Positions 1 to 64,000 of a DNA stretch of 64,000 nucleotides are shown here, in pieces. The DNA is from Pseudomonas defluvii (GTDB taxonomy: Bacteria > Pseudomonadota > Gammaproteobacteria > Pseudomonadales > Pseudomonadaceae): contig NZ_MBPN01000001.1 of assembly GCF_001695625.1 (NCBI RefSeq), positions 1 through 64,000 of the forward strand. Reading direction: 5' to 3'. The notes below the pieces were generated by a model. It was not told where the DNA came from, ran no database searches, and saw only the letters and a list, made by a program, of their open reading frames with translations. How positions within the stretch are numbered: the first letter of the stretch is position 1; the number at the start of each line of letters is the position of its first letter. Position numbers and translations under genes: made by a program.

Positions 1-1848
1 GAGCTTACATTTTCTAAGATCCTCGACTCCTTTTCCAGCCGGTCAGATTTTTTCTACACCCTTAAATGCGAAGAGCCTGTTATTGGTCTAAATGACGCAC
101 AAAAGGAAGCTTTTGCCAGGCTTGTTAATAATGGTCCATTGGGACTGTTACAGGGGCCACCTGGCACCGGAAAAACGGAGTTCATCGCGGCTTTCTGTCA
201 CTATTTGATCAGTGTAGTAGGTGTCCGAAATATCCTGCTTACCAGCCAATCTCACGAAGCGGTAAATACGGCTGCGGAGCGTATTCGCTCTCACAGTAGG
301 AAGCTAAAAACTGATCTCGATATTGTACGGTTTAGCAACAGTGAACAGGCTGTTTCTGACGAGCTTCGAGATGTTTACTCGCGCTCTATTGTAAGCCAGC
401 AACGTGAATCATTCCGTGCAGAGATGGCACACAGACTAAGTCTTATGGCTCCATCACTCGGTGTCAGTGCAGTGTTTCTTGAGGAGCTGATTGCTGTTCA
501 ACGAAAAGTTGGCGGGCTTGTAAAGGGCATCGCGCGGTTAACAGCGGACTTGAATAGTATGAGCGACCGAGAGGGCAGCGGTGATGTTTCCTTGGGAGCG
601 ATAGATGAAATGCGCTCAGAACTCTTGTCTTTGTTGCGCCATGATTTCGAGATTGAGGTTGACGAAGAAGACGCTCCCTCGACTTGGCTAGAACAGGTCC
701 AAGAAAAAATAGCCGGCGAATTTGGTATCCGCGCTCATGAACGTAAACGCTGTTTGGCGCTGATTGAACTCTCAAGTGACATGATTGAGCGAATGGGTAG
801 TGACAGGGCTAACTATGATGAGTTTTTACTTCGATCCCGAACGTTGGTATGCGGTACATGCGTCGGCATTGGAGTGAAACATCTTAGCCTGGCTGACAGT
901 AGGTTTGATTGGGTAATTATTGACGAAGCAGCACGTTCCTCACCAACCGAGTTGGCAATCGCTATGCAGGTCGGTCGTCGAGTGCTTCTGGTAGGCGACC
1001 ACAGGCAACTGCCGCCGTTTTATGACACAGATCATAGGAAAGCCATTGCTAGGGCTTTGGAGCTCAGTACTGCTTCCAGAGAGTTCCAAAGTATCATGCG
1101 CAGTGATTTTGAGCGGGTATTTGACTCTCCATATGGCCAGTTAGCTAGTGCCACATTGAAAACCCAATATCGAATGCAGCCTGCAATTGGAGACATGGTC
1201 TCGGATGTGTTTTATGACGGCTTTTTGGAAACTGGAAAGAGGCCAATACCAGCGCATTTTGATCAGGTTCCTGATTGCTTAAAAAATGTGTGTACCTGGC
1301 TAGATACTGGGGCTCTCGGAAATATGGCTCATCACCAGTCACCTAAGGGTAGCTCTAGTCTAACCAATCAAACTGAAGCCGATTCAATAATTCAATTGCT
1401 CAAGGAGATTGAACAGAAAAGTGAATTTTCTGATGGTCTGATAAATGAGATGAGTCAAACTCAAGAGCCATCCATCGGCATAATTTGCATGTATGGTGAG
1501 CAGAAAAAATTGGTTAGGAGAAAGTTTGCTGAGCAAAATTGGCCAGATGCATTCAGACGTTTGGTCAAAATCGACACAGTGGACAGTTATCAAGGAAAAG
1601 AGAACCGCATTGTGATCATTTCTCTGACTCGCTCTTGGCCAGATCAAATTCCAGGCTTCCTAGCCTCACCTAACCGGGTAAACGTTGCACTATCCAGAGC
1701 TATGGATCGACTTGTCATAGTTGGAGATATGAGAATGTGGGCAGGAAAGAATGCGAAACTTCCCCTTGGTAGGGTGTCCACGTTCATTAGGCAACGTCAA
1801 CATGAGATGGGATATGCCATTAGGCCCGCCAAAGGAGTTGCAAAATGA
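1..1848 (+). CDS. SF1 (Upf1/Dna2-like) DNA/RNA helicase, 5' end outside window
   Basis: The reading frame is open to base 1, so the gene begins upstream of the window; about 615 residues are visible. Motifs in order: a Q-motif-like LNDAQ (about residue 31), Walker A GPPGTGKT (about 52-59), Walker B DEAA in VIIDEAARSS (about 306), GDHRQLPP, QYRMQPAIGD (about 389), DSYQGKE (about 528) and the arginine-finger motif NVALSRAMDRLVIVGD near the C-terminus. This is the AAA_11/AAA_12 arrangement of superfamily 1B helicases. It overlaps the next gene by ATGA, so the two are translationally coupled. Such helicases occur in defence systems and in accessory nucleic-acid processing; without the N-terminus the class cannot be narrowed. 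The DNA is noticeably more AT-rich than the rest of the window. Confidence 0.9.
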   Translation, partial: ELTFSKILDSFSSRSDFFYTLKCEEPVIGLNDAQKEAFARLVNNGPLGLLQGPPGTGKTEFIAAFCHYLISVVGVRNILLTSQSHEAVNTAAERIRSHSRKLKTDLDIVRFSNSEQAVSDELRDVYSRSIVSQQRESFRAEMAHRLSLMAPSLGVSAVFLEELIAVQRKVGGLVKGIARLTADLNSMSDREGSGDVSLGAIDEMRSELLSLLRHDFEIEVDEEDAPSTWLEQVQEKIAGEFGIRAHERKRCLALIELSSDMIERMGSDRANYDEFLLRSRTLVCGTCVGIGVKHLSLADSRFDWVIIDEAARSSPTELAIAMQVGRRVLLVGDHRQLPPFYDTDHRKAIARALELSTASREFQSIMRSDFERVFDSPYGQLASATLKTQYRMQPAIGDMVSDVFYDGFLETGKRPIPAHFDQVPDCLKNVCTWLDTGALGNMAHHQSPKGSSSLTNQTEADSIIQLLKEIEQKSEFSDGLINEMSQTQEPSIGIICMYGEQKKLVRRKFAEQNWPDAFRRLVKIDTVDSYQGKENRIVIISLTRSWPDQIPGFLASPNRVNVALSRAMDRLVIVGDMRMWAGKNAKLPLGRVSTFIRQRQHEMGYAIRPAKGVAK

Positions 1849-3293
1849 TTTCTAAAGAGCAAAACCTTTTCGAAATAGATTTCAGTGTACCGGTACAGCA
1901 ATTTCGTATCGAATACACACTCGTCGAGAAGGGTGGTCTACCTTTGGTTCCTGAGTATATTTTGAGACTTCTAAAGGTGTCAGCATTAACACCTGCAGAC
2001 ATAGCGCTTTATTTTGGATTCACGCTGAAAGAGGTCAGCACTGCACTACTACAATTTCTACAGCAGGGCGAATTGAAAATATCTCAAGATGGCCGAGTAG
2101 CACTCACTGAAAAGGGGATGCGAATGTTTTCGGGAGACGAAGACACCCCTGTTGTAAAAGGTCGTATGGAGTATAGGAGGGTATTCACGTTCGATCTGCT
2201 TGCCTATTCATTTACGGAGCATGCCAAACATCGCTTAGAGTCTCCAAGATGCTCTGTGGTTTTAAGCGCTTCTCCCTCTAAACGTGCTGACTCCACCACG
2301 GAGGCCGAACAAGCTTTTCAGCGGAATTTGTCAAAGATCTATCGCTCCGGCGAGCTTACTGGCAAGCCGGAAGACTCCCAAACTCCCGAGCTTTACAAGA
2401 TCAGCGAAGTAAACAAGAAAAAAGATGGGTTTATTCGATTCTCTGAATCTTATTGTTTTGAGCTGGATACTCTAAGGTACGGTTTTTCGGAGCGCGCTGG
2501 ACTGCCACAGGAAGATGCATACATTAGTCAGCGTAGCCAACAGTTAGCGAACCTTATAGGGCAGTGCAATACTGAGTCTGTAATGTCATTTGCTGAAAAA
2601 ATAAGCGACATCCACACGCTTACGTTTCTAGCTGATGGAGTCTTTGATCCACGCAAGGCAGCACAAGCCCAAGCCGCTACGAGACCGGGCCAGAGCAGAG
2701 TTGAGCCCATATATGGGGCTCTACAACTTACTCATAATTGGGATAGGGTTGAGGCGCTTCTTTCCAAGTATGGAAGGCGATTCGCAACTGACGACAATAA
2801 GCAGCCGGCCACGATCAGTTGGTTGGCACCGTCTACTCATGGCCTATGGGGTAAGTGCTCTCGTCATGGTCAAGCATTGAGCGCGTTTGCCTGCTCTGCT
2901 GTAGTCACAATTGCCGGAAAGGAAAAGCTCGTATTTGAGCCAAAAGTGCTAATTCCACTGGCTGATCAATTTGATGGCTCAGCTATGAACCGTGCCTATA
3001 ATGAATGTAAGGAGGCTGAGGCTTACTTGCATGGATTTATTGAGAGCGACATTTTGTCTAGTGTCGAAATTATGACTCTTAGCAACTCTTTTGCAATTGT
3101 TATGTATCACCTTGTTCAGCCGGATCGTCATCCTGTACCAATTCCGTTTGGTTTTGTAACTGAGGATCTAGTAATGGTGAGAAAAGTTGAAGCTGTTCTG
3201 GAGGATACGCTTGCAGAATATACCGCTGGCAATGTATCTCGTTATATTGGTGTGTTGCCTCGTAGCACGCAACGCCCACGACAGCGGGTCTAG
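1845..3293 (+). CDS. Unknown protein with N-terminal winged-helix segment, coupled to helicase
   Basis: A 482-residue protein whose ATG overlaps the helicase stop (ATGA). Residues about 40-95 read as a winged helix: a helix-turn-helix (LTPADIALYFGF, LKEVSTALLQFL) followed by a short wing ending in ALTEKGMRMF. The remaining ~380 residues have no motif I can name; there is no signal peptide or obvious membrane segment. Coupling to an SF1 helicase suggests a two-component nucleic-acid-handling or defence unit, with this protein giving DNA recognition or regulation; that is inference. AT-rich like its partner. Confidence 0.8.
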   Translation: MISKEQNLFEIDFSVPVQQFRIEYTLVEKGGLPLVPEYILRLLKVSALTPADIALYFGFTLKEVSTALLQFLQQGELKISQDGRVALTEKGMRMFSGDEDTPVVKGRMEYRRVFTFDLLAYSFTEHAKHRLESPRCSVVLSASPSKRADSTTEAEQAFQRNLSKIYRSGELTGKPEDSQTPELYKISEVNKKKDGFIRFSESYCFELDTLRYGFSERAGLPQEDAYISQRSQQLANLIGQCNTESVMSFAEKISDIHTLTFLADGVFDPRKAAQAQAATRPGQSRVEPIYGALQLTHNWDRVEALLSKYGRRFATDDNKQPATISWLAPSTHGLWGKCSRHGQALSAFACSAVVTIAGKEKLVFEPKVLIPLADQFDGSAMNRAYNECKEAEAYLHGFIESDILSSVEIMTLSNSFAIVMYHLVQPDRHPVPIPFGFVTEDLVMVRKVEAVLEDTLAEYTAGNVSRYIGVLPRSTQRPRQRV

Positions 3294-3428
3294 GTTGTTT
3301 ATGAAAAGAGTGCGGCGATAGATGCGTTATCTATTTTGGGGTGCGAATAGTAACATCAAAGTTGCTAATCCGGACGATTGGGCCCCTGCTCAATACTCGA
3401 TGAACTACCTGACTTTAATGGGCGAATT

Positions 3429-3929
3429 ATGACTCACTCCGACTTCGTGCTCAGCATAATTGCCTCTATTGTCGCGGGGCTATTGCTTTCATTGGCCGCA
3501 AAGTTTACGTTGGAGAAGTGGAAGAAGATTGCGATCGGCTTCGGTGCGCTAATCGTAGCGAGCACTATGATAGCGGTCACAGTCTTCGCCGTATTCACTG
3601 TGACGAAGGAATTCTCGGCCTACCGAGAACGCTCCATCCTACAGGAAAAAATTGATAACTTCACCAAGGGGCACTATCCCAAAGACTATGACGCTGGCTA
3701 TAGGGTCGAAGTAGGTCGGATTGGAGAGCGTCCGCTATTGGGGTTCAGTTATCCCGAAAGCGTTAATGGCATAGTCGATACTCATCCTTGGAGTAATCCT
3801 TTTTTCATGCGTCAGATTCAGAAACTACTCAATGACAATGGCTACGCTGGTAGTCCAGCGTGGGGGTATAGGATGAAACCCTTAACTCCTGGGCAGCTTG
3901 AGGAGTTACTGCAAAGGAACTTGGATTAA
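3429..3929 (+). CDS. Small two-TM membrane protein, unknown
   Basis: About 166 residues from the ATG at 3429 (protein begins MTHSDFVLSIIAS). A TTG 51 bases upstream is in frame but less convincing. Two hydrophobic helices lie near residues 7-27 and 34-58, followed by a soluble tail of about 105 residues with a short charged helix (AYRERSILQEKID). No family recognised. It lies between the helicase pair and the recombinase module, on the opposite strand from the latter. Confidence 0.6.
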   Translation: MTHSDFVLSIIASIVAGLLLSLAAKFTLEKWKKIAIGFGALIVASTMIAVTVFAVFTVTKEFSAYRERSILQEKIDNFTKGHYPKDYDAGYRVEVGRIGERPLLGFSYPESVNGIVDTHPWSNPFFMRQIQKLLNDNGYAGSPAWGYRMKPLTPGQLEELLQRNLD

Positions 3930-3988
3930 CTTCCGTTTACTGAGTGCTAGAGAGCCAAACCTATCCATGGAGAAACCTCTAAGCAATC

Positions 3989-4026
3989 CCCCTGTGAAAG
4001 ACAGCGAAAGCCGGCCTTCACAGGGG
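3989..4026. repeat. Perfect 10-bp inverted repeat between convergent genes
   Basis: CCCCTGTGAA at 3989-3998 and TTCACAGGGG at 4017-4026 are exact inverted copies 18 bases apart. No T-run follows, so it is a weak terminator candidate. It sits between the membrane protein and the end of the recombinase operon, where an island boundary or recombinase binding site could lie. The rest of 3930-4183 shows nothing else I can support. Confidence 0.55.
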
Positions 4027-4183
4027 TAGTAGGCTTCTCCCACTAATGTCTAGTGTCTGTAACGTCAGGTGATCACAGTGTGGTATTGGTGTCGCGGAGA
4101 TCAATCGAAGAAATTGGTGACGATACCGGAGTGCAGTCGTGCTATGGCTCGGCTTAATTTTCATGGCGCTGTCGCGTGGATAT

Positions 4184-4615
4184 CTATTGTGACGGATTCC
4201 TTGAGTCTAGATCGACTACCCTTCGATCTTTCAGCTTGGCTTTTAGTACCAAATTTTCGTTCAGCAGAACTTCATTGATCGATACGAGACGGGCGATCCT
4301 AGCTTGCAATTCCTCGATCTCCTGACGGTAGGCTGCAGACTTCTTGCGCTCAGCAATTAAATTTTGGTGTTTGACATCACGTATGGCGCGGCTGGAGCGC
4401 CCCTGCGCCTCGCGGATAGCTTCGGCAACGCTTGGGTAGTAGTTGTGGATCAACGCTGTCGATACTTTCGCTTCGCGGGCTACTGCGGCGATAGTGACTT
4501 TGGTTTCCCCTGTGTGGGCACGACCTTTCTGAATGCGGTAAAGGGCGAGCCTCAGATCCTTTTCACGATCCTCTGCTGGCTTATATTTCTCGACGATTTT
4601 TTCCTTTGGTCTCAT
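4184..4615 (-). CDS. ginD: GinD/TnpC-like small HTH plus coiled-coil protein
   Basis: A 143-residue, strongly charged protein whose ATG overlaps the stop of the preceding recombinase (ATGA). Residues about 40-75 form a TetR-like helix-turn-helix (VTIAAVAREAKVSTALIHNY). Residues about 85-125 look like a coiled coil with heptad leucines (IEELQARIARLVSINEVLL). The size, position and HTH fit the fourth gene of GInt modules or TnpC of Tn554-type elements, an accessory factor of the recombinase complex. A direct role in recombination is inferred from the family, not seen. Confidence 0.75.
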   Translation of the reverse strand: MRPKEKIVEKYKPAEDREKDLRLALYRIQKGRAHTGETKVTIAAVAREAKVSTALIHNYYPSVAEAIREAQGRSSRAIRDVKHQNLIAERKKSAAYRQEIEELQARIARLVSINEVLLNENLVLKAKLKDRRVVDLDSRNPSQ

Positions 4616-6510
4616 GCTATCAGCGTCTCCGGCGCCATGCCTAATTGGACCAGTACGTCACGGCAGCGATTCAAGTCGCGCTCAACGCGTTGGCGGCCGG
4701 CCTCGCCGATGTCTGGGCAGGTCAGCAGATCCTTCAAATCATCATAAAGTCTTTGGTATATAGGCGCATGACCGCGTCCAATCACTGCGTTGCTGCAGTT
4801 GCTACAACGGGTGCGCTCGAGTGTGTTGCCTATGCAGTCGCCATTGTCTGCGGTGCACCATGCGTGGCCGTTACTGCGAATGGCGGTGCTCTCAGCAATG
4901 GACTTTAGCATTGAGGCGCGGTCCTTGAAGATCAGTAGATTCTGCGGTTTTCGCTGCCACTGTTTGATCGAGCGGCCGTAGCCGCCGGCCAAGAGATCAT
5001 GGCCCAGCCAATTATCGACTATGCCAAGCTTGATGTCCTCCAACTCCGCTTGAATATCGTCGTACAGCTCAAGGTCAAGGTGTTGCCCCCAGTTATCGTC
5101 CATGGCGTAGCCCAAAGTCATGTCTAGCGACCAGTGGGCGTAATGCTCCTTAAGGTAGCGCAGATCACCGAAGCGGCTATGGGCAGCGTAATTGGCAAAC
5201 TTGCGGCGGAACTGGTGGCCAGCGAGATTCCAGCTTAGCCCACATTCCTTGGCAAATGACTTGAGACAGAGGGCCAAACCGTTATTTGTTAGTGTGCGCA
5301 CTTGGTTGCCCTCCGACGAGCTCAAGCTGAGAAAGAGTGAGTGCCGGTGTTTGTACGCCTCGACGATTTCCGGATCATGTGGATTGGAGCGGCGGCGCTG
5401 TGTGATCTCTGTAGCGATCAATGCCTGAAAGGGTGTGGCCCAGCGCTCCATGAGACGTAAGGCGCGTACGGCGGCTTCGGGGATCATCCAGTCATGGATG
5501 CCAGCATCGGTCTTATCCGACCGTGATCGCATCCAGTGATAGAATGTTCCCCGGTCGTCCTGGGTACGGTGGTGTGCACCCAATTGAACATTGGTTAATT
5601 CGTGGTTGCGGCAACCGGATGTGCATGCCAGAACAATATAGCTGGCGGTACGGAGGCTAGTTAGTGCCATGTTGAACCTTTTCAGGCCACCCTGCCATCC
5701 AGCGGAGGTTAAGTGGCGGTTCTTGGCCGCTACGACAGTCTCATGGGTCTGCCCCTTTCGCTGCACCGTGAGAGCATCCAGCTCATCGCGCAGGTCAAGT
5801 AGTTCCGGGCCGCGTTCAACTTGGTGGTAGGCACTTTCGAATAGAGTGCAAAACACATTGTCAGGGATCAATGGTGTCTTGCCCCCTAGCAGAGGGAGCG
5901 CGCCAATTCCAGCAATCCCCGCCATCGCCTGTGCAGAAGTTTCGGGCCATGGATGTTGGGGAATTGGGTCGTCAGTATATTGGCTGAGTTCATACAGCGC
6001 TTCGACGGCATTGAAACGGCTTTGCAGTCCACGCTGAGACAGTGGTTTGCCATTGGACCGTCCGGTCTGGCGATGGGTTTTGCAGTTGGTCACGTAGGTC
6101 GCGCATATCAGAGATGTTACCGCGTTCAGTTGATCTATCTTGAGCGCTTCCAAATGGCGCAGGAATGGCCTTGCATTCCAGAAGAGTTGTCGCACCATAT
6201 GACCTTTAGGGCGACTCGCTTCGCGACGTCCACGCCTCAGGTAGCGGTACAGCATTGCCTTCATTACCGCCCGAAATGCGGGCGCTACTGCGCTGAAATT
6301 CAACTGTCTCCTACCGGTTGGGACATTACTGGTAAAGCCGTCGAGATGCCAAATTTCATCGCCGTAGCGGCTGATGATGACCCACTGATCATCGACCTGA
6401 ATGGCACTGATAATCAGAGCGTCCCGGTCGGATTCTGAGAGACCGCGCGCGTCGCTCAGTTGAGTATCAAGAGGGGAGTAGGATAGTGCCGCCCGGGTGT
6501 TGTTGATCAT
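4612..6510 (-). CDS. ginC: Tyrosine recombinase, large subunit (GinC/TnpB-like)
   Basis: 632 residues. Catalytic-core motifs of tyrosine integrases are visible: the arginine box in CTSGCRNHELTNV (about 300), HQFRRKFANYA (about 440) and YAHWSLDMTLGYAMDD (about 475) with the putative nucleophile tyrosine. The C-terminal ~70 residues hold a Cys cluster (CTADNGDC, then CSNC), probably metal binding, as in TnpB-type recombinases of Tn554-like elements. Start ATG overlaps the preceding gene (ATGA), so it is translated with its partners. It probably acts in a complex with the other two recombinases in site-specific integration and excision. Confidence 0.85.
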   Translation of the reverse strand: MINNTRAALSYSPLDTQLSDARGLSESDRDALIISAIQVDDQWVIISRYGDEIWHLDGFTSNVPTGRRQLNFSAVAPAFRAVMKAMLYRYLRRGRREASRPKGHMVRQLFWNARPFLRHLEALKIDQLNAVTSLICATYVTNCKTHRQTGRSNGKPLSQRGLQSRFNAVEALYELSQYTDDPIPQHPWPETSAQAMAGIAGIGALPLLGGKTPLIPDNVFCTLFESAYHQVERGPELLDLRDELDALTVQRKGQTHETVVAAKNRHLTSAGWQGGLKRFNMALTSLRTASYIVLACTSGCRNHELTNVQLGAHHRTQDDRGTFYHWMRSRSDKTDAGIHDWMIPEAAVRALRLMERWATPFQALIATEITQRRRSNPHDPEIVEAYKHRHSLFLSLSSSEGNQVRTLTNNGLALCLKSFAKECGLSWNLAGHQFRRKFANYAAHSRFGDLRYLKEHYAHWSLDMTLGYAMDDNWGQHLDLELYDDIQAELEDIKLGIVDNWLGHDLLAGGYGRSIKQWQRKPQNLLIFKDRASMLKSIAESTAIRSNGHAWCTADNGDCIGNTLERTRCSNCSNAVIGRGHAPIYQRLYDDLKDLLTCPDIGEAGRQRVERDLNRCRDVLVQLGMAPETLIA

Positions 6511-8174
6511 GCAAAGATCTCCAGATTATCAGTCAGATCAACAGACCAGAACGGGTGTGGGTGGGCGCGGGCTAGCTCACGGTTAGCCTCCACAGTCTCG
6601 GTTTTGAAGATGCCGCGACGTACTCCCTCGGCAACGATATAGTGATCGATCAAGCGAGGTATGTGGGCATAATTCTGAGACCAGCGCCGCTTATTCATGC
6701 ATGAACGTTCGGCTAAAATTCGGAAGTAGAAGCTGAATAGCTTGTAAAGATCTTCGGCTGTCACCGCGTAGTGCCTACAGCGCAGACAGTTCATGAAGCT
6801 CATGCAAGTTGCCCCCTCGCGTTTTGGGGCATACTGGCCATTTGTTGAGTCAGCGCAGCGGCCGATAGGGGTAACCTTATAGGTTGCTCCGATGGTACGG
6901 GTCAGTAACTCATTTACTAAGACCTCGCCCATGAACTGCCAATTTCGATGGGTATTATCGTCTGGCCTAAGGTAATTTTGATCCGTTACCGGCAGAGTAT
7001 TTCCAAGGGCTGCAGCTGTGATTGTCAAATCACCATCGGTGAGTTCGAAGATGCGGTTGGCGAAGGTCTTGCGTAGACGGGAGATGTTAACGCGCAGTGG
7101 GCCTCCATTGTTGTCGGTGAGCCCATTCATTGCGATGAATTGGTTTGTCCTCCAAGCTAACACTCCTGTCGTCAAAGCCGTTACTTTGCCGGCACTAGTG
7201 CGATACAGCCACACGCGACCTTTGAGGTTATCAGGAGCTTCTGCATCAAGGGATTGAGTCAGCTCCATAACGCGGCGGATCAGACGCTCCACGTTGTTTT
7301 TAACGCTCGGTGTGGACTCGAGAAGGCGCTCTGCATTTGACTCAGTGCGTAGAGCTACTTTGCTAGTGTTATAGCCGCGCCGCTTCCATAGTACTAAGAA
7401 CACTGTGTTGTCCTTAGGGTGTGGGCGCAGACAGTCACGGCCCATCTCCAGCAATGGTATTGAATTTCGTCCGGTATGAAGTGCTACGATTAGCAGCGCA
7501 AGCACCAGGAGCTCGCTGGTTACAGGCGGGTTTTCATCCCAGATGGGCTTGATGGCCTGCCTGAGGGCTATGGTGAGTGCTTGCCGTTCTTGTTTGGACA
7601 GCGCTTTTTCGCCCTTGCTTTTGCGGCTGATATTCGGGAATGGATTGCGTGGGAACGTGGCTGCATCGCCGTATGTGGTTAAGGAAATCAGCCCTCGTCT
7701 TCCCAGGGCGAGCAGCACGGGTTTGGTCTGCGAGTAGATAGTCTTCTGAGTAATAGTCGCCACGTCTAGGCAAGCCAGATGGGCGAGAAAGCCGTCGATG
7801 AGTTCCCGGCTTACATCGGCCAGGGTCAAATTGCGGCCAAATGCCGTCGATCTAAGTACGCAATAGTCGAGGAAATTGCGCAATCCACCCGCGCAGTATT
7901 GAGAGACAGTAGTGTCTGTGACAGCACCATCCTGGCCGACGAGGAAACGTTCAATCTGGCGCTGACAGGCATATGTAATAGGGTCGATGCCCACGCCGTA
8001 CCAACGGACAAAGTCGAAGCGCCGGAGGTTATAGGTATTTCGTAAAAACTCAACCGTGGTATTTGTCGGAGGGATAGCCTCGGGTAAAATAACTGCATTA
8101 CCTACCTTATCGTGGCTGTATTCGACCTGAGGGACGCCAAGTTCGGTTTTGGCAAATATCTTACGTTTGCCCAT
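6507..8174 (-). CDS. ginB: Tyrosine recombinase-like protein, middle subunit (GinB-like)
   Basis: 555 residues starting at the TAATG overlap with ginA. Integrase-like features include LHTGRNSIPLLEM (first arginine region), SRLRKTFANRI and ALGNTLPVTDQNYL. The usual HxxR and GH boxes are altered (asparagine in place of the GH histidine), so catalysis may be reduced or supplied by a partner subunit. A Cys pair or triplet (CMSFMNCLRC) near residue 455 suggests a metal site. It matches the middle protein of three-recombinase modules, where all subunits are reported to be needed. Confidence 0.8.
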   Translation of the reverse strand: MGKRKIFAKTELGVPQVEYSHDKVGNAVILPEAIPPTNTTVEFLRNTYNLRRFDFVRWYGVGIDPITYACQRQIERFLVGQDGAVTDTTVSQYCAGGLRNFLDYCVLRSTAFGRNLTLADVSRELIDGFLAHLACLDVATITQKTIYSQTKPVLLALGRRGLISLTTYGDAATFPRNPFPNISRKSKGEKALSKQERQALTIALRQAIKPIWDENPPVTSELLVLALLIVALHTGRNSIPLLEMGRDCLRPHPKDNTVFLVLWKRRGYNTSKVALRTESNAERLLESTPSVKNNVERLIRRVMELTQSLDAEAPDNLKGRVWLYRTSAGKVTALTTGVLAWRTNQFIAMNGLTDNNGGPLRVNISRLRKTFANRIFELTDGDLTITAAALGNTLPVTDQNYLRPDDNTHRNWQFMGEVLVNELLTRTIGATYKVTPIGRCADSTNGQYAPKREGATCMSFMNCLRCRHYAVTAEDLYKLFSFYFRILAERSCMNKRRWSQNYAHIPRLIDHYIVAEGVRRGIFKTETVEANRELARAHPHPFWSVDLTDNLEIFA

Positions 8175-9322
8175 TAGACGCCTCCCCCTAAATTGTTCAG
8201 CTCATCGTCATAGGCCAAGACAGCCTCATCGGCCATTTCGTTGATCAGATGTAGGTACACCATGGTGGTCTGAATTGAACTGTGCCCGAGTTGCCGTTGA
8301 ACGAACACAAGGGGCTCTACCCCACTCGCAGGGTTGCGTTGAAGGCTAACTAAGGTATGGGTGGCATAGGTGTGCCTGAGCATATGTGTATGGACTTTAA
8401 TTCCTGCCCGCTTACCAGCCTCGTTGATGATCCGGTTCAGACTTTTGCCTTCATTCCCATATGGGGTCCCAAACTGGTTGAGGAACAGCGCACTTTGCTG
8501 TTGCTTGTCCAGTAAGGCGCGTTCACCGCGCATCTTGGTCACATAGCGATAGAGGTCGGCCATGAAATGGCGACTGATGCGAATAAGTCGCGGCTTGCTA
8601 CCCTTGGTGACCATACCGCTACCGTCGAACGGGTCGAGGCGAATGAGGAGGTTGCGTTCAGTGCGTCCCGTCTTGTCCGGGTCGAAGACATAAGTGAGTG
8701 GAAAGGCGGCGATTTCCTCGCGGCGTAGCCCTGTATGCAGTGCTAATCGCATCATCATCCGGTGATGGGGGTTTTCCGATGCAGCCAGAAGCGCCTTGAC
8801 TTCGGCCATGCTCAAAAACTTGGGTAGGGTCTTGTATTTACGCGGCATCACATCGTTTGCCATGCCTTTGTCGCCACTGGCATCGATATGAGTGAGTAAG
8901 CCCGATTTTCGTCTGATGTTGCGCTCTTCGTAGGTGAAGGGGAGGCGCTTTACCCATCCCTCCCTTAGGGCGAAATCGTAGAACTTGCAGACGTATTGCA
9001 GGCGCTGGCGCGTGGTGTTTTGTGCCAGATGACACGCCATTAAACAGTAGTCCCGATAGGCCGCCACAAGACTCTTGGCTTCGCCACGTTCAACGTCACG
9101 CCAGTCCAACTCATGGGCCTGGATGAAGCTGAAGAAATCGTATAGTGCGCGTCCGGTGCTGGGCCAGGATCGCATCGACCCGATAGCCCCCCGAAGCAGG
9201 TAGTGACGAAAGAACTGGTTGGCCGGGACGCAACTCTCCATCGTGTTCCACAGGAGAATAGGGAATCCTGGATAAGTTTGCCCAGCGATCACAAAATCTT
9301 CAGTAGCCCACACAAGCTCCAT
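8174..9322 (-). CDS. ginA: Tyrosine recombinase, first subunit (GinA/TnpA-like)
   Basis: 382 residues from the ATG at 9322 (MELVWATEDF), preceded by AGGA at 7 bases; an in-frame TTG 75 bases further upstream lacks a comparable site. It has an N-terminal SAM-like core-binding domain and a canonical C-terminal catalytic domain: LHTGLRREEIAAFPL (Arg), HMLRHTYATH (HxLRH) and LGHSSIQTTMVYLHL (GHSS and Tyr nucleophile). It is the most complete of the three integrases and the first gene of the operon. The 52 bases from 9398 to 9449 between it and the upstream peptidase gene should hold any promoter. Confidence 0.9.
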   Translation of the reverse strand: MELVWATEDFVIAGQTYPGFPILLWNTMESCVPANQFFRHYLLRGAIGSMRSWPSTGRALYDFFSFIQAHELDWRDVERGEAKSLVAAYRDYCLMACHLAQNTTRQRLQYVCKFYDFALREGWVKRLPFTYEERNIRRKSGLLTHIDASGDKGMANDVMPRKYKTLPKFLSMAEVKALLAASENPHHRMMMRLALHTGLRREEIAAFPLTYVFDPDKTGRTERNLLIRLDPFDGSGMVTKGSKPRLIRISRHFMADLYRYVTKMRGERALLDKQQQSALFLNQFGTPYGNEGKSLNRIINEAGKRAGIKVHTHMLRHTYATHTLVSLQRNPASGVEPLVFVQRQLGHSSIQTTMVYLHLINEMADEAVLAYDDELNNLGGGV

Positions 9323-9449
9323 ATGCTGTTCCTTGCTCCGAATAGGCCTCAACCCTCTTTCTGCTCTGGCAGAGGTAGGGACATAGGAGGCCCCCAACCA
9401 TCGCTTCAGGGTAGGACCCGTAAGGGGCGTTTCTAAATATAGCTAGAAT

Positions 9450-9989
9450 CTAACCTTCACAACGTTCCGGAACGAAATGCATCCCATCTTCTGTAGGGAA
9501 TGCAGCTCCCCAATACCAGCCGGCCGCGTTGAAGTAGTTGGCCAGGATCAGGAGCCCACGCTGAACCTTGTTGTCTCCCTGCTTCTCCGTATCCCCTTCG
9601 ATGAACATGTCCAGGGCTGTTCCCCACGAGTGGTTCGAGATCCCCGGACCAATTTTTCCCTTGATCCTGGTGTAGCGAGAACAAAGCATGCCGTTGTTCC
9701 TGAGTAAGGGATATAGGTCTGGCACCTCCCGCTCCACCCGCTCGAAGATGGACTTCAACGAATCCAAGGCCGGCAGAAGCCCTGTTGCCCTAAACGGCCC
9801 AACCTTCCGTGAAGCAACCCTCTTCTGGAATTCTGGGTCATTCGGGCTCATGCATTTCCCCTTGGGGTCATACTTCCCATCGAGGACGGGATGTCCGAAG
9901 TATTTGAGCATGTCCGAGTTTTTCGCGGAGACCAGCCCAATGTTGTAGGTGCCAGGCTTGTGGAGATCGATAAGGTCGGAGTATTTCAT
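9450..9989 (-). CDS. M15-family zinc peptidase (D-Ala-D-Ala carboxypeptidase-like)
   Basis: 179 residues. The zinc ligands of the M15/VanY-like fold are present: H120 and D127 in SNHSWGTALDMF (HxxGxAxD) and H171 in EDGMHF, with E167 or D168 as likely general base. No signal peptide is seen, so export by holin, pilus or another route, or a cytoplasmic role, is open. Peptidases of this fold cleave peptidoglycan stem peptides; phages and conjugative elements use them as endolysins or for local wall opening. Start ATG has GAGG about 10 bases upstream. Confidence 0.85.
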   Translation of the reverse strand: MKYSDLIDLHKPGTYNIGLVSAKNSDMLKYFGHPVLDGKYDPKGKCMSPNDPEFQKRVASRKVGPFRATGLLPALDSLKSIFERVEREVPDLYPLLRNNGMLCSRYTRIKGKIGPGISNHSWGTALDMFIEGDTEKQGDNKVQRGLLILANYFNAAGWYWGAAFPTEDGMHFVPERCEG

Positions 9990-10137
9990 CGGCGTTCATC
10001 CTCTGTGGTCTGGTTGTGCAAGCCGCTGATGCAAAAAGCCTGAAAACTGCGCGCAGCGGACTGCCGAGACCACCTGACGGAAGCTCGCCAGCTGCTCAAG
10101 GGGAACTTACCCCTTTGAGTTGAAACATAGCTTTCGC

Positions 10138-12558
10138 CTAGCGTTTGTCGACTATGACGTTGCTCAACGCAGGCGACACCGCAATTGCGGATTCTGGTGC
10201 GCTGGAGTCGACAGTGGGGACCAGCCAGTAGCAACGGGTCCGTGCCCTGGTGATGCCTGTGTGCACCAAGCGTTGAATCTCTTGATCCAGTAGCGTGTCG
10301 TAGTGGTTCGTTCCGCTTTCGGCCCACCTCCCCGCCAGGCTGAAGAGTTGATTGCGAAAGTCAGATCGAGGTCGAGTGGTAAAGTTACCCGCGAGGATGA
10401 CCGTTTCTGCCACCGCGGGGCGAGCACGTTGGAAAGGTCGGATCTTGATCTTGCCCTTATCTCTCGGTCCATCGATCTGGCCCACCAAGTTAGCCACTGC
10501 AGTTTCTGCCATCTGGTAAGACGCAATTGAGTCCACCAAGACCAACACATCCCCTCCTTCTTCTACGGCCTCCTGCAGTAGCCGGCTGAAGACATGAGAG
10601 TCGAAGCTATGAATTTCCACAGGTGGCTGCTTGGTTGGAGCGATTAGGGCAGTTGACTGCCTTCCGACGTCCACCTGATTCCGCACCACGCTAAACGCTG
10701 CATCGATGAGGTGCTGGTGCCCTCTGAAGCCATCCTGGAGGATTACGCGCGTAGGGTTTGAAACCCTGAATTCAGTGTCGAAATGGCGAAGCCCTTGGCT
10801 TGAGCTCCCCTGGGTTGCGAACGAAGCCTGGACGGGATCGCCGGCGAGAGTGAATGTTGAGGGCAGATGATCGGTTTCTCGGCGCGAGATCGCTCGACGT
10901 TTGAACTCCGAAAGAATGCCCCGTAGGAAGTCTGCAGTGGGCGCACTCGTATCCTGTGCATCGTCAAGCAGGAGATGTCTGAATCGGTTCAATGCGGCCG
11001 CAGGAAGCCGCTTCAAGTTCGCCCCATGCCGCTCAGAAAAAAGGTCCAGGATTCGATTGATTGTCATTAGGGGTGGGTCGTTCGCGAGCAGGTCGCCTTC
11101 AAAACCCAACCAGAAGTGCCCAAGACCTTCGAAGAACAGCGCATCCGGGTCGTTCTGAAGGAAGTTGAGTTTGCCTACGGCCTGGGGGACACCCATCCCG
11201 AGGTTCTCCACCAGCGTTGCTACCTGGTAGAACGCTTCCACCAGTGGAACATGCGCTGGTTCGCCGCGGAGTCTGTATCCGAAGTCGGGGGCAGTAGTAG
11301 GCAAGGCTTTTAGCGTCGCAACCATCTGCTTGGCGTCCTGATAGCTGTCTAGATGGATCACGGGCTTGTCGAGGTAGGCCTGGAGTAGGGTTTTCTTGAT
11401 CTCACACTCCTTGTATACCTCGAGTTTGATTCCCGGCCCACGGGTCAGATAACGGTCCTCGGTGCGATCGAAACCAAGCAGAACAAAAGCATCTAGCCGC
11501 GGGACGAAGCCATGAAGACTGAATTCGCAGCCGCGTACCACCACCTTGTGACGGCCGGGCTTTATCCCGTCCAAGGGCCAAGCACCAGCTCCCTTCCATA
11601 ACGACTCGACTTTCTCGCAAAGGTCTTGATCGTGCTGGCTCAACTTCCACCCTATCGCTGCACGCTTAACCACGTCGGGGTGATCAACTTCTAACGGCTC
11701 CAAGAGCATGGACTGGCGAAACAACCCCACAACCAGTTCGGCGTATCGGGGATTACTGCGATAGAGCTTGCTATGCGTGGTCCGAAGGAGAGAGGTCTGG
11801 ACCGATGACAGCCTGGTGTCGAATGGCCTGATTTCGAAGACATCGGAATTTACCCTCACTTCGAATGGCCGTACGTTCTCCCAACCTACAAGGGAGTTCA
11901 CAAGTTCCAGGGCTGCAGCTGCTGGAGTAGTGATGCATCCCTGAATATCTGCTTCCGAGCATTCGATGCTCCATCGCCGAAATAGCCAATGGAGTCGTTT
12001 AGCGAATTCCTCTTTCACATCTTTGCAATCCACAACAACCCTGATCGAGGAAAGTGGCTGCATCAGGTACTTGTGCAGATAGAGCGCCCGCATCGCCAAG
12101 GTGAACGATTTCCCGGTACCGCCCTGGCCGGACACCAACAGAGCTCGTGAACTGGTAGCGATGGCTTTCCACTGCCCGGGTGTCGGCTGCAGATCCGCGG
12201 GCAGGAGAGATGCAGCATCTCGCTGCATTGTTTCCAAAAGTCCTATGGAAACGACCAGCCTGTCGTCATCTATGAGTACCTGGTCAATTCGAGGAGCAGT
12301 AATGGAACGCTCTCTTAGGTCGCGAATCTCAAGCGGTCCGGTGGTAGTGCTCTCTGCGTGGGATTCGCTTTGGGATTTGGCTTTCTGTTCACTGCCATAC
12401 GCTTCACCTGCTCGATAGCCCTCATCCCAAGAGGAGTCGTGTCGAGCGCTGAGCAGGTCCATGCCAAGAGCCAGCACCCCACCCAGTGTCTTTTTCCATC
12501 CGGGCAATGCGTCGACCGGTGTGAGATCGTCTGTGTTGTGTGAATACTGGGACGGCAA
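10138..12558 (-). CDS. UvrD/Rep-like superfamily 1 helicase
   Basis: 806 residues from a TTG at 12558 with GAGG 8 bases upstream. Residues 1-120 are atypical (Gly-rich helix, then a Ser/Glu/Lys-rich linker). Walker A is GQGGTGKS (144-151). Walker B is LLLDDAQDTS (about 533, with DDAQ rather than DEAQ), followed by FTLAGDPVQASF. A C-terminal motif VI is VHTGITRARTRCYWLV. It probably unwinds or translocates on DNA; the substrate is unknown. It stands alone between the M15 peptidase and a divergent Crp-type regulator. Confidence 0.8.
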   Translation of the reverse strand: MPSQYSHNTDDLTPVDALPGWKKTLGGVLALGMDLLSARHDSSWDEGYRAGEAYGSEQKAKSQSESHAESTTTGPLEIRDLRERSITAPRIDQVLIDDDRLVVSIGLLETMQRDAASLLPADLQPTPGQWKAIATSSRALLVSGQGGTGKSFTLAMRALYLHKYLMQPLSSIRVVVDCKDVKEEFAKRLHWLFRRWSIECSEADIQGCITTPAAAALELVNSLVGWENVRPFEVRVNSDVFEIRPFDTRLSSVQTSLLRTTHSKLYRSNPRYAELVVGLFRQSMLLEPLEVDHPDVVKRAAIGWKLSQHDQDLCEKVESLWKGAGAWPLDGIKPGRHKVVVRGCEFSLHGFVPRLDAFVLLGFDRTEDRYLTRGPGIKLEVYKECEIKKTLLQAYLDKPVIHLDSYQDAKQMVATLKALPTTAPDFGYRLRGEPAHVPLVEAFYQVATLVENLGMGVPQAVGKLNFLQNDPDALFFEGLGHFWLGFEGDLLANDPPLMTINRILDLFSERHGANLKRLPAAALNRFRHLLLDDAQDTSAPTADFLRGILSEFKRRAISRRETDHLPSTFTLAGDPVQASFATQGSSSQGLRHFDTEFRVSNPTRVILQDGFRGHQHLIDAAFSVVRNQVDVGRQSTALIAPTKQPPVEIHSFDSHVFSRLLQEAVEEGGDVLVLVDSIASYQMAETAVANLVGQIDGPRDKGKIKIRPFQRARPAVAETVILAGNFTTRPRSDFRNQLFSLAGRWAESGTNHYDTLLDQEIQRLVHTGITRARTRCYWLVPTVDSSAPESAIAVSPALSNVIVDKR

Positions 12559-12758
12559 GGGATCATCCTCGAAGCTGTAGTGCTAATCGCCCAATAGGCG
12601 GGTCGAGAAAATGGTGCCGTTCCAACTTGATGGACTCCACTCAAACCGACCTGGTGAAATCCTGAATGTGAGGCCGGAATTACAGAGGACCGACTTGGCT
12701 AACGCTTCCCATTGAAGGGCTCTATCGTGTGTGTCTGATTGAGCCAACGGAGACGGAC
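12559..12758. promoter_or_regulatory. Divergent intergenic region, helicase / Crp-like regulator
   Basis: 200 bases separate the starts of the UvrD-like gene (minus) and the Crp-like gene (plus), so promoters for both should lie here. I see ribosome-binding sites on both sides but no convincing -35/-10 pair or Crp-type palindrome. Confidence 0.4.
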
Positions 12759-13385
12759 ATGTTGTCCACCCCCTCGTCCCTGAACAGCCATGCTCGACTC
12801 TTTGTGTCGAAGTCGCAGTCTCGAAGCTTCAAGGCTAAGTCCTATATCCTCCAACCCGGCCACCCCGAAGCGGGTTCTCACCTTTTGGTCAAAGGCAGTG
12901 CGCAATTGGTGATCGAGAACGATGGCCGCGAGATGATTTTGGGACTACTCAAACCAGGCGACTACTTTGGTGACCTGCCTTTCCCGGTTGTGGTTGATGG
13001 CCATCTAGTGAGCGTACAGGCCCGCTCACAATGCCAAGTCGCCTTCATGTCCGGTGCCGATTTCCAGCAGATGGTCCTCACTACACCTGAGATGCTGATG
13101 GACGTTTGTAGTCAGCTGAATGAGAGGCTGAGCGCGGCAACTCGAAAAGTGGGGGATCTTGCTTTCCTCGATATAACCGGCCGCATCGTGAGCGTGATCC
13201 AAGACCTGGTGCATGCGAGCTTTGCAGTAAAGGCCAGCGAGGGGACTGTCATTCCAATCACCCGACAGGATCTCGGTCGGTTGGCGAGCTGCTCTCGTGA
13301 AACGGCGGGGCGAGTGCTGAAGCTGCTCGAGGAACAGGGCCTGATCATCTGCTCAGGCCGCAATATCACTGTGCTGAAGGCATAA
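12759..13385 (+). CDS. Crp/Fnr-family transcription regulator
   Basis: 208 residues from the ATG at 12759, with GGAG 6 bases upstream. Residues about 20-130 form a cyclic-nucleotide-binding jelly roll (SHLLVKGSAQLVI, LLKPGDYFGDLPF). Residues about 160-205 form the Crp-type winged helix with recognition segment ITRQDLGRLASCSRETAGRVLKLL and a wing ending in the last residues. There is no CxxC/Cys cluster of Fnr type. It probably senses a small ligand or acts as an apo-regulator of neighbouring accessory genes; the target is not shown. Confidence 0.9.
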   Translation: MLSTPSSLNSHARLFVSKSQSRSFKAKSYILQPGHPEAGSHLLVKGSAQLVIENDGREMILGLLKPGDYFGDLPFPVVVDGHLVSVQARSQCQVAFMSGADFQQMVLTTPEMLMDVCSQLNERLSAATRKVGDLAFLDITGRIVSVIQDLVHASFAVKASEGTVIPITRQDLGRLASCSRETAGRVLKLLEEQGLIICSGRNITVLKA

Positions 13386-13429
13386 GCCCACACCTGTGGA
13401 TCAGGGCAGGATTACCTTCGATGCGCCGC

Positions 13430-13636
13430 TCAGGTGATACGGCCCGATTGGATGGCGGAGAAGAGATCATTGCGATATTGGTCCGTCTCGATCACTTCAT
13501 CTTGGCCAGTCCGGCGCAATTCCCACTGGCCCCGCTCCTGAACCCAGTTAAGGGTAAACCGGTGCTGATCGTTGAAGCGAACCTGAATGCTTCCATCAGG
13601 TTGCTCGTGGTCACTCCAAGGGGCAAGCATGGGCAT
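13430..13636 (-). CDS. Small protein, unknown (68 aa)
   Basis: From the ATG at 13636, with AGGAG 7 bases upstream; protein begins MPMLAPWSDHEQPDG. It reads as an antiparallel-sheet protein (IQVRFNDQHRFTLNWVQ) with a C-terminal helix, 68 residues, no Cys, no signal peptide. It is convergent with the Crp-like gene and downstream of the nuclease gene. Function not recognised. Confidence 0.55.
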   Translation of the reverse strand: MPMLAPWSDHEQPDGSIQVRFNDQHRFTLNWVQERGQWELRRTGQDEVIETDQYRNDLFSAIQSGRIT

Positions 13637-13765
13637 GTTTTGGCTCCTGTTCGGTCCGGAAAAAAGGGCAGCTTCCGCTGCCCAAGTCATTTTGATGTCC
13701 CTGGCTACCATCCCTTGGATTCGCTTGTGGCACCATGCCCATTCGCGAACTTCAGGGCATCAGCA

Positions 13766-14875
13766 TCAGCGGCAGTTCCCAGCCAACCGGTAACCTGCGG
13801 CTTCTGCTTCCTGGGGACGGCTGAACTCGACTCGGTTTTTAGGCGACACTTTGTCGTAGCTTGGGCAGCCAGGCAGGTGGAAGATGTGGGAATTTGCATT
13901 CCCTCGGACAGCGCCGGCACCAGCGCTGACGTTGGAGGCGATAGTTGCAGATCCCTTCTGAGATTGGGCTGCGAATATCTGCTTCGTTGCATCCCCCGCT
14001 ACTCGGTTCCTAGCAGCTTCCGGTCGCACCATCACAACTCCCTGGGGAAGCTTCGCGTTGCCGAGTGTGACGAACACAGGTGCGTGATCGCTCACGTGCT
14101 TTCGGCTTTTCTCATTGCTCCAACCGATCATTCGGGGGTAGTCCATAATCCCTGCAGCTGTCAGCTTCAGGTGGAGCTTCCTGGAAATCCAAATATTGTC
14201 GTACAAGCTGGAGTAGAGTCCATCGCGCGCGGAAAGCGTCGTTGCCCCCTTTGTGATTAGGGGGGCTGCGTGCTGCGATAGTCCGGAGAATGCTTCATCG
14301 TTGGGAGGCGTATTGAAATCACCTACCAGCATCAGTGGTGTGTCTGGATAGATGCTTTCCAGCCAGGTCCAGTAGCTCTCGAGTTCACGAATCTCCGGCT
14401 CACGGTCTTGTGGGCCTTTCCCGTAGAGCACATGGATGCTGGCTACGGCAAAAATGGCCCCGTCTCTTTTCGACTTGAATCGGGCAGAAAATGGCTCCCG
14501 AATGAATCGATCTTTGCGATCCATGTAGACCACCGCGCCGTCTTCATAGGCCACCGCACTGTCTCGCATCAGGAAACCGTACAGCTCTTTGTAAGAGCGA
14601 GAGCCAACCGCATGGCTGGCCAGTGACGACCACTGCTCCCCAGTTCGTTTCTCGAGTTCGACCTCCAATCTCGAAAGCCCCTCCTCGTTCATGACCTCTT
14701 GGACGGCGACCAGGTCTGCCTTTCCTGCTACCTCGGCGAGAGCCGGGAAGCTCTTTTCTCCACCTTGTCCCAACCTCATGGTGTTCCAGGACATGAGGGT
14801 CAGATCAGCTGCCGAGGACAGCGAACTGGCCAGAACCGCGGCGGCCACAAGCGCGCCTCTGAAAAATCCTTTCAA
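13766..14875 (-). CDS. Secreted endonuclease/exonuclease/phosphatase-family nuclease with C-terminal Cys domain
   Basis: 369 residues. A Sec signal peptide is clear (residues 1-22, cleavage after SSLSSA). The EEP (DNase I-like) fold follows: SWNTMRLG, VQEVMNEE (metal-binding Glu), IHVLYG, GDFNTPPND and the catalytic SDHAPVF. After a Ser/Ala linker, the last ~45 residues (NSHIFHLPGCPSYDKVSP to AGNCR) resemble Ada-type metal-binding modules found at the end of secreted nucleases. Probably an extracellular or periplasmic DNase. The neighbouring gene also encodes an exported hydrolase. Confidence 0.85.
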   Translation of the reverse strand: MKGFFRGALVAAAVLASSLSSAADLTLMSWNTMRLGQGGEKSFPALAEVAGKADLVAVQEVMNEEGLSRLEVELEKRTGEQWSSLASHAVGSRSYKELYGFLMRDSAVAYEDGAVVYMDRKDRFIREPFSARFKSKRDGAIFAVASIHVLYGKGPQDREPEIRELESYWTWLESIYPDTPLMLVGDFNTPPNDEAFSGLSQHAAPLITKGATTLSARDGLYSSLYDNIWISRKLHLKLTAAGIMDYPRMIGWSNEKSRKHVSDHAPVFVTLGNAKLPQGVVMVRPEAARNRVAGDATKQIFAAQSQKGSATIASNVSAGAGAVRGNANSHIFHLPGCPSYDKVSPKNRVEFSRPQEAEAAGYRLAGNCR

Positions 14876-14899
14876 CCGTTTACTCCTTCTGTAGGGACG

Positions 14900-15538
14900 T
14901 CAACGTACACGGAGGTCAAGGAGTGCCCCCTGAGTCGCGCCATGGTTTGTTTGCTGATCGAGATGGGAGTCATACTCCCCGAGTTTCTTGATGAGCGCCT
15001 GTCCGGCCTGGCTCACGACAACGCTTAACCTTTCGCACGGCAGTTCCGTGCGTACTCCGCTCAACCGTGAAAGGAGTGTCTGGGCAGTACGCTTTCCATT
15101 TGCGGCATGAAGTAACTCGTGAGCGCGAAGCGCGATGTAGAACCTGTTCCACTCTCGAGTTACGCCCGGCGAACGCGGAACATCGTCCCGTAATGCGGGT
15201 AGGGAAATCGTGATATTGACGGTGACACGGGGGTTGGAGATCGCGCACCCACCGCTGGCGAGCGGGACGTAGTCATAGCTAGAATCCAAGTTCCAAACCG
15301 TAGCCCCAGCGAAGAAAGTGTCACCATTCCTGGTCGGGGCGTTCTCACTGATGGACGCCTGGATTTCCTGGACACTCCTCCCCGTCACCCAGTAGTGCTC
15401 GACTTTGAAGTTGACCACGGGTTCGCCGGTGGGGTCAGCCAGTACGGTTGCAGGGGCTAGGCCCACCGCCATTACCAGTAGCATGGCTGAGGGCGCCCTG
15501 CGGAAGCTATCAAACTCCGCCATAGGTGAGGGTGACAC
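14900..15538 (-). CDS. DUF922-type exported zinc metalloprotease
   Basis: 212 residues; a hydrophobic segment after a short charged leader (about residues 18-34, ending ATVLA) reads as a signal peptide. The HELLH motif at residues 140-144 is the zinc site; the surrounding FYIALRAHELLHAANG is typical of DUF922 (predicted secreted Zn-dependent proteases). The start lies inside the 3' end of the upstream Sel1-repeat gene (29-base overlap), so they are coupled. Substrate unknown. Confidence 0.75.
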   Translation of the reverse strand: MSPSPMAEFDSFRRAPSAMLLVMAVGLAPATVLADPTGEPVVNFKVEHYWVTGRSVQEIQASISENAPTRNGDTFFAGATVWNLDSSYDYVPLASGGCAISNPRVTVNITISLPALRDDVPRSPGVTREWNRFYIALRAHELLHAANGKRTAQTLLSRLSGVRTELPCERLSVVVSQAGQALIKKLGEYDSHLDQQTNHGATQGALLDLRVR

Positions 15539-17177
15539 CCACCTTCTTGGCCTGGTTCTCGATGTCCCGGAGTTCCTGTTTTAGCTTGTGGCGGTTTCCC
15601 AGCTTCTGCCCTTGCATGAAGGTCGCCAGGTTGAACGCGAAATTGAGTGCTTCCTTGTGACCGATCTGCCATGCCTGACGGAGGTATTCGAGAGAGGGCT
15701 GTAGCCTTTCTGCCTTCAGTTCCCGTTCGGCCAGATACACATTTGCGTCCGGATCGCCAAGCTGTGCAGCTTGAGCAAGCAAGGCCCAGGGGTCGATCTC
15801 TTGGATGTTCATCTGCTGGACGAACACGGCAAGGTCCGACATTGCCAGCGGATAACCGGCTTCGGCGGCCGCGCCAAAGCAACGCAATGCCGTAGCTTGT
15901 TCCCCGGAGGACACCGCACCGTGCGCGAGAGCATATGCACTCAAGGGATGCGCGGTATCGATACGTCGATACAGCTGAAGAGCTTTTTCTCGGCTCTCCT
16001 CATGCCCCGTTGCTTCGTATCCTCGTGCCAACGCAATCCCTGCATCCAAAGCACCCTGGTCGAAGGCGTGCTCAAGAGCAGATATGGCAGATTTACGCTT
16101 TTCAGTTTCTTTCGGGAGCGCCTGGCCGAATGAGAGCTTCACCCCTGCCGCCCAGATGAGAAGTTCTTCTCCTCCAGAAGGCATGGCTTTTCGCTTTTCG
16201 TTCCAGAGGTGGCCGAGAATAGCCAGACGATTGGATTCGTCATCATGCGCCAGCAGATGACCAGTTGTTGGCTCAACCGCCATATTGCCGAGGAGCCCTA
16301 TAGGGATGATCCGGTTAAAGGCCACGCCGTTGATTCGCTGGCCGAGTGCCCATGAACTGGCAATGCCGCCCTCAAGACGAAGTAGCGACAGAGCTGCCTT
16401 GACCAGGGCAACCTCGTTGTCAGCGCGCCGCACCTCGGAATCAGTCAGGTGACAGAGAACTGCTCCCCATCCTCCTTCCAGCCCTACGTTTCGGCTTGAA
16501 ATGCCAAAGCGGTTGATCGCTTTGCTCCCCCTTTTCAGACCCTCCCCGAGCGGGACGAGACGGAGGCCTGAGCTGCTCAAGATAATGTTCTGTCCATGAA
16601 GGTCAGTCTCATTGAACACGCAGGCAGCGACGGGCACTGCTTTCTTCTGAAGATGCACTGCGATTTGGAGATAGTTCTGCTCATCGGGAGAATCGACTTC
16701 TGCTGCGGGGTGTACCCAGATCGCCAGATCAATCTCCGGTCGATCCGCAGCCAGGATTTCCTCATTGAGCATTACGCCGCAGTGCGGGAGCCGCAGGGCC
16801 TGAGCCACGGGATACATACTGGTAATGGCTTGCTCGGCCTGGGTTAGGAAAATTTCGACCTCTCCGGGGCGCCCGAGCATCTCGCCGGCAAGGCTCGCCC
16901 AGACCGAATGGTCCAGTCGAATCATGGGATCACGTCCAATGAGAAGAACACGCAAAGGCGTTTTCTCATCCGCAAGCCCGGTCTTCAGAATAACTTCCGC
17001 CACCAGAGCGGCAGGAGCTACGAGAGAGGCGGTATCTCCGACAGTAAGCTTCACCGTGGAAACCACGTTTTCAGCCTTTGTGCGGGCGGTTATCTCTCGT
17101 ATCCATGCTTGGGTGAGGTCGCCCAGGTTCTTACTGGACTGCAACGCTTTTTGAAGAACCACCGAGGAGAGCTCCAT
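15510..17177 (-). CDS. Large protein with C-terminal Sel1/TPR-like repeats
   Basis: 555 residues. The N-terminal ~370 residues have no recognised domain but look like a mixed alpha/beta fold. From about residue 370, Sel1-like helical repeats appear (ALDAGIALARGYEATG, AAEAGYPLAMSDLAVFV, AAQLGDPDANVYLAE, GHKEALNFAFNLA). These mediate protein contacts. No signal peptide. It overlaps the DUF922 gene, and with the Sel1 protein at 18968-19531 it is one of two Sel1 proteins here. Function unknown. Confidence 0.75.
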   Translation of the reverse strand: MELSSVVLQKALQSSKNLGDLTQAWIREITARTKAENVVSTVKLTVGDTASLVAPAALVAEVILKTGLADEKTPLRVLLIGRDPMIRLDHSVWASLAGEMLGRPGEVEIFLTQAEQAITSMYPVAQALRLPHCGVMLNEEILAADRPEIDLAIWVHPAAEVDSPDEQNYLQIAVHLQKKAVPVAACVFNETDLHGQNIILSSSGLRLVPLGEGLKRGSKAINRFGISSRNVGLEGGWGAVLCHLTDSEVRRADNEVALVKAALSLLRLEGGIASSWALGQRINGVAFNRIIPIGLLGNMAVEPTTGHLLAHDDESNRLAILGHLWNEKRKAMPSGGEELLIWAAGVKLSFGQALPKETEKRKSAISALEHAFDQGALDAGIALARGYEATGHEESREKALQLYRRIDTAHPLSAYALAHGAVSSGEQATALRCFGAAAEAGYPLAMSDLAVFVQQMNIQEIDPWALLAQAAQLGDPDANVYLAERELKAERLQPSLEYLRQAWQIGHKEALNFAFNLATFMQGQKLGNRHKLKQELRDIENQAKKVGVTLTYGGV

Positions 17178-17271
17178 TCATCGAATGGAGAGCATGGTAA
17201 CGACTTCGGTGAAGGTTCCAACTGAAAGGACCGTGCGGAGATCCCCCTGGGGGGACAGCGATGTCTAATCC

Positions 17272-17457
17272 TTACTCGGCCAGGGCTCGAACGTCGAAGT
17301 TGTTCGCCGCGTAAGTCATGTTGCAAGACCAGACCTTCTTGCCCTCTGGCCAGATGATGGAATGCCCGTTCGAAGCTGCAGCCAAAAGGCTCGACTCGCG
17401 ACACCGCGCCAAGTACACCCCGTCTTTCAAGGTCTTGAACGTATTCCTCTTTGCCAT
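17272..17457 (-). CDS. Small hypothetical protein (61 aa)
   Basis: Begins MAKRNTFKTLKDGVYLARC, with a GGAGACAGGGA ribosome site just before the ATG. It lies 31 bases after the ASCH-domain gene in the same direction, so it may be co-transcribed. No domain recognised. Confidence 0.45.
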   Translation of the reverse strand: MAKRNTFKTLKDGVYLARCRESSLLAAASNGHSIIWPEGKKVWSCNMTYAANNFDVRALAE

Positions 17458-17488
17458 TCCCTGTCTCCGTGGCGTGCCGATTGATCAA

Positions 17489-17815
17489 CTATCCCTCGTT
17501 ATGAAGCGGGCCAGCAGCCCCAGGGTTCCTGTCTTTCGGTTCGACAGCTACGTTGATCGCAAACACTTCCACACGATGCGGGCCAAAGTGGCGGTGGATG
17601 ATTGTTTCCCTTTGGAACCCTTTCCAAGGCAGTGTCAGCCGGTTTTCGGTATCACCCCGTTTAGGATATCCCCGCGCCAGCTCGATACAGTCGTAGGAGC
17701 GCCCTACCAGCCGCTTTTCCCAGTATGGGGTGACCAGTCTGTATTCCTTGGGCTTGCGGCCAGCCTTGATTTCATCGAAATACTCCCCTTTCAGGTGGAG
17801 GATCAGCTTTCGCAT
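17489..17815 (-). CDS. ASCH-domain protein
   Basis: 108 residues from the ATG at 17815, preceded by AGGA at 8 bases. The N-terminal MRKLILHLKGEYFDEIKAGRK and the following EYR are the hallmark of phage-type ASCH domains (a PUA-like beta barrel binding RNA or modified nucleotides). YDCIELARGYPKR forms the central strand. Such proteins occur on phages and plasmids as RNA-binding or nucleotide-processing factors; a specific role here is not visible. Divergent from the tus-like gene. Confidence 0.75.
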   Translation of the reverse strand: MRKLILHLKGEYFDEIKAGRKPKEYRLVTPYWEKRLVGRSYDCIELARGYPKRGDTENRLTLPWKGFQRETIIHRHFGPHRVEVFAINVAVEPKDRNPGAAGPLHNEG

Positions 17816-17993
17816 GGACGTATTCCTAGCTCTAGTGCCTGCTGGATGATGGATTTCTTCATTCCCCTCAAAATAACGCTTGGTCCTCCATTTCCCACCT
17901 GGTTCCCGCAAGCTTTGACACTACGGAGATAGCCACGATGCCTTCATTTCCCTTTCTCGGCCGTTAAAGTGTCGATATCAAACTAAACGGTGT

Positions 17994-18971
17994 ATGCGAA
18001 TGAGCTTCCCCCGGACCATCGAAGAAGAATGCAGGGAGCTGATACCAACCCTGGACAAGTCACTCAAGGAACTGGCCTTCTTGCTGGAGAAATCGAAAGC
18101 ACATATCCGGATCGACGCCCTTTTCCAGGTGCCTCTCAGGAAGTCTCCTACGGTTGACAAGAATGCTGCGATCGAAATCGCCACGCCAGATGGCGAGACG
18201 GGAATTTCCCTTGCCATTGAAACCCTGACAACCATTTGGCTGGGTGAGGGGCAAAGTGCCAAGGAAACTCTTCGCTCTCCTGGTGCCATAGGTCTGCCCG
18301 CATTGGCTTTGGATCGAATCCGCGAAACCAATAGGCTTCGAATGCATCTGTTCGACCTGATCGAGAAGGCCAAGCCTGCTGAGCGGAAGCGGATCTGGAA
18401 AGCGAAAGATCACTACGGCATATCCAGCCTGCAGGCTATGCGGGTAACCCCGATTCTGCATGACCCCCAGCTGATTCGCTTCTACTGGGATACGGGCTCG
18501 ATAACGAAGCGATGGTTGGTGCGAGACCTGATCAAGGTCTGTGAAGACGAGCTTCATGCCACCTTTGGCCACCGGCCATCTCGCGACGAGGTAGTTCAAG
18601 GCTCGGTGGAAAGCAGCGTGCTGCTTTCGCTTGAACAGCTTGAGGAATTGCCTCTTGATGAACAGGTAGCGGTTCATCGACTAGGTACTCCCCATATACG
18701 GGCAAGGGTGACCGATGGAGACATTGAGCCGTACATCTGCTCTGCACCGGTGCCGTTCGTTTATGACGTTTCCTGTGCCCGGCCGCTCATAAAGCCTTTA
18801 AAGAACTACTGCCCAATGGAAGAAAAAAAGAAGCGCTCGATCCGAGCGCTTTTGGAACCAGAGCCTCGCGTACCGGGAATGAACGTTCACCAGTACGACG
18901 TGAAGCACAGGGCTTTTGGGGCGTTTGAATCACGTAGCCGTGGGCGCAACAAGCGAGCAGCGCAAGAATGA
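17994..18971 (+). CDS. tus: Tus-like DNA replication terminus site-binding protein
   Basis: 325 residues. Several stretches line up with E. coli Tus in order: SPGAIGLPALALDRIRETN (Tus LPGV then INKLK), RIWKAKDHYGISSLQAMRV (Tus WVHRHLPGLITLNAYRT), TPILHDPQLIRFYWD (Tus TVLHDPATLRFGW), then HIRARVTDGD and APVPFVYDVS toward the C-terminus. No other family explains this pattern. Tus binds Ter sites and blocks forks from one side; homologues on plasmids are known. A plasmid- or island-borne copy would set termination in its own replicon. The final residues are Arg-rich (SRSRGRNKRAAQE), unlike chromosomal Tus. Confidence 0.72.
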   Translation: MRMSFPRTIEEECRELIPTLDKSLKELAFLLEKSKAHIRIDALFQVPLRKSPTVDKNAAIEIATPDGETGISLAIETLTTIWLGEGQSAKETLRSPGAIGLPALALDRIRETNRLRMHLFDLIEKAKPAERKRIWKAKDHYGISSLQAMRVTPILHDPQLIRFYWDTGSITKRWLVRDLIKVCEDELHATFGHRPSRDEVVQGSVESSVLLSLEQLEELPLDEQVAVHRLGTPHIRARVTDGDIEPYICSAPVPFVYDVSCARPLIKPLKNYCPMEEKKKRSIRALLEPEPRVPGMNVHQYDVKHRAFGAFESRSRGRNKRAAQE

Positions 18972-19531
18972 TAGGGAACACGAATTTGAGCCGTGCAGTA
19001 GACACCAAGAGCCGAGAAACCCTCCTGCGGCTTGCCAGCCTCACCAGAGATCTCTCATCCAATGATGATCGCTGCCGAGGGAATGCGTACCGCGACTTGC
19101 TGGAGCTTGCCGAGGAGGGAAGCAGCGATGCGATGTTCCAGGTTGCCCGGTGCTTGAATCAGGGGATTGGCGTGGAAGTCGATCAGGTCAAGAGCGATCA
19201 CTGGCTCAGATTGGCGTGTGTGACCAATCCCCCCTCGAAGGTCGCCCTCTACTCATTCGGCATGCAGAACCTTCTTCGTAAACGACCCGATGCGGACCCC
19301 ATGCTCGGTCTCAATCTCATCGAACGTGCTGCCACTGCGGGATACGTGACGGCGATCCTCGAGCTGGTAAAGCTCCTGGAGAACGGTACAGCTGACATCG
19401 TTCCTGATCTCCGCAGGGCATACCGCCTGCTAGCAGGCGCGATTACTGACCATTCCGATATGAAGCTGCACGAAGCCTATCTCAGCTTTGTCGAGCGCAA
19501 CCAACCACTCTCTACGCTTTTGGACTCCTGA
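18968..19531 (+). CDS. Sel1-repeat protein
   Basis: 187 residues, ATG overlapping the tus-like stop (ATGA). It contains Sel1-like repeats: LAEEGSSDAMFQVARCLNQGIGVEVDQ, DHWLRLACV, then IERAATAGYVTAILELV and LRRAYRLLAGA. These give a solenoid for protein contacts. No signal peptide. Being coupled to the tus-like gene, it might modulate replication or simply share its promoter; role unknown. Confidence 0.75.
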   Translation: MIGNTNLSRAVDTKSRETLLRLASLTRDLSSNDDRCRGNAYRDLLELAEEGSSDAMFQVARCLNQGIGVEVDQVKSDHWLRLACVTNPPSKVALYSFGMQNLLRKRPDADPMLGLNLIERAATAGYVTAILELVKLLENGTADIVPDLRRAYRLLAGAITDHSDMKLHEAYLSFVERNQPLSTLLDS

Positions 19532-19534
19532 TTC

Positions 19535-20668
19535 ATGTACCAAATTCAGTGCAAACGCCTTGTCGACCAACTGGCCTTCGGCCTGTCGTTGTCCCAGGCT
19601 GAAGCCATAGTTGCCCGGGCCTATGGACGCGAGAGTTACAGCAGCACCTCTGACACCTTCGGTCCAGAAATCCCTGGGCTCCAGGCGATTCGCACTCCCG
19701 CGGAGATTCTTCAGCTTGAACGACCTCAACAAATGGTCGAGTTCATGCGCATGGTCTTGAACCTCACCCTGCCTGGCCCTGAGCCCGTTCACCAGCAGAT
19801 CCCGCCGAAGAACTTGGTGGCAACCATGTACAACTTTGGCAACTTCGACGCCCTGGTGACGTATGTGAAGAACGATCCGATCGATCCAAACGATGACAAG
19901 CCCGAAACTCTTCTGAAGTTCAAGAACCGTTACGGCTACATGGCGAACTCTCAGGTGATCATGGGTCGGGGATATCATGGGCATACCTTGGTAGCCCAAC
20001 CCGATGCCAAATTGGCCAGCCGCTACATCGATCAAGAGGCGATCCTGAACAAGCTGAATGGGCTGCAGGTGATCATCGTTCGAGATCGGGTGGACGGTGA
20101 CAGCTACATCAATCACTACAGCCGCAACCACCTGGTGATGCGACACGCTGCATCTGAAGACCTGAGTTCGCTGATACTCGGCTCTCGTGCAAAGGATGCC
20201 TGTCTCACTGTCTCGATCGTTCCTGCAGAACGGTATTCGCTTGAAGCGATCATTGCGCCTCATGTCGCAGCGTTGACGAAGAATTCACCGGCCGGCCGCT
20301 CTATTATCCTGGACGGCTTGAATATCGATGAGGATTCAGCGAGCTTCCAGGCAGGCCTGCGTTTAGCAAGCAGCCAGGGCATCAACGTTGTGCTCATGGC
20401 CCCGGTCCTCAAGGCATCGCAGTGGGACCATTTCGAAACCCGACTGATCTTCGGGTTCGATCTGCAAATGGCTCAGACTGCGAATGCTGAGATGAACCGG
20501 GCTATCGTCCAGGCGGCGCCTTACGTAGGGCTCAAAGGGGACAGAATGCAGTTCCTCTACTACTCGGCTGCATCCGGGGCGCGCTATGGGGCTATCCCGC
20601 TGATTCCCGAAGAGGAGAAGCGGGCCCCGCTTCTCAAGCGAATCTTCGGCAGTCCAGCCCGAGCTTAG
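19535..20668 (+). CDS. Conserved-looking unknown protein (377 aa)
   Basis: Follows the Sel1 gene by 3 bases. A soluble protein of 377 residues. The N-terminal ~45 residues resemble a short helical motif (LVDQLAFGLSLSQAEAIVARAYG). The C-terminal half has alternating strands and helices (SIILDGLNIDEDS, GINVVLMAPVL, HFETRLIFGFDLQMAQ) reminiscent of a P-loop-type core but with no Walker A. No family recognised. It is the last gene before a good terminator. Confidence 0.7.
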   Translation: MYQIQCKRLVDQLAFGLSLSQAEAIVARAYGRESYSSTSDTFGPEIPGLQAIRTPAEILQLERPQQMVEFMRMVLNLTLPGPEPVHQQIPPKNLVATMYNFGNFDALVTYVKNDPIDPNDDKPETLLKFKNRYGYMANSQVIMGRGYHGHTLVAQPDAKLASRYIDQEAILNKLNGLQVIIVRDRVDGDSYINHYSRNHLVMRHAASEDLSSLILGSRAKDACLTVSIVPAERYSLEAIIAPHVAALTKNSPAGRSIILDGLNIDEDSASFQAGLRLASSQGINVVLMAPVLKASQWDHFETRLIFGFDLQMAQTANAEMNRAIVQAAPYVGLKGDRMQFLYYSAASGARYGAIPLIPEEEKRAPLLKRIFGSPARA

Positions 20669-20673
20669 CCCCT

Positions 20674-20698
20674 AACGTCCTCCCTGAGGGCGTTTTCA
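20674..20698 (+). terminator. Rho-independent terminator after the tus operon
   Basis: AACGTCCTC (20674-20682), loop CCT, GAGGGCGTT (20686-20694): a 9-bp stem with one G-T pair, followed by a short T stretch. It lies 6 bases after the stop of the 377-aa gene. Confidence 0.7.
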
Positions 20699-20878
20699 GT
20701 TTCGCATGCGAAACTCGGCTCATGGAACTTTTTCAGGCCACGACGGTCGTAGGTCATGCCCGGGCATAGTGAATCGCCTACGAAATGGTGTGTTTAGTCG
20801 GTTGCGTCCGATGTCATCTGTTGATCTCGAATGCTCAGTCTGAGACAGAACCTCAATTTCTGCTAAATTGATTCTGAA

Positions 20879-21031
20879 ATGAAGGCTATTGGCCTTCTCA
20901 CAGGCTTCCGCTTCGGTGAAAATGTGGGCGCAGGGGCAATTGTGTCGCTTAACGCCACGCCTTGTCCCTTCTGCCATGGCAGAGGTACTGAATTTTGCTT
21001 TTTGGGGAAACGCATTAGGTCCCTATCCTAA
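20879..21031 (+). CDS. Small Cys-rich protein (50 aa), putative zinc knuckle
   Basis: A 50-residue frame beginning MKAIGLLTGFRFGENV, with the core PCPFCHGRGTEFC, a CxxCxGxG knuckle as in DnaJ-type zinc fingers. It is followed by a perfect terminator hairpin at 21083. The ribosome site is weak, so the call rests on the motif and placement. The 450-base gap 20669-21118 otherwise holds the two terminators and a GAAGGC/GCCTTC hairpin at about 20882; I see no other gene in it. Confidence 0.35.
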   Translation: MKAIGLLTGFRFGENVGAGAIVSLNATPCPFCHGRGTEFCFLGKRIRSLS

Positions 21032-21082
21032 GACACCCCCCCCCTCAACATCGTCTGTGGTGCGCGCGTTTCCCCGACTTAT

Positions 21083-21111
21083 AAATGCCCGACTCCATGA
21101 GTCGGGCATTT
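21083..21111. terminator. Perfect hairpin, probable bidirectional terminator
   Basis: AAATGCCCGACTC (21083-21095), loop CAT, GAGTCGGGCATTT (21099-21111): a perfect 13-bp stem with a T-rich tail (TTATTCTTCT) on the plus strand. It lies between plus-strand DNA and the end of the minus-strand PilZ gene (stop at 21119), so it can end transcription from both sides. Confidence 0.85.
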
Positions 21112-21118
21112 TATTCTT

Positions 21119-21487
21119 CTAGGCCACTGGTCGGTACCGATCCTGCAGCTGCAGCAGGAACCCTTTTTCGCGACGGTCCGCCTCGGGCTCACTTAGGGCT
21201 ACCCCAACTCGGAACTGGTGGGTGATCGGGTCCTTAGAGCAGTTGGCAACGGTGCCTTCGAAATCCATCACCCCGCCATCCTTTTCGGTCAGGCGCAACA
21301 GCACCTGATCACCGATCCCGATTTTCTTGTCCGTCAGAACCAGCGCGCCGGCGTAGGAGATGTCGCGCACCCGGCAATCTCCCCACCCCGCAAGGAAACC
21401 GAGCACCCCCTTGGTCTTGATCTGTTGCTTTTGCAGCGAGTTCTCTGGAATCGCGTACCGCGTATAACGACGATTGGCTGCCGTCAT
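21119..21487 (-). CDS. PilZ-domain c-di-GMP-binding protein
   Basis: 122 residues, a single PilZ domain. Both ligand motifs are intact: RxxxR (R6-R10 in RRYTR) and DxSxxG (D42 to G47 in DISYAG), followed by beta strands typical of the barrel (GIGDQVLLRLTEKDGG, FRVGVAL). It should bind cyclic di-GMP. PilZ proteins often control type IV pili; the pilus operon on this element is a possible target (inference). It is transcribed divergently from the membrane protein at 21612. Confidence 0.85.
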   Translation of the reverse strand: MTAANRRYTRYAIPENSLQKQQIKTKGVLGFLAGWGDCRVRDISYAGALVLTDKKIGIGDQVLLRLTEKDGGVMDFEGTVANCSKDPITHQFRVGVALSEPEADRREKGFLLQLQDRYRPVA

Positions 21488-21611
21488 TCAAACGTCCTCA
21501 TTTCGTACTTCTTGGGTGCATCAGCGACCGAAAATCCCGAGGGCAATTTGGCTGGTAGCTGTACAGGAACTCCATAGTATCAATGGCTTCCAACGTTTCG
21601 AGCCAAAAGCT

Positions 21612-22646
21612 ATGCCCGCGATTTCCTATTTCCTCACTTGGCCCAGGACCTGGTCTACCCGCTCTCACATCATCCCTTGGCAGCTCCATGCCCCACTATT
21701 CCTGGTCGTGTTTGCTCTTGTTTCGGCGCTGAACTCGATTCCCAGTGATGGGAGCTGGCGTGATCTGACGCTGAATCAGGTGCTGGAAGACTTTGGGGTT
21801 TTCATCTTCTTCACGGCGTTGTGGTGTGGGATCTACTGTCATTTCCGTAGGACTGTCGACTTGACTTGGCTGCTGATCATTTTCGTGCTTGCGATCTGCC
21901 AAGAGGAGTTCAACCTTTGGAACAAGCTGTGGCAACAGATCTGCCTTCTATTTGGGCATGAGATTTCTTCCAGCGAGCGCCAGCGCGGAGACGTGTTCAT
22001 GATGGCTCTCGTGTTCGGATCATTGTTGGTCAGGTTTGTATTAGGGGGATTCAAGTCCTTCTTTCGTATCCACATCACCTTTTTCATCTGCGTTTTCGTC
22101 ACATTTCAGGGGTGGATTCATTTCATCTTCCCCTACTACATCCAGCAGCACTTGCTGAACGAACGGTTGACTTACCAGAAGGAACTCACCGCTACCTACG
22201 AAGGCCGTTTCCGCTTTCAGTGCGATCATCTCCCCATCACCTGTTTCGAGTGGGTGGGTGATGCGGTTCCGGTCACCTCGATCGCCAAACACGTTTCGAC
22301 TGAGTCCATCACCCAAGTGCTGCAGTCGGTGGGCAATGCAACAACGAGTCTGACCGGCTGGCTGAGTGTGGTTGACCGAGGTGACGTAGAGGTTTTCCGA
22401 GGAGTTGATGCCAACCAGAAAGTGCTGGTTACGCTGTACAAGAATCACGAGCTGTACCGCGTTGTCGTCGACGACGAATACCCAACAGAGGCCCACAATG
22501 TGATCAGTTCAGCCTTACTCTCTTTCGCCACGCCTTTTGCGCTGGTCTGGTTTTTCGGCGGACTGTGGGTGGTTTTCATGCACCAGGCCCGGGTGTACCG
22601 GATAAAGTACGGCAAGCAATTCAGAGCAATGGAGAATCACCAGTGA
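21612..22646 (+). CDS. Polytopic membrane protein, unknown
   Basis: About 344 residues from the ATG at 21612 (MPAISYFLTWPRTWS); an upstream in-frame ATG at 21474 would overlap the divergent PilZ gene start and is less likely. At least five hydrophobic segments are seen: APLFLVVFALV, FIFFTALWCGIYC, LTWLLIIFVLAI, ITFFICVFVTF and FALVWFFGGLWVVF near the C-terminus. A soluble, probably periplasmic domain of about 130 residues with Cys lies between the last two. No family recognised. The stop overlaps the next start. Confidence 0.7.
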   Translation: MPAISYFLTWPRTWSTRSHIIPWQLHAPLFLVVFALVSALNSIPSDGSWRDLTLNQVLEDFGVFIFFTALWCGIYCHFRRTVDLTWLLIIFVLAICQEEFNLWNKLWQQICLLFGHEISSSERQRGDVFMMALVFGSLLVRFVLGGFKSFFRIHITFFICVFVTFQGWIHFIFPYYIQQHLLNERLTYQKELTATYEGRFRFQCDHLPITCFEWVGDAVPVTSIAKHVSTESITQVLQSVGNATTSLTGWLSVVDRGDVEVFRGVDANQKVLVTLYKNHELYRVVVDDEYPTEAHNVISSALLSFATPFALVWFFGGLWVVFMHQARVYRIKYGKQFRAMENHQ

Positions 22647-22906
22647 AGCTGTTGGAGTCCTGGAAAAAGGCTGCGATCGAAGCGGCGCTCGACCGGCACA
22701 AGCAAACCCTCACCACTGTGCTCGAACTGGATGATCGAGCTCTACTCGATAGCTATGACCTGGTGTTGGGGATGCTGGCGGGGCCCAAAAGCATCCAAGT
22801 CAGGCGGAACCCGCGGGTACTGGATGTGCTGCGCATCCGTGGAAGCCAACGCTCCTTTGAAAAAGCCGTCTATCACGCGCGCAAGGCGCTGACCTACCAA
22901 CAATAA
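22643..22906 (+). CDS. Small helical protein (87 aa), coupled to membrane protein
   Basis: GTG start at 22643 overlaps the upstream TGA (GTGA), with GGAG 8 bases before it; 87 residues. Predominantly helical (LLESWKKAAIEAALDRHKQ, then SFEKAVYHARKALTYQQ). No motif recognised; translation is coupled to the membrane protein, suggesting a partner role. Confidence 0.6.
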   Translation: MKLLESWKKAAIEAALDRHKQTLTTVLELDDRALLDSYDLVLGMLAGPKSIQVRRNPRVLDVLRIRGSQRSFEKAVYHARKALTYQQ

Positions 22907-22927
22907 TTTTCACGAAACCCTGAAATA

Positions 22928-22965
22928 GGGGCAGTCAGTTTCCACTATTAGGGAAACTGACTGCC
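22928..22965 (+). promoter_or_regulatory. 26-nt motif, copy 1, within a perfect 14-bp inverted repeat
   Basis: GGGGCAGTC-AG-TTTCCACTATT-AGGG at 22928-22953 is shared with 31676 and (minus strand) 47258. Here it is extended into an exact inverted repeat: GGCAGTCAGTTTCC (22930-22943), spacer ACTATTAG, GGAAACTGACTGCC (22952-22965). It ends 16 bases before the S10-like start. It could be an operator, attenuator or terminator of the upstream operon; no T-run follows. Confidence 0.7.
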
Positions 22966-22981
22966 TCGAGGGGCTCGTTGA

Positions 22982-23425
22982 ATGCTTGTGGAAGCAAAAA
23001 CCCATGTTGCTTGGGACCTGGCCTCGCCCCGAGCGAAGCGAAGCCAATTTCGCGCCGACAGCTTCTACGTCGTTATCGACGGCTTGCACATCCAGACCGT
23101 TCGACAAGCTGCAACTCTGATCAAGAATGCCCTCCTCTCCATTGAGGGCGTACAGGTCAGGGGACCCCTGGCGCTGAAAACTGAGCGCCGGCGCTATGTC
23201 TTCCTTCGAGAAATGGTGAGTAAGGGCCAGAAGGGGCTCCGCATTCCTGAAGCGAAGCGACTCAGAAATGTCCTTCTGGTGATGAACCCCACGTCCATCG
23301 CTGTAGCGTCTCTGATCGCCTTACCCGTTCCATCAGGGGTGAACCTGCGGATAGAGACGTACCAAGCGCAATACGAACTGAAGGACCCTGCCAAATGCCA
23401 AACAGCACAGCCAAGCGACAAGTGA
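22982..23425 (+). CDS. Divergent ribosomal protein S10 (NusE)-like protein
   Basis: 147 residues. Residues about 25-125 align nearly gap-free with bacterial S10: a first strand FYVVIDGLHIQTVRQAA (S10 IRIRLKAFDHRLIDQA), then VQVRGPLALKTERRRYVFLR (S10 AQVRGPIPLPTRKERFTVL), a loop, RLRNVLLVMNPTSIAVASL (S10 RLVDIVEPTEKTVDAL) and LPVPSGVNLRIE (S10 LDLAAGVDVQIS). It has extra N- and C-terminal tails and differs from housekeeping S10 at many conserved sites. S10 also acts as NusE in antitermination complexes, so this copy may be a transcription factor for the long operons. First gene of a four-gene operon. Confidence 0.75.
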   Translation: MLVEAKTHVAWDLASPRAKRSQFRADSFYVVIDGLHIQTVRQAATLIKNALLSIEGVQVRGPLALKTERRRYVFLREMVSKGQKGLRIPEAKRLRNVLLVMNPTSIAVASLIALPVPSGVNLRIETYQAQYELKDPAKCQTAQPSDK

Positions 23426-24105
23426 CTGTGTCGGTACTCTCCACGCCAGAACCCAGCTGGTTCAAGAGTTCCTCGCTGACCGCGGGTAGCTGGGCTAGCT
23501 GGTTAATGATGGCGCACCAATACGGCCGAGTGGTCGACCACCCAGCCGGCATTGAAATCGACGCAAATCACGGTGACTTCTACATCCTCCTCAACGGGAC
23601 GATGGTTGTTTCGACCGTCCCGCCGGACCCGAACTTGAAACCGCTATTCATTGACACACTGCGGCGCGGCGACATCATCGTTCCTTCCCGACATACCGAC
23701 CTGAAATTCACCTATGTGGTCCGAGGGAGCGCTTCGCTCCTGAAAGTATCGAAGGACAAGTTCAACGCCTTCATGAACGACATGAAGAACAGTGAGGTCG
23801 TGCTGATGGCGGCCGAGCTGAACCTTCTGACCAAGCACGCAACCGCGGCTTCGACGGTGCAAATGAAGGACCAGGACAAGATCTGGCGTGTAGTCGTGAA
23901 TCTGGCTTCCCACCCCGATGTCGCGCACCGGCCGGGTGGTGTAGAGGTGAAGGCCACGAGGGAAGAAATCCGCCGCCTCGCGGGCGTGGAACGCCGCTCA
24001 GCTTCTCGTGCCTTCCACCTGTTCCAGGAAAAGGGACTGGTTGTCTTCAGCGGCTACAAACGTTTCTTCTTTGCACATGGCAAGGAGGGCCTCAATGCCG
24101 ACTGA
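23395..24105 (+). CDS. Crp/Fnr-like regulator with divergent cNMP domain
   Basis: 236 residues; the start overlaps the end of the S10-like gene by 31 bases. The cNMP-fold region (about 40-140) is recognisable (HGDFYILLNGTMVV, IDTLRRGDIIVPSRHTD) but the phosphate-binding cassette is altered. A C-terminal winged helix follows (KATREEIRRLAGVERRSASRAFHLF, then a wing ending FFFAHG). Probably a transcription regulator. It is unlike the Crp protein at 12759 in sequence. Together with an S10/NusE-like partner it suggests a local transcription-control module. Confidence 0.8.
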   Translation: MPNSTAKRQVTVSVLSTPEPSWFKSSSLTAGSWASWLMMAHQYGRVVDHPAGIEIDANHGDFYILLNGTMVVSTVPPDPNLKPLFIDTLRRGDIIVPSRHTDLKFTYVVRGSASLLKVSKDKFNAFMNDMKNSEVVLMAAELNLLTKHATAASTVQMKDQDKIWRVVVNLASHPDVAHRPGGVEVKATREEIRRLAGVERRSASRAFHLFQEKGLVVFSGYKRFFFAHGKEGLNAD

Positions 24106-24316
24106 AGCCAATATTGCGGTAAGCAAAATCGCTGCATACGCTGAGTCACCGGACGATTACATCAGGGCTGGCGGTAAAGCCTACAACGCAAAAGCTACCC
24201 GCTACGGTAATCGCGCTCATGAGACTATCGGCAAGGCACCGAGCAAACTCGCCTTCCTCATAGGTGCCGGCCTGTTCATCGCTGCTCTGATCTACTTCGA
24301 GGTTTTGCCTCGATGA
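24095..24316 (+). CDS. Small single-TM protein (73 aa)
   Basis: ATG at 24095 follows a strong GGAGG (6-base spacing) inside the end of the Crp-like gene. Soluble N-terminus (MPTEANIAVSKIAAYAESP), a stretch rich in Lys, Ala and Tyr, and one C-terminal membrane helix (AFLIGAGLFIAALIYFEVL). Overlaps the next gene by ATGA. No family recognised. Confidence 0.7.
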   Translation: MPTEANIAVSKIAAYAESPDDYIRAGGKAYNAKATRYGNRAHETIGKAPSKLAFLIGAGLFIAALIYFEVLPR

Positions 24317-24837
24317 ACCTGATCGTAGTCATTGCTGTACTGTTAGCCGCATTTTTCCTCTACCTCGCCGTCAAGGGAAAATCCAAGGACGATATTTTCC
24401 GGGCTTTCGGTCTTGATCCGGCAGCTTACGAGTTGATCAGCTCCGATCTTGGGAAAGGGCATGTAAGGAAGAGAATTCGCTGGCGTGGTGTCGGTGGGGA
24501 GCCTGACGCAATCTTCCGCCATAAGCGTAGCGGTAGGATCATCGTTGGCGAGTTCAAGAGTCGGCGATGGGCCAGGCGTGTCCGGCCGAGGGAGTATTTT
24601 CAGATCGTGCTCTACATCGGTATCGCCCGGGCCGAATTCACCTCCAACAATGTGCTTGGAGTCCTCGCTTTCAAGGACAAGGTTCTGGAGATCGAGCACC
24701 ACCCCGAGTTGTTCTCCAACCTGATTCAACTCCGAGCTGAGGTTCTAGCCTCGATGAAAAAGAAGAAGGCGCTTAATTCGCGCCCTCTCCTTTCCAGATT
24801 CCGGTTCTCGCTACCATTCAAACTGGAGCGCTTCTGA
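24313..24837 (+). CDS. Membrane-anchored PD-(D/E)XK nuclease-like protein
   Basis: 174 residues. Residues 2-20 form a membrane helix (LIVVIAVLLAAFFLYLAV). The soluble part carries a restriction-endonuclease-like core: GGEPDAIFRHK (acidic residue of motif II), then IIVGEFKSRRW (ExK motif III), with a following helix containing REYFQIVLYIGIA (Q/Y of motif IV as in Cas4/RecB-type nucleases). Probably a DNA nuclease held at the inner membrane. Coupled to the small TM gene by ATGA. It faces the AddA-like gene tail to tail, 9 bases apart. Confidence 0.7.
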   Translation: MNLIVVIAVLLAAFFLYLAVKGKSKDDIFRAFGLDPAAYELISSDLGKGHVRKRIRWRGVGGEPDAIFRHKRSGRIIVGEFKSRRWARRVRPREYFQIVLYIGIARAEFTSNNVLGVLAFKDKVLEIEHHPELFSNLIQLRAEVLASMKKKKALNSRPLLSRFRFSLPFKLERF

Positions 24838-24846
24838 CCTCAGGTC

Positions 24847-27800
24847 TCAGGCCACCTCAACCAGGCGGTCTACTGCCGGCAGGAAGAGCGCCAGCTTCAC
24901 TGGCAGGGTGACACCGGCATCCTGGACCGCCTGCTTGTATTCCCGCATTTTGGGCGCATAGCGATTCACTTCCCGGCTGAGGAACTGCTCAACAGGCATT
25001 CCTTCCGGGCAGTCCGGTGTTTTCCAGTCAATGATCCAGTACACCCCATCATCAACGAAGGGACGGTCCAGGTATCGATGCACCCACCGCGAGTTTCGGT
25101 AGGAGCTGACCTGGACTTCTTGGCCACCACTCTCCCGCTTTTTGAGAATCCACCGACCATGGGTGCTGCTGATAGTCCGCTCCACCAGGTGGTGGATTCG
25201 CGCAACACCAGCAGGGACTTCAGCGGCGGGATAACCTTCACGACGCAGAAGTGCGGCGATCGCCTGTTTCTTGGTTTGCAACCGCTCGATGCTCCAGGCC
25301 TCGATCCCTTCTTTGGATATCAACTCGACGACTCGGTGATAAACAACCCCGATGGTCTTCGCTCGGTAGTCATTACCCTCCTCTTCCCTCAACTCGTCTG
25401 CCAGTTCGTTCTCGGTCGGGATCTGATCGTTACTCGCCGCAGGGATGAAGATGCCGCGCGGTAGTTCGACGGTGAACGATGCGCTCAGTCGCGCCTTCGA
25501 GGGAACCTCTACTGACACGTCAGCAGTAATGGGTACCCCCGGTTCAGCCTCGTAGAAGTCCTCCTCAAGCTCAGGCCAGAGGCAGCTCAGCAGCGAACCG
25601 GAAGCTACTCGGATCGGCTTGTCCTCGTCGAATTTGTCGACAGCCGCCAGCAGGTAGCAATCGCATTTGGCGCGGGTAGTACCCACGTAGGCCAGACGCG
25701 ACACCTCATCCAAGATGTCCTTCTTGACTTGCCGACCGATGAACTTGAAAAGCCGGCTCTCTGGAGAGGATTCGTCTTGGTCACCAACATTCGGGGCCAG
25801 GGCAAAGGTGCCGGCCAGGTTGCGCCAGTAGAACAGCGGTGTGTCGTCGGTTGCACCGGTACGATTAAGGCCTGGCAGGATGACGCTATCGTATTCGAGG
25901 CCCTTGGCGTTGTGGATTGTCATGACCTGGACAACCCCTGCTTTGGGTGATGCGTAGAGGTTATCCAGGGCACGGAAGAACGCTTGCGGGTCCTGCAGGG
26001 CCCCGTTGCTCGTGTGCTGAGCGAGCACGCGGAAGACGGTCTCCACATCAGCCATTTCGACGGAATCAACGGTAGCAGGGCCGCCCAGGGCAACCCAGGC
26101 GGCTTTCGCGGCCCAAACCAACTCAGTGCCGCGCGCGGAGCGTTCGATACGCTCCATTACCTTGTTCAGGCGCTCAACACGCACTTGGCCATCTGGGCTC
26201 AGAGTGGCAATCAGCTGATCATCATTCAGGGCACCACGGATCACCTTGCCGCCCTGAGCAATGATCCGGCAATCGTCCCACGAAAGGCCTACGAACGCCG
26301 AACGGAGCATTGCCAACCACGAGGTACGATCAGCTGCGTGCCAGAGGGCGCGGATCAACGCGATTACTTCAGACACAGGGGCAGATTCGGCGATCGGATC
26401 GATATTCTGGCCAGCCGTAGGAATTCCCGCTTCCTTCAGGGCTGGCAGGATGTGCTTCAGGTGAGACCGGCCACGTACCAGGATAGCAATGGTCTGCTCC
26501 GGGTTCTTGGCCAGGGCCTCCTTGATGATATTCACCACCTCCTGAGCTTCACCAATGGGGCCAGTGGTGATGGGCCGAATATGCACGCCCCCGTCCACGG
26601 TTCGAAACGGAATCGACGGCACGAAAGAAAAGTCCGACTTGGCGAACACTTTTCCGTAGGCTCGGTTATTCCACTCCACCACACCCGGCGCAGAGCGGAA
26701 ATTGACAGTGAGGCGGTGAATCTCCAGAGACTTCGGGCCGAACACCTTGCTCATCACCATGTTGATGAACAGCTCCACGGTTGCTGCTCGGAACAGGTAG
26801 ATGGATTGGAAACCATCACCACAGAAAAATACCGATCGCGAGTCATCGTCTTCCCAGTGTGCGACCAGGCGCTGCAGGAGCTCGAACTGAGAGGGCGAAG
26901 TATCCTGAAACTCGTCCACCATCAGGTGGTTGATACGGTCCTCGTCCAACAGAGCGTCGCCGACTTCGTCACCGAAGCCCAAGGACTGGATTGCGCGCTG
27001 AGCTACTTCCTGGAAGTCGATCGTGGCGGTGCCATCGAAGGTGAGGGTTAGGTTCGCGAGCAGGTAGCGCAGAATCACTGTGAAGTGCTGACACATCGCG
27101 GCGCTGCCCTGGGGGTACTGCAGGTCTGGGAGAGTCTTGAGCGTGACCAAGGCTTCGCTGTAGAGCTCCACCTTTGGATCGTCCTTCAGCCCCTTGAGCA
27201 GGGCGTTCATGTCCTTGGTGAGCGGCTCGCCTGCGGGGAAGCCATTCTTCACGTTGACGGACTTGCGAAGAGTGTTTTCGCTTGTAAGAGCAAACCCGGC
27301 AAACCCGCGCAGATAGTCCAGGGAGGTCTGGTTGATGGCCAAAGCGGGACGCTGGGCTGCCCACGCGAAACCATCGTATACCCCGGAAGCGTGCTGCAGG
27401 ATGTCCATTGCCTGAGTCAACGGAGAGCCGCCCAGTACCGTGATGGCCTCGGCGGCATGCTTGGCAACCATTTCAGCGATCGCCAGCTCCATGCCTGGGA
27501 TGTCCAAGGTCATGATCTCGCCGGCCCACTGATCGCGCTTGGAGAGCAGCGCCGAGAACATCGGCACCAGCAGCTCGAAACGGTTGCGGGCGAAGGTGAG
27601 CACTGCTTCCAGCGCGTCACGGAGATCTTCAGGGATGTCATCCGAGTTCACGCTGCCAAGGGTGTCAAGAATCGCGCTGCGGTAGATCAACGCAGGGTCC
27701 TCGACGGTTTTACCGCCACCTAGCCCACTCATGATCGGTGTTTTGCCGGCCAGGTAGGCGCAGAAGGCATCGAACGTCATGATGCGCAGGCGAGACGGGT

Positions 27801-28191
27801 TCAGGATCAGGTTCCAGCCCAGCAGCCGATCACGTTCGAGAACCAGACGGCCGAGCTGGTACAACGGCTTCTCGTGAGCTTGGACCGGTTCCACTCCTGC
27901 GGCAGCCAGGGCGAGGGCACTGGTCACGCGCTCCAGAATCTCGCCGGCAGCCTTCGTAGTGAACGTAATAGCCAGAATCTCTTCCGGGCGCTCTACTACC
28001 GTGAGGCAGGCCAGCATGCGGAAGAGGAGTTGAGTCGTTTTTCCTGATCCTGCGGGGGCGAGGAGTGCCAGCGAGCGACGGGGGTCGATGGAGTCCGCCC
28101 GGGCTTGGCCGTCATGAGGATTAGCAGCTGCAATGGCTGCAAAGATCGGCTCAAGGTGCGGGATCGCAGGTAGGGATTGGAAAGCGGTCAT
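24847..28191 (-). CDS. AddA/RecB-like helicase-nuclease
   Basis: 1114 residues from the ATG at 28191 (MTAFQSLPAIPHL), with GGAG 8 bases before; longer frames upstream overlap the regulatory repeat and are unlikely. Helicase motifs: LAPAGSGKTTQLLFR (Walker A), TFTTKAAGEI, HLMVDEFQDTSPSQFE (Walker B), NFRSAPGVVEWNN, VQVMTIHNAKGLEYDSVIL (motif V) and LAYVGTTRAK (motif VI). The C-terminal nuclease has DDGVYWIIDWKTPD (motifs II and III) and YAPKMREYKQAV. This is the AddA architecture for double-strand-break resection. The partner AddB-like gene lies 0.7 kb upstream and shares its promoter element. Confidence 0.88.
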   Translation of the reverse strand: MTAFQSLPAIPHLEPIFAAIAAANPHDGQARADSIDPRRSLALLAPAGSGKTTQLLFRMLACLTVVERPEEILAITFTTKAAGEILERVTSALALAAAGVEPVQAHEKPLYQLGRLVLERDRLLGWNLILNPSRLRIMTFDAFCAYLAGKTPIMSGLGGGKTVEDPALIYRSAILDTLGSVNSDDIPEDLRDALEAVLTFARNRFELLVPMFSALLSKRDQWAGEIMTLDIPGMELAIAEMVAKHAAEAITVLGGSPLTQAMDILQHASGVYDGFAWAAQRPALAINQTSLDYLRGFAGFALTSENTLRKSVNVKNGFPAGEPLTKDMNALLKGLKDDPKVELYSEALVTLKTLPDLQYPQGSAAMCQHFTVILRYLLANLTLTFDGTATIDFQEVAQRAIQSLGFGDEVGDALLDEDRINHLMVDEFQDTSPSQFELLQRLVAHWEDDDSRSVFFCGDGFQSIYLFRAATVELFINMVMSKVFGPKSLEIHRLTVNFRSAPGVVEWNNRAYGKVFAKSDFSFVPSIPFRTVDGGVHIRPITTGPIGEAQEVVNIIKEALAKNPEQTIAILVRGRSHLKHILPALKEAGIPTAGQNIDPIAESAPVSEVIALIRALWHAADRTSWLAMLRSAFVGLSWDDCRIIAQGGKVIRGALNDDQLIATLSPDGQVRVERLNKVMERIERSARGTELVWAAKAAWVALGGPATVDSVEMADVETVFRVLAQHTSNGALQDPQAFFRALDNLYASPKAGVVQVMTIHNAKGLEYDSVILPGLNRTGATDDTPLFYWRNLAGTFALAPNVGDQDESSPESRLFKFIGRQVKKDILDEVSRLAYVGTTRAKCDCYLLAAVDKFDEDKPIRVASGSLLSCLWPELEEDFYEAEPGVPITADVSVEVPSKARLSASFTVELPRGIFIPAASNDQIPTENELADELREEEGNDYRAKTIGVVYHRVVELISKEGIEAWSIERLQTKKQAIAALLRREGYPAAEVPAGVARIHHLVERTISSTHGRWILKKRESGGQEVQVSSYRNSRWVHRYLDRPFVDDGVYWIIDWKTPDCPEGMPVEQFLSREVNRYAPKMREYKQAVQDAGVTLPVKLALFLPAVDRLVEVA

Positions 28192-28211
28192 CAGTGTGGC
28201 TCCGTTCGATT

Positions 28212-28251
28212 GATGGAGCCAGATTAACGACCGCTTTGTGTGCCACCACCC
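28212..28251 (-). promoter_or_regulatory. 40-bp promoter/operator element before the AddA-like gene
   Basis: On the minus strand it begins GGGTGGTGGCACA and ends GTTAATCTGGCTCCATC. It matches the element at 31585-31624 at 35 of 40 positions without gaps, and both end exactly 21 bases before the start codon. A TAATCT box could be a -10. It overlaps no coding sequence except the last base at the 28253 gene's end region. Confidence 0.75.
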
Positions 28252-28252
28252 C

Positions 28253-28822
28253 TTACGGCTGAAGCCAAAAAGCGAGCTCAGGATACTGCGGTAGCGCTCT
28301 ATACGGAGTCTTACGCCGTACACAGAAGCCACCATGGGAAAGGCCGTTGATGCCTATGTAGGAGTTGGCCTGTAACAGAATCCTGATGTTCCGACCTGAA
28401 CCGTCGTACTCGTCGTTCTGGATTATTACCTCTGACGGGATTCCCAGGAATCGCCCTGCTGCCCAGGCCCAGGCCGTAACCTCAGGGTCAGTTGCCTGGA
28501 TCACTGCACGGTAGAGAGGGCTGTCCGGCTCCTGTGCAAGAAACTCAGGATCTTTGAGCATACGGTTGAAGCTTGCGTAGAGGTTCCCAGACATCCAGTG
28601 GCGGTAACGTTTTGGGACCACAGCCAGGTGCCCAGCCTCATGTAGGAGCCCAGATGCAGGGCAGCGCGGATCTATCTGGAGGCCGCCATCCTTGATCCTG
28701 ACGTGATCGATAAACCCGGCAGCTCCAGGGACGACTTCCACTGAAAGGCCAATGTCGCGAAGAAAGGAAAGAGCCCTCTCCGCGAACTGACAGAGCATTT
28801 CTGGTGGTGAGGTTTGTTCCAC
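28253..28822 (-). CDS. Zincin-like protein with HEAGH motif
   Basis: 189 residues. ASGLLHEAGHLAVVP gives a HExxH zinc site near residue 61, as in the ImmA/IrrE-type or related mini-zincins; a third ligand is not certain (candidates are the acidic residues in QATDPEVTAWAWAAG). No signal peptide. It lies between the AddB-like and AddA-like genes, so it is probably part of the same functional unit, possibly a regulator-cleaving protease; that is inference. Confidence 0.7.
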   Translation of the reverse strand: MEQTSPPEMLCQFAERALSFLRDIGLSVEVVPGAAGFIDHVRIKDGGLQIDPRCPASGLLHEAGHLAVVPKRYRHWMSGNLYASFNRMLKDPEFLAQEPDSPLYRAVIQATDPEVTAWAWAAGRFLGIPSEVIIQNDEYDGSGRNIRILLQANSYIGINGLSHGGFCVRRKTPYRALPQYPELAFWLQP

Positions 28823-28845
28823 GATTTGGTTCTCAAGAGTGGTTA

Positions 28846-28866
28846 CCCTGGCCCTATGGGCCAGGG
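28846..28866. repeat. Perfect 9-bp hairpin between AddB-like and zincin genes
   Basis: CCCTGGCCC (28846-28854), loop TAT, GGGCCAGGG (28858-28866). No T-run on either strand; it could attenuate transcription between the two genes or stabilise mRNA ends. Confidence 0.5.
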
Positions 28867-28873
28867 GACGGGA

Positions 28874-31564
28874 TCAACGGGTGAGGATACCGAGATACTC
28901 GTATCCCATGGGAAGCGGTGCGCCATTCTGCAGCCAGGCCTCCCCGTCGGTGAAGCCCTGACTCATTTCATCCAACGCATTCGTCCACGCCTCGCACTGG
29001 CCATCCCAAGCGCCCTCGGTATCCACACCACTATGCTTGCCGGTCCTTGGTGCCAACTCACCCGTGAAATTGGATCGGGTATGGAACCCCAGGCTCTTGC
29101 TGTTGACCTGTGCCAGCGCGATACCGTCGATGCGCTTTCCGCCATTCTGTTGGAAGTCAATCTTGGTCGCGTAGATGGGCAGTTGAGGCTCCGTAAGAGT
29201 GTCAGCGTTCAGGCTGGTCATCCTCATCGAAGCTCCAGACTTGTAGTCAATCACCACGTCCCTGAACTCAGCTTCATCCTCGGTCAGGAAAATGCGGTCT
29301 CGCCGGTCGACCTTGACGGTAATGTTGACCAGTCCAACTGAAATGTCATGGGGCTCCTCGAAGCCGAGGACCTCGAAGTCGTGGGTGCGCTTCGACTCCA
29401 GATAGAGCCAGTCATTGATCAGTGATTCCAGGCGCAGTCGCTCAAGCGCGATAACACGCTTTCCGTAGCGCCAGACCAGTTTGTTCAGCAACTGCTCCGA
29501 TGCTTTCGCAACCGTATCGCGGATCTTGTCCAGCAGTTGGCCGTGACTCATGGCCTTCAACGCTTTCGAGGTCCGAACGTCAGTCCAGAACAGTTCGAGC
29601 ACCAGGTGCACCATGGTTCCCTGAATGCGTGGGTCGAGACCGATGACAGGCTCCGGGAACATTTCGGCGCGCAGTCGATTTCGAGCGAAGGACAGGAAGG
29701 GCGCTTCTGCATAGTCCTTGAAGATTCTCACCCCGCCTTTGATCCAGGCGAGCTCATCAGCGGATACGGGGGCGACCGTTTCAGGGACCACCTGGCTGCG
29801 ATCGAGGATTCCCAACAGCTGGTCGACAAACAGCCCATGAGTGTGGACGGAAGGGGCTGCTGCTGGCCAGGAGCCAAACAGTTCGCTACAGGACACCGAG
29901 GCGCCTTTGTCGTTATGACTGGGGCAGGAAACTGTTACATCAGCACTCGTGCTCAGCAGTGCTGCGACCACCTTCTCTGCCCGAGCCAAGGCGCCCTCAC
30001 TGGAGGCGCCTGGAATCCCAGCCGCCACCTGGAGCTCCAGCGGCAGGAAGGGGGAAGGCTCCACTCTGGCGGGCAACACAGTGCTCGATGCCCCCAGTAC
30101 CCACACTGCGTCGAAGTGCAAGCCGATTGCATCCTCATACCCCAGGATCGAAACCGGGGCCACGTGCGAGATACGCGGTTGGAACTGACGGGTATCGATG
30201 ATTTCCCGCAGCCACATGTACGCCCGTGGATATTCCACACGACCTAGCTGTGTGTCGAGGGTGCGGAACAGGGTCAGTGCCTCGTCCCAGGCCTTCAATG
30301 TTTGGAAGTTGGCTGAGTCCAGTTCTTTGCTTCCCGGCCAGCCCATCCCTACCAACGCCTGGCTGAACTGCTCCGCCCATTCCGACGGATAACGCTTCGT
30401 CTCTCCATTGACCTGGCCAGCCAGATAGCCTGCGAAGCGTTCCCTGAAGTCAGGGACTGCATCACCTTTGTATACGCCGATTGCTCGGAGGAAGTCCTCA
30501 CCACCCATGGAAAGGCCCATGTTGTCGCGCAGCCAGATATCCAGCAATGCACGCGCGCGGCCTTCAGAAGCTTCGCCGCCGATCCACGGCGAGCGCAGAA
30601 CACGACTGAAGGCCTCGGAGTCCGCCTCTTGAGGAGTGATGGACAGAAGGTCCATAGCGGCACGGACCAGAGGGCGACTGCCCAAGGTCGCTCCACTGGA
30701 GATATCCCATGGAGTCCGCATATCAGAATCGGACTCGCCAGGAATCAGCGTTGCCGGGCTGCAGTGCAGCGAAAGTGCCTCAATCAGCGGGGCTTGGAAA
30801 TTCCGGATATCGGGTACCAGGATCGCAAGTTGGGGCGCAGCGAGCGGAGTGTCAACGTAAGGTGAGAGGTGATTATTCACCCATTCTGCAACGAGCGTGA
30901 ACTCATCGCCCTGGTTCGTTGCACGGATCAGTCGGGGTGTGGAGCGGTCACCGGCGACGTCCACTTCTTCCACTTCGACACCACGAGCAGCAATTGCCTG
31001 GAAGAGCACTTTCTCTGCAGGGTTCATGTCGAGGATACCGACAATGACAATTTTGTTTGGAAGCTCAACCAGCCCTTCTTGAACCGCATTCAGCAGCAAG
31101 CCTGGGAGCTGAGCTCGGAAGACAACGCCCTGGGAGGAACACTCCCGACGAAGCATTTCTTGCAGTTGCCAGAAGACTTCCAGCTCGCGCTTGAACCGGA
31201 ACCGTTCTTGATCCATCGGGATCTGGTATTTGAGGGCTTCGGAGTACGCGCTACCAATACGGCGAGAGGTCGCAGTAGAGGAAATCAGCGTTGCTGGCAT
31301 CAGGCCGGAGCTATCTGCGAGGCCCTTCACCACTGCCAGTTCCTGTACCGGATACAGTAGTTGCTCTGCCGGCATCAGTTCGAGCCACGCATTTTCAATC
31401 CACGACGTGACGGTTTGAATTCGCCCTTTGTTGAACCAGGCTTTTTTGCCGGACATGGACTGCAGCAATGCGGACTGTAGCCTCAGGTGGCGGGCAACCC
31501 GCTCGGTTGATGTCAGCACCAGGGTGCCTTCGTTCAGGTCGCTCAACTCTTTCAGGAATTTCAT
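28874..31564 (-). CDS. AddB-like PD-(D/E)XK nuclease protein
   Basis: 896 residues. The N-terminus (GTLVLTSTERVARHLRLQSALL) and central region follow the AddB/RexB or 'probable DNA repair protein' pattern of an inactivated helicase fold without a good Walker A. The C-terminal nuclease is intact: LSFARNRLRAEMF, IQGTMVHLVLELF (motif I helix), VDRRDRIFL, then FRDVVIDYKSGA (D-x-K core) and LPIYATKI. Expected to pair with the AddA-like protein as a dual-nuclease helicase. GGAG lies 10 bases before the ATG. Confidence 0.82.
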   Translation of the reverse strand: MKFLKELSDLNEGTLVLTSTERVARHLRLQSALLQSMSGKKAWFNKGRIQTVTSWIENAWLELMPAEQLLYPVQELAVVKGLADSSGLMPATLISSTATSRRIGSAYSEALKYQIPMDQERFRFKRELEVFWQLQEMLRRECSSQGVVFRAQLPGLLLNAVQEGLVELPNKIVIVGILDMNPAEKVLFQAIAARGVEVEEVDVAGDRSTPRLIRATNQGDEFTLVAEWVNNHLSPYVDTPLAAPQLAILVPDIRNFQAPLIEALSLHCSPATLIPGESDSDMRTPWDISSGATLGSRPLVRAAMDLLSITPQEADSEAFSRVLRSPWIGGEASEGRARALLDIWLRDNMGLSMGGEDFLRAIGVYKGDAVPDFRERFAGYLAGQVNGETKRYPSEWAEQFSQALVGMGWPGSKELDSANFQTLKAWDEALTLFRTLDTQLGRVEYPRAYMWLREIIDTRQFQPRISHVAPVSILGYEDAIGLHFDAVWVLGASSTVLPARVEPSPFLPLELQVAAGIPGASSEGALARAEKVVAALLSTSADVTVSCPSHNDKGASVSCSELFGSWPAAAPSVHTHGLFVDQLLGILDRSQVVPETVAPVSADELAWIKGGVRIFKDYAEAPFLSFARNRLRAEMFPEPVIGLDPRIQGTMVHLVLELFWTDVRTSKALKAMSHGQLLDKIRDTVAKASEQLLNKLVWRYGKRVIALERLRLESLINDWLYLESKRTHDFEVLGFEEPHDISVGLVNITVKVDRRDRIFLTEDEAEFRDVVIDYKSGASMRMTSLNADTLTEPQLPIYATKIDFQQNGGKRIDGIALAQVNSKSLGFHTRSNFTGELAPRTGKHSGVDTEGAWDGQCEAWTNALDEMSQGFTDGEAWLQNGAPLPMGYEYLGILTR

Positions 31565-31584
31565 CTGTTCTGGTCTCCACAGTG

Positions 31585-31624
31585 GATGGAGCCAGATTAA
31601 CGTCCGTCTGCTGTGCCACCACCC
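31585..31624 (-). promoter_or_regulatory. 40-bp promoter/operator element before the AddB-like gene
   Basis: Second copy of the element at 28212-28251 (35 of 40 identical), ending 21 bases before the AddB-like ATG. On the minus strand it reads GGGTGGTGGCACA, a variable centre, then GTTAATCTGGCTCCATC. The equal spacing argues for joint control of the two genes. Confidence 0.75.
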
Positions 31625-31675
31625 GTCGGGCGAACCAGTTTCGCATGCAGATTTTCACGCCTGACCAGCGGATTT

Positions 31676-31704
31676 GGGGCAGTCGATTTCCACTATTGGG
31701 GAAA
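31676..31704 (+). promoter_or_regulatory. 26-nt motif, copy 2, before the EAL gene
   Basis: GGGGCAGTC-GA-TTTCCACTATT-GGGGAAA, matching the copy at 22928 except at a few bases. TTTCC and GGAAA form a short palindrome with an 8-base spacer. It lies 23 bases before the likely EAL start. Confidence 0.65.
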
Positions 31705-31726
31705 GAGCCGAAGCGATTCCCCTCCC

Positions 31727-32470
31727 ATGATGATCAGCCGTCCCCGAAGTATTGCTGTAGGAGCTTGTGCAGGGCCTGACCTGGAACTCGCTCTGGTTGT
31801 CCAACCAGTCATGCACCTCGGCAGCCGCCATCCCTCAGCCATTGCCTATGAGTGTTTGCTCCGTGTGGTCGAAGGGACTCAGTTAGCTGCCCCCGCGCGC
31901 TTGATTGCAAGCGCGGAGGCTGATGGCTCGATTGTCGACCTGGATAGGTGGGTGGTCTCTCAAGCGGCTCGGATCGCTGGAGCGTTTCCGAATGTGCATC
32001 TCTGGGTGAACGCCTCGCAGATCTCCGTCAGCGATATCCGATTCATTGAGCACGCAATATCGGAGTTTGACCGACACGAAGTCACATCCCGAATGACGTT
32101 CGAGATCACTGAATCCGCGGATGGAGATGCCTGCAAAATCGTTAAAGGTTTGGAGCGTCTCAACCTCAAGGCGATGCCCGTGATGCTGGATGACTTGAGG
32201 GATGGATTCGCGAAGAGACAACTCTTGATGAACCGCGCTGTGACCGGTTGCAAGCTGTCACGTCGGACCACACGAGACATCGCTGAGAGCCCTGCAGTCC
32301 GGGGTGAGGTAGAGAAGCTTGTGCGTGACTGCAGGGCGGCAGGGAAACGTGTGGTGCTCGAGGGGATCGAGGACGCAGCTGAGCTTGAAATTGCCAGGGC
32401 ACTGGAGATCGAATTTTGCCAAGGCTTCTACTTTGGCCGCCCGGCACTTCCAGAATACCTTTTCGGTTGA
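31727..32470 (+). CDS. EAL-domain protein (c-di-GMP phosphodiesterase-like)
   Basis: About 247 residues if begun at the ATG-ATG at 31727; the ribosome site is poor, so the start is uncertain. A lone EAL domain: YECLLR replaces EAL by ECL (E42), VNASQIS (Asn), FEITES (Glu), MLDDLRDGFA (DD but loop 6 lacks the usual DFGTG), CKLS (Lys), VLEGIED (Glu) and CQGFYFGRP (Gln). Most metal and substrate residues remain, yet the altered loop 6 makes activity uncertain; it may bind c-di-GMP only. It pairs logically with the PilZ protein at 21119. Confidence 0.82.
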   Translation: MMISRPRSIAVGACAGPDLELALVVQPVMHLGSRHPSAIAYECLLRVVEGTQLAAPARLIASAEADGSIVDLDRWVVSQAARIAGAFPNVHLWVNASQISVSDIRFIEHAISEFDRHEVTSRMTFEITESADGDACKIVKGLERLNLKAMPVMLDDLRDGFAKRQLLMNRAVTGCKLSRRTTRDIAESPAVRGEVEKLVRDCRAAGKRVVLEGIEDAAELEIARALEIEFCQGFYFGRPALPEYLFG

Positions 32471-32561
32471 ACGTCCCGTACTTTAGGAGTTTACCTAACC
32501 GGCCGGGCCCGTCCCTCTCGGTCCTGGAAGGCAGACCGGGAATAGCCGATCTGGCTTACCT

Positions 32562-32750
32562 TCAGCTCTCAACCACGTCTTTGGAAGCGGAGGCTTTGTA
32601 AGAGCAGCCAATGGTCAAGAGCACAGTCAAGGTGAGTCCTGCGAATTGCCAATTACCTAAAGACTCATCACCTAGCAGAACAGGAACCATCTGTCCTACG
32701 GAAAGCATCCCGAATGCGAACACTCCCAGGTGATATGCAGTTTTTCTCAT
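32562..32750 (-). CDS. Small membrane protein (62 aa)
   Basis: ATG at 32750 with AGGAG 7 bases upstream; protein begins MRKTAYHLGVFAFGM. Two hydrophobic segments (LGVFAFGMLSVGQMVPVLL and WQFAGLTLTVLLTIG). No family recognised. It lies 62 bases downstream of the 180-aa gene on the same strand. Confidence 0.6.
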   Translation of the reverse strand: MRKTAYHLGVFAFGMLSVGQMVPVLLGDESLGNWQFAGLTLTVLLTIGCSYKASASKDVVES

Positions 32751-32812
32751 GTCGTTGCTCCTGTTCAGTTTTGAGCCTGGATCAAATCTTTGCTTTTCGG
32801 TGCTGATCCACT

Positions 32813-33355
32813 TCAGGCCGGCATCATTGCTGCTTTGACTGCTGCAGCGAAATCTTCCAGCCCCTCGACCAGCGCCCAGCACTCGACCAATGAGCGCACT
32901 GTAGGTTCACCACCCGCAGCTAACTCAAGGCCAGCGGTTTTCGCTGCTCGGAGTTGCGAATCACTGAGCTTTGTACCGCTTGCTGCCTCTAATACCCCCA
33001 AAATGCTGTCCGCGTCGCTGCGGAAGGATGATGCAAGATTCAGGACGCGGGGCTCGCCAGTATCCAGCTGGATTAGTTCGCCAGCTTTGAACAATTGCCA
33101 ATACTCATCTTGGGGGCGCAACGTGGCGTTGGCCATCTGATCGAGCGCGTCAAGCAACGGCTTGACCTGCTCAGTCTCGATGCCAAGAACTGCATTTTGC
33201 AGATCGCGCACATTCGCTCCTTCGGGCAGATCCTGCAGTATTGAAATCAAGGTCTGCCTCAGGTCCCCTTCAACCTTTACACCTGCTGAACGCTCCAGCA
33301 GCTGTACTATGAATTCAGCCGCGGTACGTGCTGTATTCAACGAGTCGTTTACCAT
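32813..33355 (-). CDS. Unknown helical protein (180 aa)
   Basis: Start ATG at 33355 has AGAGGG 4-5 bases upstream. A 180-residue, acidic, largely helical protein (TARTAAEFIVQLLERSAG, LRQTLISILQDLPEG, VKPLLDALDQMANATL). No signal peptide or motif recognised. Confidence 0.65.
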   Translation of the reverse strand: MVNDSLNTARTAAEFIVQLLERSAGVKVEGDLRQTLISILQDLPEGANVRDLQNAVLGIETEQVKPLLDALDQMANATLRPQDEYWQLFKAGELIQLDTGEPRVLNLASSFRSDADSILGVLEAASGTKLSDSQLRAAKTAGLELAAGGEPTVRSLVECWALVEGLEDFAAAVKAAMMPA

Positions 33356-33449
33356 GTAACCCTCTAATGTGTGTCGACTAACTCGCGACCTGGCACTGCC
33401 GAAGCCCCGTGGGCCAGACGTGCGGTAGCCCCGCGTTTACCCATTGTCC

Positions 33450-33629
33450 CTATGCCTTCCTCAACTCCGGCTTTTCCTGAACCTCTTCCAGAGTTCGTCC
33501 GCAAAATTCGCAGTATCCCTTGCCCCAGGCGCCACCGCTCCAGCGGTGGCGCTGCCCGACAGGTCGGCCTGTCTTTGGGCTGCGCCCGCCAAATACGCGG
33601 CACGAAATGACGATGGGCCTACTGTTCAT
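33450..33629 (-). CDS. Small zinc-ribbon-like protein (59 aa)
   Basis: ATG at 33629 preceded by GGAGGAG at 6 bases, a strong site. The protein has SCRVFGGRSP, then RHRWSGGAWGKGYCEFCGR: a C...H...CxxC pattern seen in small phage zinc proteins of the DUF1660 type (resemblance from memory). The DNA for the central part forms a perfect 11-bp hairpin (33529-33539 with 33542-33552), so the mRNA is strongly structured. Confidence 0.5.
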   Translation of the reverse strand: MNSRPIVISCRVFGGRSPKTGRPVGQRHRWSGGAWGKGYCEFCGRTLEEVQEKPELRKA

Positions 33630-33986
33630 CGAACTCTCCTCCAATCCTGCCGAGTGGTTGTGAGGTAGGCATAGTCCCCTACCTCTGCTTGCCAATGCTC
33701 AGAATAACGGCGAAGAAAGCAGTCCCAACTCATTGAGTGAATTCTCCCACATTGCGGTATCACGCAAGCTCCAAGTGGACCCCTGCGAGGTTTATCCTCT
33801 GGCTAATGGACCAACTCAACGTCGCCGGTTCCTGCGCGCTGAGCCTGGAGAGGGGAACTGCCAGCTTTGCGCCGGCAGTGTAGAGTTCGGCCGCCAATGC
33901 TTAGTGGATTGCGTTGTCGGCCCGAATGGGCTAAGCAGGGCGCTCCAAAGGATATGGGTGCGAATACGACTTTGACGGTTTAAGCC
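33630..33986. other. Intergenic region before the PilT-like gene end
   Basis: 357 bases between the zinc-ribbon gene and the end of the pilus/radical SAM operon. A plus-strand frame 33733-33975 (TTG start, 80 residues) contains GNCQLC and further Cys (QCLVDC), but has no ribosome site; I do not call it. No terminator with a T-run was found for the large operon. Confidence 0.4.
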
Positions 33987-35003
33987 TCAAAGCTCGTTGA
34001 TCCTGCCCCGGCGGTCTGTAAACTCACGAACCTCTTCGCGTGACACCTTATTGGCTGTTACCCATGCCATGGCGGTTTCCGCCATGTTCCGCCGCCCCTG
34101 GCGCTTCATCTCGTTCGCCAGCATAGGCAGCTTCTCCGGACCACCCTGCAGGATCTGACGGACAGCCCCAGTCACCTCGATCGACTCATAGATGGGGAGT
34201 GGAGCACGCTGCCCGTCCGAGAAGCGCAACATGTGCTGCCAGAAGATTCCGCGCAGTGTCTGTGGGACAAGTCTTTCATACCGGGGATCAACCAGCGCCA
34301 GCATCCGGGTGTACGCATCGGGTGCGCTATCAGCGTGAATAGTCGCGAAAACCGAGTGACCGGTCGATGCAGCTAGCAGGGCGGCATTGGCCGTTTCAGG
34401 ATCTCGAATCTCGCTGACCATGATGGTTTTTCGGTTCTGTCGGACACAGTCCCGGATGGCCTGCTCAAAGCTTTCTACGTGCTCTCCGACTTCACGCTGA
34501 ATGACGCCACCGCCTTCGAAGATGTACTCGATGGGGTCCTCGCAGGTACCGAGCAACCCTCTTTCGAGGGGGTCCATATTCTCCAGCGCTGAGAACATGG
34601 TTGTGGATTTACCCGAACCCATTACGCCTGCGAATAGCGTCAAGCCCGCACCTTTCATGAGGGACTTAACGACGTTGTAATCGAGCTTCAGGTCCTTTTG
34701 GAAATTCAGCTTGCCCTGGAGTAGGCGGCGCATCGCGATTACCCAACCATCCATTGAGTTGGCCAGGTTGCAGCGGTAACGGTAACCATTAAAGGGGATC
34801 GTGAAGTCAGCAGATTTGCGCTTATTCCCCTTCCCTTTTTCCGCTAGCATTTTTTCATAGAAATCCTTCCAGATCGGCAGGATCTCCGGACTATGGACCT
34901 GGCCAAAGTTGTCGACCATCTCCATGGTGCGCTCGCTGAGTGTGATGTTCGTCGCTTCCTTGGCAAACGCTTCGGCGTCGAACTCCTTGGGTTTAAGCAG
35001 CAT
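33987..35003 (-). CDS. PilT-like type IV pilus retraction ATPase
   Basis: 338 residues from the ATG at 35003 (MLLKPKEFDAEAF) with GGAG 5 bases before. Secretion-ATPase motifs: FAGVMGSGKSTTM (Walker A), CEDPIEYIFEGGGVIQREVG (Asp box), KTIMVSEIRDPETANAALLAA (Walker B), and TGHSVFATIHADSA (His box). The AIRAGLRQDP-type region reads AIRDCVRQNRKT. It groups with PilT/PilU and the plasmid TraJ/DotB-type ATPases and should power pilus retraction or transfer. It is the last gene of the operon, only 8 bases after a radical SAM gene, which ties the maturase cluster to the pilus. Confidence 0.88.
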   Translation of the reverse strand: MLLKPKEFDAEAFAKEATNITLSERTMEMVDNFGQVHSPEILPIWKDFYEKMLAEKGKGNKRKSADFTIPFNGYRYRCNLANSMDGWVIAMRRLLQGKLNFQKDLKLDYNVVKSLMKGAGLTLFAGVMGSGKSTTMFSALENMDPLERGLLGTCEDPIEYIFEGGGVIQREVGEHVESFEQAIRDCVRQNRKTIMVSEIRDPETANAALLAASTGHSVFATIHADSAPDAYTRMLALVDPRYERLVPQTLRGIFWQHMLRFSDGQRAPLPIYESIEVTGAVRQILQGGPEKLPMLANEMKRQGRRNMAETAMAWVTANKVSREEVREFTDRRGRINEL

Positions 35004-35011
35004 GGAATCTC

Positions 35012-36172
35012 CTAATACAGCGTGACGGGACCGCTCAACAGCGGCTCGATACCGTTGCGAGCAATAGCGTGCGCAACGAAGCGCTTCGCACCGAAGCATT
35101 CATCGTTGGGCTTATTGGGTTTGGCGAACTCCAACAGACATGCGTTCCGGAACTCGCAGTGCCGGCATTCGGGATTGTTGTTCCGCGTGCTCTGTCGCCG
35201 CATGTACAAGATCCTCTCCCGAGAGCAGAGGATGTCTCGGAACGTTGTTTCCGGCTCCAGAATGTTGCCGAAGGAGTGCATGTACTCCTTCCACCCATCC
35301 CGATAGTTGGGCAGTACAAACTTTCCATCAGGGAGTAGAAACAGGGTCTGCCCTGCCATGTTGCTAAGGTCGCCGCCGGCGGCGCGATCGACTGCAAAAT
35401 GAGCCTCACCAATGCTTGGCATCTTCAGCCCCTGGACCTTGCCCCTGTACCAGTGGTTGAGCATCTCGATCATGAAGTCGTTGAAGGCAGTCATGGTTGG
35501 GGCGAAGCGATCGTATTGGCCCGGCCTGTCGTTCTGCTCGTTCAGCATGAAGGGCAACCAACCAGTCTCCTCGACTCCAAGTTCAGCAAGCAGATCCAGT
35601 GTCCGGGATGCGCCTTGTTCCAGCAGGGCAGAGTTGACCACGCTGATCGTGGCCACTTTCAAGCCGCGGCCGACTGCTTCACGTACCTTGGCCTCCCACT
35701 TACGCACGTAGTTGCTGGAGCGCATGTCTCCGTCGTAGGAGGTCTGAACATAGCCATTACAATGCTCATGCCAGATTGGCGCCCAAACATCGAGGTCTAC
35801 ACCAAGCATCGAGGTGAGCATCACATGCCGTACTTCATAGCCGGCCGATGCCGGCAGCTCCTCATCCATGATTCTTGAGTAGGCGAGAAAGTATTCAGGG
35901 CCCGCCGCGGTGGGCTCACCGCCGTAGTTGTAGGCGATGATCGTCCTGCGGGGCGGCTGCTGCTCCTCGAAGTAGGTGTGAATCTTCCTGCAAACCATCC
36001 TGAAGTCGTCGAGCGACATCAGAGTCTTGTCGCTGCGCTGTTCCTTGCTCAGGTAGCAGTGCTTGCAGTTGTAAGGGCAGTACAACGACGGCATCAAGGT
36101 GAAAACGAAATACCCGTTCTCAATTGTGTCCGTGAGGCCTTCAAATGGCTCACTTTGGGTTACGGGCAGCAC
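35012..36172 (-). CDS. Radical SAM protein with SPASM-like C-terminus (1 of 10)
   Basis: 386 residues. The SAM-binding [4Fe-4S] motif is CPYNCKHC (C32, C36, C39), followed by a GGEP motif (YNYGGEPTAAG) that contacts SAM. The C-terminus holds CRHCEFRNAC (C336, C339, C345) and C359, an auxiliary-cluster site in the SPASM style but with Leu after the third Cys instead of the usual GGC. SPASM proteins mature peptides by forming C-C, C-S or other bonds. The start lies within the 3' end of the 105-aa gene. It precedes the PilT-like gene. Confidence 0.88.
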   Translation of the reverse strand: MLPVTQSEPFEGLTDTIENGYFVFTLMPSLYCPYNCKHCYLSKEQRSDKTLMSLDDFRMVCRKIHTYFEEQQPPRRTIIAYNYGGEPTAAGPEYFLAYSRIMDEELPASAGYEVRHVMLTSMLGVDLDVWAPIWHEHCNGYVQTSYDGDMRSSNYVRKWEAKVREAVGRGLKVATISVVNSALLEQGASRTLDLLAELGVEETGWLPFMLNEQNDRPGQYDRFAPTMTAFNDFMIEMLNHWYRGKVQGLKMPSIGEAHFAVDRAAGGDLSNMAGQTLFLLPDGKFVLPNYRDGWKEYMHSFGNILEPETTFRDILCSRERILYMRRQSTRNNNPECRHCEFRNACLLEFAKPNKPNDECFGAKRFVAHAIARNGIEPLLSGPVTLY

Positions 36173-36467
36173 GGATGGCCTCCTCGTTTACTACCAGGCG
36201 GTCACCGGCAGATTGCTCAAGCAGTTGTGCAATGCTCGGTGTCGGTTTGTGGCCAGGTTCCATGTTGATCTGCAACTGATGTGGGTTACGTTCGAGCGCC
36301 TGGTCCAGCGCTATCTCCTCAGGAGTGCGCTCACCTGAACCCGCTCCCGTTTTCTTTTCCAGGCTCACGAGTGTGTCAACGCTCAGCAAACGCTTCCCAT
36401 ACGAGAACAGCAGCTTTGCGAGAATCGGAAAGATCGAGAGAAAACTGGGCCCTTTGTCAGTGGTCAT
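36150..36467 (-). CDS. Unknown small protein in maturase cluster (105 aa)
   Basis: ATG at 36467 lies 2 bases after the preceding radical SAM stop. 105 residues: an N-terminal hydrophobic amphipathic stretch (FLSIFPILAKLLFSYGKRLLS), then a charged helical part and a C-terminal helix (SIAQLLEQSAGDRLVVNEEAI). No Cys. It could be an accessory or leader-binding factor, or a small substrate; nothing in the sequence decides. Confidence 0.65.
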   Translation of the reverse strand: MTTDKGPSFLSIFPILAKLLFSYGKRLLSVDTLVSLEKKTGAGSGERTPEEIALDQALERNPHQLQINMEPGHKPTPSIAQLLEQSAGDRLVVNEEAIRAARNPK

Positions 36468-36469
36468 GG

Positions 36470-37717
36470 TCAGCCCACCGCAATGAGGTTCTGAGGCAGT
36501 TGGTTTGCGCCCTGCAATACGGACTTCGGTCGCACTCCCTCTTCCTCTACCAGGAAGCGAACCCTCTTGATGAAGGTCTTGAAGCCCGGGCACTCGTCCT
36601 GCTGATTCCACTGCTCGTGAAGAACGCCGCAGTTGGCCTGGCAAAGCATCCTCTCATCGCAAGCCCGGCAGGCAGCGGGAAGTCGCCTAGCATTGGCCAC
36701 TTCTTTCAGGTAGCTCGGCGAGGTGAGGACGTCATGAATGGTATTGACGAATTCCACGGCCTTGGAACCGTCACCTTGAATCACCTCGCGCGTTTCAAAG
36801 ATGTTCCCATGGCTGGTGTAGTCGTTCGTACCGCCTTTCTCGATGCAGCTGATAGTCCGTCCATCGGAGTCGATATCAAGCGCACCATGGACAATCGGGC
36901 AAACCACGTCATCTAAGCTCTCGCCGCAGTAGACAGCCTCCAACCAGGACTCACATGGGTTGATCCAGAGGTCGGTTATGGTTTCGCGATGCTTTAGGTA
37001 CCAGTCAAGCGCCTCGATATAGAACTGAGCGGTCTCACGGTGCTTTGGTTGGATGAGCTTCGCATTGAGGTCGCCGTCACCTGACGGGATGAAGAACCCG
37101 AAGTGCATCTTGGTGAACCCAAGGTCGACCAGCTCCTCGATCATCGAAGCTGCTCCGGCTTGAACGACCGGCCGTACAAGTGCCGTGGTGACAGAGAAAT
37201 CTTTCGGCCCCGAAACCCCCGGCATCTTGGATTCCGCCATCAGGGTAACCACGTTGCGCCGCCAGATTTCTTCCTGCTTACGCTTGTTGAATCTCGTTGA
37301 CCGTTCGTAGCTGGTGGACACTTTATCGAACAGACGGGCCACCTCAAGGGCTTCTTGAGTCACCAAGTTGGTGACAATGGAAAAGTCGACTGCCTGGGGG
37401 ATGCCTCGCAGCAGAGCCTTGGCTTTCGGGAGCGCGGATTCGAAGAACCGAACCCCTAGCATTGAAGGCTCCCCGCCAATCACATGGATGTCCACGTGGT
37501 TGTAGCGCTGGGAGAAGTTGTGATCGGCTTGCATGTGCTCGACGATCCCCCTCACAACATGCAGGAATTCTTCTTCCGTCATGTCGGGGCTCTTGTCCTT
37601 TTTGTCCGAAAGGATGTAGCAGTGGGAGCAGCGAAGCTGGCAACGTCGAGTCACGTTTATCTGAAATAGAAAACTGTTTCGCCCGGTCGCCCCGGACGAT
37701 GAAATGCCTGGCTGCAT
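36470..37717 (-). CDS. Radical SAM/SPASM protein (2 of 10) with LIAVG tail
   Basis: 415 residues from the ATG at 37717 in a TAATG overlap, with GAGG 8 bases before. Radical SAM motif CQLRCSHC (C26, C30, C33), GGEPSMLG at the SAM site, SPASM C350-x2-C353-x5-C359-x3-C363 and C376. The protein ends QNLIAVG, a tail shared with the 414-aa unknown protein (SGLIAVG) and nearly with the radical SAM at 51768 (GLIAIAG). Probably a peptide or protein maturase. Confidence 0.9.
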   Translation of the reverse strand: MQPGISSSGATGRNSFLFQINVTRRCQLRCSHCYILSDKKDKSPDMTEEEFLHVVRGIVEHMQADHNFSQRYNHVDIHVIGGEPSMLGVRFFESALPKAKALLRGIPQAVDFSIVTNLVTQEALEVARLFDKVSTSYERSTRFNKRKQEEIWRRNVVTLMAESKMPGVSGPKDFSVTTALVRPVVQAGAASMIEELVDLGFTKMHFGFFIPSGDGDLNAKLIQPKHRETAQFYIEALDWYLKHRETITDLWINPCESWLEAVYCGESLDDVVCPIVHGALDIDSDGRTISCIEKGGTNDYTSHGNIFETREVIQGDGSKAVEFVNTIHDVLTSPSYLKEVANARRLPAACRACDERMLCQANCGVLHEQWNQQDECPGFKTFIKRVRFLVEEEGVRPKSVLQGANQLPQNLIAVG

Positions 37718-38478
37718 TAGGTAATCCTCAGGGCGAGCGCTGTCCGTAGATCGTTGTGGCGGCCCTTCTCGGAAACGTCTGTAACGCTGACTCGAGCCTG
37801 CCCAACTCTTGAACAAGTTGATGCTTCTGGATGTAAAAATCGGGATGGGTGTGAGGTAAGGACCACTAGCCCAGTGCTTACGAATTCAAGCTCCCGATGA
37901 TTGAACTGAATCGAGGGCAACCGAGCGGTGATGACCTTCCAGAATGGGTGAAGACCGGCCTGCTGCCTGATCTCGGGTCTCAAAGGAAAGAGCAGATGCT
38001 TCCCTGGGGCACCGCGGCAGAACCCACGGTCACTCTGCAGCGCTGTGTCCTTGATAATTGAGACTCTACCCGTCTGCTTGCAGCCCTCACAGAGCGCGCC
38101 GATTGCTGATGCAATGCTTCCGACCTCGAAGCCCTTGCCGAAGCGTGATCCGAGTACCTCCGCCATTTCATCAGTCCAGGTGCTGAAGATGGCCAGGTTG
38201 TTTGCTGAGTAGTGAGGATTAGGCCACGATTCGATATCGAGATTATCGGGGCTTATCAGCACCTCAAAACCGCATTCGGCCAGATGTAATGCCAGGGCTA
38301 GGCTGACCAGAACATCGTTCCCGACCACCAGGACCTCTGGGTGCAATGAGCCGTAGATGCCATCGAAACAGGCATCAATTACTCGCAGCAATCTCCCGCG
38401 CCAACTCAACTCCACAGGCGAAGTGATCAGGGCATCGTGGAATCTGAAACGGCGGAGTGATAGCTGATTTCTGCTCAT
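37717..38478 (-). CDS. Unknown protein with possible Rossmann-like segment (253 aa)
   Basis: 253 residues, ATGA overlap with the oxygenase gene before it and TAATG with the radical SAM gene after it. VLVVGNDVLVSLALALHLAECGFEVLIS near residues 49-76 looks like the first strand-turn-helix-strand of a nucleotide-binding fold, though the glycine pattern (GNDVLV) is not a standard GxGxxG. A few Cys occur (CEGCKQTG, GFCRG). Possibly a degenerate flavin- or NAD-dependent enzyme or a scaffold; function not recognised. Confidence 0.65.
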   Translation of the reverse strand: MSRNQLSLRRFRFHDALITSPVELSWRGRLLRVIDACFDGIYGSLHPEVLVVGNDVLVSLALALHLAECGFEVLISPDNLDIESWPNPHYSANNLAIFSTWTDEMAEVLGSRFGKGFEVGSIASAIGALCEGCKQTGRVSIIKDTALQSDRGFCRGAPGKHLLFPLRPEIRQQAGLHPFWKVITARLPSIQFNHRELEFVSTGLVVLTSHPSRFLHPEASTCSRVGQARVSVTDVSEKGRHNDLRTALALRIT

Positions 38479-39110
38479 CGGAGAGCTTCTCCGTAGCGTT
38501 TCCGTACAGTGCTCCGCATTACGTTCTCGCGATATCCGAACTGCCCAATGAGGGTGTACCTGGGCTTATCGGTGTTGATTGCGGTGACCTGGTGAACCCA
38601 CCGCGGATTGGTGTTGATGCACCAAACAAGCGTCCCGTGATTCGGGGAAACCGAGGAGTGAACATGGATGTCCTTGGTGATGAACCCCATGTCGTCGATA
38701 TCGCCTTCACCGAGTTGAAGCAGGCCCCCGTCCTCAGGGGTCCACAGCTCGTCGCTGAGATAGACCATGCAGATCAAGTGCATGGGGTCGTATGCGTCGT
38801 GATGCCATCCCATAGAGTCACCACGTCGTCCACGCTGCAGCATGACATTCACTCTGCTCCAATCCCCCATGTGTGCCCGGAAGTGCTCAAGGTCTGGGCT
38901 GCTGCCGAGATTCTCCATGAACGAGAGATACTCTGGCGGCACGTTCAAATTCTTCGAGGGGTCGTCGGACTCCCACTCTGCAATGTCAGGACTTCCAGGT
39001 TTGTCAGGAAGGAAAGTGTCCTGCTTGACCAAGCGAAGCAGCGCATCAGCTTGGTCCTTGGGAATCGAGCCTACACAGTGTCCAGTGCGGAACAAGTCAT
39101 TCAGTACCAC
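38475..39110 (-). CDS. 2-oxoglutarate/Fe(II)-dependent oxygenase
   Basis: 211 residues from a GTG at 39110 with AGGA 6 bases upstream. The facial triad is visible: HHDAYD (H103-x-D105) and VHQV (H173), with R184 (PRYTL) to bind 2-oxoglutarate. The strand MVYLSDEL and the PEDGGLLQL turn are typical of the prolyl-4-hydroxylase-like branch. It should hydroxylate or otherwise oxidise a side chain. Embedded among radical SAM genes, it is probably another tailoring enzyme acting on the same substrate. Confidence 0.85.
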   Translation of the reverse strand: MVLNDLFRTGHCVGSIPKDQADALLRLVKQDTFLPDKPGSPDIAEWESDDPSKNLNVPPEYLSFMENLGSSPDLEHFRAHMGDWSRVNVMLQRGRRGDSMGWHHDAYDPMHLICMVYLSDELWTPEDGGLLQLGEGDIDDMGFITKDIHVHSSVSPNHGTLVWCINTNPRWVHQVTAINTDKPRYTLIGQFGYRENVMRSTVRKRYGEALR

Positions 39111-39123
39111 GGAAATTCCTCGG

Positions 39124-40305
39124 CTATGCAGAGGCCAGACTTGCCTTGAATAGGCCGTCTAGCTTGTGGTTGTGATGTCGGGTTTCGATGCGGTGGAGCC
39201 AGCCTCTAACCTCCTCCAGTCCGTGTTCCTGAATGCCGGCATCGATGCGTCTGAAAAGCGCCTTCCAACTCGCACAGTGCGCAGAGCGGCCATACATGCC
39301 GTTCCCTTGTTGGATCGATTCGAACATGCAGCCGCCCTGGCACTCCTTAACAAATGGGCAGGCCTGGCAGTCGGCAGAGAGCCGCCCTGAACGGGCCGCC
39401 AGAGCTTCTAACAGTCCCGTATCGATCACACCGTCCAATGCATTGCCCACCCGAGATAACCCCGCGTCCGCCATTTCTTGGCACACGTGTAGGTCGCCAT
39501 TCGGCTCCAAGCTGAGAGACCGCTGAGTGCAGTCCGCCTGGAATGCGCAGGCATGTGGCATCTGGTAGTTACCACCGGCTAAGGACGCCACGCGCGCGGT
39601 GGTGAGGTGGAAAAAGGGCTCCACGATAATCGGGTAGCGCATAAACCAGTCGTCGAAGGTCTCTAGGAGTGCCTTCATCGTCCGTTCTGCCCCTTGAAGG
39701 GCTTGGCCAGGCGTTCCTCCCTGAAACAGCGGACGAAGTGTCAGCATGCGGCCTTCTCGTGCGGCGAGCCGAGTCTGTTGCCTAGCAGAGTTCAAGCCTG
39801 ACTGATCCAGGACGAAGACCGCGCCCGGGGTGCTCCGCTGGTTTCGAAGGTAATGGTCTGCCTCTTTCCAGATCAGCCGGTAGTTGTCCGCCGAGCCTTT
39901 CACTGTGCGCGCCTGGCTGAAATCGTCAACCGAGGTGCCAAGGCGGCCTTCGAACAGGTCGTATAGTCGACTAACTTTCTCCGGAGTGCCGATCAGGTTG
40001 CTCTGGGCACCATCCTGCATCTCTATTCCGTGTTGGGCGCACGCTTTCCGCAAATACCGAACGCACTCCTTCAACTCTTGGTAAGGAACGGTGAGGATTT
40101 CGCCTCCTATGTACTGGGCCGATAGGAACGTCGGCGCAGCCCCGATCTGGGGGAGTGCTCGGTTGAGGATGAAGTCAATTGACTTCATGAAAGCGGCAGG
40201 CGACATCCGCGACGAGGCATTCTCCATCCAGCTGCTGCAGTAGCTGCAGTCCGCGTTACATGACTTCGTCATCCGGATGTGCAAGGTGAAGGGCTGATGA
40301 ATCAT
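39124..40305 (-). CDS. Radical SAM/SPASM protein (3 of 10)
   Basis: 393 residues from the ATG at 40305, overlapping the preceding stop (ATGA). Radical SAM motif CNADCSYC (C16, C20, C23). A typical full SPASM domain follows: CQACPFVKECQGGC (C313, C316, C322, C326) and C344. It closely resembles the radical SAM at 54025 in motif spacing (CNADCTYC; CKTCPHFTECEGGC), so the two are likely paralogues at the two ends of the cluster. Confidence 0.9.
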   Translation of the reverse strand: MIHQPFTLHIRMTKSCNADCSYCSSWMENASSRMSPAAFMKSIDFILNRALPQIGAAPTFLSAQYIGGEILTVPYQELKECVRYLRKACAQHGIEMQDGAQSNLIGTPEKVSRLYDLFEGRLGTSVDDFSQARTVKGSADNYRLIWKEADHYLRNQRSTPGAVFVLDQSGLNSARQQTRLAAREGRMLTLRPLFQGGTPGQALQGAERTMKALLETFDDWFMRYPIIVEPFFHLTTARVASLAGGNYQMPHACAFQADCTQRSLSLEPNGDLHVCQEMADAGLSRVGNALDGVIDTGLLEALAARSGRLSADCQACPFVKECQGGCMFESIQQGNGMYGRSAHCASWKALFRRIDAGIQEHGLEEVRGWLHRIETRHHNHKLDGLFKASLASA

Positions 40306-41945
40306 GCGGCGAGCTCCATGGCAGCCATTGCCTCCCGGCACATGAGCACCACTTCATCGAGATGCGCGCCCCCCAACAGCGCCCGAACTGGGTTCCCTGC
40401 GGCCAGGTCAGCGATGATATTTTCAACCAGGTGCGCGAGTTTCCATTGCTGCCGGTACCGGATTTCGCTGATCACGCGCACTGGATCGAAAGTCAGGTAC
40501 TGGTAATTGCCAAACAGGATGTGACGGAAAAGCTCCTCACCACCCTCCTCTGCAGCGTCTGCATACCAATTTTTCGGCGTGTCGATCTGCGCGCCGATCG
40601 CATCATAGAAGAACAAGCGTTCGGCCCAAGACTTCCCGAACAGGGCGCCTGGCATCATTTCTACGAGCCGGGGTCGGTCGAACTCATTGAAGAAGCTGTC
40701 GTAGGCGCCGGCGAAAGAATCCTCGATCAGGGGGACTTCCCGGCCGCGCTCAATGTTCGCGGTTGCAACCCGGAGCCGAAGCGCCCCTTCCCGCTTCCTG
40801 GCTTCCATCACTGCCAGGTACTTGGAGCGGTCGGTTTCAGCGCCAGCATTGGCCTTGGCCTGCAGCCATACCCGCTTTAGGCCAGGACAGTCTCCGTCGG
40901 CGATGATGCTGCGCAGGTTATGGTGAAGGTTCTTGTGCCACGCCCATCCACCGGAGCACACGACGGCAAACTCACAAGTGCCACACTCCTCGTAGGGCAT
41001 GCTGTGGCGCACCAGCATCTCTGGGGCATTGTTGAAGATTGCCTTTTCCGCGAACCGCAGGTCCTGCACTGAGAGTGGTTCAGTTGGCTGTATCGCCTCG
41101 TCACCGGTGTAGCTGGAGTTGAAGGTCACCTCGCCGTTCTGTTCTACCTCGAGGTCGTAGCTGTCATTACCCGGGTAGTGGAAATGGGTCGCGGTAACAG
41201 ACGCCGTCTCCATTTCCACCAACGGGCTGATGGTCACCCCGTCGGGCACCAACTCGCTCAGAGCAAGGATGTAGTCGGACACTTCGCCGTAGGTACAAGT
41301 CTTGTGAAAGTAACTCTTGCCGCTGCCTGCCGGGTAGAGCATGTCGCAGGTGATATCGGTGATTCCGCGGCTGACGAACTCTTCGACGATGAACTTAGGC
41401 CCGCGCTCAATTACGGCCTTGCTCATGGTGATGCAGAGGGTTTTGCGCTTGATGCCGGTGATGGCCTCTAGCGTTCTGAAGTATCTGGGGAGAAGCTTGT
41501 CGTCCTTCAGGAACCGATTGGTGTCAGGTTCCCATGGTACAAACACATCCAACCCGTAGCCATATCGGTGGCCCATCTCGTTGAGAAGGCTGATGTACCC
41601 TGGGTCCTTGAAAATCAGGTTGGTACACCAAATGAGGGCGGCCTCGGCGTTGTAGTCGCGCTCCCATCCGGCCATGACCTCCAGGGTCCAGGGCAGATTT
41701 CTTTCCCAGTAGGCCAGCGGCATCATAGTCAGCTCGCCGCCGAGCAATTCGATGTTGATCTTGGTGACTTTCCGGTCTGCCTTGAACAGAGCTTCGATGC
41801 TATCGAAGGTCTTCCGGTAGAGGCCCTCGTCCATCATGGCCTTATCCCGGAGCAGCTCTGGCTTCACGTAGCAGTGGGTACAGCCGAGGTTGCAGAGGCG
41901 AGTTGGTGCAATACAGACGTTGAGCATGTCCAGGGCGTTATGCAC
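40302..41945 (-). CDS. Radical SAM protein with SPASM variant and C-terminal extension (4 of 10)
   Basis: 547 residues if begun at the GTG at 41945, which overlaps the preceding stop (GTGCATAA) and has GGAGAGG upstream; an ATG at 41927 is the alternative. Radical SAM motif CNLGCTHC (C18, C22, C25), LLGGELTMMP at the SAM site. The SPASM-like segment is CGTCEFAVVCSGGW (from C321): the usual fourth Cys is Trp. A ~150-residue C-terminal extension (LFFYDAIGAQI, ILFGNYQYLTFDP) is shared with the proteins at 45396 and 47278. Confidence 0.88.
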   Translation of the reverse strand: MHNALDMLNVCIAPTRLCNLGCTHCYVKPELLRDKAMMDEGLYRKTFDSIEALFKADRKVTKINIELLGGELTMMPLAYWERNLPWTLEVMAGWERDYNAEAALIWCTNLIFKDPGYISLLNEMGHRYGYGLDVFVPWEPDTNRFLKDDKLLPRYFRTLEAITGIKRKTLCITMSKAVIERGPKFIVEEFVSRGITDITCDMLYPAGSGKSYFHKTCTYGEVSDYILALSELVPDGVTISPLVEMETASVTATHFHYPGNDSYDLEVEQNGEVTFNSSYTGDEAIQPTEPLSVQDLRFAEKAIFNNAPEMLVRHSMPYEECGTCEFAVVCSGGWAWHKNLHHNLRSIIADGDCPGLKRVWLQAKANAGAETDRSKYLAVMEARKREGALRLRVATANIERGREVPLIEDSFAGAYDSFFNEFDRPRLVEMMPGALFGKSWAERLFFYDAIGAQIDTPKNWYADAAEEGGEELFRHILFGNYQYLTFDPVRVISEIRYRQQWKLAHLVENIIADLAAGNPVRALLGGAHLDEVVLMCREAMAAMELAA

Positions 41946-44900
41946 GGCACACCTCTCCAGAGGCGGAAATGAACACCAGTGCCGAGTCCTTTTGATCCCC
42001 AATGTCGGCGCCGACCACGTGCGGCACTCGAAGACGCCTGGCGTGCTGCATGAGATGAGACAGCGCAGAACCTTCGCGAACGACAAGCGCGCCTGCGCGC
42101 GCTATCAGCGGGAGATAGCTCATTTCCGCTCGGTCAATCAGCAGTGCGTCCCCTGGTTGGAACTCATCTTTGCTGGCCAGCCGCAGGCAGATGCCTTTAG
42201 CTGGTACTCCCCATACGAAGGCGTTTAGCCCTAGATCTCGGTCATGACCTGCCAGTAGGTTGGCCAGCGGGAGAGGCCTGCTTTGCATTGCTACTGTTTC
42301 TAGCGCTGCCGCCCTGGAGTCAGTATCGGTACCAACTGAAACGTCTAGGGCTGACATGAGGGAGTTGACTGCCCCACGTTGCTCGATCTCGGCGAGCAAT
42401 GGGCGCAAGCGCTTCAGTTCGTACATGACCTGCACCGCACTTTCATCCTTCAGCCAAGCCATTGGAGAGTCGGTAGCCTGTATAACGCCGCCGAGAAGAT
42501 CGTCTCCGTCCAGACTCGACTTACCCTGGATAGCGAAGCCATTCAGCGAATGGCATCCCATGCGCTCAAGCAGATCGGCCCGGGAGTCCGCCTCTGCCTC
42601 TTCCAATGCCGCGCCAAGTACAGTCGAGGATAGTGGCCGCGAAAAACCCTTGATGCGCGCCTTGATACGGAGTTCAGCTGCCAGAGTCGCCAACCGGTTG
42701 AATCGCCCGTACACGTCCCGAATTCGACCAAGGTCGTGGGTGACCGCTGCAATCAGCTGTTCGGTGTCGGCAGAGAGGTCGGGGAGCCATAAAGTGCGCT
42801 GCGCCAGTCGTTCCCGATGCTCTGTTTCGAAAGCTTCAATGATCGCCGCGGAGGGAAATGCAATGGTCGGGGACATCCGGGTGTAGTCAACTGCCGAGGA
42901 AATGTCCTGATAGAGCGACAACAATCCGCCAATGAAAGACTTGGCTTGAACCAGCCGGTACCTGCCTACGGTCAGTTGCTCCCCCTTGATTGCGCAAGCG
43001 GCGAGTACGGCAGCTTCCAGCTTGCCGGTGTGTGCTACTGGAGCAACGACGAAGCGGCGAGTGTTTTTGGATATACGGTGCTTGAGGCCTATTCTTCCGA
43101 GTTGGTCAGTGCTGACCTGCAGGATGGTCAGCTTCCCCGATACCGAGCGGGCCCACTCAATACTCGTGGCGCCCATAACTCGCTGCAGGCGCAGCAGCAC
43201 CCGGCAGACAGCCCGGTCTCTTGGGTCGAGCCTGTTTACATCCCATATCGGTACTGCAAAACGCGACGTTGCCGCGGTGCCTGCCGTAACCTGGTCAGCA
43301 TGGCCTCCTTCGCAAATGATCATGTGGTCATCGGCTTCGGTACCGAACATAGCCACCCCGAATGTTTGGCCTTGAATCCGGGGCTGAACGAAACACATAC
43401 CTTCCTCTCCAGAGCGCTCTATCTCGCCAATGACCTGAGCGGCCGAGGCCCAGACCTGGTGCTCGCCGTCGGCGTAAAGGGAGTCGTAGATTCCAATAGT
43501 CGTCGCCTCACAGCTCTCCGACCGTGCAGCAGAGCGAACAATAGTTGGCTTCATGCGTGCCCAGCGTGGGAGATGTCTACCCGTCGAATTGACCAGGGCA
43601 GGGGTGATGACGACGCCAGGCAGGACGTGGAAGCCATGCTCCGCAGCTTCGGCCAGTAAGCGAATCTTCTCTGGTAGGTCGGTAGGATGTACGCCCAATG
43701 GGACAGTGAACCGTCTTTTCCGATAGCGCCGGTGCGCCGTCCAGCAGAGAGCACTTAGAAGACCTGCCGTCAGCTGCACAGCGACAACCCAGTCCGTAGG
43801 CACGTCGGCTCGTACCCACTCTTCAAGGGTCCAGCTAGAAACCTGGAAGACGCCGAGTGCTGCAACCGCAACCAGCCCCTTAGCGGCCAACGTTGGAGTT
43901 GCGCAGAAGGCGATGGTCAACACTAGGGCCAGTAAGGCGCTGTACAGGAGATAGCCCTTTATGCCATCTCCCAGAAGGGAAACGGCCTTGAAGCCCGCCT
44001 CGCCAAGTTCATTGCGGGCCTTGGCCGAGAATTCGCGCCAACCGTCGTACAGGTCGGGATTCGACAGTCGCTCTCGGCTAAATAGCTCCGGCTCAGTGTT
44101 GATGCCCAGCCAGCCGGCCCCCTTTTCCGACAGGTATTCGCCGGCCAACAGTGAGTGGTAACTGCTGCGCCGGTCATAGCCCAGTCCGGCGTAAGTGGCA
44201 GTAGGGTCCAGCTTGGCCAACTCCTCGGCCATCTGGCCTCTGGCGACCTTTTCCATGTCGATGTGGACTGTCCCGCGGATGCGTTCGCGGGTAGTTGCCC
44301 AGTCTGCAGCAGGCTGGAAGTCCAGAAACACGACACGAGGCTTGCGTTCTAAGTAGGAAAACGTCTCCGAGTTGCCGAATAGTCGTTCGGCATTCTTGAA
44401 ATGCCGGTAGTACGGTGGCTTTACCAGAAGCTCATCCTCAGTCGGAAGGATGAACTGAGGATCGAGGCCTCGGGACCTGAGGAGAGTTAGGATTACCCAG
44501 GTATTACCGGTGAAGTAACCTTCCGCCGCAGAGATCAGGATAGGCCGATCGCCGATGGTGGCGACGATGTTATCCAGACCGGCGAGGAAGGTTGGAAGAT
44601 CCGAAATCATGTCGCCATGAAGCCAGCCGTCATGTTCAAACTGGTCCCGGGTTGTGTCACTTATGATCTGCAAGCCAGGTGTTGCGGCAATCACCTTTGG
44701 GAATTGGCTTGGCAGGATGGCCCTAGGGTCTTCCTCATTTGCAAGGTGCTTCCAGCCGTATGGATGCAGAGATTTAGTGCCACCGACCAGAAATCGAACC
44801 TCAATACCGAGTCGGGCCTTCAGAGCCTCTGAGATAGCAGCGGCCGAGCTTCCATACTGGTCGATAAGCACCACTGGCACCGACGATTCACGAATCAGCG

Positions 44901-45405
44901 CCAGCAATTTAGCTGGGCTTTTGCCGAGCTCTTTCGCCGACACTCCATTTCCGAAATCCTGGAAGAACGGTTCAGGCATTGGGTCAATTCGAACCGCGCG
45001 GATGGTGCGCTTGGCCAAACTGTCGATGAACTCTGCCGGGTCCATAGCCGTTGGCATCTGCGCCTGCTCATCCAGAGCAACTTCCCGAAACGGAATCTCG
45101 GTTATGCGTTCAGCCGGCGAGCCTGAGTCGATGAAATTCGCATCCAACTGACTCGCCCGCTGATCATTGAGCACCAGCGCCAGCACGGCCAACCCAGCGG
45201 CGAATCCCAACGCCAGGCTTTTCACCTTGCCATGCTTGCCCGAACAGAATCGGAGGTACCCAAAGACGCCAGCGGCGATCAGTAGTGCAATTACCGTTGA
45301 CGGTCCGCCGAGGAGCATTGCGCCACCGGCGATAACGACGGGGAAGGCTTGCGCGTTGCAGGACAGTCCCAGGGCACATGCGCCCAGAATCCAAGTCAGA
45401 CGCAT
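41938..45405 (-). CDS. Membrane protein with rhodanese-like and PEP-utilising (PPDK-like) phosphotransferase domains
   Basis: 1155 residues. The N-terminus has a signal-like segment and one or two further membrane helices (to about residue 80). Residues about 130-460 contain rhodanese-like folds (VPVVLIDQYGSSAAAISEAL; RVVFLDFQPAADWATTRERI). More membrane helices lie at about 485-575. From about 590 a pyruvate-phosphate-dikinase-type ATP-binding domain begins (RSAARSESCEATTIGIYDSL, about 625). The C-terminus is the mobile phosphohistidine domain: GDALLIDRAEMSYLPL and SALSHLMQHA with catalytic H1117. It might phosphorylate or activate a substrate at the membrane. No close known relative comes to mind. 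RBS AGAGG lies 5 bases before ATG. Confidence 0.82.
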   Translation of the reverse strand: MRLTWILGACALGLSCNAQAFPVVIAGGAMLLGGPSTVIALLIAAGVFGYLRFCSGKHGKVKSLALGFAAGLAVLALVLNDQRASQLDANFIDSGSPAERITEIPFREVALDEQAQMPTAMDPAEFIDSLAKRTIRAVRIDPMPEPFFQDFGNGVSAKELGKSPAKLLALIRESSVPVVLIDQYGSSAAAISEALKARLGIEVRFLVGGTKSLHPYGWKHLANEEDPRAILPSQFPKVIAATPGLQIISDTTRDQFEHDGWLHGDMISDLPTFLAGLDNIVATIGDRPILISAAEGYFTGNTWVILTLLRSRGLDPQFILPTEDELLVKPPYYRHFKNAERLFGNSETFSYLERKPRVVFLDFQPAADWATTRERIRGTVHIDMEKVARGQMAEELAKLDPTATYAGLGYDRRSSYHSLLAGEYLSEKGAGWLGINTEPELFSRERLSNPDLYDGWREFSAKARNELGEAGFKAVSLLGDGIKGYLLYSALLALVLTIAFCATPTLAAKGLVAVAALGVFQVSSWTLEEWVRADVPTDWVVAVQLTAGLLSALCWTAHRRYRKRRFTVPLGVHPTDLPEKIRLLAEAAEHGFHVLPGVVITPALVNSTGRHLPRWARMKPTIVRSAARSESCEATTIGIYDSLYADGEHQVWASAAQVIGEIERSGEEGMCFVQPRIQGQTFGVAMFGTEADDHMIICEGGHADQVTAGTAATSRFAVPIWDVNRLDPRDRAVCRVLLRLQRVMGATSIEWARSVSGKLTILQVSTDQLGRIGLKHRISKNTRRFVVAPVAHTGKLEAAVLAACAIKGEQLTVGRYRLVQAKSFIGGLLSLYQDISSAVDYTRMSPTIAFPSAAIIEAFETEHRERLAQRTLWLPDLSADTEQLIAAVTHDLGRIRDVYGRFNRLATLAAELRIKARIKGFSRPLSSTVLGAALEEAEADSRADLLERMGCHSLNGFAIQGKSSLDGDDLLGGVIQATDSPMAWLKDESAVQVMYELKRLRPLLAEIEQRGAVNSLMSALDVSVGTDTDSRAAALETVAMQSRPLPLANLLAGHDRDLGLNAFVWGVPAKGICLRLASKDEFQPGDALLIDRAEMSYLPLIARAGALVVREGSALSHLMQHARRLRVPHVVGADIGDQKDSALVFISASGEVCRA

Positions 45406-47231
45406 GTCATCCTCTCTTTTGTGATCTGCCAGTCCCTGATTGCCGCGTGCGCCTTTCGCGAAAAAGACACGGCCTGCAGGTGGATGCGTGACAGGTACTC
45501 GTAAGCATCCGGGGTCAGGAAATGGTCACGGCGCTGGTCCAAAGAGTCGGCAATGTCTGCAGGCACGGCGCAAGTCATCCCCCACATGATCAGGTCCTCG
45601 AACTTGAAGGACACTTCAAGCCCGCTGTTCCACCGTGGGAAACCGCCTACAACTTCAATTGGTAGGTCCATCCACCTGGCCAACTGCACGGCATCCAGGA
45701 TGAAGCCAGACAGGTGGTGATCGGGCCGACGGCGAACAAAGTCCCAGATGAGGGCATCATCGATCCCAAGGGAGTGATAATTGCCGGCCAGCGAATGCGC
45801 GATGATGGAAGCTTCCTCGCCGAAGCGACTTAGTCCACCCTCGAAGACGACTTGTTTGCCCAGGCGATCGTAGAACCACAGCCGCTGCCGGACGGTGCAG
45901 CCGAAGAGCATTTCGGGTATCACCTGCACCACGACGGCAGATCTCACTGCATCAAAATAGCCCTCGTAGTCGTCGACATAATTGGTTTCGAAGAAGGCTG
46001 TGGCCTCGCCGGCAGCCGCCCGTGCGATAGCTCTGATCCTTCTCTCGCGGCGGGCATTGCCGTATCGCGTCACACCCACTTGATCGAAGCTCGTCTGAGC
46101 CTGCTTTTCCCATAGCTGGAAGAACCCTGGGCAACTGAACTCCCCTTCCGGAGCAGCCATGTACTTTACGAGCACTTCAGGTGAGAGCTGCTTGTGAGGG
46201 TACCAACCGGAGTTGCAGGCCTGCAGGTAGGCACACCCTCGGCAGAAGTCATGCTCGTAGGACAGTTTTGCATCGAGCTCGCTGTTGTTCCCCCAAACCA
46301 CCTTCAGCGCGGCATTCCGATCCCAAACATTCAGGTTGATGTATGGGCGCACCGCTTCAGTACCGGTTTGGTTCGGGTTCAGCGATAGCTCCCCGCGGTG
46401 ATCCCAGTGGTACTCGTAGGCGTCGTTGAGTGTGTTCTGTGAACGGGAAAGTGTGCGGAGAGACTTCCTCATGTCGTCCAGATGGTCGACAGTCAGGCCG
46501 TAGGGAGCGCCAAGTTCAGTCAAATCCTCAATGAAACGGGCCACGTCACGGTAGTACGGCTGCGCTCGATCAAAGTAGGACCGGCCTGATCCCCACGGGA
46601 AGATCATGTCGCAGGTCACGTCGCTGATCCCGCGCTTCACGAAGGTGTCAATGATGTACTGCGGACCAAGGTCTATGAGGCCCTGCCCCATCACCAACAC
46701 CAGGTTGAGCATGTTGCACTCGCCCAGCGCTTCGATTCGTTCAAGGTATTTGGGGAAGATGGCCATGTTTTTGCCGAACCGGCCACTCTCTGTTCCCTCG
46801 AAGGGGATCGCAATGTCCATTGCGGGATGCCCCTTGAACTGCCTAAGCAAATCCAGGTAGCGGTCATCCTTCCACATGAGATTCGAGCAGAAGGTGAACT
46901 CGGTAGGCGTGCCGGCAGCATTCAGGTCGGAAATACGGTCCAGAACCCAAGGTAAGTTCCGCTCCCAGAATTCGAAGGGCATCAGCGTCGCCTCACCCCC
47001 CAGCACGTCTAAATGCAGATAGGTGACGGACTGGTCGAGATGGAATGCCTCGACGATAACCTCCACTTCGCGACGGAAGGTTGCCTCGTCTATGTATTCC
47101 TTGCGCCTGAGCAGGTCTGGTTGGATATAGCAGTGCTTGCAGGCAAGGTTGCAATTGAGATTGGTCGAGATGGTGGTACTCATCATCTCGATCGACCGAT
47201 TGCGTGGAAGGGCGTAGGGCAAAATGTTCAT
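45396..47231 (-). CDS. Radical SAM protein with SPASM variant and C-terminal extension (5 of 10)
   Basis: 611 residues from the ATG at 47231; a later ATG pair at 47186/47183 is possible because the shared 26-nt motif abuts the first ATG. Radical SAM motif CNLACKHC (C27, C31, C34), VLGGEATLMP at the SAM site. The SPASM-like segment reads CRGCAYLQACNSGW, with Trp at the fourth ligand position. The C-terminal extension (LWFYDRLGKQVVFEGG, SLAGNYHSLGIDD) matches those of 40302 and 47278. The end overlaps the PPDK-like gene by 10 bases. Confidence 0.88.
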   Translation of the reverse strand: MNILPYALPRNRSIEMMSTTISTNLNCNLACKHCYIQPDLLRRKEYIDEATFRREVEVIVEAFHLDQSVTYLHLDVLGGEATLMPFEFWERNLPWVLDRISDLNAAGTPTEFTFCSNLMWKDDRYLDLLRQFKGHPAMDIAIPFEGTESGRFGKNMAIFPKYLERIEALGECNMLNLVLVMGQGLIDLGPQYIIDTFVKRGISDVTCDMIFPWGSGRSYFDRAQPYYRDVARFIEDLTELGAPYGLTVDHLDDMRKSLRTLSRSQNTLNDAYEYHWDHRGELSLNPNQTGTEAVRPYINLNVWDRNAALKVVWGNNSELDAKLSYEHDFCRGCAYLQACNSGWYPHKQLSPEVLVKYMAAPEGEFSCPGFFQLWEKQAQTSFDQVGVTRYGNARRERRIRAIARAAAGEATAFFETNYVDDYEGYFDAVRSAVVVQVIPEMLFGCTVRQRLWFYDRLGKQVVFEGGLSRFGEEASIIAHSLAGNYHSLGIDDALIWDFVRRRPDHHLSGFILDAVQLARWMDLPIEVVGGFPRWNSGLEVSFKFEDLIMWGMTCAVPADIADSLDQRRDHFLTPDAYEYLSRIHLQAVSFSRKAHAAIRDWQITKERMTCV

Positions 47232-47232
47232 G

Positions 47233-47258
47233 CCCTAATAGTGGAAACCGAGTGCCCC
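47233..47258 (-). promoter_or_regulatory. 26-nt motif, copy 3, before radical SAM gene 5
   Basis: On the minus strand: GGGGCACTC-GG-TTTCCACTATT-AGGG, ending directly at the ATG at 47231. It is the only sizeable gap (46 bases) between radical SAM genes, so it may be an internal promoter or control site; the GGAAA half of the palindrome seen in copies 1 and 2 is lost. Confidence 0.6.
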
Positions 47259-47277
47259 TTATTTGGAAAATGGGATG

Positions 47278-49002
47278 CTAAATCGGGTTCCGCATTTTGG
47301 TGGATCTCAGCGAGGCCTCGCGCCGGAGATGCATCGATACGAGTTTTATCTCAGGCTCAGGGTGCTCACCTGCAGGGGGCCCCGCCGGCGAGGGATGGGA
47401 GAGCACCCAGCGCAGCAGTTGAGTATTGTGGCCGGCCAGAATGAGGTCCTTGTCCTTCACTTGCAGGCCCTGGGCAAGTAGAGAGGTTTCCTCCACGATT
47501 GTGGCCAACTGGTCATCTGGCGAGGTTCTCACCCACTCCCAGACCATCGCGGGGTCCAGCTGCAGAGCCGGGGTGTCCCCGTATACCAGGTGCTCAATCA
47601 CCAGGCGTTTCAGATCGTTGGAAAGAATTCCAAAATCGTCACAGCTTAGGTTTATCGTTGCTCCTACAGCCTGGTACGCCCAGATTCGCTCCATGAGCGG
47701 TCTGCCGATTTGGGCTCCAGGGTTCAGAGCAACCCGAGCATTCTCCACCTGCTTTAGCCAGGCGTAAAAAGCCAAGCCTTGGCCGGCGATCTCGTCATGG
47801 ACCTGTTTGGATGTGACGCTATCCGTCGGTGACTTGAGGATGGCACGCATAGCTTCATGGTGAGTGTTCATCCGTGTATCGAACTCCCCGAATCGATCCT
47901 TCACTTTCGACCAGAGGCGCTTGTAGCCAGGGCACTCAGCTGAGTCCCATGCTCGTACATCCTCCGGTTCGGCAATTCGATAGTGGTACCAGCCGCCCGC
48001 GCAGTAGGAGTGGAACTCACATTGGAAGCAGTAGTCGTGGTAGCGGGAGAGTTTGTTATCCAGCTCCGAGGTGTTGTCCGCAAGAACCTTGAACGCCCAA
48101 TCCGGATCGTCGATGTAGATCCTGGTGTCACCGAGGGCGGCCTCCGAAGTGGTCTGTGAGGCATTGAAGCTGGTGAGGCCGTCTGGCTCAACCGCCAGGT
48201 CATAGCGGAAGTTGCCGATGCACTGATAGCTGGTGCCTCGGAACATGGCGCTCGTCATCTCGTCTGCTGGCGTGAAGGTGATGCCTTTAGGCGCTATCTC
48301 GAAGAGCCTGCACAAGTAGTCACTCATCTGGGCGAAGCTGATCATGTTCGGCTGCCAGAACGCCTTGCCTGAGCCGTAAGGGCTGATCATCTTGATGCTG
48401 AAGTCGGTGACACCCAGCGGCAGGAACTGTTCCAACAGATAGTCCGGCCCCAATTCGACCGTGGTCTTGGTGAGGATGACGTCGAGGATCTTTTGCCGCA
48501 CCTTCAGGGCGCTGACAGTCTCGCGCCAGGCGGGCATCAGCTTATCCCGCTTACCGAAGCGGTTGGTTTCCGGCTCCCACGAGGTGTAAACGCACATTTC
48601 CGGCCAATCGCCGTACTGGTTGAACAGGTCGATGTAGTCGGCTCGCCTGCGCTGGTCTGAGAAAATGAGGTTGGAGAGGACGTTGACCGAGCCCGGTGTC
48701 TTGAGTTGTGCGTTGAAGTCCCGGCATTGCTCTAGGGCGAACGGTAAATTTCGACGCCAGAACTCGACTGGCATCTTGGTGATCTCGCCGCCGATGATTT
48801 CCCACTCGACCTCCTCCAAACCGCGGTCCAGGGCTACGAGGTCTCGGACACGGTCGAATATCTCCCTGAAAACCCCTTCCTCCATCTCGACGGGATTGGC
48901 CAACTCCGACGGATCGATGTAGCAGTGAGTGCACCGCCGATTGCACCATCGGGTAGCGGTGATGCTGATGTTGGCCTGATTCAACCGGGATTGTTTATGC
49001 AC
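47278..49002 (-). CDS. Radical SAM protein with SPASM variant and C-terminal extension (6 of 10)
   Basis: 574 residues from a GTG at 49002 overlapping the preceding stop as GTGCATAA, the same junction as at 41945, with GGAG upstream. Radical SAM motif CNRRCTHC (C20, C24, C27); IIGGEITKMP at the SAM site. SPASM-like CFQCEFHSYCAGGW again has Trp for the fourth Cys. The C-terminal extension (IWAYQAVGATINLS, LVYGDTPALQLDP) is shared with 40302 and 45396. Likely a paralogue arisen by duplication inside the cluster. Confidence 0.88.
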   Translation of the reverse strand: MHKQSRLNQANISITATRWCNRRCTHCYIDPSELANPVEMEEGVFREIFDRVRDLVALDRGLEEVEWEIIGGEITKMPVEFWRRNLPFALEQCRDFNAQLKTPGSVNVLSNLIFSDQRRRADYIDLFNQYGDWPEMCVYTSWEPETNRFGKRDKLMPAWRETVSALKVRQKILDVILTKTTVELGPDYLLEQFLPLGVTDFSIKMISPYGSGKAFWQPNMISFAQMSDYLCRLFEIAPKGITFTPADEMTSAMFRGTSYQCIGNFRYDLAVEPDGLTSFNASQTTSEAALGDTRIYIDDPDWAFKVLADNTSELDNKLSRYHDYCFQCEFHSYCAGGWYHYRIAEPEDVRAWDSAECPGYKRLWSKVKDRFGEFDTRMNTHHEAMRAILKSPTDSVTSKQVHDEIAGQGLAFYAWLKQVENARVALNPGAQIGRPLMERIWAYQAVGATINLSCDDFGILSNDLKRLVIEHLVYGDTPALQLDPAMVWEWVRTSPDDQLATIVEETSLLAQGLQVKDKDLILAGHNTQLLRWVLSHPSPAGPPAGEHPEPEIKLVSMHLRREASLRSTKMRNPI

Positions 49003-50059
49003 AGCGCATCTTCTCCAGTAGCAGGTCCCACATTCCCTTCCCACCCGCGCACTCCCCAGAGCCATCGGTGACTGGCACATGGGCGGGTCCGCCGGAGCAG
49101 TAGCTGAAATGAGGGCAGGACCTGCAAGGCAGGAGACGGCGCCGTTCGGCAATAACGCGGGCCAGGCGCCGGGGTGATGAGAGCAATTCGTCAAGAGGTG
49201 CGTCTTGGAGGTTTCCAAGGAGCGTCCCTTCGAGATCGGAATAGAGGGGGTTTGTCGTTACAGATCCGTCCGGGTTCAGGGTCAAAAATCGATCTTCTGA
49301 CAGGACGTTGAATTGGTTGTTGGCCTCGCCGGCTACCTGTTCCAGTGCGCCGATGGTAATCCCGGCGTCCCTAAGCTGCCGGCCATGGGTGGCTTCCAGC
49401 GTGTGAAGGAAGGTCCAAACGGCTGCATAGCTTGCGGTGAGCGGGAGCTCCGGCGCCGAGGATGCTTGGTAGATTGGCTCTGCCAGGAAGGTCCGGAAGT
49501 CAACAGAGATGTCGAACTCCCAGACCTTAGCCTTCGTAGAGAGCATAAGCTCCGCCAACGCGGTCGGGCCGTGCTTGATAGTCTCGGAATTGAGTTCGAC
49601 GTTGACGGTACACACCACACCCGCATCCCAGAAGCGGTTCAGGCCAGTGAGGAAACGCCGGGTATACAGATCTTCTGAGCCCGATAGGCTGAACTTGTGC
49701 CCTAGGGCGAACGTTGTCTCAACCTGGCCGTTGAAAGCCGAATGAGAGAGATCAATGAGCCAATTGGGGACAGAAAAGCAGTTGGTCACCATGGTCTGGG
49801 AAGCGTGTGGGAGTAGGCCTCGGGCCTGGTCCACGTACAACTGCATGCGACTAGGGCCCACGATCGTTGGCTCTCCACCTTCCCAGATCAGGGTCACCGG
49901 CCGGTCTGCCCAGAAATCGGATGTCAGGAAGGCTGCAAGCGTGTAGGTGGGGAGTCGCTCACCGGCGGCCCGGTTGGCCTCGGTTAAATAGCAGCGCTTA
50001 CAGTCAACGTTGCACTGGCGAGTTACGTTGATGAACCCAACTGCTTCTGATTTTGCCAT
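48995..50059 (-). CDS. Radical SAM protein with SPASM variant (7 of 10)
   Basis: 354 residues from the ATG at 50059, with a G-rich ribosome site. Radical SAM motif CNVDCKRC (C16, C20, C23), WEGGEPTIVG at the SAM site. SPASM-like CRSCPHFSYCSGGP, with Pro at the fourth ligand position, and a later Cys (GECAGG). Ends MRCA, feeding the GTGCATAA start of the next gene. Probably a maturase acting with gene 6. Confidence 0.88.
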   Translation of the reverse strand: MAKSEAVGFINVTRQCNVDCKRCYLTEANRAAGERLPTYTLAAFLTSDFWADRPVTLIWEGGEPTIVGPSRMQLYVDQARGLLPHASQTMVTNCFSVPNWLIDLSHSAFNGQVETTFALGHKFSLSGSEDLYTRRFLTGLNRFWDAGVVCTVNVELNSETIKHGPTALAELMLSTKAKVWEFDISVDFRTFLAEPIYQASSAPELPLTASYAAVWTFLHTLEATHGRQLRDAGITIGALEQVAGEANNQFNVLSEDRFLTLNPDGSVTTNPLYSDLEGTLLGNLQDAPLDELLSSPRRLARVIAERRRLLPCRSCPHFSYCSGGPAHVPVTDGSGECAGGKGMWDLLLEKMRCA

Positions 50060-50099
50060 CACTCCCCCTATCCCCCATCCCATTGAGATGAGGGACCGA

Positions 50100-51344
50100 T
50101 CAGCCGACAGCGATAAGGCCGCTGGCGGGTGCAGGTACCGGTTTGGGTGCTGGAGGCGGAGGCGGGCTCACATGGTTTCCAGCCTCAAGAACTGCTCGAA
50201 TCATGGAAAGAAACTCACCAGTGGCCAGCGCTGCAATCTTCGGCTCAACGTCCATCGCCACGGCTATGCGCGACGCAACGGAACCAGGTTGAACAGTTCC
50301 GTGATCGAGGTTGATGCGCTCTTGCACCTGCAGGGTGGACTCGACGCCTGCCCATGCCTGGTCCATCTCATCGATACCGAATGCTGCAGCAAATGCAGCC
50401 CCTAAGGCATTGGCGAGTTTGGCCTGGCGGGTATTCACCGGAGGGGTAGCCTGCCCCTCAACCGCGGGCTCATCCGGTGGTAGGTACTTATCCAATACCG
50501 TGTGGACGCCGTGCTTCAGCTCGTACAGCATGCCGGCAGCGTTGGACAGGCTAAGCCCCGTGGACTTACTCACCATCCGAATGAGATTGGGCAACGGTGT
50601 TCGTAGGTCGAGCTCTTCCTCCAGGATGCGCGCTCGGGAGTCACGGAACTGCGCTTGCTTGAGGTGAATTGCCTTGGCCACCTTTTCGAGGATCTCATTG
50701 AAAGCATCCTCAGTCCCAAAGTGCTCCATGATGACGTCGTGAATTACGACTTTCACGTACTCCATAACCACTTCAGGCATGCCTTCGGTGAATAAGGTAT
50801 TCATCATCTCGTCGGTCGAGATGGATGCCGGAATGTGCCCTGCCGCCACACCGAAAAGGTATTCGAGGTAGCCATCGATTGGCGCGACACGGATGTTCGA
50901 TTGAGGCGAGGCAAGCCACATCCTCCCGTAGGTACGGAGTACCTCGCAGTAGCGTTCCACTTTCTCGTCGACGACGGTGGTGTGCCCTGGCGGGAGCAGG
51001 TTGATGTTGAAGCCCGAGGATTCAGCGTGCATCAGCAATTCGTCGGGCGATACGGTGCAATCGTAAGGGATGTCGATCGACACCGAATTGAGACTGCCGG
51101 CAGCCAAGATCAAGCTGAAAGTGAAGTCGTCGCTGGGAAGGTCCGGCGAGTCTGGGTGACTCTGCGCACGCAAGCCCAAGTGACAGGCATCGCGAGGGAT
51201 GCGCTTGAGAGTCGTGTCGCACTCTACGTTGAAGTACGATACATCCCGCTTGATCTCGTGTTCGGGCGAAGTCTGAAGATGGCTGGACTGTGCAAGGAAG
51301 ATCCCTTCAAGGTCCGAAACTCTCATTCCAACTTGAACTGTCAT
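50100..51344 (-). CDS. Unknown protein next to candidate precursor, Pro-rich linker and LIAVG tail
   Basis: 414 residues from the ATG at 51344 (MTVQVGMRVSDLEGIF), 11 bases after the Cys-His repeat gene, with a G-rich ribosome site. The N-terminal ~170 residues look beta-rich (FTFSLILAAGSLNSVSIDIP); the middle is helical; the C-terminus is a Pro-rich linker (SPPPPPAPKPVPAPAS) ending GLIAVG, a tail shared with two radical SAM proteins. No enzyme motif. It may bind or carry the precursor, or be a substrate itself through its tail; both are inference. Confidence 0.7.
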   Translation of the reverse strand: MTVQVGMRVSDLEGIFLAQSSHLQTSPEHEIKRDVSYFNVECDTTLKRIPRDACHLGLRAQSHPDSPDLPSDDFTFSLILAAGSLNSVSIDIPYDCTVSPDELLMHAESSGFNINLLPPGHTTVVDEKVERYCEVLRTYGRMWLASPQSNIRVAPIDGYLEYLFGVAAGHIPASISTDEMMNTLFTEGMPEVVMEYVKVVIHDVIMEHFGTEDAFNEILEKVAKAIHLKQAQFRDSRARILEEELDLRTPLPNLIRMVSKSTGLSLSNAAGMLYELKHGVHTVLDKYLPPDEPAVEGQATPPVNTRQAKLANALGAAFAAAFGIDEMDQAWAGVESTLQVQERINLDHGTVQPGSVASRIAVAMDVEPKIAALATGEFLSMIRAVLEAGNHVSPPPPPAPKPVPAPASGLIAVG

Positions 51345-51355
51345 GGAACCCCCAA

Positions 51356-51730
51356 TCAGCGCCAGCCACGCGAGCCATGGCACGCGCCGTGGCAGGCACC
51401 ATGACAAGCGTTATGGCAGTAACCCCAGTCGCCGATCCGGGTGGAGTCCATATCTTTTGCTGTGGCTGTGGCCGCCAGCAGCATGTTGTCGATGCCGCCC
51501 ACCATGTTGCCCACGACGATCTCGCTCAACACCTTCTGGTGTTGTTCAACCATAGGCTTGATCGGGTTCATCTCCAGGATGGCGCGCAGACGGGCGATTT
51601 CCTTATCTGCAGCGAGATCTTCAGTCGACTGCTCCACAGTGAACGACTTGTGAGTTTCGGCGTAAGCGCTGGCGGTCAAGGCGCTGACCGCGATTGCGAC
51701 CATGACTCGATTGCCGGTGAACTGCTTCAT
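51356..51730 (-). CDS. Candidate modified-peptide precursor: signal peptide plus four Cys-His repeats
   Basis: 124 residues from the ATG at 51730, with GGAGG 5 bases upstream; an ATG at 51742 has no site. Residues 1-24 are a Sec signal peptide (MVAIAVSALTASAYA, cleavage after AYA). A helical acidic stretch follows (about 25-100). The C-terminus is WGYCHNACHGACHGACHG then SRGWR: C105, C109, C113, C117 each followed by His. CxxxC spacing is not the haem CxxCH motif. A small exported protein with a repetitive Cys-His core among ten radical SAM maturases is the expected look of a RiPP-type substrate; no protease or ABC exporter is adjacent. Confidence 0.75.
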   Translation of the reverse strand: MKQFTGNRVMVAIAVSALTASAYAETHKSFTVEQSTEDLAADKEIARLRAILEMNPIKPMVEQHQKVLSEIVVGNMVGGIDNMLLAATATAKDMDSTRIGDWGYCHNACHGACHGACHGSRGWR

Positions 51731-51767
51731 CTTCCCCTCCATTTCTGCTTGCCCAAAGGGCCGATTC

Positions 51768-52886
51768 TTACCCAGCGATTGCTATCAACCCGGGGTTATC
51801 TCTGGTTGCGATGTGGTCATTCAGTAGCCTGAACGTCATGTATCCCCCTGCACACTCCTGGCTCTCGTCCATTCGGGGCGTGGCCATACAACCTGAGCTA
51901 CAAATAGGCTTGAACTGGCAGGTAGAGCAGTCCATTTGACGCTCCTCTCGGGCAGTCTCAAGCTGGGTGTGCTCCACCACAGTCACGCCAACTGCGTTCC
52001 TGTTATCCCGCTCCGAGGTCAACGCAGTACAGGCGGAGTAATAGCCGTTCTGGTCGAACGTGTGAAAGCGAGTATCACAAGCGCCGGAGAGACACCCGTA
52101 ACCTCCTCTCTCACCGCGGCGCAGCCTTTCCACGCTGGCGATAAGCCCATCCAGCGGAGAGATGTTCAGTTCCTGCCGACCTTCCCGCTGCTGAGTCATG
52201 AAGCGGCTGTAGGCCATGGCAAAGCGACCAATCCACATGCTGTATTCGCGGTTCGTGACTCCGAGCCAATCCCAGTTGGTTATCGCATATCCAGTTCTGG
52301 TCAGCCTCTCAAAGTGGGCCAGGGAAATTCCGCGCTCGAGAAGGAAGTCAATGAGGTCAGTTGGGTTCCTGAACCTGTTGATCAGTGGTTTGGTCACCGT
52401 GATGACCATGTACGGTGTCAGCTGAAGGCTTTGGAGTGTCTGAATGTTGGCCCAGAACTTATTTTCGAACTGCTCGTTCGATTCGGGACGTCCAGCCCTT
52501 ATAAGGCGTATCTCCGGGTCCCAGGACACCCCGACAATGCCATCAAAGAACTCGCGATAGAGCTCAGCCCAACGTAGGTCGAAGGTCATCAAGTTCGTCT
52601 GAAGCGAGAAACGCACGTCGAACTCGGACAGTTCAGTCTTCAAAAACACAACTGACTTGCGCATGAACTCCTGACCAACCAGCGTTGGCTCCCCCCCGTG
52701 GAGCTGGAACAGCAGGACCTGGCCTGGTCGAGCAAAAGAACGGACCTTCGCCGGAATCTGCTCGATATTGTTCCAGTCCATCCGCTTCGGATTGTTGGGG
52801 ATGAAACAGTGTTGGCAGTGGAGATTGCATGCCTCGATGAGCCGCACATAGATCATGTGATCGAAGTCGGGTGCACCCTTGCTCAT
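51768..52886 (-). CDS. Radical SAM/SPASM protein (8 of 10) with LIAIAG tail
   Basis: 372 residues. Radical SAM motif CNLHCQHC (C20, C24, C27), HGGEPTLVG at the SAM site, SPASM CSTCQFKPICSSGC plus a later ECAGG. Ends NPGLIAIAG, close to the LIAVG tails of 36470 and 50100. It is immediately upstream of the candidate precursor gene, so it is the first maturase to suspect for that substrate. Confidence 0.9.
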   Translation of the reverse strand: MSKGAPDFDHMIYVRLIEACNLHCQHCFIPNNPKRMDWNNIEQIPAKVRSFARPGQVLLFQLHGGEPTLVGQEFMRKSVVFLKTELSEFDVRFSLQTNLMTFDLRWAELYREFFDGIVGVSWDPEIRLIRAGRPESNEQFENKFWANIQTLQSLQLTPYMVITVTKPLINRFRNPTDLIDFLLERGISLAHFERLTRTGYAITNWDWLGVTNREYSMWIGRFAMAYSRFMTQQREGRQELNISPLDGLIASVERLRRGERGGYGCLSGACDTRFHTFDQNGYYSACTALTSERDNRNAVGVTVVEHTQLETAREERQMDCSTCQFKPICSSGCMATPRMDESQECAGGYMTFRLLNDHIATRDNPGLIAIAG

Positions 52887-54025
52887 GCGATGCGCTCCAG
52901 CCCGATGGTGTACGGGTCAAAGGGCAGCGCGCCTGCCGCGGACAGGTAGCCGGTAGCAAATCGGCGTCCCTCCTCGTTGGCAACGAACTCTTTGACTTTC
53001 GCTAGGTGTGATCGATAGCCGGCACACTCCCCTGCACCGGTATGAACCTGGTGATCAGTGATTGGGCAGCCGCTCTTGCACCATGAACGGAACTCGCACT
53101 TACGGCAGTGATTCTCGATGTGGTCGATGTGCTGAACCTTGATCCAGCCCAATCGCTCAGGGCTGGACTGGAAGGCATCGATGCCATCCTGGACCTTTGG
53201 CCAAAGGTCTGTCTCGTACTCCATCCGATCAGGGCAGGTGTTGAGCGCTCCGTCAGGATTAATCACTAGAAAGTCGCGCTGGCAGGTTCCGCCCCAGCGC
53301 TCGCCGGGTTGGTTGTGCAATACCCCACCAATGGCCGCTGCCACGGCATTGTTCGTTACGCAGGAACCGGTCCGTCGCAAGTCCTCTATCGACACATCGA
53401 ACAGGTCGCTCAGAAAATCGCTGTGTTCCTTGTTGCTTGGGCGGTCTCCGTCGGCCCCGTAGGGGTTGTACCGCTCGATGTTGAAATGGGTGAACCCGTG
53501 TTCTTTGAACCACCCATAGATCTCCGCTACTCGACCAAGCTCATTGCGCGTCGGCACCATGATTGGGCCCACTTGAAGACTATGGGAGCGGGCCAGGTGG
53601 ACCTTCTCCAGCCAAAGATCGATGTACTTGTTATTGGAGCCCTGTATGGTGCGGCCGCTGAAGTCGATAGAGGAGCCGACGAAGCCATCACACCGCTCCT
53701 GCAAGAATGGGATGTGTGAACTGCGCAGTGGAATGAGCGAGGTCTGGATGGCTTCCTGAATTTCAATACCGGAGAGGCCGCGCCGGACCTTGTCCGAGAG
53801 ATCCATGAGTACCCCGGCACTCATACTTAGCGGCTCGCCTCCGTGGTACAGGATGGAGACTCGGTCGTGCCCCTCCCGTTCGGCCAGGTTGCGGATCAGA
53901 TCCAAGCTGTCCTGGAGGGTAGCCTCCGACATACGGGACTTATTGGCCCGCACATCCTCTGGGAGGTAGCAGAAGTCGCAACCTACGTTGCAGAAGTTTG
54001 TTGGCTTGAGATAGACCTGAAGCAT
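52883..54025 (-). CDS. Radical SAM/SPASM protein (9 of 10), sulfatase-maturase-like
   Basis: 380 residues from the ATG at 54025 in a TGATG overlap; a GTG 12 bases earlier is possible. Radical SAM motif CNVGCDFC (C12, C16, C19), YHGGEPLSMS at the SAM site, SPASM CRKCEFRSWCKSGC plus CAGY. The layout is close to anaerobic sulfatase-maturating enzymes, which oxidise Cys or Ser to formylglycine. No sulfatase is nearby, so another peptide is the likely substrate. ATGA overlap with gene 8. Confidence 0.9.
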   Translation of the reverse strand: MLQVYLKPTNFCNVGCDFCYLPEDVRANKSRMSEATLQDSLDLIRNLAEREGHDRVSILYHGGEPLSMSAGVLMDLSDKVRRGLSGIEIQEAIQTSLIPLRSSHIPFLQERCDGFVGSSIDFSGRTIQGSNNKYIDLWLEKVHLARSHSLQVGPIMVPTRNELGRVAEIYGWFKEHGFTHFNIERYNPYGADGDRPSNKEHSDFLSDLFDVSIEDLRRTGSCVTNNAVAAAIGGVLHNQPGERWGGTCQRDFLVINPDGALNTCPDRMEYETDLWPKVQDGIDAFQSSPERLGWIKVQHIDHIENHCRKCEFRSWCKSGCPITDHQVHTGAGECAGYRSHLAKVKEFVANEEGRRFATGYLSAAGALPFDPYTIGLERIA

Positions 54026-55221
54026 CAGTTTGCCCACCCGTATGCGGAGAGTCGCGCGCGGGCGCTATCGGGAGTGATGCCGAGCTTGTAGAGAATACGG
54101 TCAGCCTCACCAGTCACAACCGACTGCTTGAGACGATTGAAAACCATCTTCCAGCTCTGGCAATAGCCGAACTTGCCCCCCATCCCTCTTTCGAAGAGCA
54201 CGGCATCGCGGGCACAGCCGCCCTCGCATTCGGTGAAATGCGGGCATGTCTTGCAGTCTGGCGGAAGGTTGACTGCTCGCCCCATGATTTCTCGGGAGGC
54301 AGGTGATGCGGCCAGCGCGGGAGCGATGTCGGCACCAGAGTAGAACTTGACCTCAACTGGTTTCGCTTCCTGCACCTCACCGGTAAGGATGTTGCCGAAG
54401 CGAAAGCGCTTGTCGCCGAAATCGCTGAATTCGCTACAGTTGTACACCGAGCCATCAGGATCGATGGTCAGGAACCGACCTCCACAGGACTTCGTCCAGG
54501 GGCACAGCATGCTCTTGTAGCCAGCCACCTTCTGCAGCATCAAGTCCAGCGGCGTAATGCGGAATACCGGGACTTCATCAATCCAGCGATCGTAGAGATC
54601 TACAAGCATCTGTCCATAGGTCGTTGGGGCAATGAGCATACCCGCCTCCCTGGCACGACCGGCGGGGTAGGCGTAGTTGAACCGGATGTCGAATCCTGCT
54701 GAGCCATATGAGAGGGCTCGCTCATACATGTCCATCGCAGCCGTAGCCGCCCCTTCATCGTAAACTCCGATTACGAGCGGTCGAAAGTCGTCGGCGATTA
54801 CCTGGTCCATTGCTCGCCAGAACAGACGGTCATACGTCTCAGCGGAGCCTTTTACCGTGCGGTATTTCTTGTAAGGGTCGAAGCTTGTAGATACCCGGCC
54901 CTCAAAGATTTCCGAGAACACTCGCTTCCATCGTTCAGACTTGTACCCCAAAAGGTTGGTTTGGATTGCAAAGTGAACACCACCATGTTGGGCCAATGCG
55001 TACTCAGCGCAGGCTTCGAAGAAATCAGGGCCCATGAGCATCGGCTCACCGCCATGCCAGATCCAGTCGATGTTTGGCGTGAACGACGGCTGCAGGCGAT
55101 CGAACATCCGCTTGAAATCATCAAGCGACCAACTGTCCGCGCCGTCAGGAGGCGCAGAGCAGTAGGTGCAGTCCGCGTTGCAGTTTTTGGTTGGCTTAGC
55201 AATAACGACTGAATATGGCAT
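54025..55221 (-). CDS. Radical SAM/SPASM protein (10 of 10), joined to pilin gene
   Basis: 398 residues, ATG in a TAATG overlap with the stop of the PilV-like gene. Radical SAM motif CNADCTYC (C14, C18, C21), WHGGEPMLMG at the SAM site, SPASM CKTCPHFTECEGGC and a later YCQSW. Very like gene 3 (39124). The direct coupling to a prepilin gene is the strongest evidence that maturases and pilus are one system. Confidence 0.9.
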   Translation of the reverse strand: MPYSVVIAKPTKNCNADCTYCSAPPDGADSWSLDDFKRMFDRLQPSFTPNIDWIWHGGEPMLMGPDFFEACAEYALAQHGGVHFAIQTNLLGYKSERWKRVFSEIFEGRVSTSFDPYKKYRTVKGSAETYDRLFWRAMDQVIADDFRPLVIGVYDEGAATAAMDMYERALSYGSAGFDIRFNYAYPAGRAREAGMLIAPTTYGQMLVDLYDRWIDEVPVFRITPLDLMLQKVAGYKSMLCPWTKSCGGRFLTIDPDGSVYNCSEFSDFGDKRFRFGNILTGEVQEAKPVEVKFYSGADIAPALAASPASREIMGRAVNLPPDCKTCPHFTECEGGCARDAVLFERGMGGKFGYCQSWKMVFNRLKQSVVTGEADRILYKLGITPDSARARLSAYGWAN

Positions 55222-56240
55222 TAGGGGTAATAGCAGTAGACGTCGACAAGCGACTGAAGGTTGTTCCGCTCTACCTCAGAGCCAATGATATTGGTCGAAA
55301 CGATCCAGTAGCTGCCGTAGTCGAGGAGCCGGTACTCGTAGCCGAAGGCTCCGTGGTTTACCTCTCCCTCCTGCCAGCCACCACGCATTGTTCCTGGGCG
55401 CAGAGATGCCCTTGCAGATCCTCCGCCAGGGCAAGCAGGCTTTATAACTCCGTCGCTGTGGCGGACAAGGTAGGTTCCCTTCTGCACGAAATTCGGGAGT
55501 AGATCGATGAGGTTGGCGTTACCGCGCTGACGCAGGGTTACGTTTTCAACCGAAAGGTTGGTCCCATTCTCGATGGCCACCTCACCGCCATAGGGCGTGC
55601 TGAGGATCAAGCGCCCTGCCTCAGTTCTTACTCGCGCATCCGCACCACCGTTGTTCAGATACATGTTCGAAACTTCATTGATCGAATTTCCCCCGAGCAA
55701 CAACGGGGTCCGCATTCGATTCATCTCAGGGTCGCCGGTATAGACTCGAGAAAGCTTCGAGTTCAGTGCGGGCTCGCTGCCTGGAATCCCGATCGTTGAG
55801 CGGATGGTGTATGTCGATGCATTGCTGATCACTGTCCCAGGCAGGTTGTTCGCGACTACACCATCCCAATCTTGGGCAATGCTCTGTGTGATCGAGAAGG
55901 TGTTTGCATCGCAAGCAGGGGTAACTGCCTGGTTGTACTTGTTGGTAGCGCTGATGCCGGCCAGGGTTGGTGGTGAGGTGCTTTCAAGCACGCTCTTGGC
56001 ATTGGCACAGCTGCTGGCCTGGCCTGGCCAGGAGCCATTCTGCATTCGGTATGAGCGCGCTGCGTCCAGAAAGGACTGGGTTTCCTGTGCAGTTAGGATT
56101 GCCCGCTTCTGGTTGAGCTGCTCCATGTACCTGGGCGTCGTATAGACGGCGATCAACGCCATCACGGCCAGCACAATCGCCAATTCAATCAGCGTGAAGC
56201 CTCCCATCGAGGCCTGGGAATTAGCGCGTCGTTTCTTCAT
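55221..56240 (-). CDS. PilV-like large prepilin
   Basis: 339 residues from the ATG at 56240 (MKKRRANSQASMGG). The prepilin peptidase site is MGG/FTLIE (cleavage after G14, Glu at +5), followed by a hydrophobic N-helix (LAIVLAVMALIAVY). The long C-terminal part has extensive beta structure and several Cys, like the tip adhesin PilV of IncI-type thin pili; no shufflon repeats are seen. Ends VDVYCYYP. The start overlaps the minor prepilin gene by 20 bases. Confidence 0.82.
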   Translation of the reverse strand: MKKRRANSQASMGGFTLIELAIVLAVMALIAVYTTPRYMEQLNQKRAILTAQETQSFLDAARSYRMQNGSWPGQASSCANAKSVLESTSPPTLAGISATNKYNQAVTPACDANTFSITQSIAQDWDGVVANNLPGTVISNASTYTIRSTIGIPGSEPALNSKLSRVYTGDPEMNRMRTPLLLGGNSINEVSNMYLNNGGADARVRTEAGRLILSTPYGGEVAIENGTNLSVENVTLRQRGNANLIDLLPNFVQKGTYLVRHSDGVIKPACPGGGSARASLRPGTMRGGWQEGEVNHGAFGYEYRLLDYGSYWIVSTNIIGSEVERNNLQSLVDVYCYYP

Positions 56241-56748
56241 GGAGGATTCGCTTCTGGTAAGTAACCCAGGCGGAAGAGGAACTCTGCACTGGCCTGGTTG
56301 TGATGATAATCCGGGTGTTCGCCCCGACGTTTTCAGTGGTATATCCACCGTAGTTGTCTTCCTTGAAAGGCAGGTCTACGGCGACGTAGCAGCGCTGTGA
56401 GTCGAACTTGACGAGGATGTTTGAGCCAAGCGGGTTGGTAGCTGGCAAGCGGTAATCGGCACTCAACAGGTTCTGAAGATCCGCTGTTTTCGACCAGTTG
56501 GTAAGAGATCCATAGGTATGGGTGACCTTTAGGTTCGCCCCGACGGTCGAGGACACGGCTTTTGTCCTTGCGATCTCGCAGACAGGAATCAGGTTCCTTG
56601 CCTGCTCAATCGAGGAGTTGATCTTGCCTTGCTGATACTTCTCCATAGCGCCTGGAAGGAGCGCAACGGTCATGACCGCTACAATTACCAGGCAGACGGC
56701 TAGCTCGATGAGGGTGAAGCCGCGAGAGCGAACCATAGCCACAGTCAC
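56221..56748 (-). CDS. Minor type IV prepilin
   Basis: 175 residues from a GTG overlapping the PilR stop (GTGA); an ATG at 56736 is possible. Short leader ending RSRG, then FTLIELAVCLVIVAVMTVALL (cleavage after G10, Glu at +5). One Cys pair in the body (CEIA, RCYVAVDL). Probably a minor pilin in the assembly or tip complex. Confidence 0.82.
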   Translation of the reverse strand: MTVAMVRSRGFTLIELAVCLVIVAVMTVALLPGAMEKYQQGKINSSIEQARNLIPVCEIARTKAVSSTVGANLKVTHTYGSLTNWSKTADLQNLLSADYRLPATNPLGSNILVKFDSQRCYVAVDLPFKEDNYGGYTTENVGANTRIIITTRPVQSSSSAWVTYQKRILHEETTR

Positions 56749-57908
56749 CGCATGGCCGACGCGAGGTTAATGATGGGCAGATAAAAGCCGATCGCGAACA
56801 TCATGATGGTCAGGAGCATCATCGAAAAACCGATGACCGATGACATCTGGGCCACCTTCTCCGAATGCCGAAGGTAGTAGGCCTTTAGAGCATCAGCCAT
56901 ATTGCTCAGCACGTTGTCGCGCCCAGCTGGTGACTGGTTGTCGAAACCCTGGAGGTTCTGAGTAATCAGAGGGGGCCACTCGGGGTTGTCGAAGACGTCG
57001 GATAGCTCTCGACCCTCGACCAGGCGTGCGTGCGCTTCTTGATAGAGAGCATGTGCACGGCCTCGGGAACGTTGCATCATGAACTTGAAACTTTGGGGGT
57101 TGGTGAAGCCGCTGCTGAGCAGTAGCTGGTACGTCTGAACAAACTCCAGGCCCATCCTCACCTTGTTCCTTTCATTCAGGAACGAGAAGCCAGGCAGGTT
57201 CCTCACCATTTCCCATACTCGAGCGCGGAACACGTAGATCCCGGCACCGATTCCAAGCAGGACGTAGAGGTACTCGGTGTAGACCGTGTGCAGAAGCAAG
57301 ATCAACTGGCTCAGGGAATTCAGCTGCAGGTCGAGACGCTGTACATGGATAAAGTCGTGGATAGTGCCGCCTGCCCATAGCGGAATCCCGATGATAAAGC
57401 CAAGACCAAAGCATGCGTTGATCATGGCTTTCTTCATCAGAGCAGAGAACTCTTTCTTGGCTGCCAGACGCTCTGCGATTGCTTTAGAGGCCCTATTCAG
57501 AGCATCAGGCAATCGCCCTGTCTTGTCACCGGCCTCAGCCAGGAGGACCGCGGTTTCGTCGAATCGAAGAAGCGACAGGTACTCTTTTGGGGTTTGACAG
57601 GAGTCGATTTGTGCAAATGTGATCTTCAGTGCTTTGTAGTTCACTGACTCCTGGACCGCCTTGCCGAAGGTCTTGCCTGAAGAAATCTTCGAAGCAATGG
57701 CAGACAACATAAGGACCTGCTCGACAAGGGGAAACTTCTTGTCGAACAAGGCCGATTTGATACCCCCAAGGTGGTCGACAGCAACGCTATGGATGACCGA
57801 CTCGGGGATGCCGGACATGGCAATGGCCTGCTCTTTGGTTTCCGCCTCAACACCGACGGAAACCACACCACCCGATTCACCTAGATACTTCAGTTGGTAG
57901 TAGGCCAT
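56745..57908 (-). CDS. pilR: Pilus inner-membrane platform protein (PilR/GspF/PilC-like)
   Basis: 387 residues from the ATG at 57908, with AGGG 7 bases before. GspF-type layout: two cytoplasmic helical domains and membrane helices (ACFGLGFIIGIPLWAGG; YLYVLLGIGAGIYVF; VIGFSMMLLTIMMFAIGFYLPI). The repeat signatures AEAGDKTGRLPDAL and the C-terminal counterpart around NLQGFDNQSP are visible. It anchors the assembly ATPase. The IncI thin-pilus name PilR fits the gene order. Confidence 0.88.
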   Translation of the reverse strand: MAYYQLKYLGESGGVVSVGVEAETKEQAIAMSGIPESVIHSVAVDHLGGIKSALFDKKFPLVEQVLMLSAIASKISSGKTFGKAVQESVNYKALKITFAQIDSCQTPKEYLSLLRFDETAVLLAEAGDKTGRLPDALNRASKAIAERLAAKKEFSALMKKAMINACFGLGFIIGIPLWAGGTIHDFIHVQRLDLQLNSLSQLILLLHTVYTEYLYVLLGIGAGIYVFRARVWEMVRNLPGFSFLNERNKVRMGLEFVQTYQLLLSSGFTNPQSFKFMMQRSRGRAHALYQEAHARLVEGRELSDVFDNPEWPPLITQNLQGFDNQSPAGRDNVLSNMADALKAYYLRHSEKVAQMSSVIGFSMMLLTIMMFAIGFYLPIINLASAMR

Positions 57909-57918
57909 GGCCAATCCC

Positions 57919-58380
57919 TTAGTTGCAGCGGTACGCCACGGTCACTTTGGTGTTACCGGTCGCGGTTGCAGAGTTCTTCACGATGTTGTTGCTCTGGTTC
58001 AGAGCGGATGCTAGGTCGGCAGCGGCGCTGGTGTCGGTGCTGTCGATGGTGTAGCTGATGGTCACCTGGTTGCTGGTGACAGCATCAACGGTCCAGGCTG
58101 TGTTCCAGACAGTCAGATCGGGCAGGCCGCGTTCCTTCAGCTTGGCTGCAGTGATGGTGGTCGTGCTGCAGGTGTTGGTGCGGCTCACCTGCCGGGCGAT
58201 TGCACCTGGGAAGTCTTTCTGCAGCTGAGTGATCGCAGTGCTCAGCTTGGAGTCTTCACGCGCCTTGAGCATGCCCGGCAGGAAGAAGGCAGTCAGGATT
58301 GCGATGACCCCCAGCACAATGGCCAGTTCGATCAGGGTAAAACCCTTCTGGCGATTACCTTTGGTACTACGTTCGATCAT
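57919..58380 (-). CDS. pilS: Major type IVb prepilin, copy A (PilS-like)
   Basis: 153 residues from the ATG at 58380, AGGA 7 bases upstream. Leader MIERSTKGNRQKG, cleavage before FTLIELAIVLGVIAILTAFF. Two Cys (TNTCSTT and the C-terminal YRCN) should form the pilin disulfide loop. It differs from copy B at about five residues, mostly in the leader. Lies 10 bases upstream of pilR. Confidence 0.88.
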   Translation of the reverse strand: MIERSTKGNRQKGFTLIELAIVLGVIAILTAFFLPGMLKAREDSKLSTAITQLQKDFPGAIARQVSRTNTCSTTTITAAKLKERGLPDLTVWNTAWTVDAVTSNQVTISYTIDSTDTSAAADLASALNQSNNIVKNSATATGNTKVTVAYRCN

Positions 58381-58469
58381 GGATCGTTCCTTTTGTGTGA
58401 GTTTCAAGCTTGCTGTTGTGCAACCAAGACCGCGTGCCGACTTGTCAAGCAGCAGTCAGGCTCGACTAC

Positions 58470-58931
58470 TTAGTTGCAGCGGTATGCCACTGTCACCTTG
58501 GTGTTGCCCGTCGCTGTTGCGGAGTTCTTCACGATGTTGTTGCTTTGGTTCAATGCTGTTGCGAGGTCCGCAGCAGCATTGGTGTCAGTGCTGTCGATGG
58601 TGTAGCTGATGGTCACCTGGTTGCTGGTGACAGCATCAACGGTCCAGGCTGTGTTCCAGACAGTCAAATCGGGCAGGCCGCGTTCCTTCAGCTTGGCTGC
58701 AGTGATGGTGGTCGTGCTGCAGGTGTTGGTGCGGCTCACCTGCCGGGCGATTGCACCGGGGAAGTCTTTCTGCAGCTGAGTGATCGCAGTGCTCAGCTTG
58801 GAGTCTTCACGCGCCTTGAGCATGCCCGGCAGGAAGAAGGCAGTCAGGATCGCGATGACCCCCAGCACGATGGCCAGCTCGATCAGGGTGAAGCCCTTCT
58901 GGCGAATACGCTTGGTTTTACGTTCGATCAT
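58470..58931 (-). CDS. pilS: Major type IVb prepilin, copy B (PilS-like)
   Basis: 153 residues from the ATG at 58931, AGGA 8 bases upstream. Leader MIERKTKRIRQKG, then the same FTLIE helix. The mature part differs from copy A only at two positions (Asn for Ser in DTN, Thr for Ser in LATAL). Identical Cys pattern. Follows the ATPase gene by 31 bases. Confidence 0.88.
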   Translation of the reverse strand: MIERKTKRIRQKGFTLIELAIVLGVIAILTAFFLPGMLKAREDSKLSTAITQLQKDFPGAIARQVSRTNTCSTTTITAAKLKERGLPDLTVWNTAWTVDAVTSNQVTISYTIDSTDTNAAADLATALNQSNNIVKNSATATGNTKVTVAYRCN

Positions 58932-58962
58932 TGATCTATTCCTTTCTCTGTTTTCCTGGCGG

Positions 58963-60720
58963 TTAAAGCTGTGCAACTAAGGACGAAGTGCCGGATTCGC
59001 GGACGGGGCGAAAACCCGCTTTCTCCTGACGATTCTTCGGGGCACCGACTCGGTCGGAGAGGTACGGCCGTAGCTCTTTCTCGAGCTGCTCGAACCCAAT
59101 CACACCTTCGAACACCAAGCGCAAACCATCGTCCCAGAGGTCCTTGAAGGTCCCTTCTGCGATTTGGGAGCGTCTCAGTAAGCTGGGGGAGATTCCATTC
59201 AAAATGGCCTCCTGAATTTCCGGCGTAAGCTCGAGCACCTCGATAACACCGCGCCGCCCTTTCAAGCCGCCAGATTGATGCGATCCGTTGTTACACACCT
59301 GACAACCTTTGGGGTTTGCTCGATAAAGCTTGAGTTCACCGTTGCCACCAAACACCGGGTTCGAGCCATACAAGGCGAAGCGCTTTTCATCAGATCTGAA
59401 GAGGTATTCGACTCTGCAGTTCTTGCAGAGGCTGCGTACCAGTCGCTGGGCCATGATGGCTTGCGTATTGGTAGCGATGATGTCTGTCGGAATGTCCATT
59501 CGGCCGAGGCGATCCAGCGACTCGTGGGCATTGTTTGTGTGCAAGGTGGTCAAGACCAGGTGACCAGTTTGGCCGGCTTTGAAAGCGTACTCGGCGGTTT
59601 CGTTGTCGCGGATCTCGCCAAGTAAGATCACGTCGGGGTCTTGTCGTAGCAACGCTCGGAGAGCGGTAGCAAACGACAAGTGCTTACCGCATTCGGTATG
59701 CGACATGCCCTCATGCTGGATCTCCACCGGCTCTTCGATGGTGTGGTAGTTCCGGTTCGGGTCCTGGCCATAGATGTCCAGGAGCATCGCATTGAGAGTT
59801 GTGGTCTTACCTGAGCCAGTAGGGCCTGTAACGATGATCAAGCCATTGGGGGCCTCACCCAACCGACGGAGCAGCGCCTTGTTTTCGGCTGACATGCCCA
59901 GTCTGTCCAGGTTGGCCAAACTCGTGTCGTTGCCCAATAGACGAACCACGACCTTGGGGGTACTCTCCGAGCCCTTGGTGACAGGAAGCGTGCTAACCCG
60001 CAGGTTGATTTTCTTATGGGTCGAGACCGCGAAATCAAACTTCCCATCCTGGGCTGCGTTCAGTTCCAGGGTAAGGCCGCAGTTGTTCTCGATGATCACG
60101 CGGCAAATGGCCTCGTGAATTTTGGACGTGTAGAGCTTGCGAGTCAGAAGTTCGCCGTCGATTCGCAACCGGACTTGAACCTGATCTCCTTGTGTAGGCT
60201 GAAGGTGGATATCCGAGGCGTTGAGCTTTGCCGCCTCGCGCACCAGGTCTTCCACACGCTGTGTTGCGCGGGCCTTTAGCTGCTCGCTGTCATGGACCGC
60301 GCTATCATCATCTTCAGTTTCGATGGCCTTGATCGCTTCCAAGCGGGTCAGGCTAACCACACCAACCTTTGGCTGGTGGATGCTGTGGGTCCTGGCGAAC
60401 CCTGTGGCACGCTCGTGCATCCGTTTGTGGAAAGGATTGGCCATAAAGATGGTGTTGCCGTAAATGAACCATGGCTCCCCTTCAGGGCCCTGAGTAATCG
60501 AGAGCCCTTCCTCCATCTCGAAGAACACTTCACGGCCGAGCGCCTTGCCGATCGCATGGGCAACTGCTTCGTCGTCCTTGCAGACGCGGAGGATATCGGG
60601 AACAACCTGCTCGATGACTTCGGATACTGGCTGCGTATCTGCTTGCTGTTGCGTGATTTTCCCCGCCTCAACCAGATTCCGTAGGATCTTTCGTTGAATC
60701 CCCTGGATGTTATTGCTCAT
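58963..60720 (-). CDS. pilQ: Pilus assembly ATPase (PilQ/PilB/GspE-like)
   Basis: 585 residues from the ATG at 60720. GspE-type motifs: IIVTGPTGSGKTTTLNAML (Walker A), YHTIEEPVEIQHEGMSHTE (Asp box), DPDVILLGEIRDNETAEYA (Walker B) and TGHLVLTTLHTNNA (His box). A tetracysteine zinc element is present (CKNCRVEYLF and CQVCNNGS). The N-terminal domain (about 1-120) is MshE/GspE N1-like. It powers pilus extension; the counterpart retraction ATPase is at 33987. Confidence 0.92.
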   Translation of the reverse strand: MSNNIQGIQRKILRNLVEAGKITQQQADTQPVSEVIEQVVPDILRVCKDDEAVAHAIGKALGREVFFEMEEGLSITQGPEGEPWFIYGNTIFMANPFHKRMHERATGFARTHSIHQPKVGVVSLTRLEAIKAIETEDDDSAVHDSEQLKARATQRVEDLVREAAKLNASDIHLQPTQGDQVQVRLRIDGELLTRKLYTSKIHEAICRVIIENNCGLTLELNAAQDGKFDFAVSTHKKINLRVSTLPVTKGSESTPKVVVRLLGNDTSLANLDRLGMSAENKALLRRLGEAPNGLIIVTGPTGSGKTTTLNAMLLDIYGQDPNRNYHTIEEPVEIQHEGMSHTECGKHLSFATALRALLRQDPDVILLGEIRDNETAEYAFKAGQTGHLVLTTLHTNNAHESLDRLGRMDIPTDIIATNTQAIMAQRLVRSLCKNCRVEYLFRSDEKRFALYGSNPVFGGNGELKLYRANPKGCQVCNNGSHQSGGLKGRRGVIEVLELTPEIQEAILNGISPSLLRRSQIAEGTFKDLWDDGLRLVFEGVIGFEQLEKELRPYLSDRVGAPKNRQEKAGFRPVRESGTSSLVAQL

Positions 60721-60722
60721 GG

Positions 60723-61382
60723 TCAGTCGTCCGCATAGCGTTTGGATTTGGTCCAATCGATTACCAGTTCCCGAGTGCCGTCAGGACCTTTGAAAACAGC
60801 CTTGTCGAGTCCAAATCGCTGCAGTGTGTAGTCGTTGACCTTTTCGCCATTGCGTACGATTCGGCGCCCTTGGCTGGTCATTACTACGATCGAGTCAGCC
60901 CGAACCTCGAGGAGCGCCAGAAAGTGTTTGGCCTTGTCTTCATCGTCGTCGGGGACGTTTTTCTGAGAGGAGCCAGGCTGGCCTGGACCGCCTGGACCAC
61001 CCTGGCCATTTGGTCCGCTCATCCCCAACGTAGGCTGGTCGAGCATGAACGGTGCGGCATTGGGGATGACTGGATTTTGACCGAACGGGAGGTCAGCTTT
61101 ATCGGGTTTACTGCCTGCCTTGCGCACCTCTTTACCCAAAGTTGCGATATCTGTTACACCCAATGGAGAGCCACTTTCGTCCACAATGAAGCCGGCATCC
61201 GACATTTTCTTGTAGGAGTCAGCCATTTCAGCCTGAAGTTTCAGCTGATCGCGCTTGTACTCCATGTCTCCAATCTTCCGACTGCGGTCACGATGAGTGT
61301 CTGCATCGTCCGCATCTGCAAGAGCATAGATAGGGAGCACAAATTGAGCTGCCATAAGAGTGCCGATGACAAAATTTTTCAT
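60723..61382 (-). CDS. pilP: Pilus alignment protein (PilP-like) with Gly/Pro-rich linker
   Basis: 219 residues with a signal peptide (about 1-22, ending IYALA). A helical region, a Gly/Pro linker (GPNGQGGPGGPGQPG), then a C-terminal beta domain (RADSIVVMTSQGRRIVRNGEKVNDY, TRELVID) of the PilP/GspC type that contacts the secretin. Stop lies 2 bases before the PilQ-type ATPase start. Confidence 0.75.
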   Translation of the reverse strand: MKNFVIGTLMAAQFVLPIYALADADDADTHRDRSRKIGDMEYKRDQLKLQAEMADSYKKMSDAGFIVDESGSPLGVTDIATLGKEVRKAGSKPDKADLPFGQNPVIPNAAPFMLDQPTLGMSGPNGQGGPGGPGQPGSSQKNVPDDDEDKAKHFLALLEVRADSIVVMTSQGRRIVRNGEKVNDYTLQRFGLDKAVFKGPDGTRELVIDWTKSKRYADD

Positions 61383-61384
61383 AA

Positions 61385-61861
61385 TCAGGTACCCACGACT
61401 ACAAAGTTAAGTTTCATCACTCCGTTCGCAATGGAGTAATCGTAGAGATATAGGGGAATCTCCTTTTGAAGCGACCGTACACTTGATATCACCACCTGCG
61501 GATCGCCTATTACTTGGCCCGGCCAGCCTTTCAGCGGGCCTGAATAAGTATTCCCCATCTCCGAAGAATTGTTCACGTCGAAGGTTTCGAACTTGAGCCC
61601 ATCGAGTTCAAATGATGCGGTAGCCTTTTTCCAAGAGCTCACGAGTTTCGGAAGCTTTTCAAGCTCTGTATACCGCTGAACGTCTTGTCTTGAGGTCTCA
61701 ATTACTGCATCGATCTGATCGAAGTCTCTAGGGAGAGTGCGGCTCTCCCCCATGGTCATGCTGAATCGAACGGCACCAACTGCCACGGCTGCAATGACAA
61801 TTAACATCAGGTTCGAAAAGCCAAAGGTTGAAATTGACAGTTTTGATCGCTTGATAATCAT
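61385..61861 (-). CDS. Small pilus inner-membrane protein
   Basis: 158 residues: an N-terminal membrane helix (NLMLIVIAAVAVGAVRF), a coiled segment and a beta-rich C-terminus ending FVVVGT. Located between the PilO-like and PilP-like genes, overlapping the former (ATGA). Probably part of the PilN/O/P-type alignment complex; not recognised by family. Confidence 0.7.
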   Translation of the reverse strand: MIIKRSKLSISTFGFSNLMLIVIAAVAVGAVRFSMTMGESRTLPRDFDQIDAVIETSRQDVQRYTELEKLPKLVSSWKKATASFELDGLKFETFDVNNSSEMGNTYSGPLKGWPGQVIGDPQVVISSVRSLQKEIPLYLYDYSIANGVMKLNFVVVGT

Positions 61862-62793
61862 TGGTTGTCGCTCCCGCCAATTTCTGAAGAGTCAATTCGA
61901 ATGACGTAATTCAGGTGGGGAGTGAACTCCGAAACTATGCCTCGGACTTTATCCGCCGGATCGAATGGCAAGTATTTGCTAGTTGCGAATCGGTGCAATG
62001 TCGTGAACCCGACATGAGTTTCACCATCAGGTGAAGTTTCAAGGTTGCTATCGTAAGCAACTAGCTCACTGATCTTGCCGAGCTCAGCAGAGTTGTCCGG
62101 CCACTTATCAAGTCGTTCACGCAGCAGTTCGCCGATCTTGCTGTCTAACTCATCTCTTTGAATTTGCTTGGTTTTATATACCGCCATGTCCGCGTTATAC
62201 AGCGTGTACATGCCGTAGTTATATACAAGTGTAGCGATCAGCATCAGGCCGCATATGCTTGCGACCATATACCAGCGCTTGGTTTGATCGTGCCTTTGCT
62301 TTTCGAATAGTTCTTGTCGGGTATATGCCGGGCTGGCGGGCAACACCAGATCAAGATTGTCAAGATTAATGCGAGACGCATTTGTGAGGTCGTAGTCCAT
62401 CCACTCAGGGATGAAATTATCTACAAACTCAGAAGAGCTCAGAATGCTCGAAGGCTTATGGAGATCCGTACTAGAGTCCAACCGCAGATAAAGCCCGCGG
62501 TCAGGTCCCATTGGGAAAATAATAACCTCGTTCCCCAAAGGAACGAGGTTGTTGGCGAACAGGAGCTGCCAGAGTCCATACACGTTAATGCCCGGGTACG
62601 ACTCCCGCATCGACTTTAGTTCATCTTCGTCGATGTAGATCGCTGGCCGGCCGTCTTCGCGTGGCCCCTCAATGATGGTATACACCTCCGACTCGCGGGA
62701 GCTGCTGAGCGCCTGCGAGCCGATGGAGTCACGGCAGATGATGACCTCTTCGCCACCAATCTGGATTGGTACGCCAAGAAGCAACTGATTCAT
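61858..62793 (-). CDS. pilO: Pilus inner-membrane protein (PilO-like, type IVb)
   Basis: 311 residues. A cytoplasmic N-terminal ~170 residues, one membrane helix (MVASICGLMLIATLVYNYGM, about 183-202), then a periplasmic coil (KTKQIQRDELDSKIGELLRERL) and a ferredoxin-like end. This bitopic shape fits the PilO protein between secretin and PilP in IncI-type pilus operons. The ATG overlaps the secretin stop region. Confidence 0.68.
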   Translation of the reverse strand: MNQLLLGVPIQIGGEEVIICRDSIGSQALSSSRESEVYTIIEGPREDGRPAIYIDEDELKSMRESYPGINVYGLWQLLFANNLVPLGNEVIIFPMGPDRGLYLRLDSSTDLHKPSSILSSSEFVDNFIPEWMDYDLTNASRINLDNLDLVLPASPAYTRQELFEKQRHDQTKRWYMVASICGLMLIATLVYNYGMYTLYNADMAVYKTKQIQRDELDSKIGELLRERLDKWPDNSAELGKISELVAYDSNLETSPDGETHVGFTTLHRFATSKYLPFDPADKVRGIVSEFTPHLNYVIRIDSSEIGGSDNQ

Positions 62794-64000
62794 TAGAGAG
62801 CACCCTCCACCAATGTGGGGGTGACCACCAGGACCAACTCACGTCTGTCGAGCTGATTGTTGATGTCCTGGGTGAGAGGGTTCAGCACTGCTTTGGTGAC
62901 CAGATTCTGCCAAGGCAAATGGCGGAGAGCTTGGTTCATCTTTTTGGTGATGAGGCCGCCGAGGTGTACTGCACGACCAGAACTGGTAATAAGCTGGGTG
63001 CTGAACTCCTTGAGATTCACACGAGGAGTTTCGAACTGGAAATCACCGATGGCGATCGTGTCGTTGCCACTCAGGTTCGATATCACCGGCCAGATATCAA
63101 CCAGGAGTTGGTCGTTATCGAGCACCCGCACAGTCACGCTAAGGGTCACGCCGACTTTCAAGCGGCCCAATTTCGGGGTAACGGTTACGTTGCCCGACTC
63201 GTCTTGGGATTGCTCGACGTCAACAATGTAGGTGAGTTCTTCGCCCGCATAGATCTGGGCTGGGACACCATTCCGGACCGTAATGTTGGGCTGGTCGTTG
63301 AGTTCAACTCGACCGAAGGTTTCCAGGAATCGGATCAGAACGTCGGCTTTGACATGCTCAGATTCGTAGGTTCCTTGGACATTCCAGAAAGGATCGGTGG
63401 TTTCAGTCTTCGTGTTGAAGAAATGAAGTCCCAGCGGATTACCGTTTACTGTGCTCTTAACAAGGAGATCCCAGTCGATCCCTTTCTGCTTGTCGTTGTT
63501 GAGGATGACGTCGTAGGCCTCAACTTGCACGTTCACAATTTTGGTGGCTTCGCCGATCGCTCGCTTCAGGAAGCGGTCGAGGATTTTCATTTTAGAGGGC
63601 TTGCCGCCGGCGGTGATAATGCCAACGGAGCGAATCCCCTCGATGTAGGGCTCAATTTCTTCGCTCGAGGTCAGGAGACCGAAATCTGCTGGCGAGGGCG
63701 CATCGAAGTTCAAACCACTCGTCATGCCGTTATTGCTGCTGCCGTTGTTGTTTCCACCAACAGCCGCACTAGATGCACCTGCAGAACCCTGTGTGCGACC
63801 ACGGCTACCTTTATCAGACTCTTTCTCGGCACCGATAATCGTCCGAGCGCCTTCCATCACTTTCAGCCATTCATCTTCCGAGAGTTGAAGGCCGATGGTT
63901 GTGCCAGTCGAGACGTTGGAATCCTGTTGGTTGTTGGAGTCGTCGTCGCCTGCTTTAGCCCCCCGAGTCTGAGTGGATGCGATGACGTTGTTGACGTTCC
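62793..64000 (-). CDS. pilN: Type IVb pilus secretin (PilN-like), 5' end outside window
   Basis: The frame stays open to base 64000, so the N-terminus is missing; about 401 residues are visible. N-terminal side is Asn/Gly/Ser rich (SSAAVGGNNNGSSNNG) after LSEDEWLKVMEGAR; an N1-type domain follows (KILDRFLKRAIGEATKIVNVQVEAYDV). The secretin C-domain is clear: LNDQPNITVRNGVPAQIYAGEEL, VGVTLSVTVRVLDNDQLLVDIWP, and RAVHLGGLI then RRELVLVVTPTLV. It forms the outer-membrane gate. The upstream pilus genes (PilL/M-type) should lie beyond the edge. Confidence 0.9.
   Translation of the reverse strand, partial: NVNNVIASTQTRGAKAGDDDSNNQQDSNVSTGTTIGLQLSEDEWLKVMEGARTIIGAEKESDKGSRGRTQGSAGASSAAVGGNNNGSSNNGMTSGLNFDAPSPADFGLLTSSEEIEPYIEGIRSVGIITAGGKPSKMKILDRFLKRAIGEATKIVNVQVEAYDVILNNDKQKGIDWDLLVKSTVNGNPLGLHFFNTKTETTDPFWNVQGTYESEHVKADVLIRFLETFGRVELNDQPNITVRNGVPAQIYAGEELTYIVDVEQSQDESGNVTVTPKLGRLKVGVTLSVTVRVLDNDQLLVDIWPVISNLSGNDTIAIGDFQFETPRVNLKEFSTQLITSSGRAVHLGGLITKKMNQALRHLPWQNLVTKAVLNPLTQDINNQLDRRELVLVVTPTLVEGAL

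Follow-up and report, generated by a model that had tools for sequence, protein, structure and literature searches.

A likely substrate for ten radical SAM enzymes encoded with pilus genes in a megaplasmid-like region of Pseudomonas

Triceptide systems place radical SAM maturases (3-CyFE enzymes such as HaaB, YxdB, YhhB, XncB and OscB) beside a precursor with aromatic-x-residue triplets. Rings between positions i and i+2, including His-Ala and Tyr-Asp rings, are reported for this class (PMC11002830). The CXXX-repeat radical SAM targets (TIGR04117) carry a cysteine at every fourth residue. Type IVb pili offer a second comparison, and CofJ is reportedly a secreted protein carried by such pili. 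TcpF and CofJ are signal-bearing proteins encoded in pilus operons, and these systems possess a large minor pilin. The PilV tip adhesins of R64 and TP114 (shufflon) are likewise large minor pilins, with an exchangeable C-terminal domain.

The window analysed here is a 64,000-nucleotide stretch of a Pseudomonas contig, and the best match of the region to IncP-2-type Pseudomonas megaplasmids reaches 99.6%. The plasmid family of the locus is known for the spread of multidrug resistance. No antibiotic-resistance genes are identifiable on pQBR57 or pQBR103. The locus is found almost unchanged on more than 100 sequenced Pseudomonas plasmids, and the same kind of locus, with its parts co-conserved, has been published for pQBR57/pQBR103 and the pBT2436-like plasmids. 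In the covered parts of these accounts, a pilus and an arylsulfatase/SAM region or “radical SAM cluster” are described with the function given as unknown; the conservation is remarked upon, no purpose is given, and neither the precursor, its tail code nor a link between pilus and peptide is named.

Like the triceptide loci, the window combines radical SAM maturases with aromatic-x-residue triplets, but it has ten enzymes per precursor, a cysteine before each triplet, tight linkage to a pilus, and no enzyme above a curated family cut-off. It shares the fourth-residue cysteines with the CXXX-repeat targets; nevertheless, the window precursor has no match to TIGR04117, and the highest score among ten precursors tested is 22 bits, where the cut-off is 50. 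A signal-bearing protein encoded alongside the pilus and a large minor pilin are shared with the TcpF/CofJ systems, in contrast to which the passenger is small, consists of repeats, is accompanied by a set of maturases and has only putative tip binding. Unlike the R64-type PilV, the window PilV has no match to Shufflon_N (PF04917), bears a different tip, and is followed by maturase genes. What is new here is a likely substrate, read from the sequence, together with its unit code; with these named, the purpose of the locus becomes testable.

Ten radical SAM genes in a minus-strand row

The sequence-only reading described ten radical SAM genes in an unbroken minus-strand row with pilus genes, and both profile and motif evidence bear this out. 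The row comprises 28 genes, all 28 on the minus strand; pilus assembly genes flank the radical SAM genes on one side and the gene of a PilT-like ATPase on the other (Table 1). From the pilus end the order is a 295-aa protein, secretin, PilO-like, 158-aa and PilP-like proteins, PilQ, two pilins, PilR, a minor pilin and PilV; then rSAM10, 9 and 8, the precursor, the 435-aa protein, rSAM7, 6 and 5, the PEP-utiliser, and rSAM4 and 3; and finally the 2OG oxygenase, the 253-aa protein, rSAM2, a small protein, rSAM1 and the PilT-like ATPase. The secretin and 295-aa genes lie at 62793-64445 and 64459-65346 in contig coordinates, so the row extends beyond the end of the window. With likely starts used, no intergenic gap exceeds 46 bases within the maturation genes, or 89 bases in the row as far as PilO, where the largest separates the two pilins. 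The TAATG overlap proposed between the stop of the PilV-like gene and the start of rSAM10 is present at 55221.

Table 1. Features of the pilus and maturation row, in window coordinates
Feature	Position	Strand	Evidence
PilT-like ATPase, likely start ~35003	33987..35099	-	T2SSE 115.6 bits
rSAM1, radical SAM/SPASM, 386 aa	35012..36172	-	profile search, motifs
Small protein, 105 aa	36150..36467	-	
rSAM2, radical SAM, 448-aa ORF; tail NLIAVG	36470..37816	-	profile search, motifs
253-aa protein; diverged counterparts in relatives	37717..38478	-	no family match
2OG-Fe(II) oxygenase, 211 aa	38475..39110	-	PF13640 32.7 bits, cut-off 27
rSAM3, radical SAM/SPASM, 405-aa ORF	39124..40341	-	profile search, motifs
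rSAM4, long radical SAM, likely start ~41945	40302..42086	-	profile search, motifs
PEPu, 1155 aa, PEP-utiliser mobile domain with conserved His	41938..45405	-	
rSAM5, long radical SAM, 611 aa	45396..47231	-	profile search, motifs
rSAM6, long radical SAM, likely start ~49002	47278..49218	-	profile search, motifs
rSAM7, radical SAM/SPASM, 362-aa ORF	48995..50083	-	profile search, motifs
435-aa ORF (414 aa from likely start); tail GLIAVG; conserved next to precursor	50100..51344	-	
Likely precursor, 124 aa: signal-like N terminus, variable middle with DST motif, C-terminal core GYCHNACHGACHGACHGSRGWR	51356..51730	-	translation
rSAM8, radical SAM, 372 aa, adjoins precursor; tail GLIAIAG	51768..52886	-	profile search
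rSAM9, radical SAM/SPASM, 384-aa ORF	52883..54037	-	profile search, motifs
rSAM10, radical SAM/SPASM, 398 aa	54025..55221	-	best NCBIfam DynA 106.9 bits, cut-off 450
PilV-like large minor pilin, 339 aa	55221..56240	-	
PilV C-terminal tip domain with KPxC...W...CxY	55224-55565	-	
Minor pilin	56221..56748	-	N_methyl 28.7 bits
PilR/GspF-like platform protein	56745..57914	-	T2SSF 53.6 bits
Major pilin copy B	57919..58407	-	95% identical to copy A
Major pilin copy A	58470..58976	-	N_methyl 29 bits
PilQ/GspE-like assembly ATPase	58963..60756	-	T2SSE 292.9 bits
PilP-like protein, name from sequence-only reading	60723..61382	-	no family match
158-aa pilus-operon protein	61385..61861	-	
PilO-like protein, name from sequence-only reading	61858..62793	-	no family match
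Secretin, MshL-like, cut at window end (to 64445 on contig)	62793..64000	-	

All ten enzymes possess intact CX3CX2C and GGE motifs and a later CxxC (C-terminal Cys cluster), the motif pattern of radical SAM/SPASM maturases, and their Radical_SAM and/or SPASM profile matches were accepted at E <= 0.01. The Pfam Radical_SAM cut-off was passed by four of the ten (rSAM2, 8, 9 and 10) and that of TIGR04085 (SPASM) by rSAM3, rSAM9 and rSAM10 only; none of the ten reached the cut-offs of Pfam SPASM, of the named NCBIfam maturase families among the matches listed (equivalog or subfamily), or of the curated 3-CyFE families. Judged by motifs and profiles, they are genuine but unnamed radical SAM members. 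The best named NCBIfam family is DynA for rSAM3, 4 and 10 and AmcB for rSAM7; DynA and AmcB are both cross-linking maturases. It is the anaerobic sulfatase maturase for rSAM1, 2, 6 and 8, a family for which we know of no ring formation. Eight of the ten enzyme classes make up one side of a branch.

A precursor family with a conserved repeat core

The 124-aa protein, the “Cys-His protein” of the sequence-only reading with its start now corrected to 51730, is likely the substrate of the radical SAM enzymes, as suggested by its sequence and setting. Its identity as a precursor and its association with maturases and pilus are well supported. The family has 130 further members, and CHG[SA]RxWR is present in 117 of 120 listed relatives, at the very C-terminal end in 115. 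Among the 302 units that precede this motif, 283 read C-H-x-A or C-Y-x-N, and so contain the aromatic-x-x core of triceptides with the H-x-A and Y-x-N spacing of radical-SAM triceptide rings; a core holds two to seven units. Across 60 unique cores, with kinship ignored, Y pairs with N and H with A (Y:N 62, Y:other 3, H:N 3, H:other 102), and the Y units precede the H units in 59. As is typical of a RiPP, the precursor gene adjoins maturase genes in the window and in relatives, the exceptions being a Vibrio megaplasmid and an orphan contig (L070).

Comparison of 15 precursor pairs reveals that core identity is 86-100% against 44-87% for the leader, while 7-12 of 22 core codons differ silently. 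The core is under strong conservation at the protein level, its codons changing synonymously. The last two unit cysteines are invariant in 49 aligned precursors, and the cysteine preceding these is retained in 48. Such constancy, together with units that read CxxxCH, close to the spacing of haem attachment, could point to a Cys/His-rich tail that binds metal or haem or serves as a redox element on the pilus, its ligands tuned by the enzymes. We consider this quite unlikely, because Tyr replaces His in many units, Cys is absent from the mussel-symbiont precursor, whose tail differs, and no cytochrome maturation family was found among the scanned cluster proteins.

The conservation of the tail also bears on whether the product is instead a free secreted RiPP, an antimicrobial or a signal, for which the pilus is merely the route across the outer membrane. 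Dynobactin's maturase is among the nearest named ones, with darobactin's lower in the list; soluble TcpF is reported to be secreted by a type IVb pilus; and in the Vibrio megaplasmid examined a trypsin-like protease gene lies close to the precursor. On the other hand, no ABC exporter or peptidase above cut-off and no recognised immunity gene was found among the scanned row proteins (all but pilin copy B); the ABC2_membrane_3 match of pilin copy A is below cut-off (17.7 against 31.6 bits). Within a given lineage the precursor tail hardly varies, a constancy that most arms-race peptides lack. A free product thus appears unlikely, though it is the alternative to which we give most weight.

The pilus, its tip and the recurrence of the gene order

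The pilus had been called type IVb. This assignment fails for the window, in which the secretin scores 61.9 bits against TIGR02520 (PilN type IVB, cut-off 287.65) and best against MshL, at 113 bits (cut-off 250.2). It stands for the FeN3W relative, with TcpQ at 56.5 bits (cut-off 27) and pilO2 as annotated, and for the Rhizobium relative, where the pilV adjoining the cluster matches Shufflon_N at 68.5 bits. The window PilV itself gives an N_methyl match only, at 20.0 bits, below the cut-off of 21.2. Its tip motif, KPxC...W...Cx[YF], is present in all ten rSAM-linked PilVs checked and in none of four orphan PilVs. The four best PDB matches of the predicted PilV model are all V. cholerae TcpB, the first with TcpF peptide; the model is poor (mean pLDDT 61) and its TM against TcpB is ~0.2, so the likeness lends weak support.

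The sequence-only reading offered two roles for the enzymes, and they fare differently. The first, in which the pilus bears or exports a heavily modified peptide, fits a repeat-tail precursor lying amid the maturases and a tip-pilin order kept across differing pili. That the enzymes act on the pilins or on PilV, with the small Cys-His protein as an accessory, is less well supported and in our view improbable. The absence of a gap between pilV and rSAM10 and the retention of the PilV tip across rSAM-linked pili speak for it, but the tandem motif is in no pilin (the minor pilin has a single C-Y-V-A), PilV is more variable than most of the ten enzymes, related tips occur without nearby maturases, and the precursor belongs to a family of many members in which the tail is strictly kept.

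The order tip pilin, rSAM10, rSAM9, rSAM8, precursor recurs in Gamma- and Alphaproteobacteria (pQBR103, pNY5709, DN1, pMPPla107, FeN3W, Rhizobium and an Oceanospirillaceae MAG), with an MSHA-like pilus as well as with type IVb pili, and is maintained where the remaining pilus parts differ. Every one of the ten enzyme queries has a match on pMPPla107, where matches to the pilus proteins are confined to both ATPases, the first 28 aa of a pilin and the last 119 aa of PilV. A six-frame reading of the window contains the tandem C[HY]x[AN] motif at a single place, and 20 base-shuffled windows contain it nowhere; this and the recurrence of the order in distant plasmids indicate that the arrangement is not chance.

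The neighbourhood comparison suggested by the sequence-only reading supports the linkage through these recurrences and qualifies it through loci that separate the parts. Two Bosea plasmids with a related pilus have no maturases within ~16 kb, yet the Bosea pilV carries the tip domain. In the one Vibrio megaplasmid examined of four with a match, ~8 kb separate the precursor from Dot/Icm-type transfer genes, while the maturases lie far from the precursor on the same plasmid. pS810b holds a maturase fragment and no pilus in the 41 kb examined, and L070, a 9-kb plasmid-like contig, an orphan precursor without maturase. The separations in Vibrio and L070 would suit a pilus and maturases that are mere neighbours on a conserved backbone, as would the long syntenies shared by IncP-2 and pQBR plasmids, which include other functions such as chemotaxis in the published comparison. 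We regard such neighbourhood without common function as very improbable, given the same order beside a different pilus type in Rhizobium and FeN3W and the pilin genes that adjoin maturases in the mussel symbiont and a Methylococcales contig.

A proposed route to the pilus tip

The reading we prefer, and to which we give about an even chance, is that the row yields a ring-bearing peptide exported by Sec and carried on a PilV-type tip, perhaps for the recognition or gripping of a mating partner. Against this reading stand the sulfatase-maturase likeness of four enzymes, the lack of any score above a 3-CyFE cut-off, the cysteine-free symbiont precursor with its different tail, and the loci in Bosea, Vibrio and L070 where the parts are separated. 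The precursor would be made in the cytosol and its C-terminal repeat cross-linked by the ten enzymes, each H-x-A or Y-x-N triplet being closed as an i/i+2 ring of the triceptide kind and several enzymes handling successive units in turn. Export by Sec is predicted, after which signal peptidase would remove the leader; the modified protein may then dock on the PilV tip domain, as TcpF does on TcpB, and extension of the pilus through the secretin would put the ring-bearing tail outside. Partner recognition or gripping is the likely benefit, since the named plasmids with the cluster are mostly megaplasmids and conjugative type IVb pili select their recipients through PilV tips.

A wider claim, which we advance tentatively and would not expect to hold in full, is that this RiPP caps the conjugative pili of megaplasmids in Alpha- and Gammaproteobacteria as a polycycle of two to seven units, Tyr-x-Asn rings first and His-x-Ala rings last, built by radical SAM enzymes, as many as ten, that are ancient and inherited together, and serving to choose or grip the recipient. 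If true, we would know of no larger radical SAM set next to a single peptide and of no earlier RiPP tied to a pilus; a bacterial surface machine would count a RiPP among its functional parts, and the way in which megaplasmids find recipients could be approached from a new side.

Within the preferred route, the 2OG oxygenase, the PEP-utiliser and the 253-aa protein may add or recycle further groups. The predicted model of the 435-aa ORF weakly resembles part of a radical SAM barrel. The PEP-utiliser contains a rhodanese-like stretch marginally below cut-off and, as judged by eye, hydrophobic segments.

Gene row, enzymes and plasmid setting

The 123-kb contig that contains the window matches IncP-2-type Pseudomonas megaplasmids. 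Positions 34000-58990 are matched by 124 of 72,556 plasmid records (at least 80% covered in 106), with the 487-kb NZ_CP061377.1 as the top record at 99.6%. The 28 genes form a single minus-strand row, in which eleven pilus genes (in order, 295-aa protein, secretin, PilO-like, 158-aa protein, PilP-like, ATPase, two pilins, platform protein, minor pilin and a PilV-like large minor pilin, here PilV) are followed by sixteen maturation genes and, last, a PilT-like ATPase gene. At most 46 bases separate neighboring maturation genes, given likely starts and stops, and the sequence bears out the TAATG stop/start overlap noted earlier at the joint between PilV and rSAM10. The tandem major pilin genes of the window are 95% identical to each other; pQBR103, pNY5709 and the Pseudomonas aeruginosa DN1 plasmid have a single one. 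An EAL-domain gene, possibly for c-di-GMP control, and a PD-(D/E)XK nuclease/UvrD helicase pair, possibly AddAB-like, adjoin the cluster here and in those three plasmids.

Coordinates of features in the window and in related sequences
Feature	Sequence	Positions	Strand
28-gene row	window contig	65346 to 33987	-
Nuclease/helicase pair	window	24847-31564	
EAL-domain gene	window	31613-32470	opposite to cluster
rSAM2 (C-terminus NLIAVG)	window	36470-37816	-
PEP-utiliser protein	window	41938-45405	-
435-aa protein (GLIAVG)	window	50100-51344	-
Precursor, 124 aa	window	51356-51730	-
rSAM8 (GLIAIAG)	window	51768-52886	-
PilV	window	55221-56240	-
Major pilins	window	57919-58407, 58470-58976	-
PilV-like pilin	L064, own genome, contig C19	1423-2346	
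PilV-like pilin	L065, own genome, contig C321	181-1077	
Orphan precursor	L070, 9-kb contig, other Pseudomonas genome	5238-5588	
Four more CX3CX2C open frames before rSAM2, outside the ten class assignments	L055, Rhizobium pRlX5	3280-8026	
PilV and precursor tails	L047, Bathymodiolus symbiont	2628 and 3919	

That the row encodes ten radical SAM proteins (rSAM1-rSAM10) is confirmed, as all contain CX3CX2C and match Radical_SAM and/or SPASM, four of them above the Pfam Radical_SAM cut-off. All ten score below the cut-offs of the named maturase families, among which the best matches are anaerobic sulfatase maturase (rSAM1, 2, 6 and 8), DynA (rSAM3, 4 and 10), AmcB (rSAM7), CbpB (rSAM9) and geopeptide maturase (rSAM5). 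The 2OG oxygenase scores above its own Pfam cut-off, and the PEP-utiliser protein, whose mobile-domain His is conserved in five sequences, has a rhodanese match slightly below cut-off. rSAM2, rSAM8 and the 435-aa protein have near-identical C-termini, which may perhaps serve to dock a common partner. Close relatives retain these tails, but in pMPPla107 neither the rSAM8 counterpart nor that of the 435-aa protein has one.

Hall et al. (2015) describe a 16-gene arylsulfatase/SAM region adjoining a 10-gene type IV pilus region in pQBR57. The function of the conserved synteny is called unclear by Cazares et al. (2020), and the role of the region yet to be determined in a 2026 pQBR paper. Listings of the open-licence PMC literature showed no publication in which a precursor peptide or a RiPP pilus is named for this plasmid group.

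The precursor and its Cys units

The 124-aa precursor, encoded between rSAM8 and the 435-aa gene, has a signal-like N terminus and the tail GYCHNACHGACHGACHGSRGWR. A profile built from five such proteins retrieved 130 relatives among 5.8 billion sequences, including entries from Agrobacterium rubi, Neorhizobium, Thalassospira, Psychromonas and P. luteola. CHG[SA]RxWR is present in 117 of the 120 relatives listed, as the extreme C terminus in 115 and with four extra residues in two. Among these 117, the N-terminal 10-mer is strongly hydrophobic in 114, an A-x-A-like site occurs in 109, and the core comprises two Cys units in 6, three in 47, four in 58, five in 3, six in 2 and seven in 1. The final unit, CHG[SA] plus RxWR, is required by the counting criterion itself; the inner units are C-H-x-A or C-Y-x-N in 283 of 302 cases. 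In 60 unique cores, 62 Y:N, 3 Y:other, 3 H:N and 102 H:other units were counted (Fisher p ~1e-38, shared descent uncorrected), and Tyr units precede His units in 59. This pairing of His with Ala and Tyr with Asn suggests that the enzymes fall into two substrate specificities.

In H-x-A and Y-x-N units the aromatic residue stands two positions before its partner. The review PMC11002830 lists radical SAM rings of the same spacing, among them the C2(His)-Cbeta(Ala) link made by HaaB and the C3(Tyr)-Cbeta(Asp) link made by YxdB, as well as rings in which XncB and OscB join Trp/Phe to Asn; by this likeness, every unit would become a single small ring.

Among six close relatives the final 22 residues are 86-100% identical, with silent codon differences at 7-12 of 22, and the first 102 residues, on the leader side, are 44-87% identical. 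The tandem motif was found in no tested row protein besides the precursor. At the precursor position the Bathymodiolus symbiont encodes a Cys-free 70-aa protein, identified by position and not by motif, that has NRREFL at its start and PHASHSSRSWR as its tail; the last residues, SRSWR, resemble those of the symbiont's PilV, GSWNR. Two family entries (P0003 and P0009), whose leaders are 100% and 98% identical to that of the window precursor, are broken copies or assembly ends that lack the tail.

Recurrence of the cluster and its exceptions

The plasmid collection holds rSAM5 in 136 records (at least 80% of its length in 132), namely 131 of Pseudomonas, 4 of Vibrio, weak among the matches listed, and 1 of Stutzerimonas. 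The precursor is found in 129 records with the window sequence as query and 134 with the rhizobial one, and the PilV tip in 130. The same neighborhood does recur: gene order is kept in pQBR103, pNY5709-IMP and the DN1 plasmid, with enzymes 49-79% and pilus proteins 34-65% identical to those of the window. In pMPPla107 (972 kb) and FeN3W (910 kb), nine enzymes each directly follow pilus genes that include a tip pilin with the same kind of C-terminal domain; the FeN3W pilus genes themselves stand after DotD/TraH- and IcmT/TraK-type transfer genes. Rhizobium leguminosarum pRlX5 has, in this order, ATPase, platform, PilT, PilV, rSAM10, rSAM9, rSAM8, precursor, 435-like and rSAM3 genes; across the record start follow more CX3CX2C open frames, rSAM2 and rSAM1 among them. 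Psychromonas has six enzymes with PilV on the opposite strand, the Bathymodiolus symbiont five, preceded by pilin and PilV and followed by PilT, and a Methylococcales contig end carries pilins, platform and rSAM8. In a 70-row enzyme tree, eight of the ten classes are each confined to one side of a branch; rSAM4 and rSAM6 depart from this because of one FeN3W row and the row for the rSAM4 of pMPPla107. Together with the recurrence across distant plasmids, the enzyme set thus looks old and co-inherited.

Maturases and pilus, whose co-occurrence the sequence-only reading put forward as a check, stand together in pQBR103, pNY5709-IMP, DN1, pMPPla107, FeN3W and Rhizobium, with exceptions in Bosea, Vibrio, pS810b and L070. 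Two Bosea plasmids with the same kind of tip have no maturase within ~16 kb, and searching the plasmid collection with the rhizobial precursor found no Bosea precursor. On one Vibrio megaplasmid the precursor is distant from several maturase genes; thioredoxin-like and trypsin-like genes are nearby, and Dot/Icm genes are ~8 kb away. pS810b carries a cluster piece without pilus or precursor in the examined stretch, with a truncated rSAM2 start and no 2OG gene. The maturase-less precursor gene of L070, which might use maturases supplied in trans, neighbors replicase, ParA-like and NikA-like genes and one for a secreted-looking 342-aa protein. Loss, splitting or borrowing in trans could account for these four exceptions, as could a looser pilus-maturase link.

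The pilus tip and proposed export

The window secretin is MSHA-like yet below every cut-off, the FeN3W pilus includes TcpQ, and the Rhizobium PilV matches Shufflon_N. All ten enzyme queries find pMPPla107 counterparts, nine of them distinct, whereas pilus matches there are limited to the pair of ATPases (27-30%), 28 aa at the start of a pilin and 119 aa at the C terminus of PilV. All ten radical SAM-linked PilVs checked carry KPxC...W...Cx[YF] near the C-terminal end; the four orphan PilVs, of which two belong to the window's own genome, lack it. The two observations indicate the tip as most likely the contact kept between pilus and maturases.

Because the N termini are signal-like, the precursor would be exported by Sec. 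The pilus step would then parallel the carriage of Vibrio cholerae TcpF, which is secreted by the toxin-coregulated pilus and whose N terminus hooks onto the minor pilin TcpB (PMC9565799). The four top PDB matches of the PilV model are all TcpB, the first with TcpF peptide (E 2.4e-4), although TM is only ~0.2 and the model is of low confidence (mean pLDDT 61). Recipient choice by conjugative pilus tips is described for the tip pilins of TP114 and for the PAPI-1 pilus with LPS. PMC8544851 reports that, in SBW25 with a host gene disrupted, tra and pil genes fall together for pQBR57 and rise for pQBR103; a figure legend there lists the SAM region among marked regions. The PilV-like pilins on C19 and C321 share the stalk of the window PilV and have different C-terminal domains, and so may perhaps be alternative tips.
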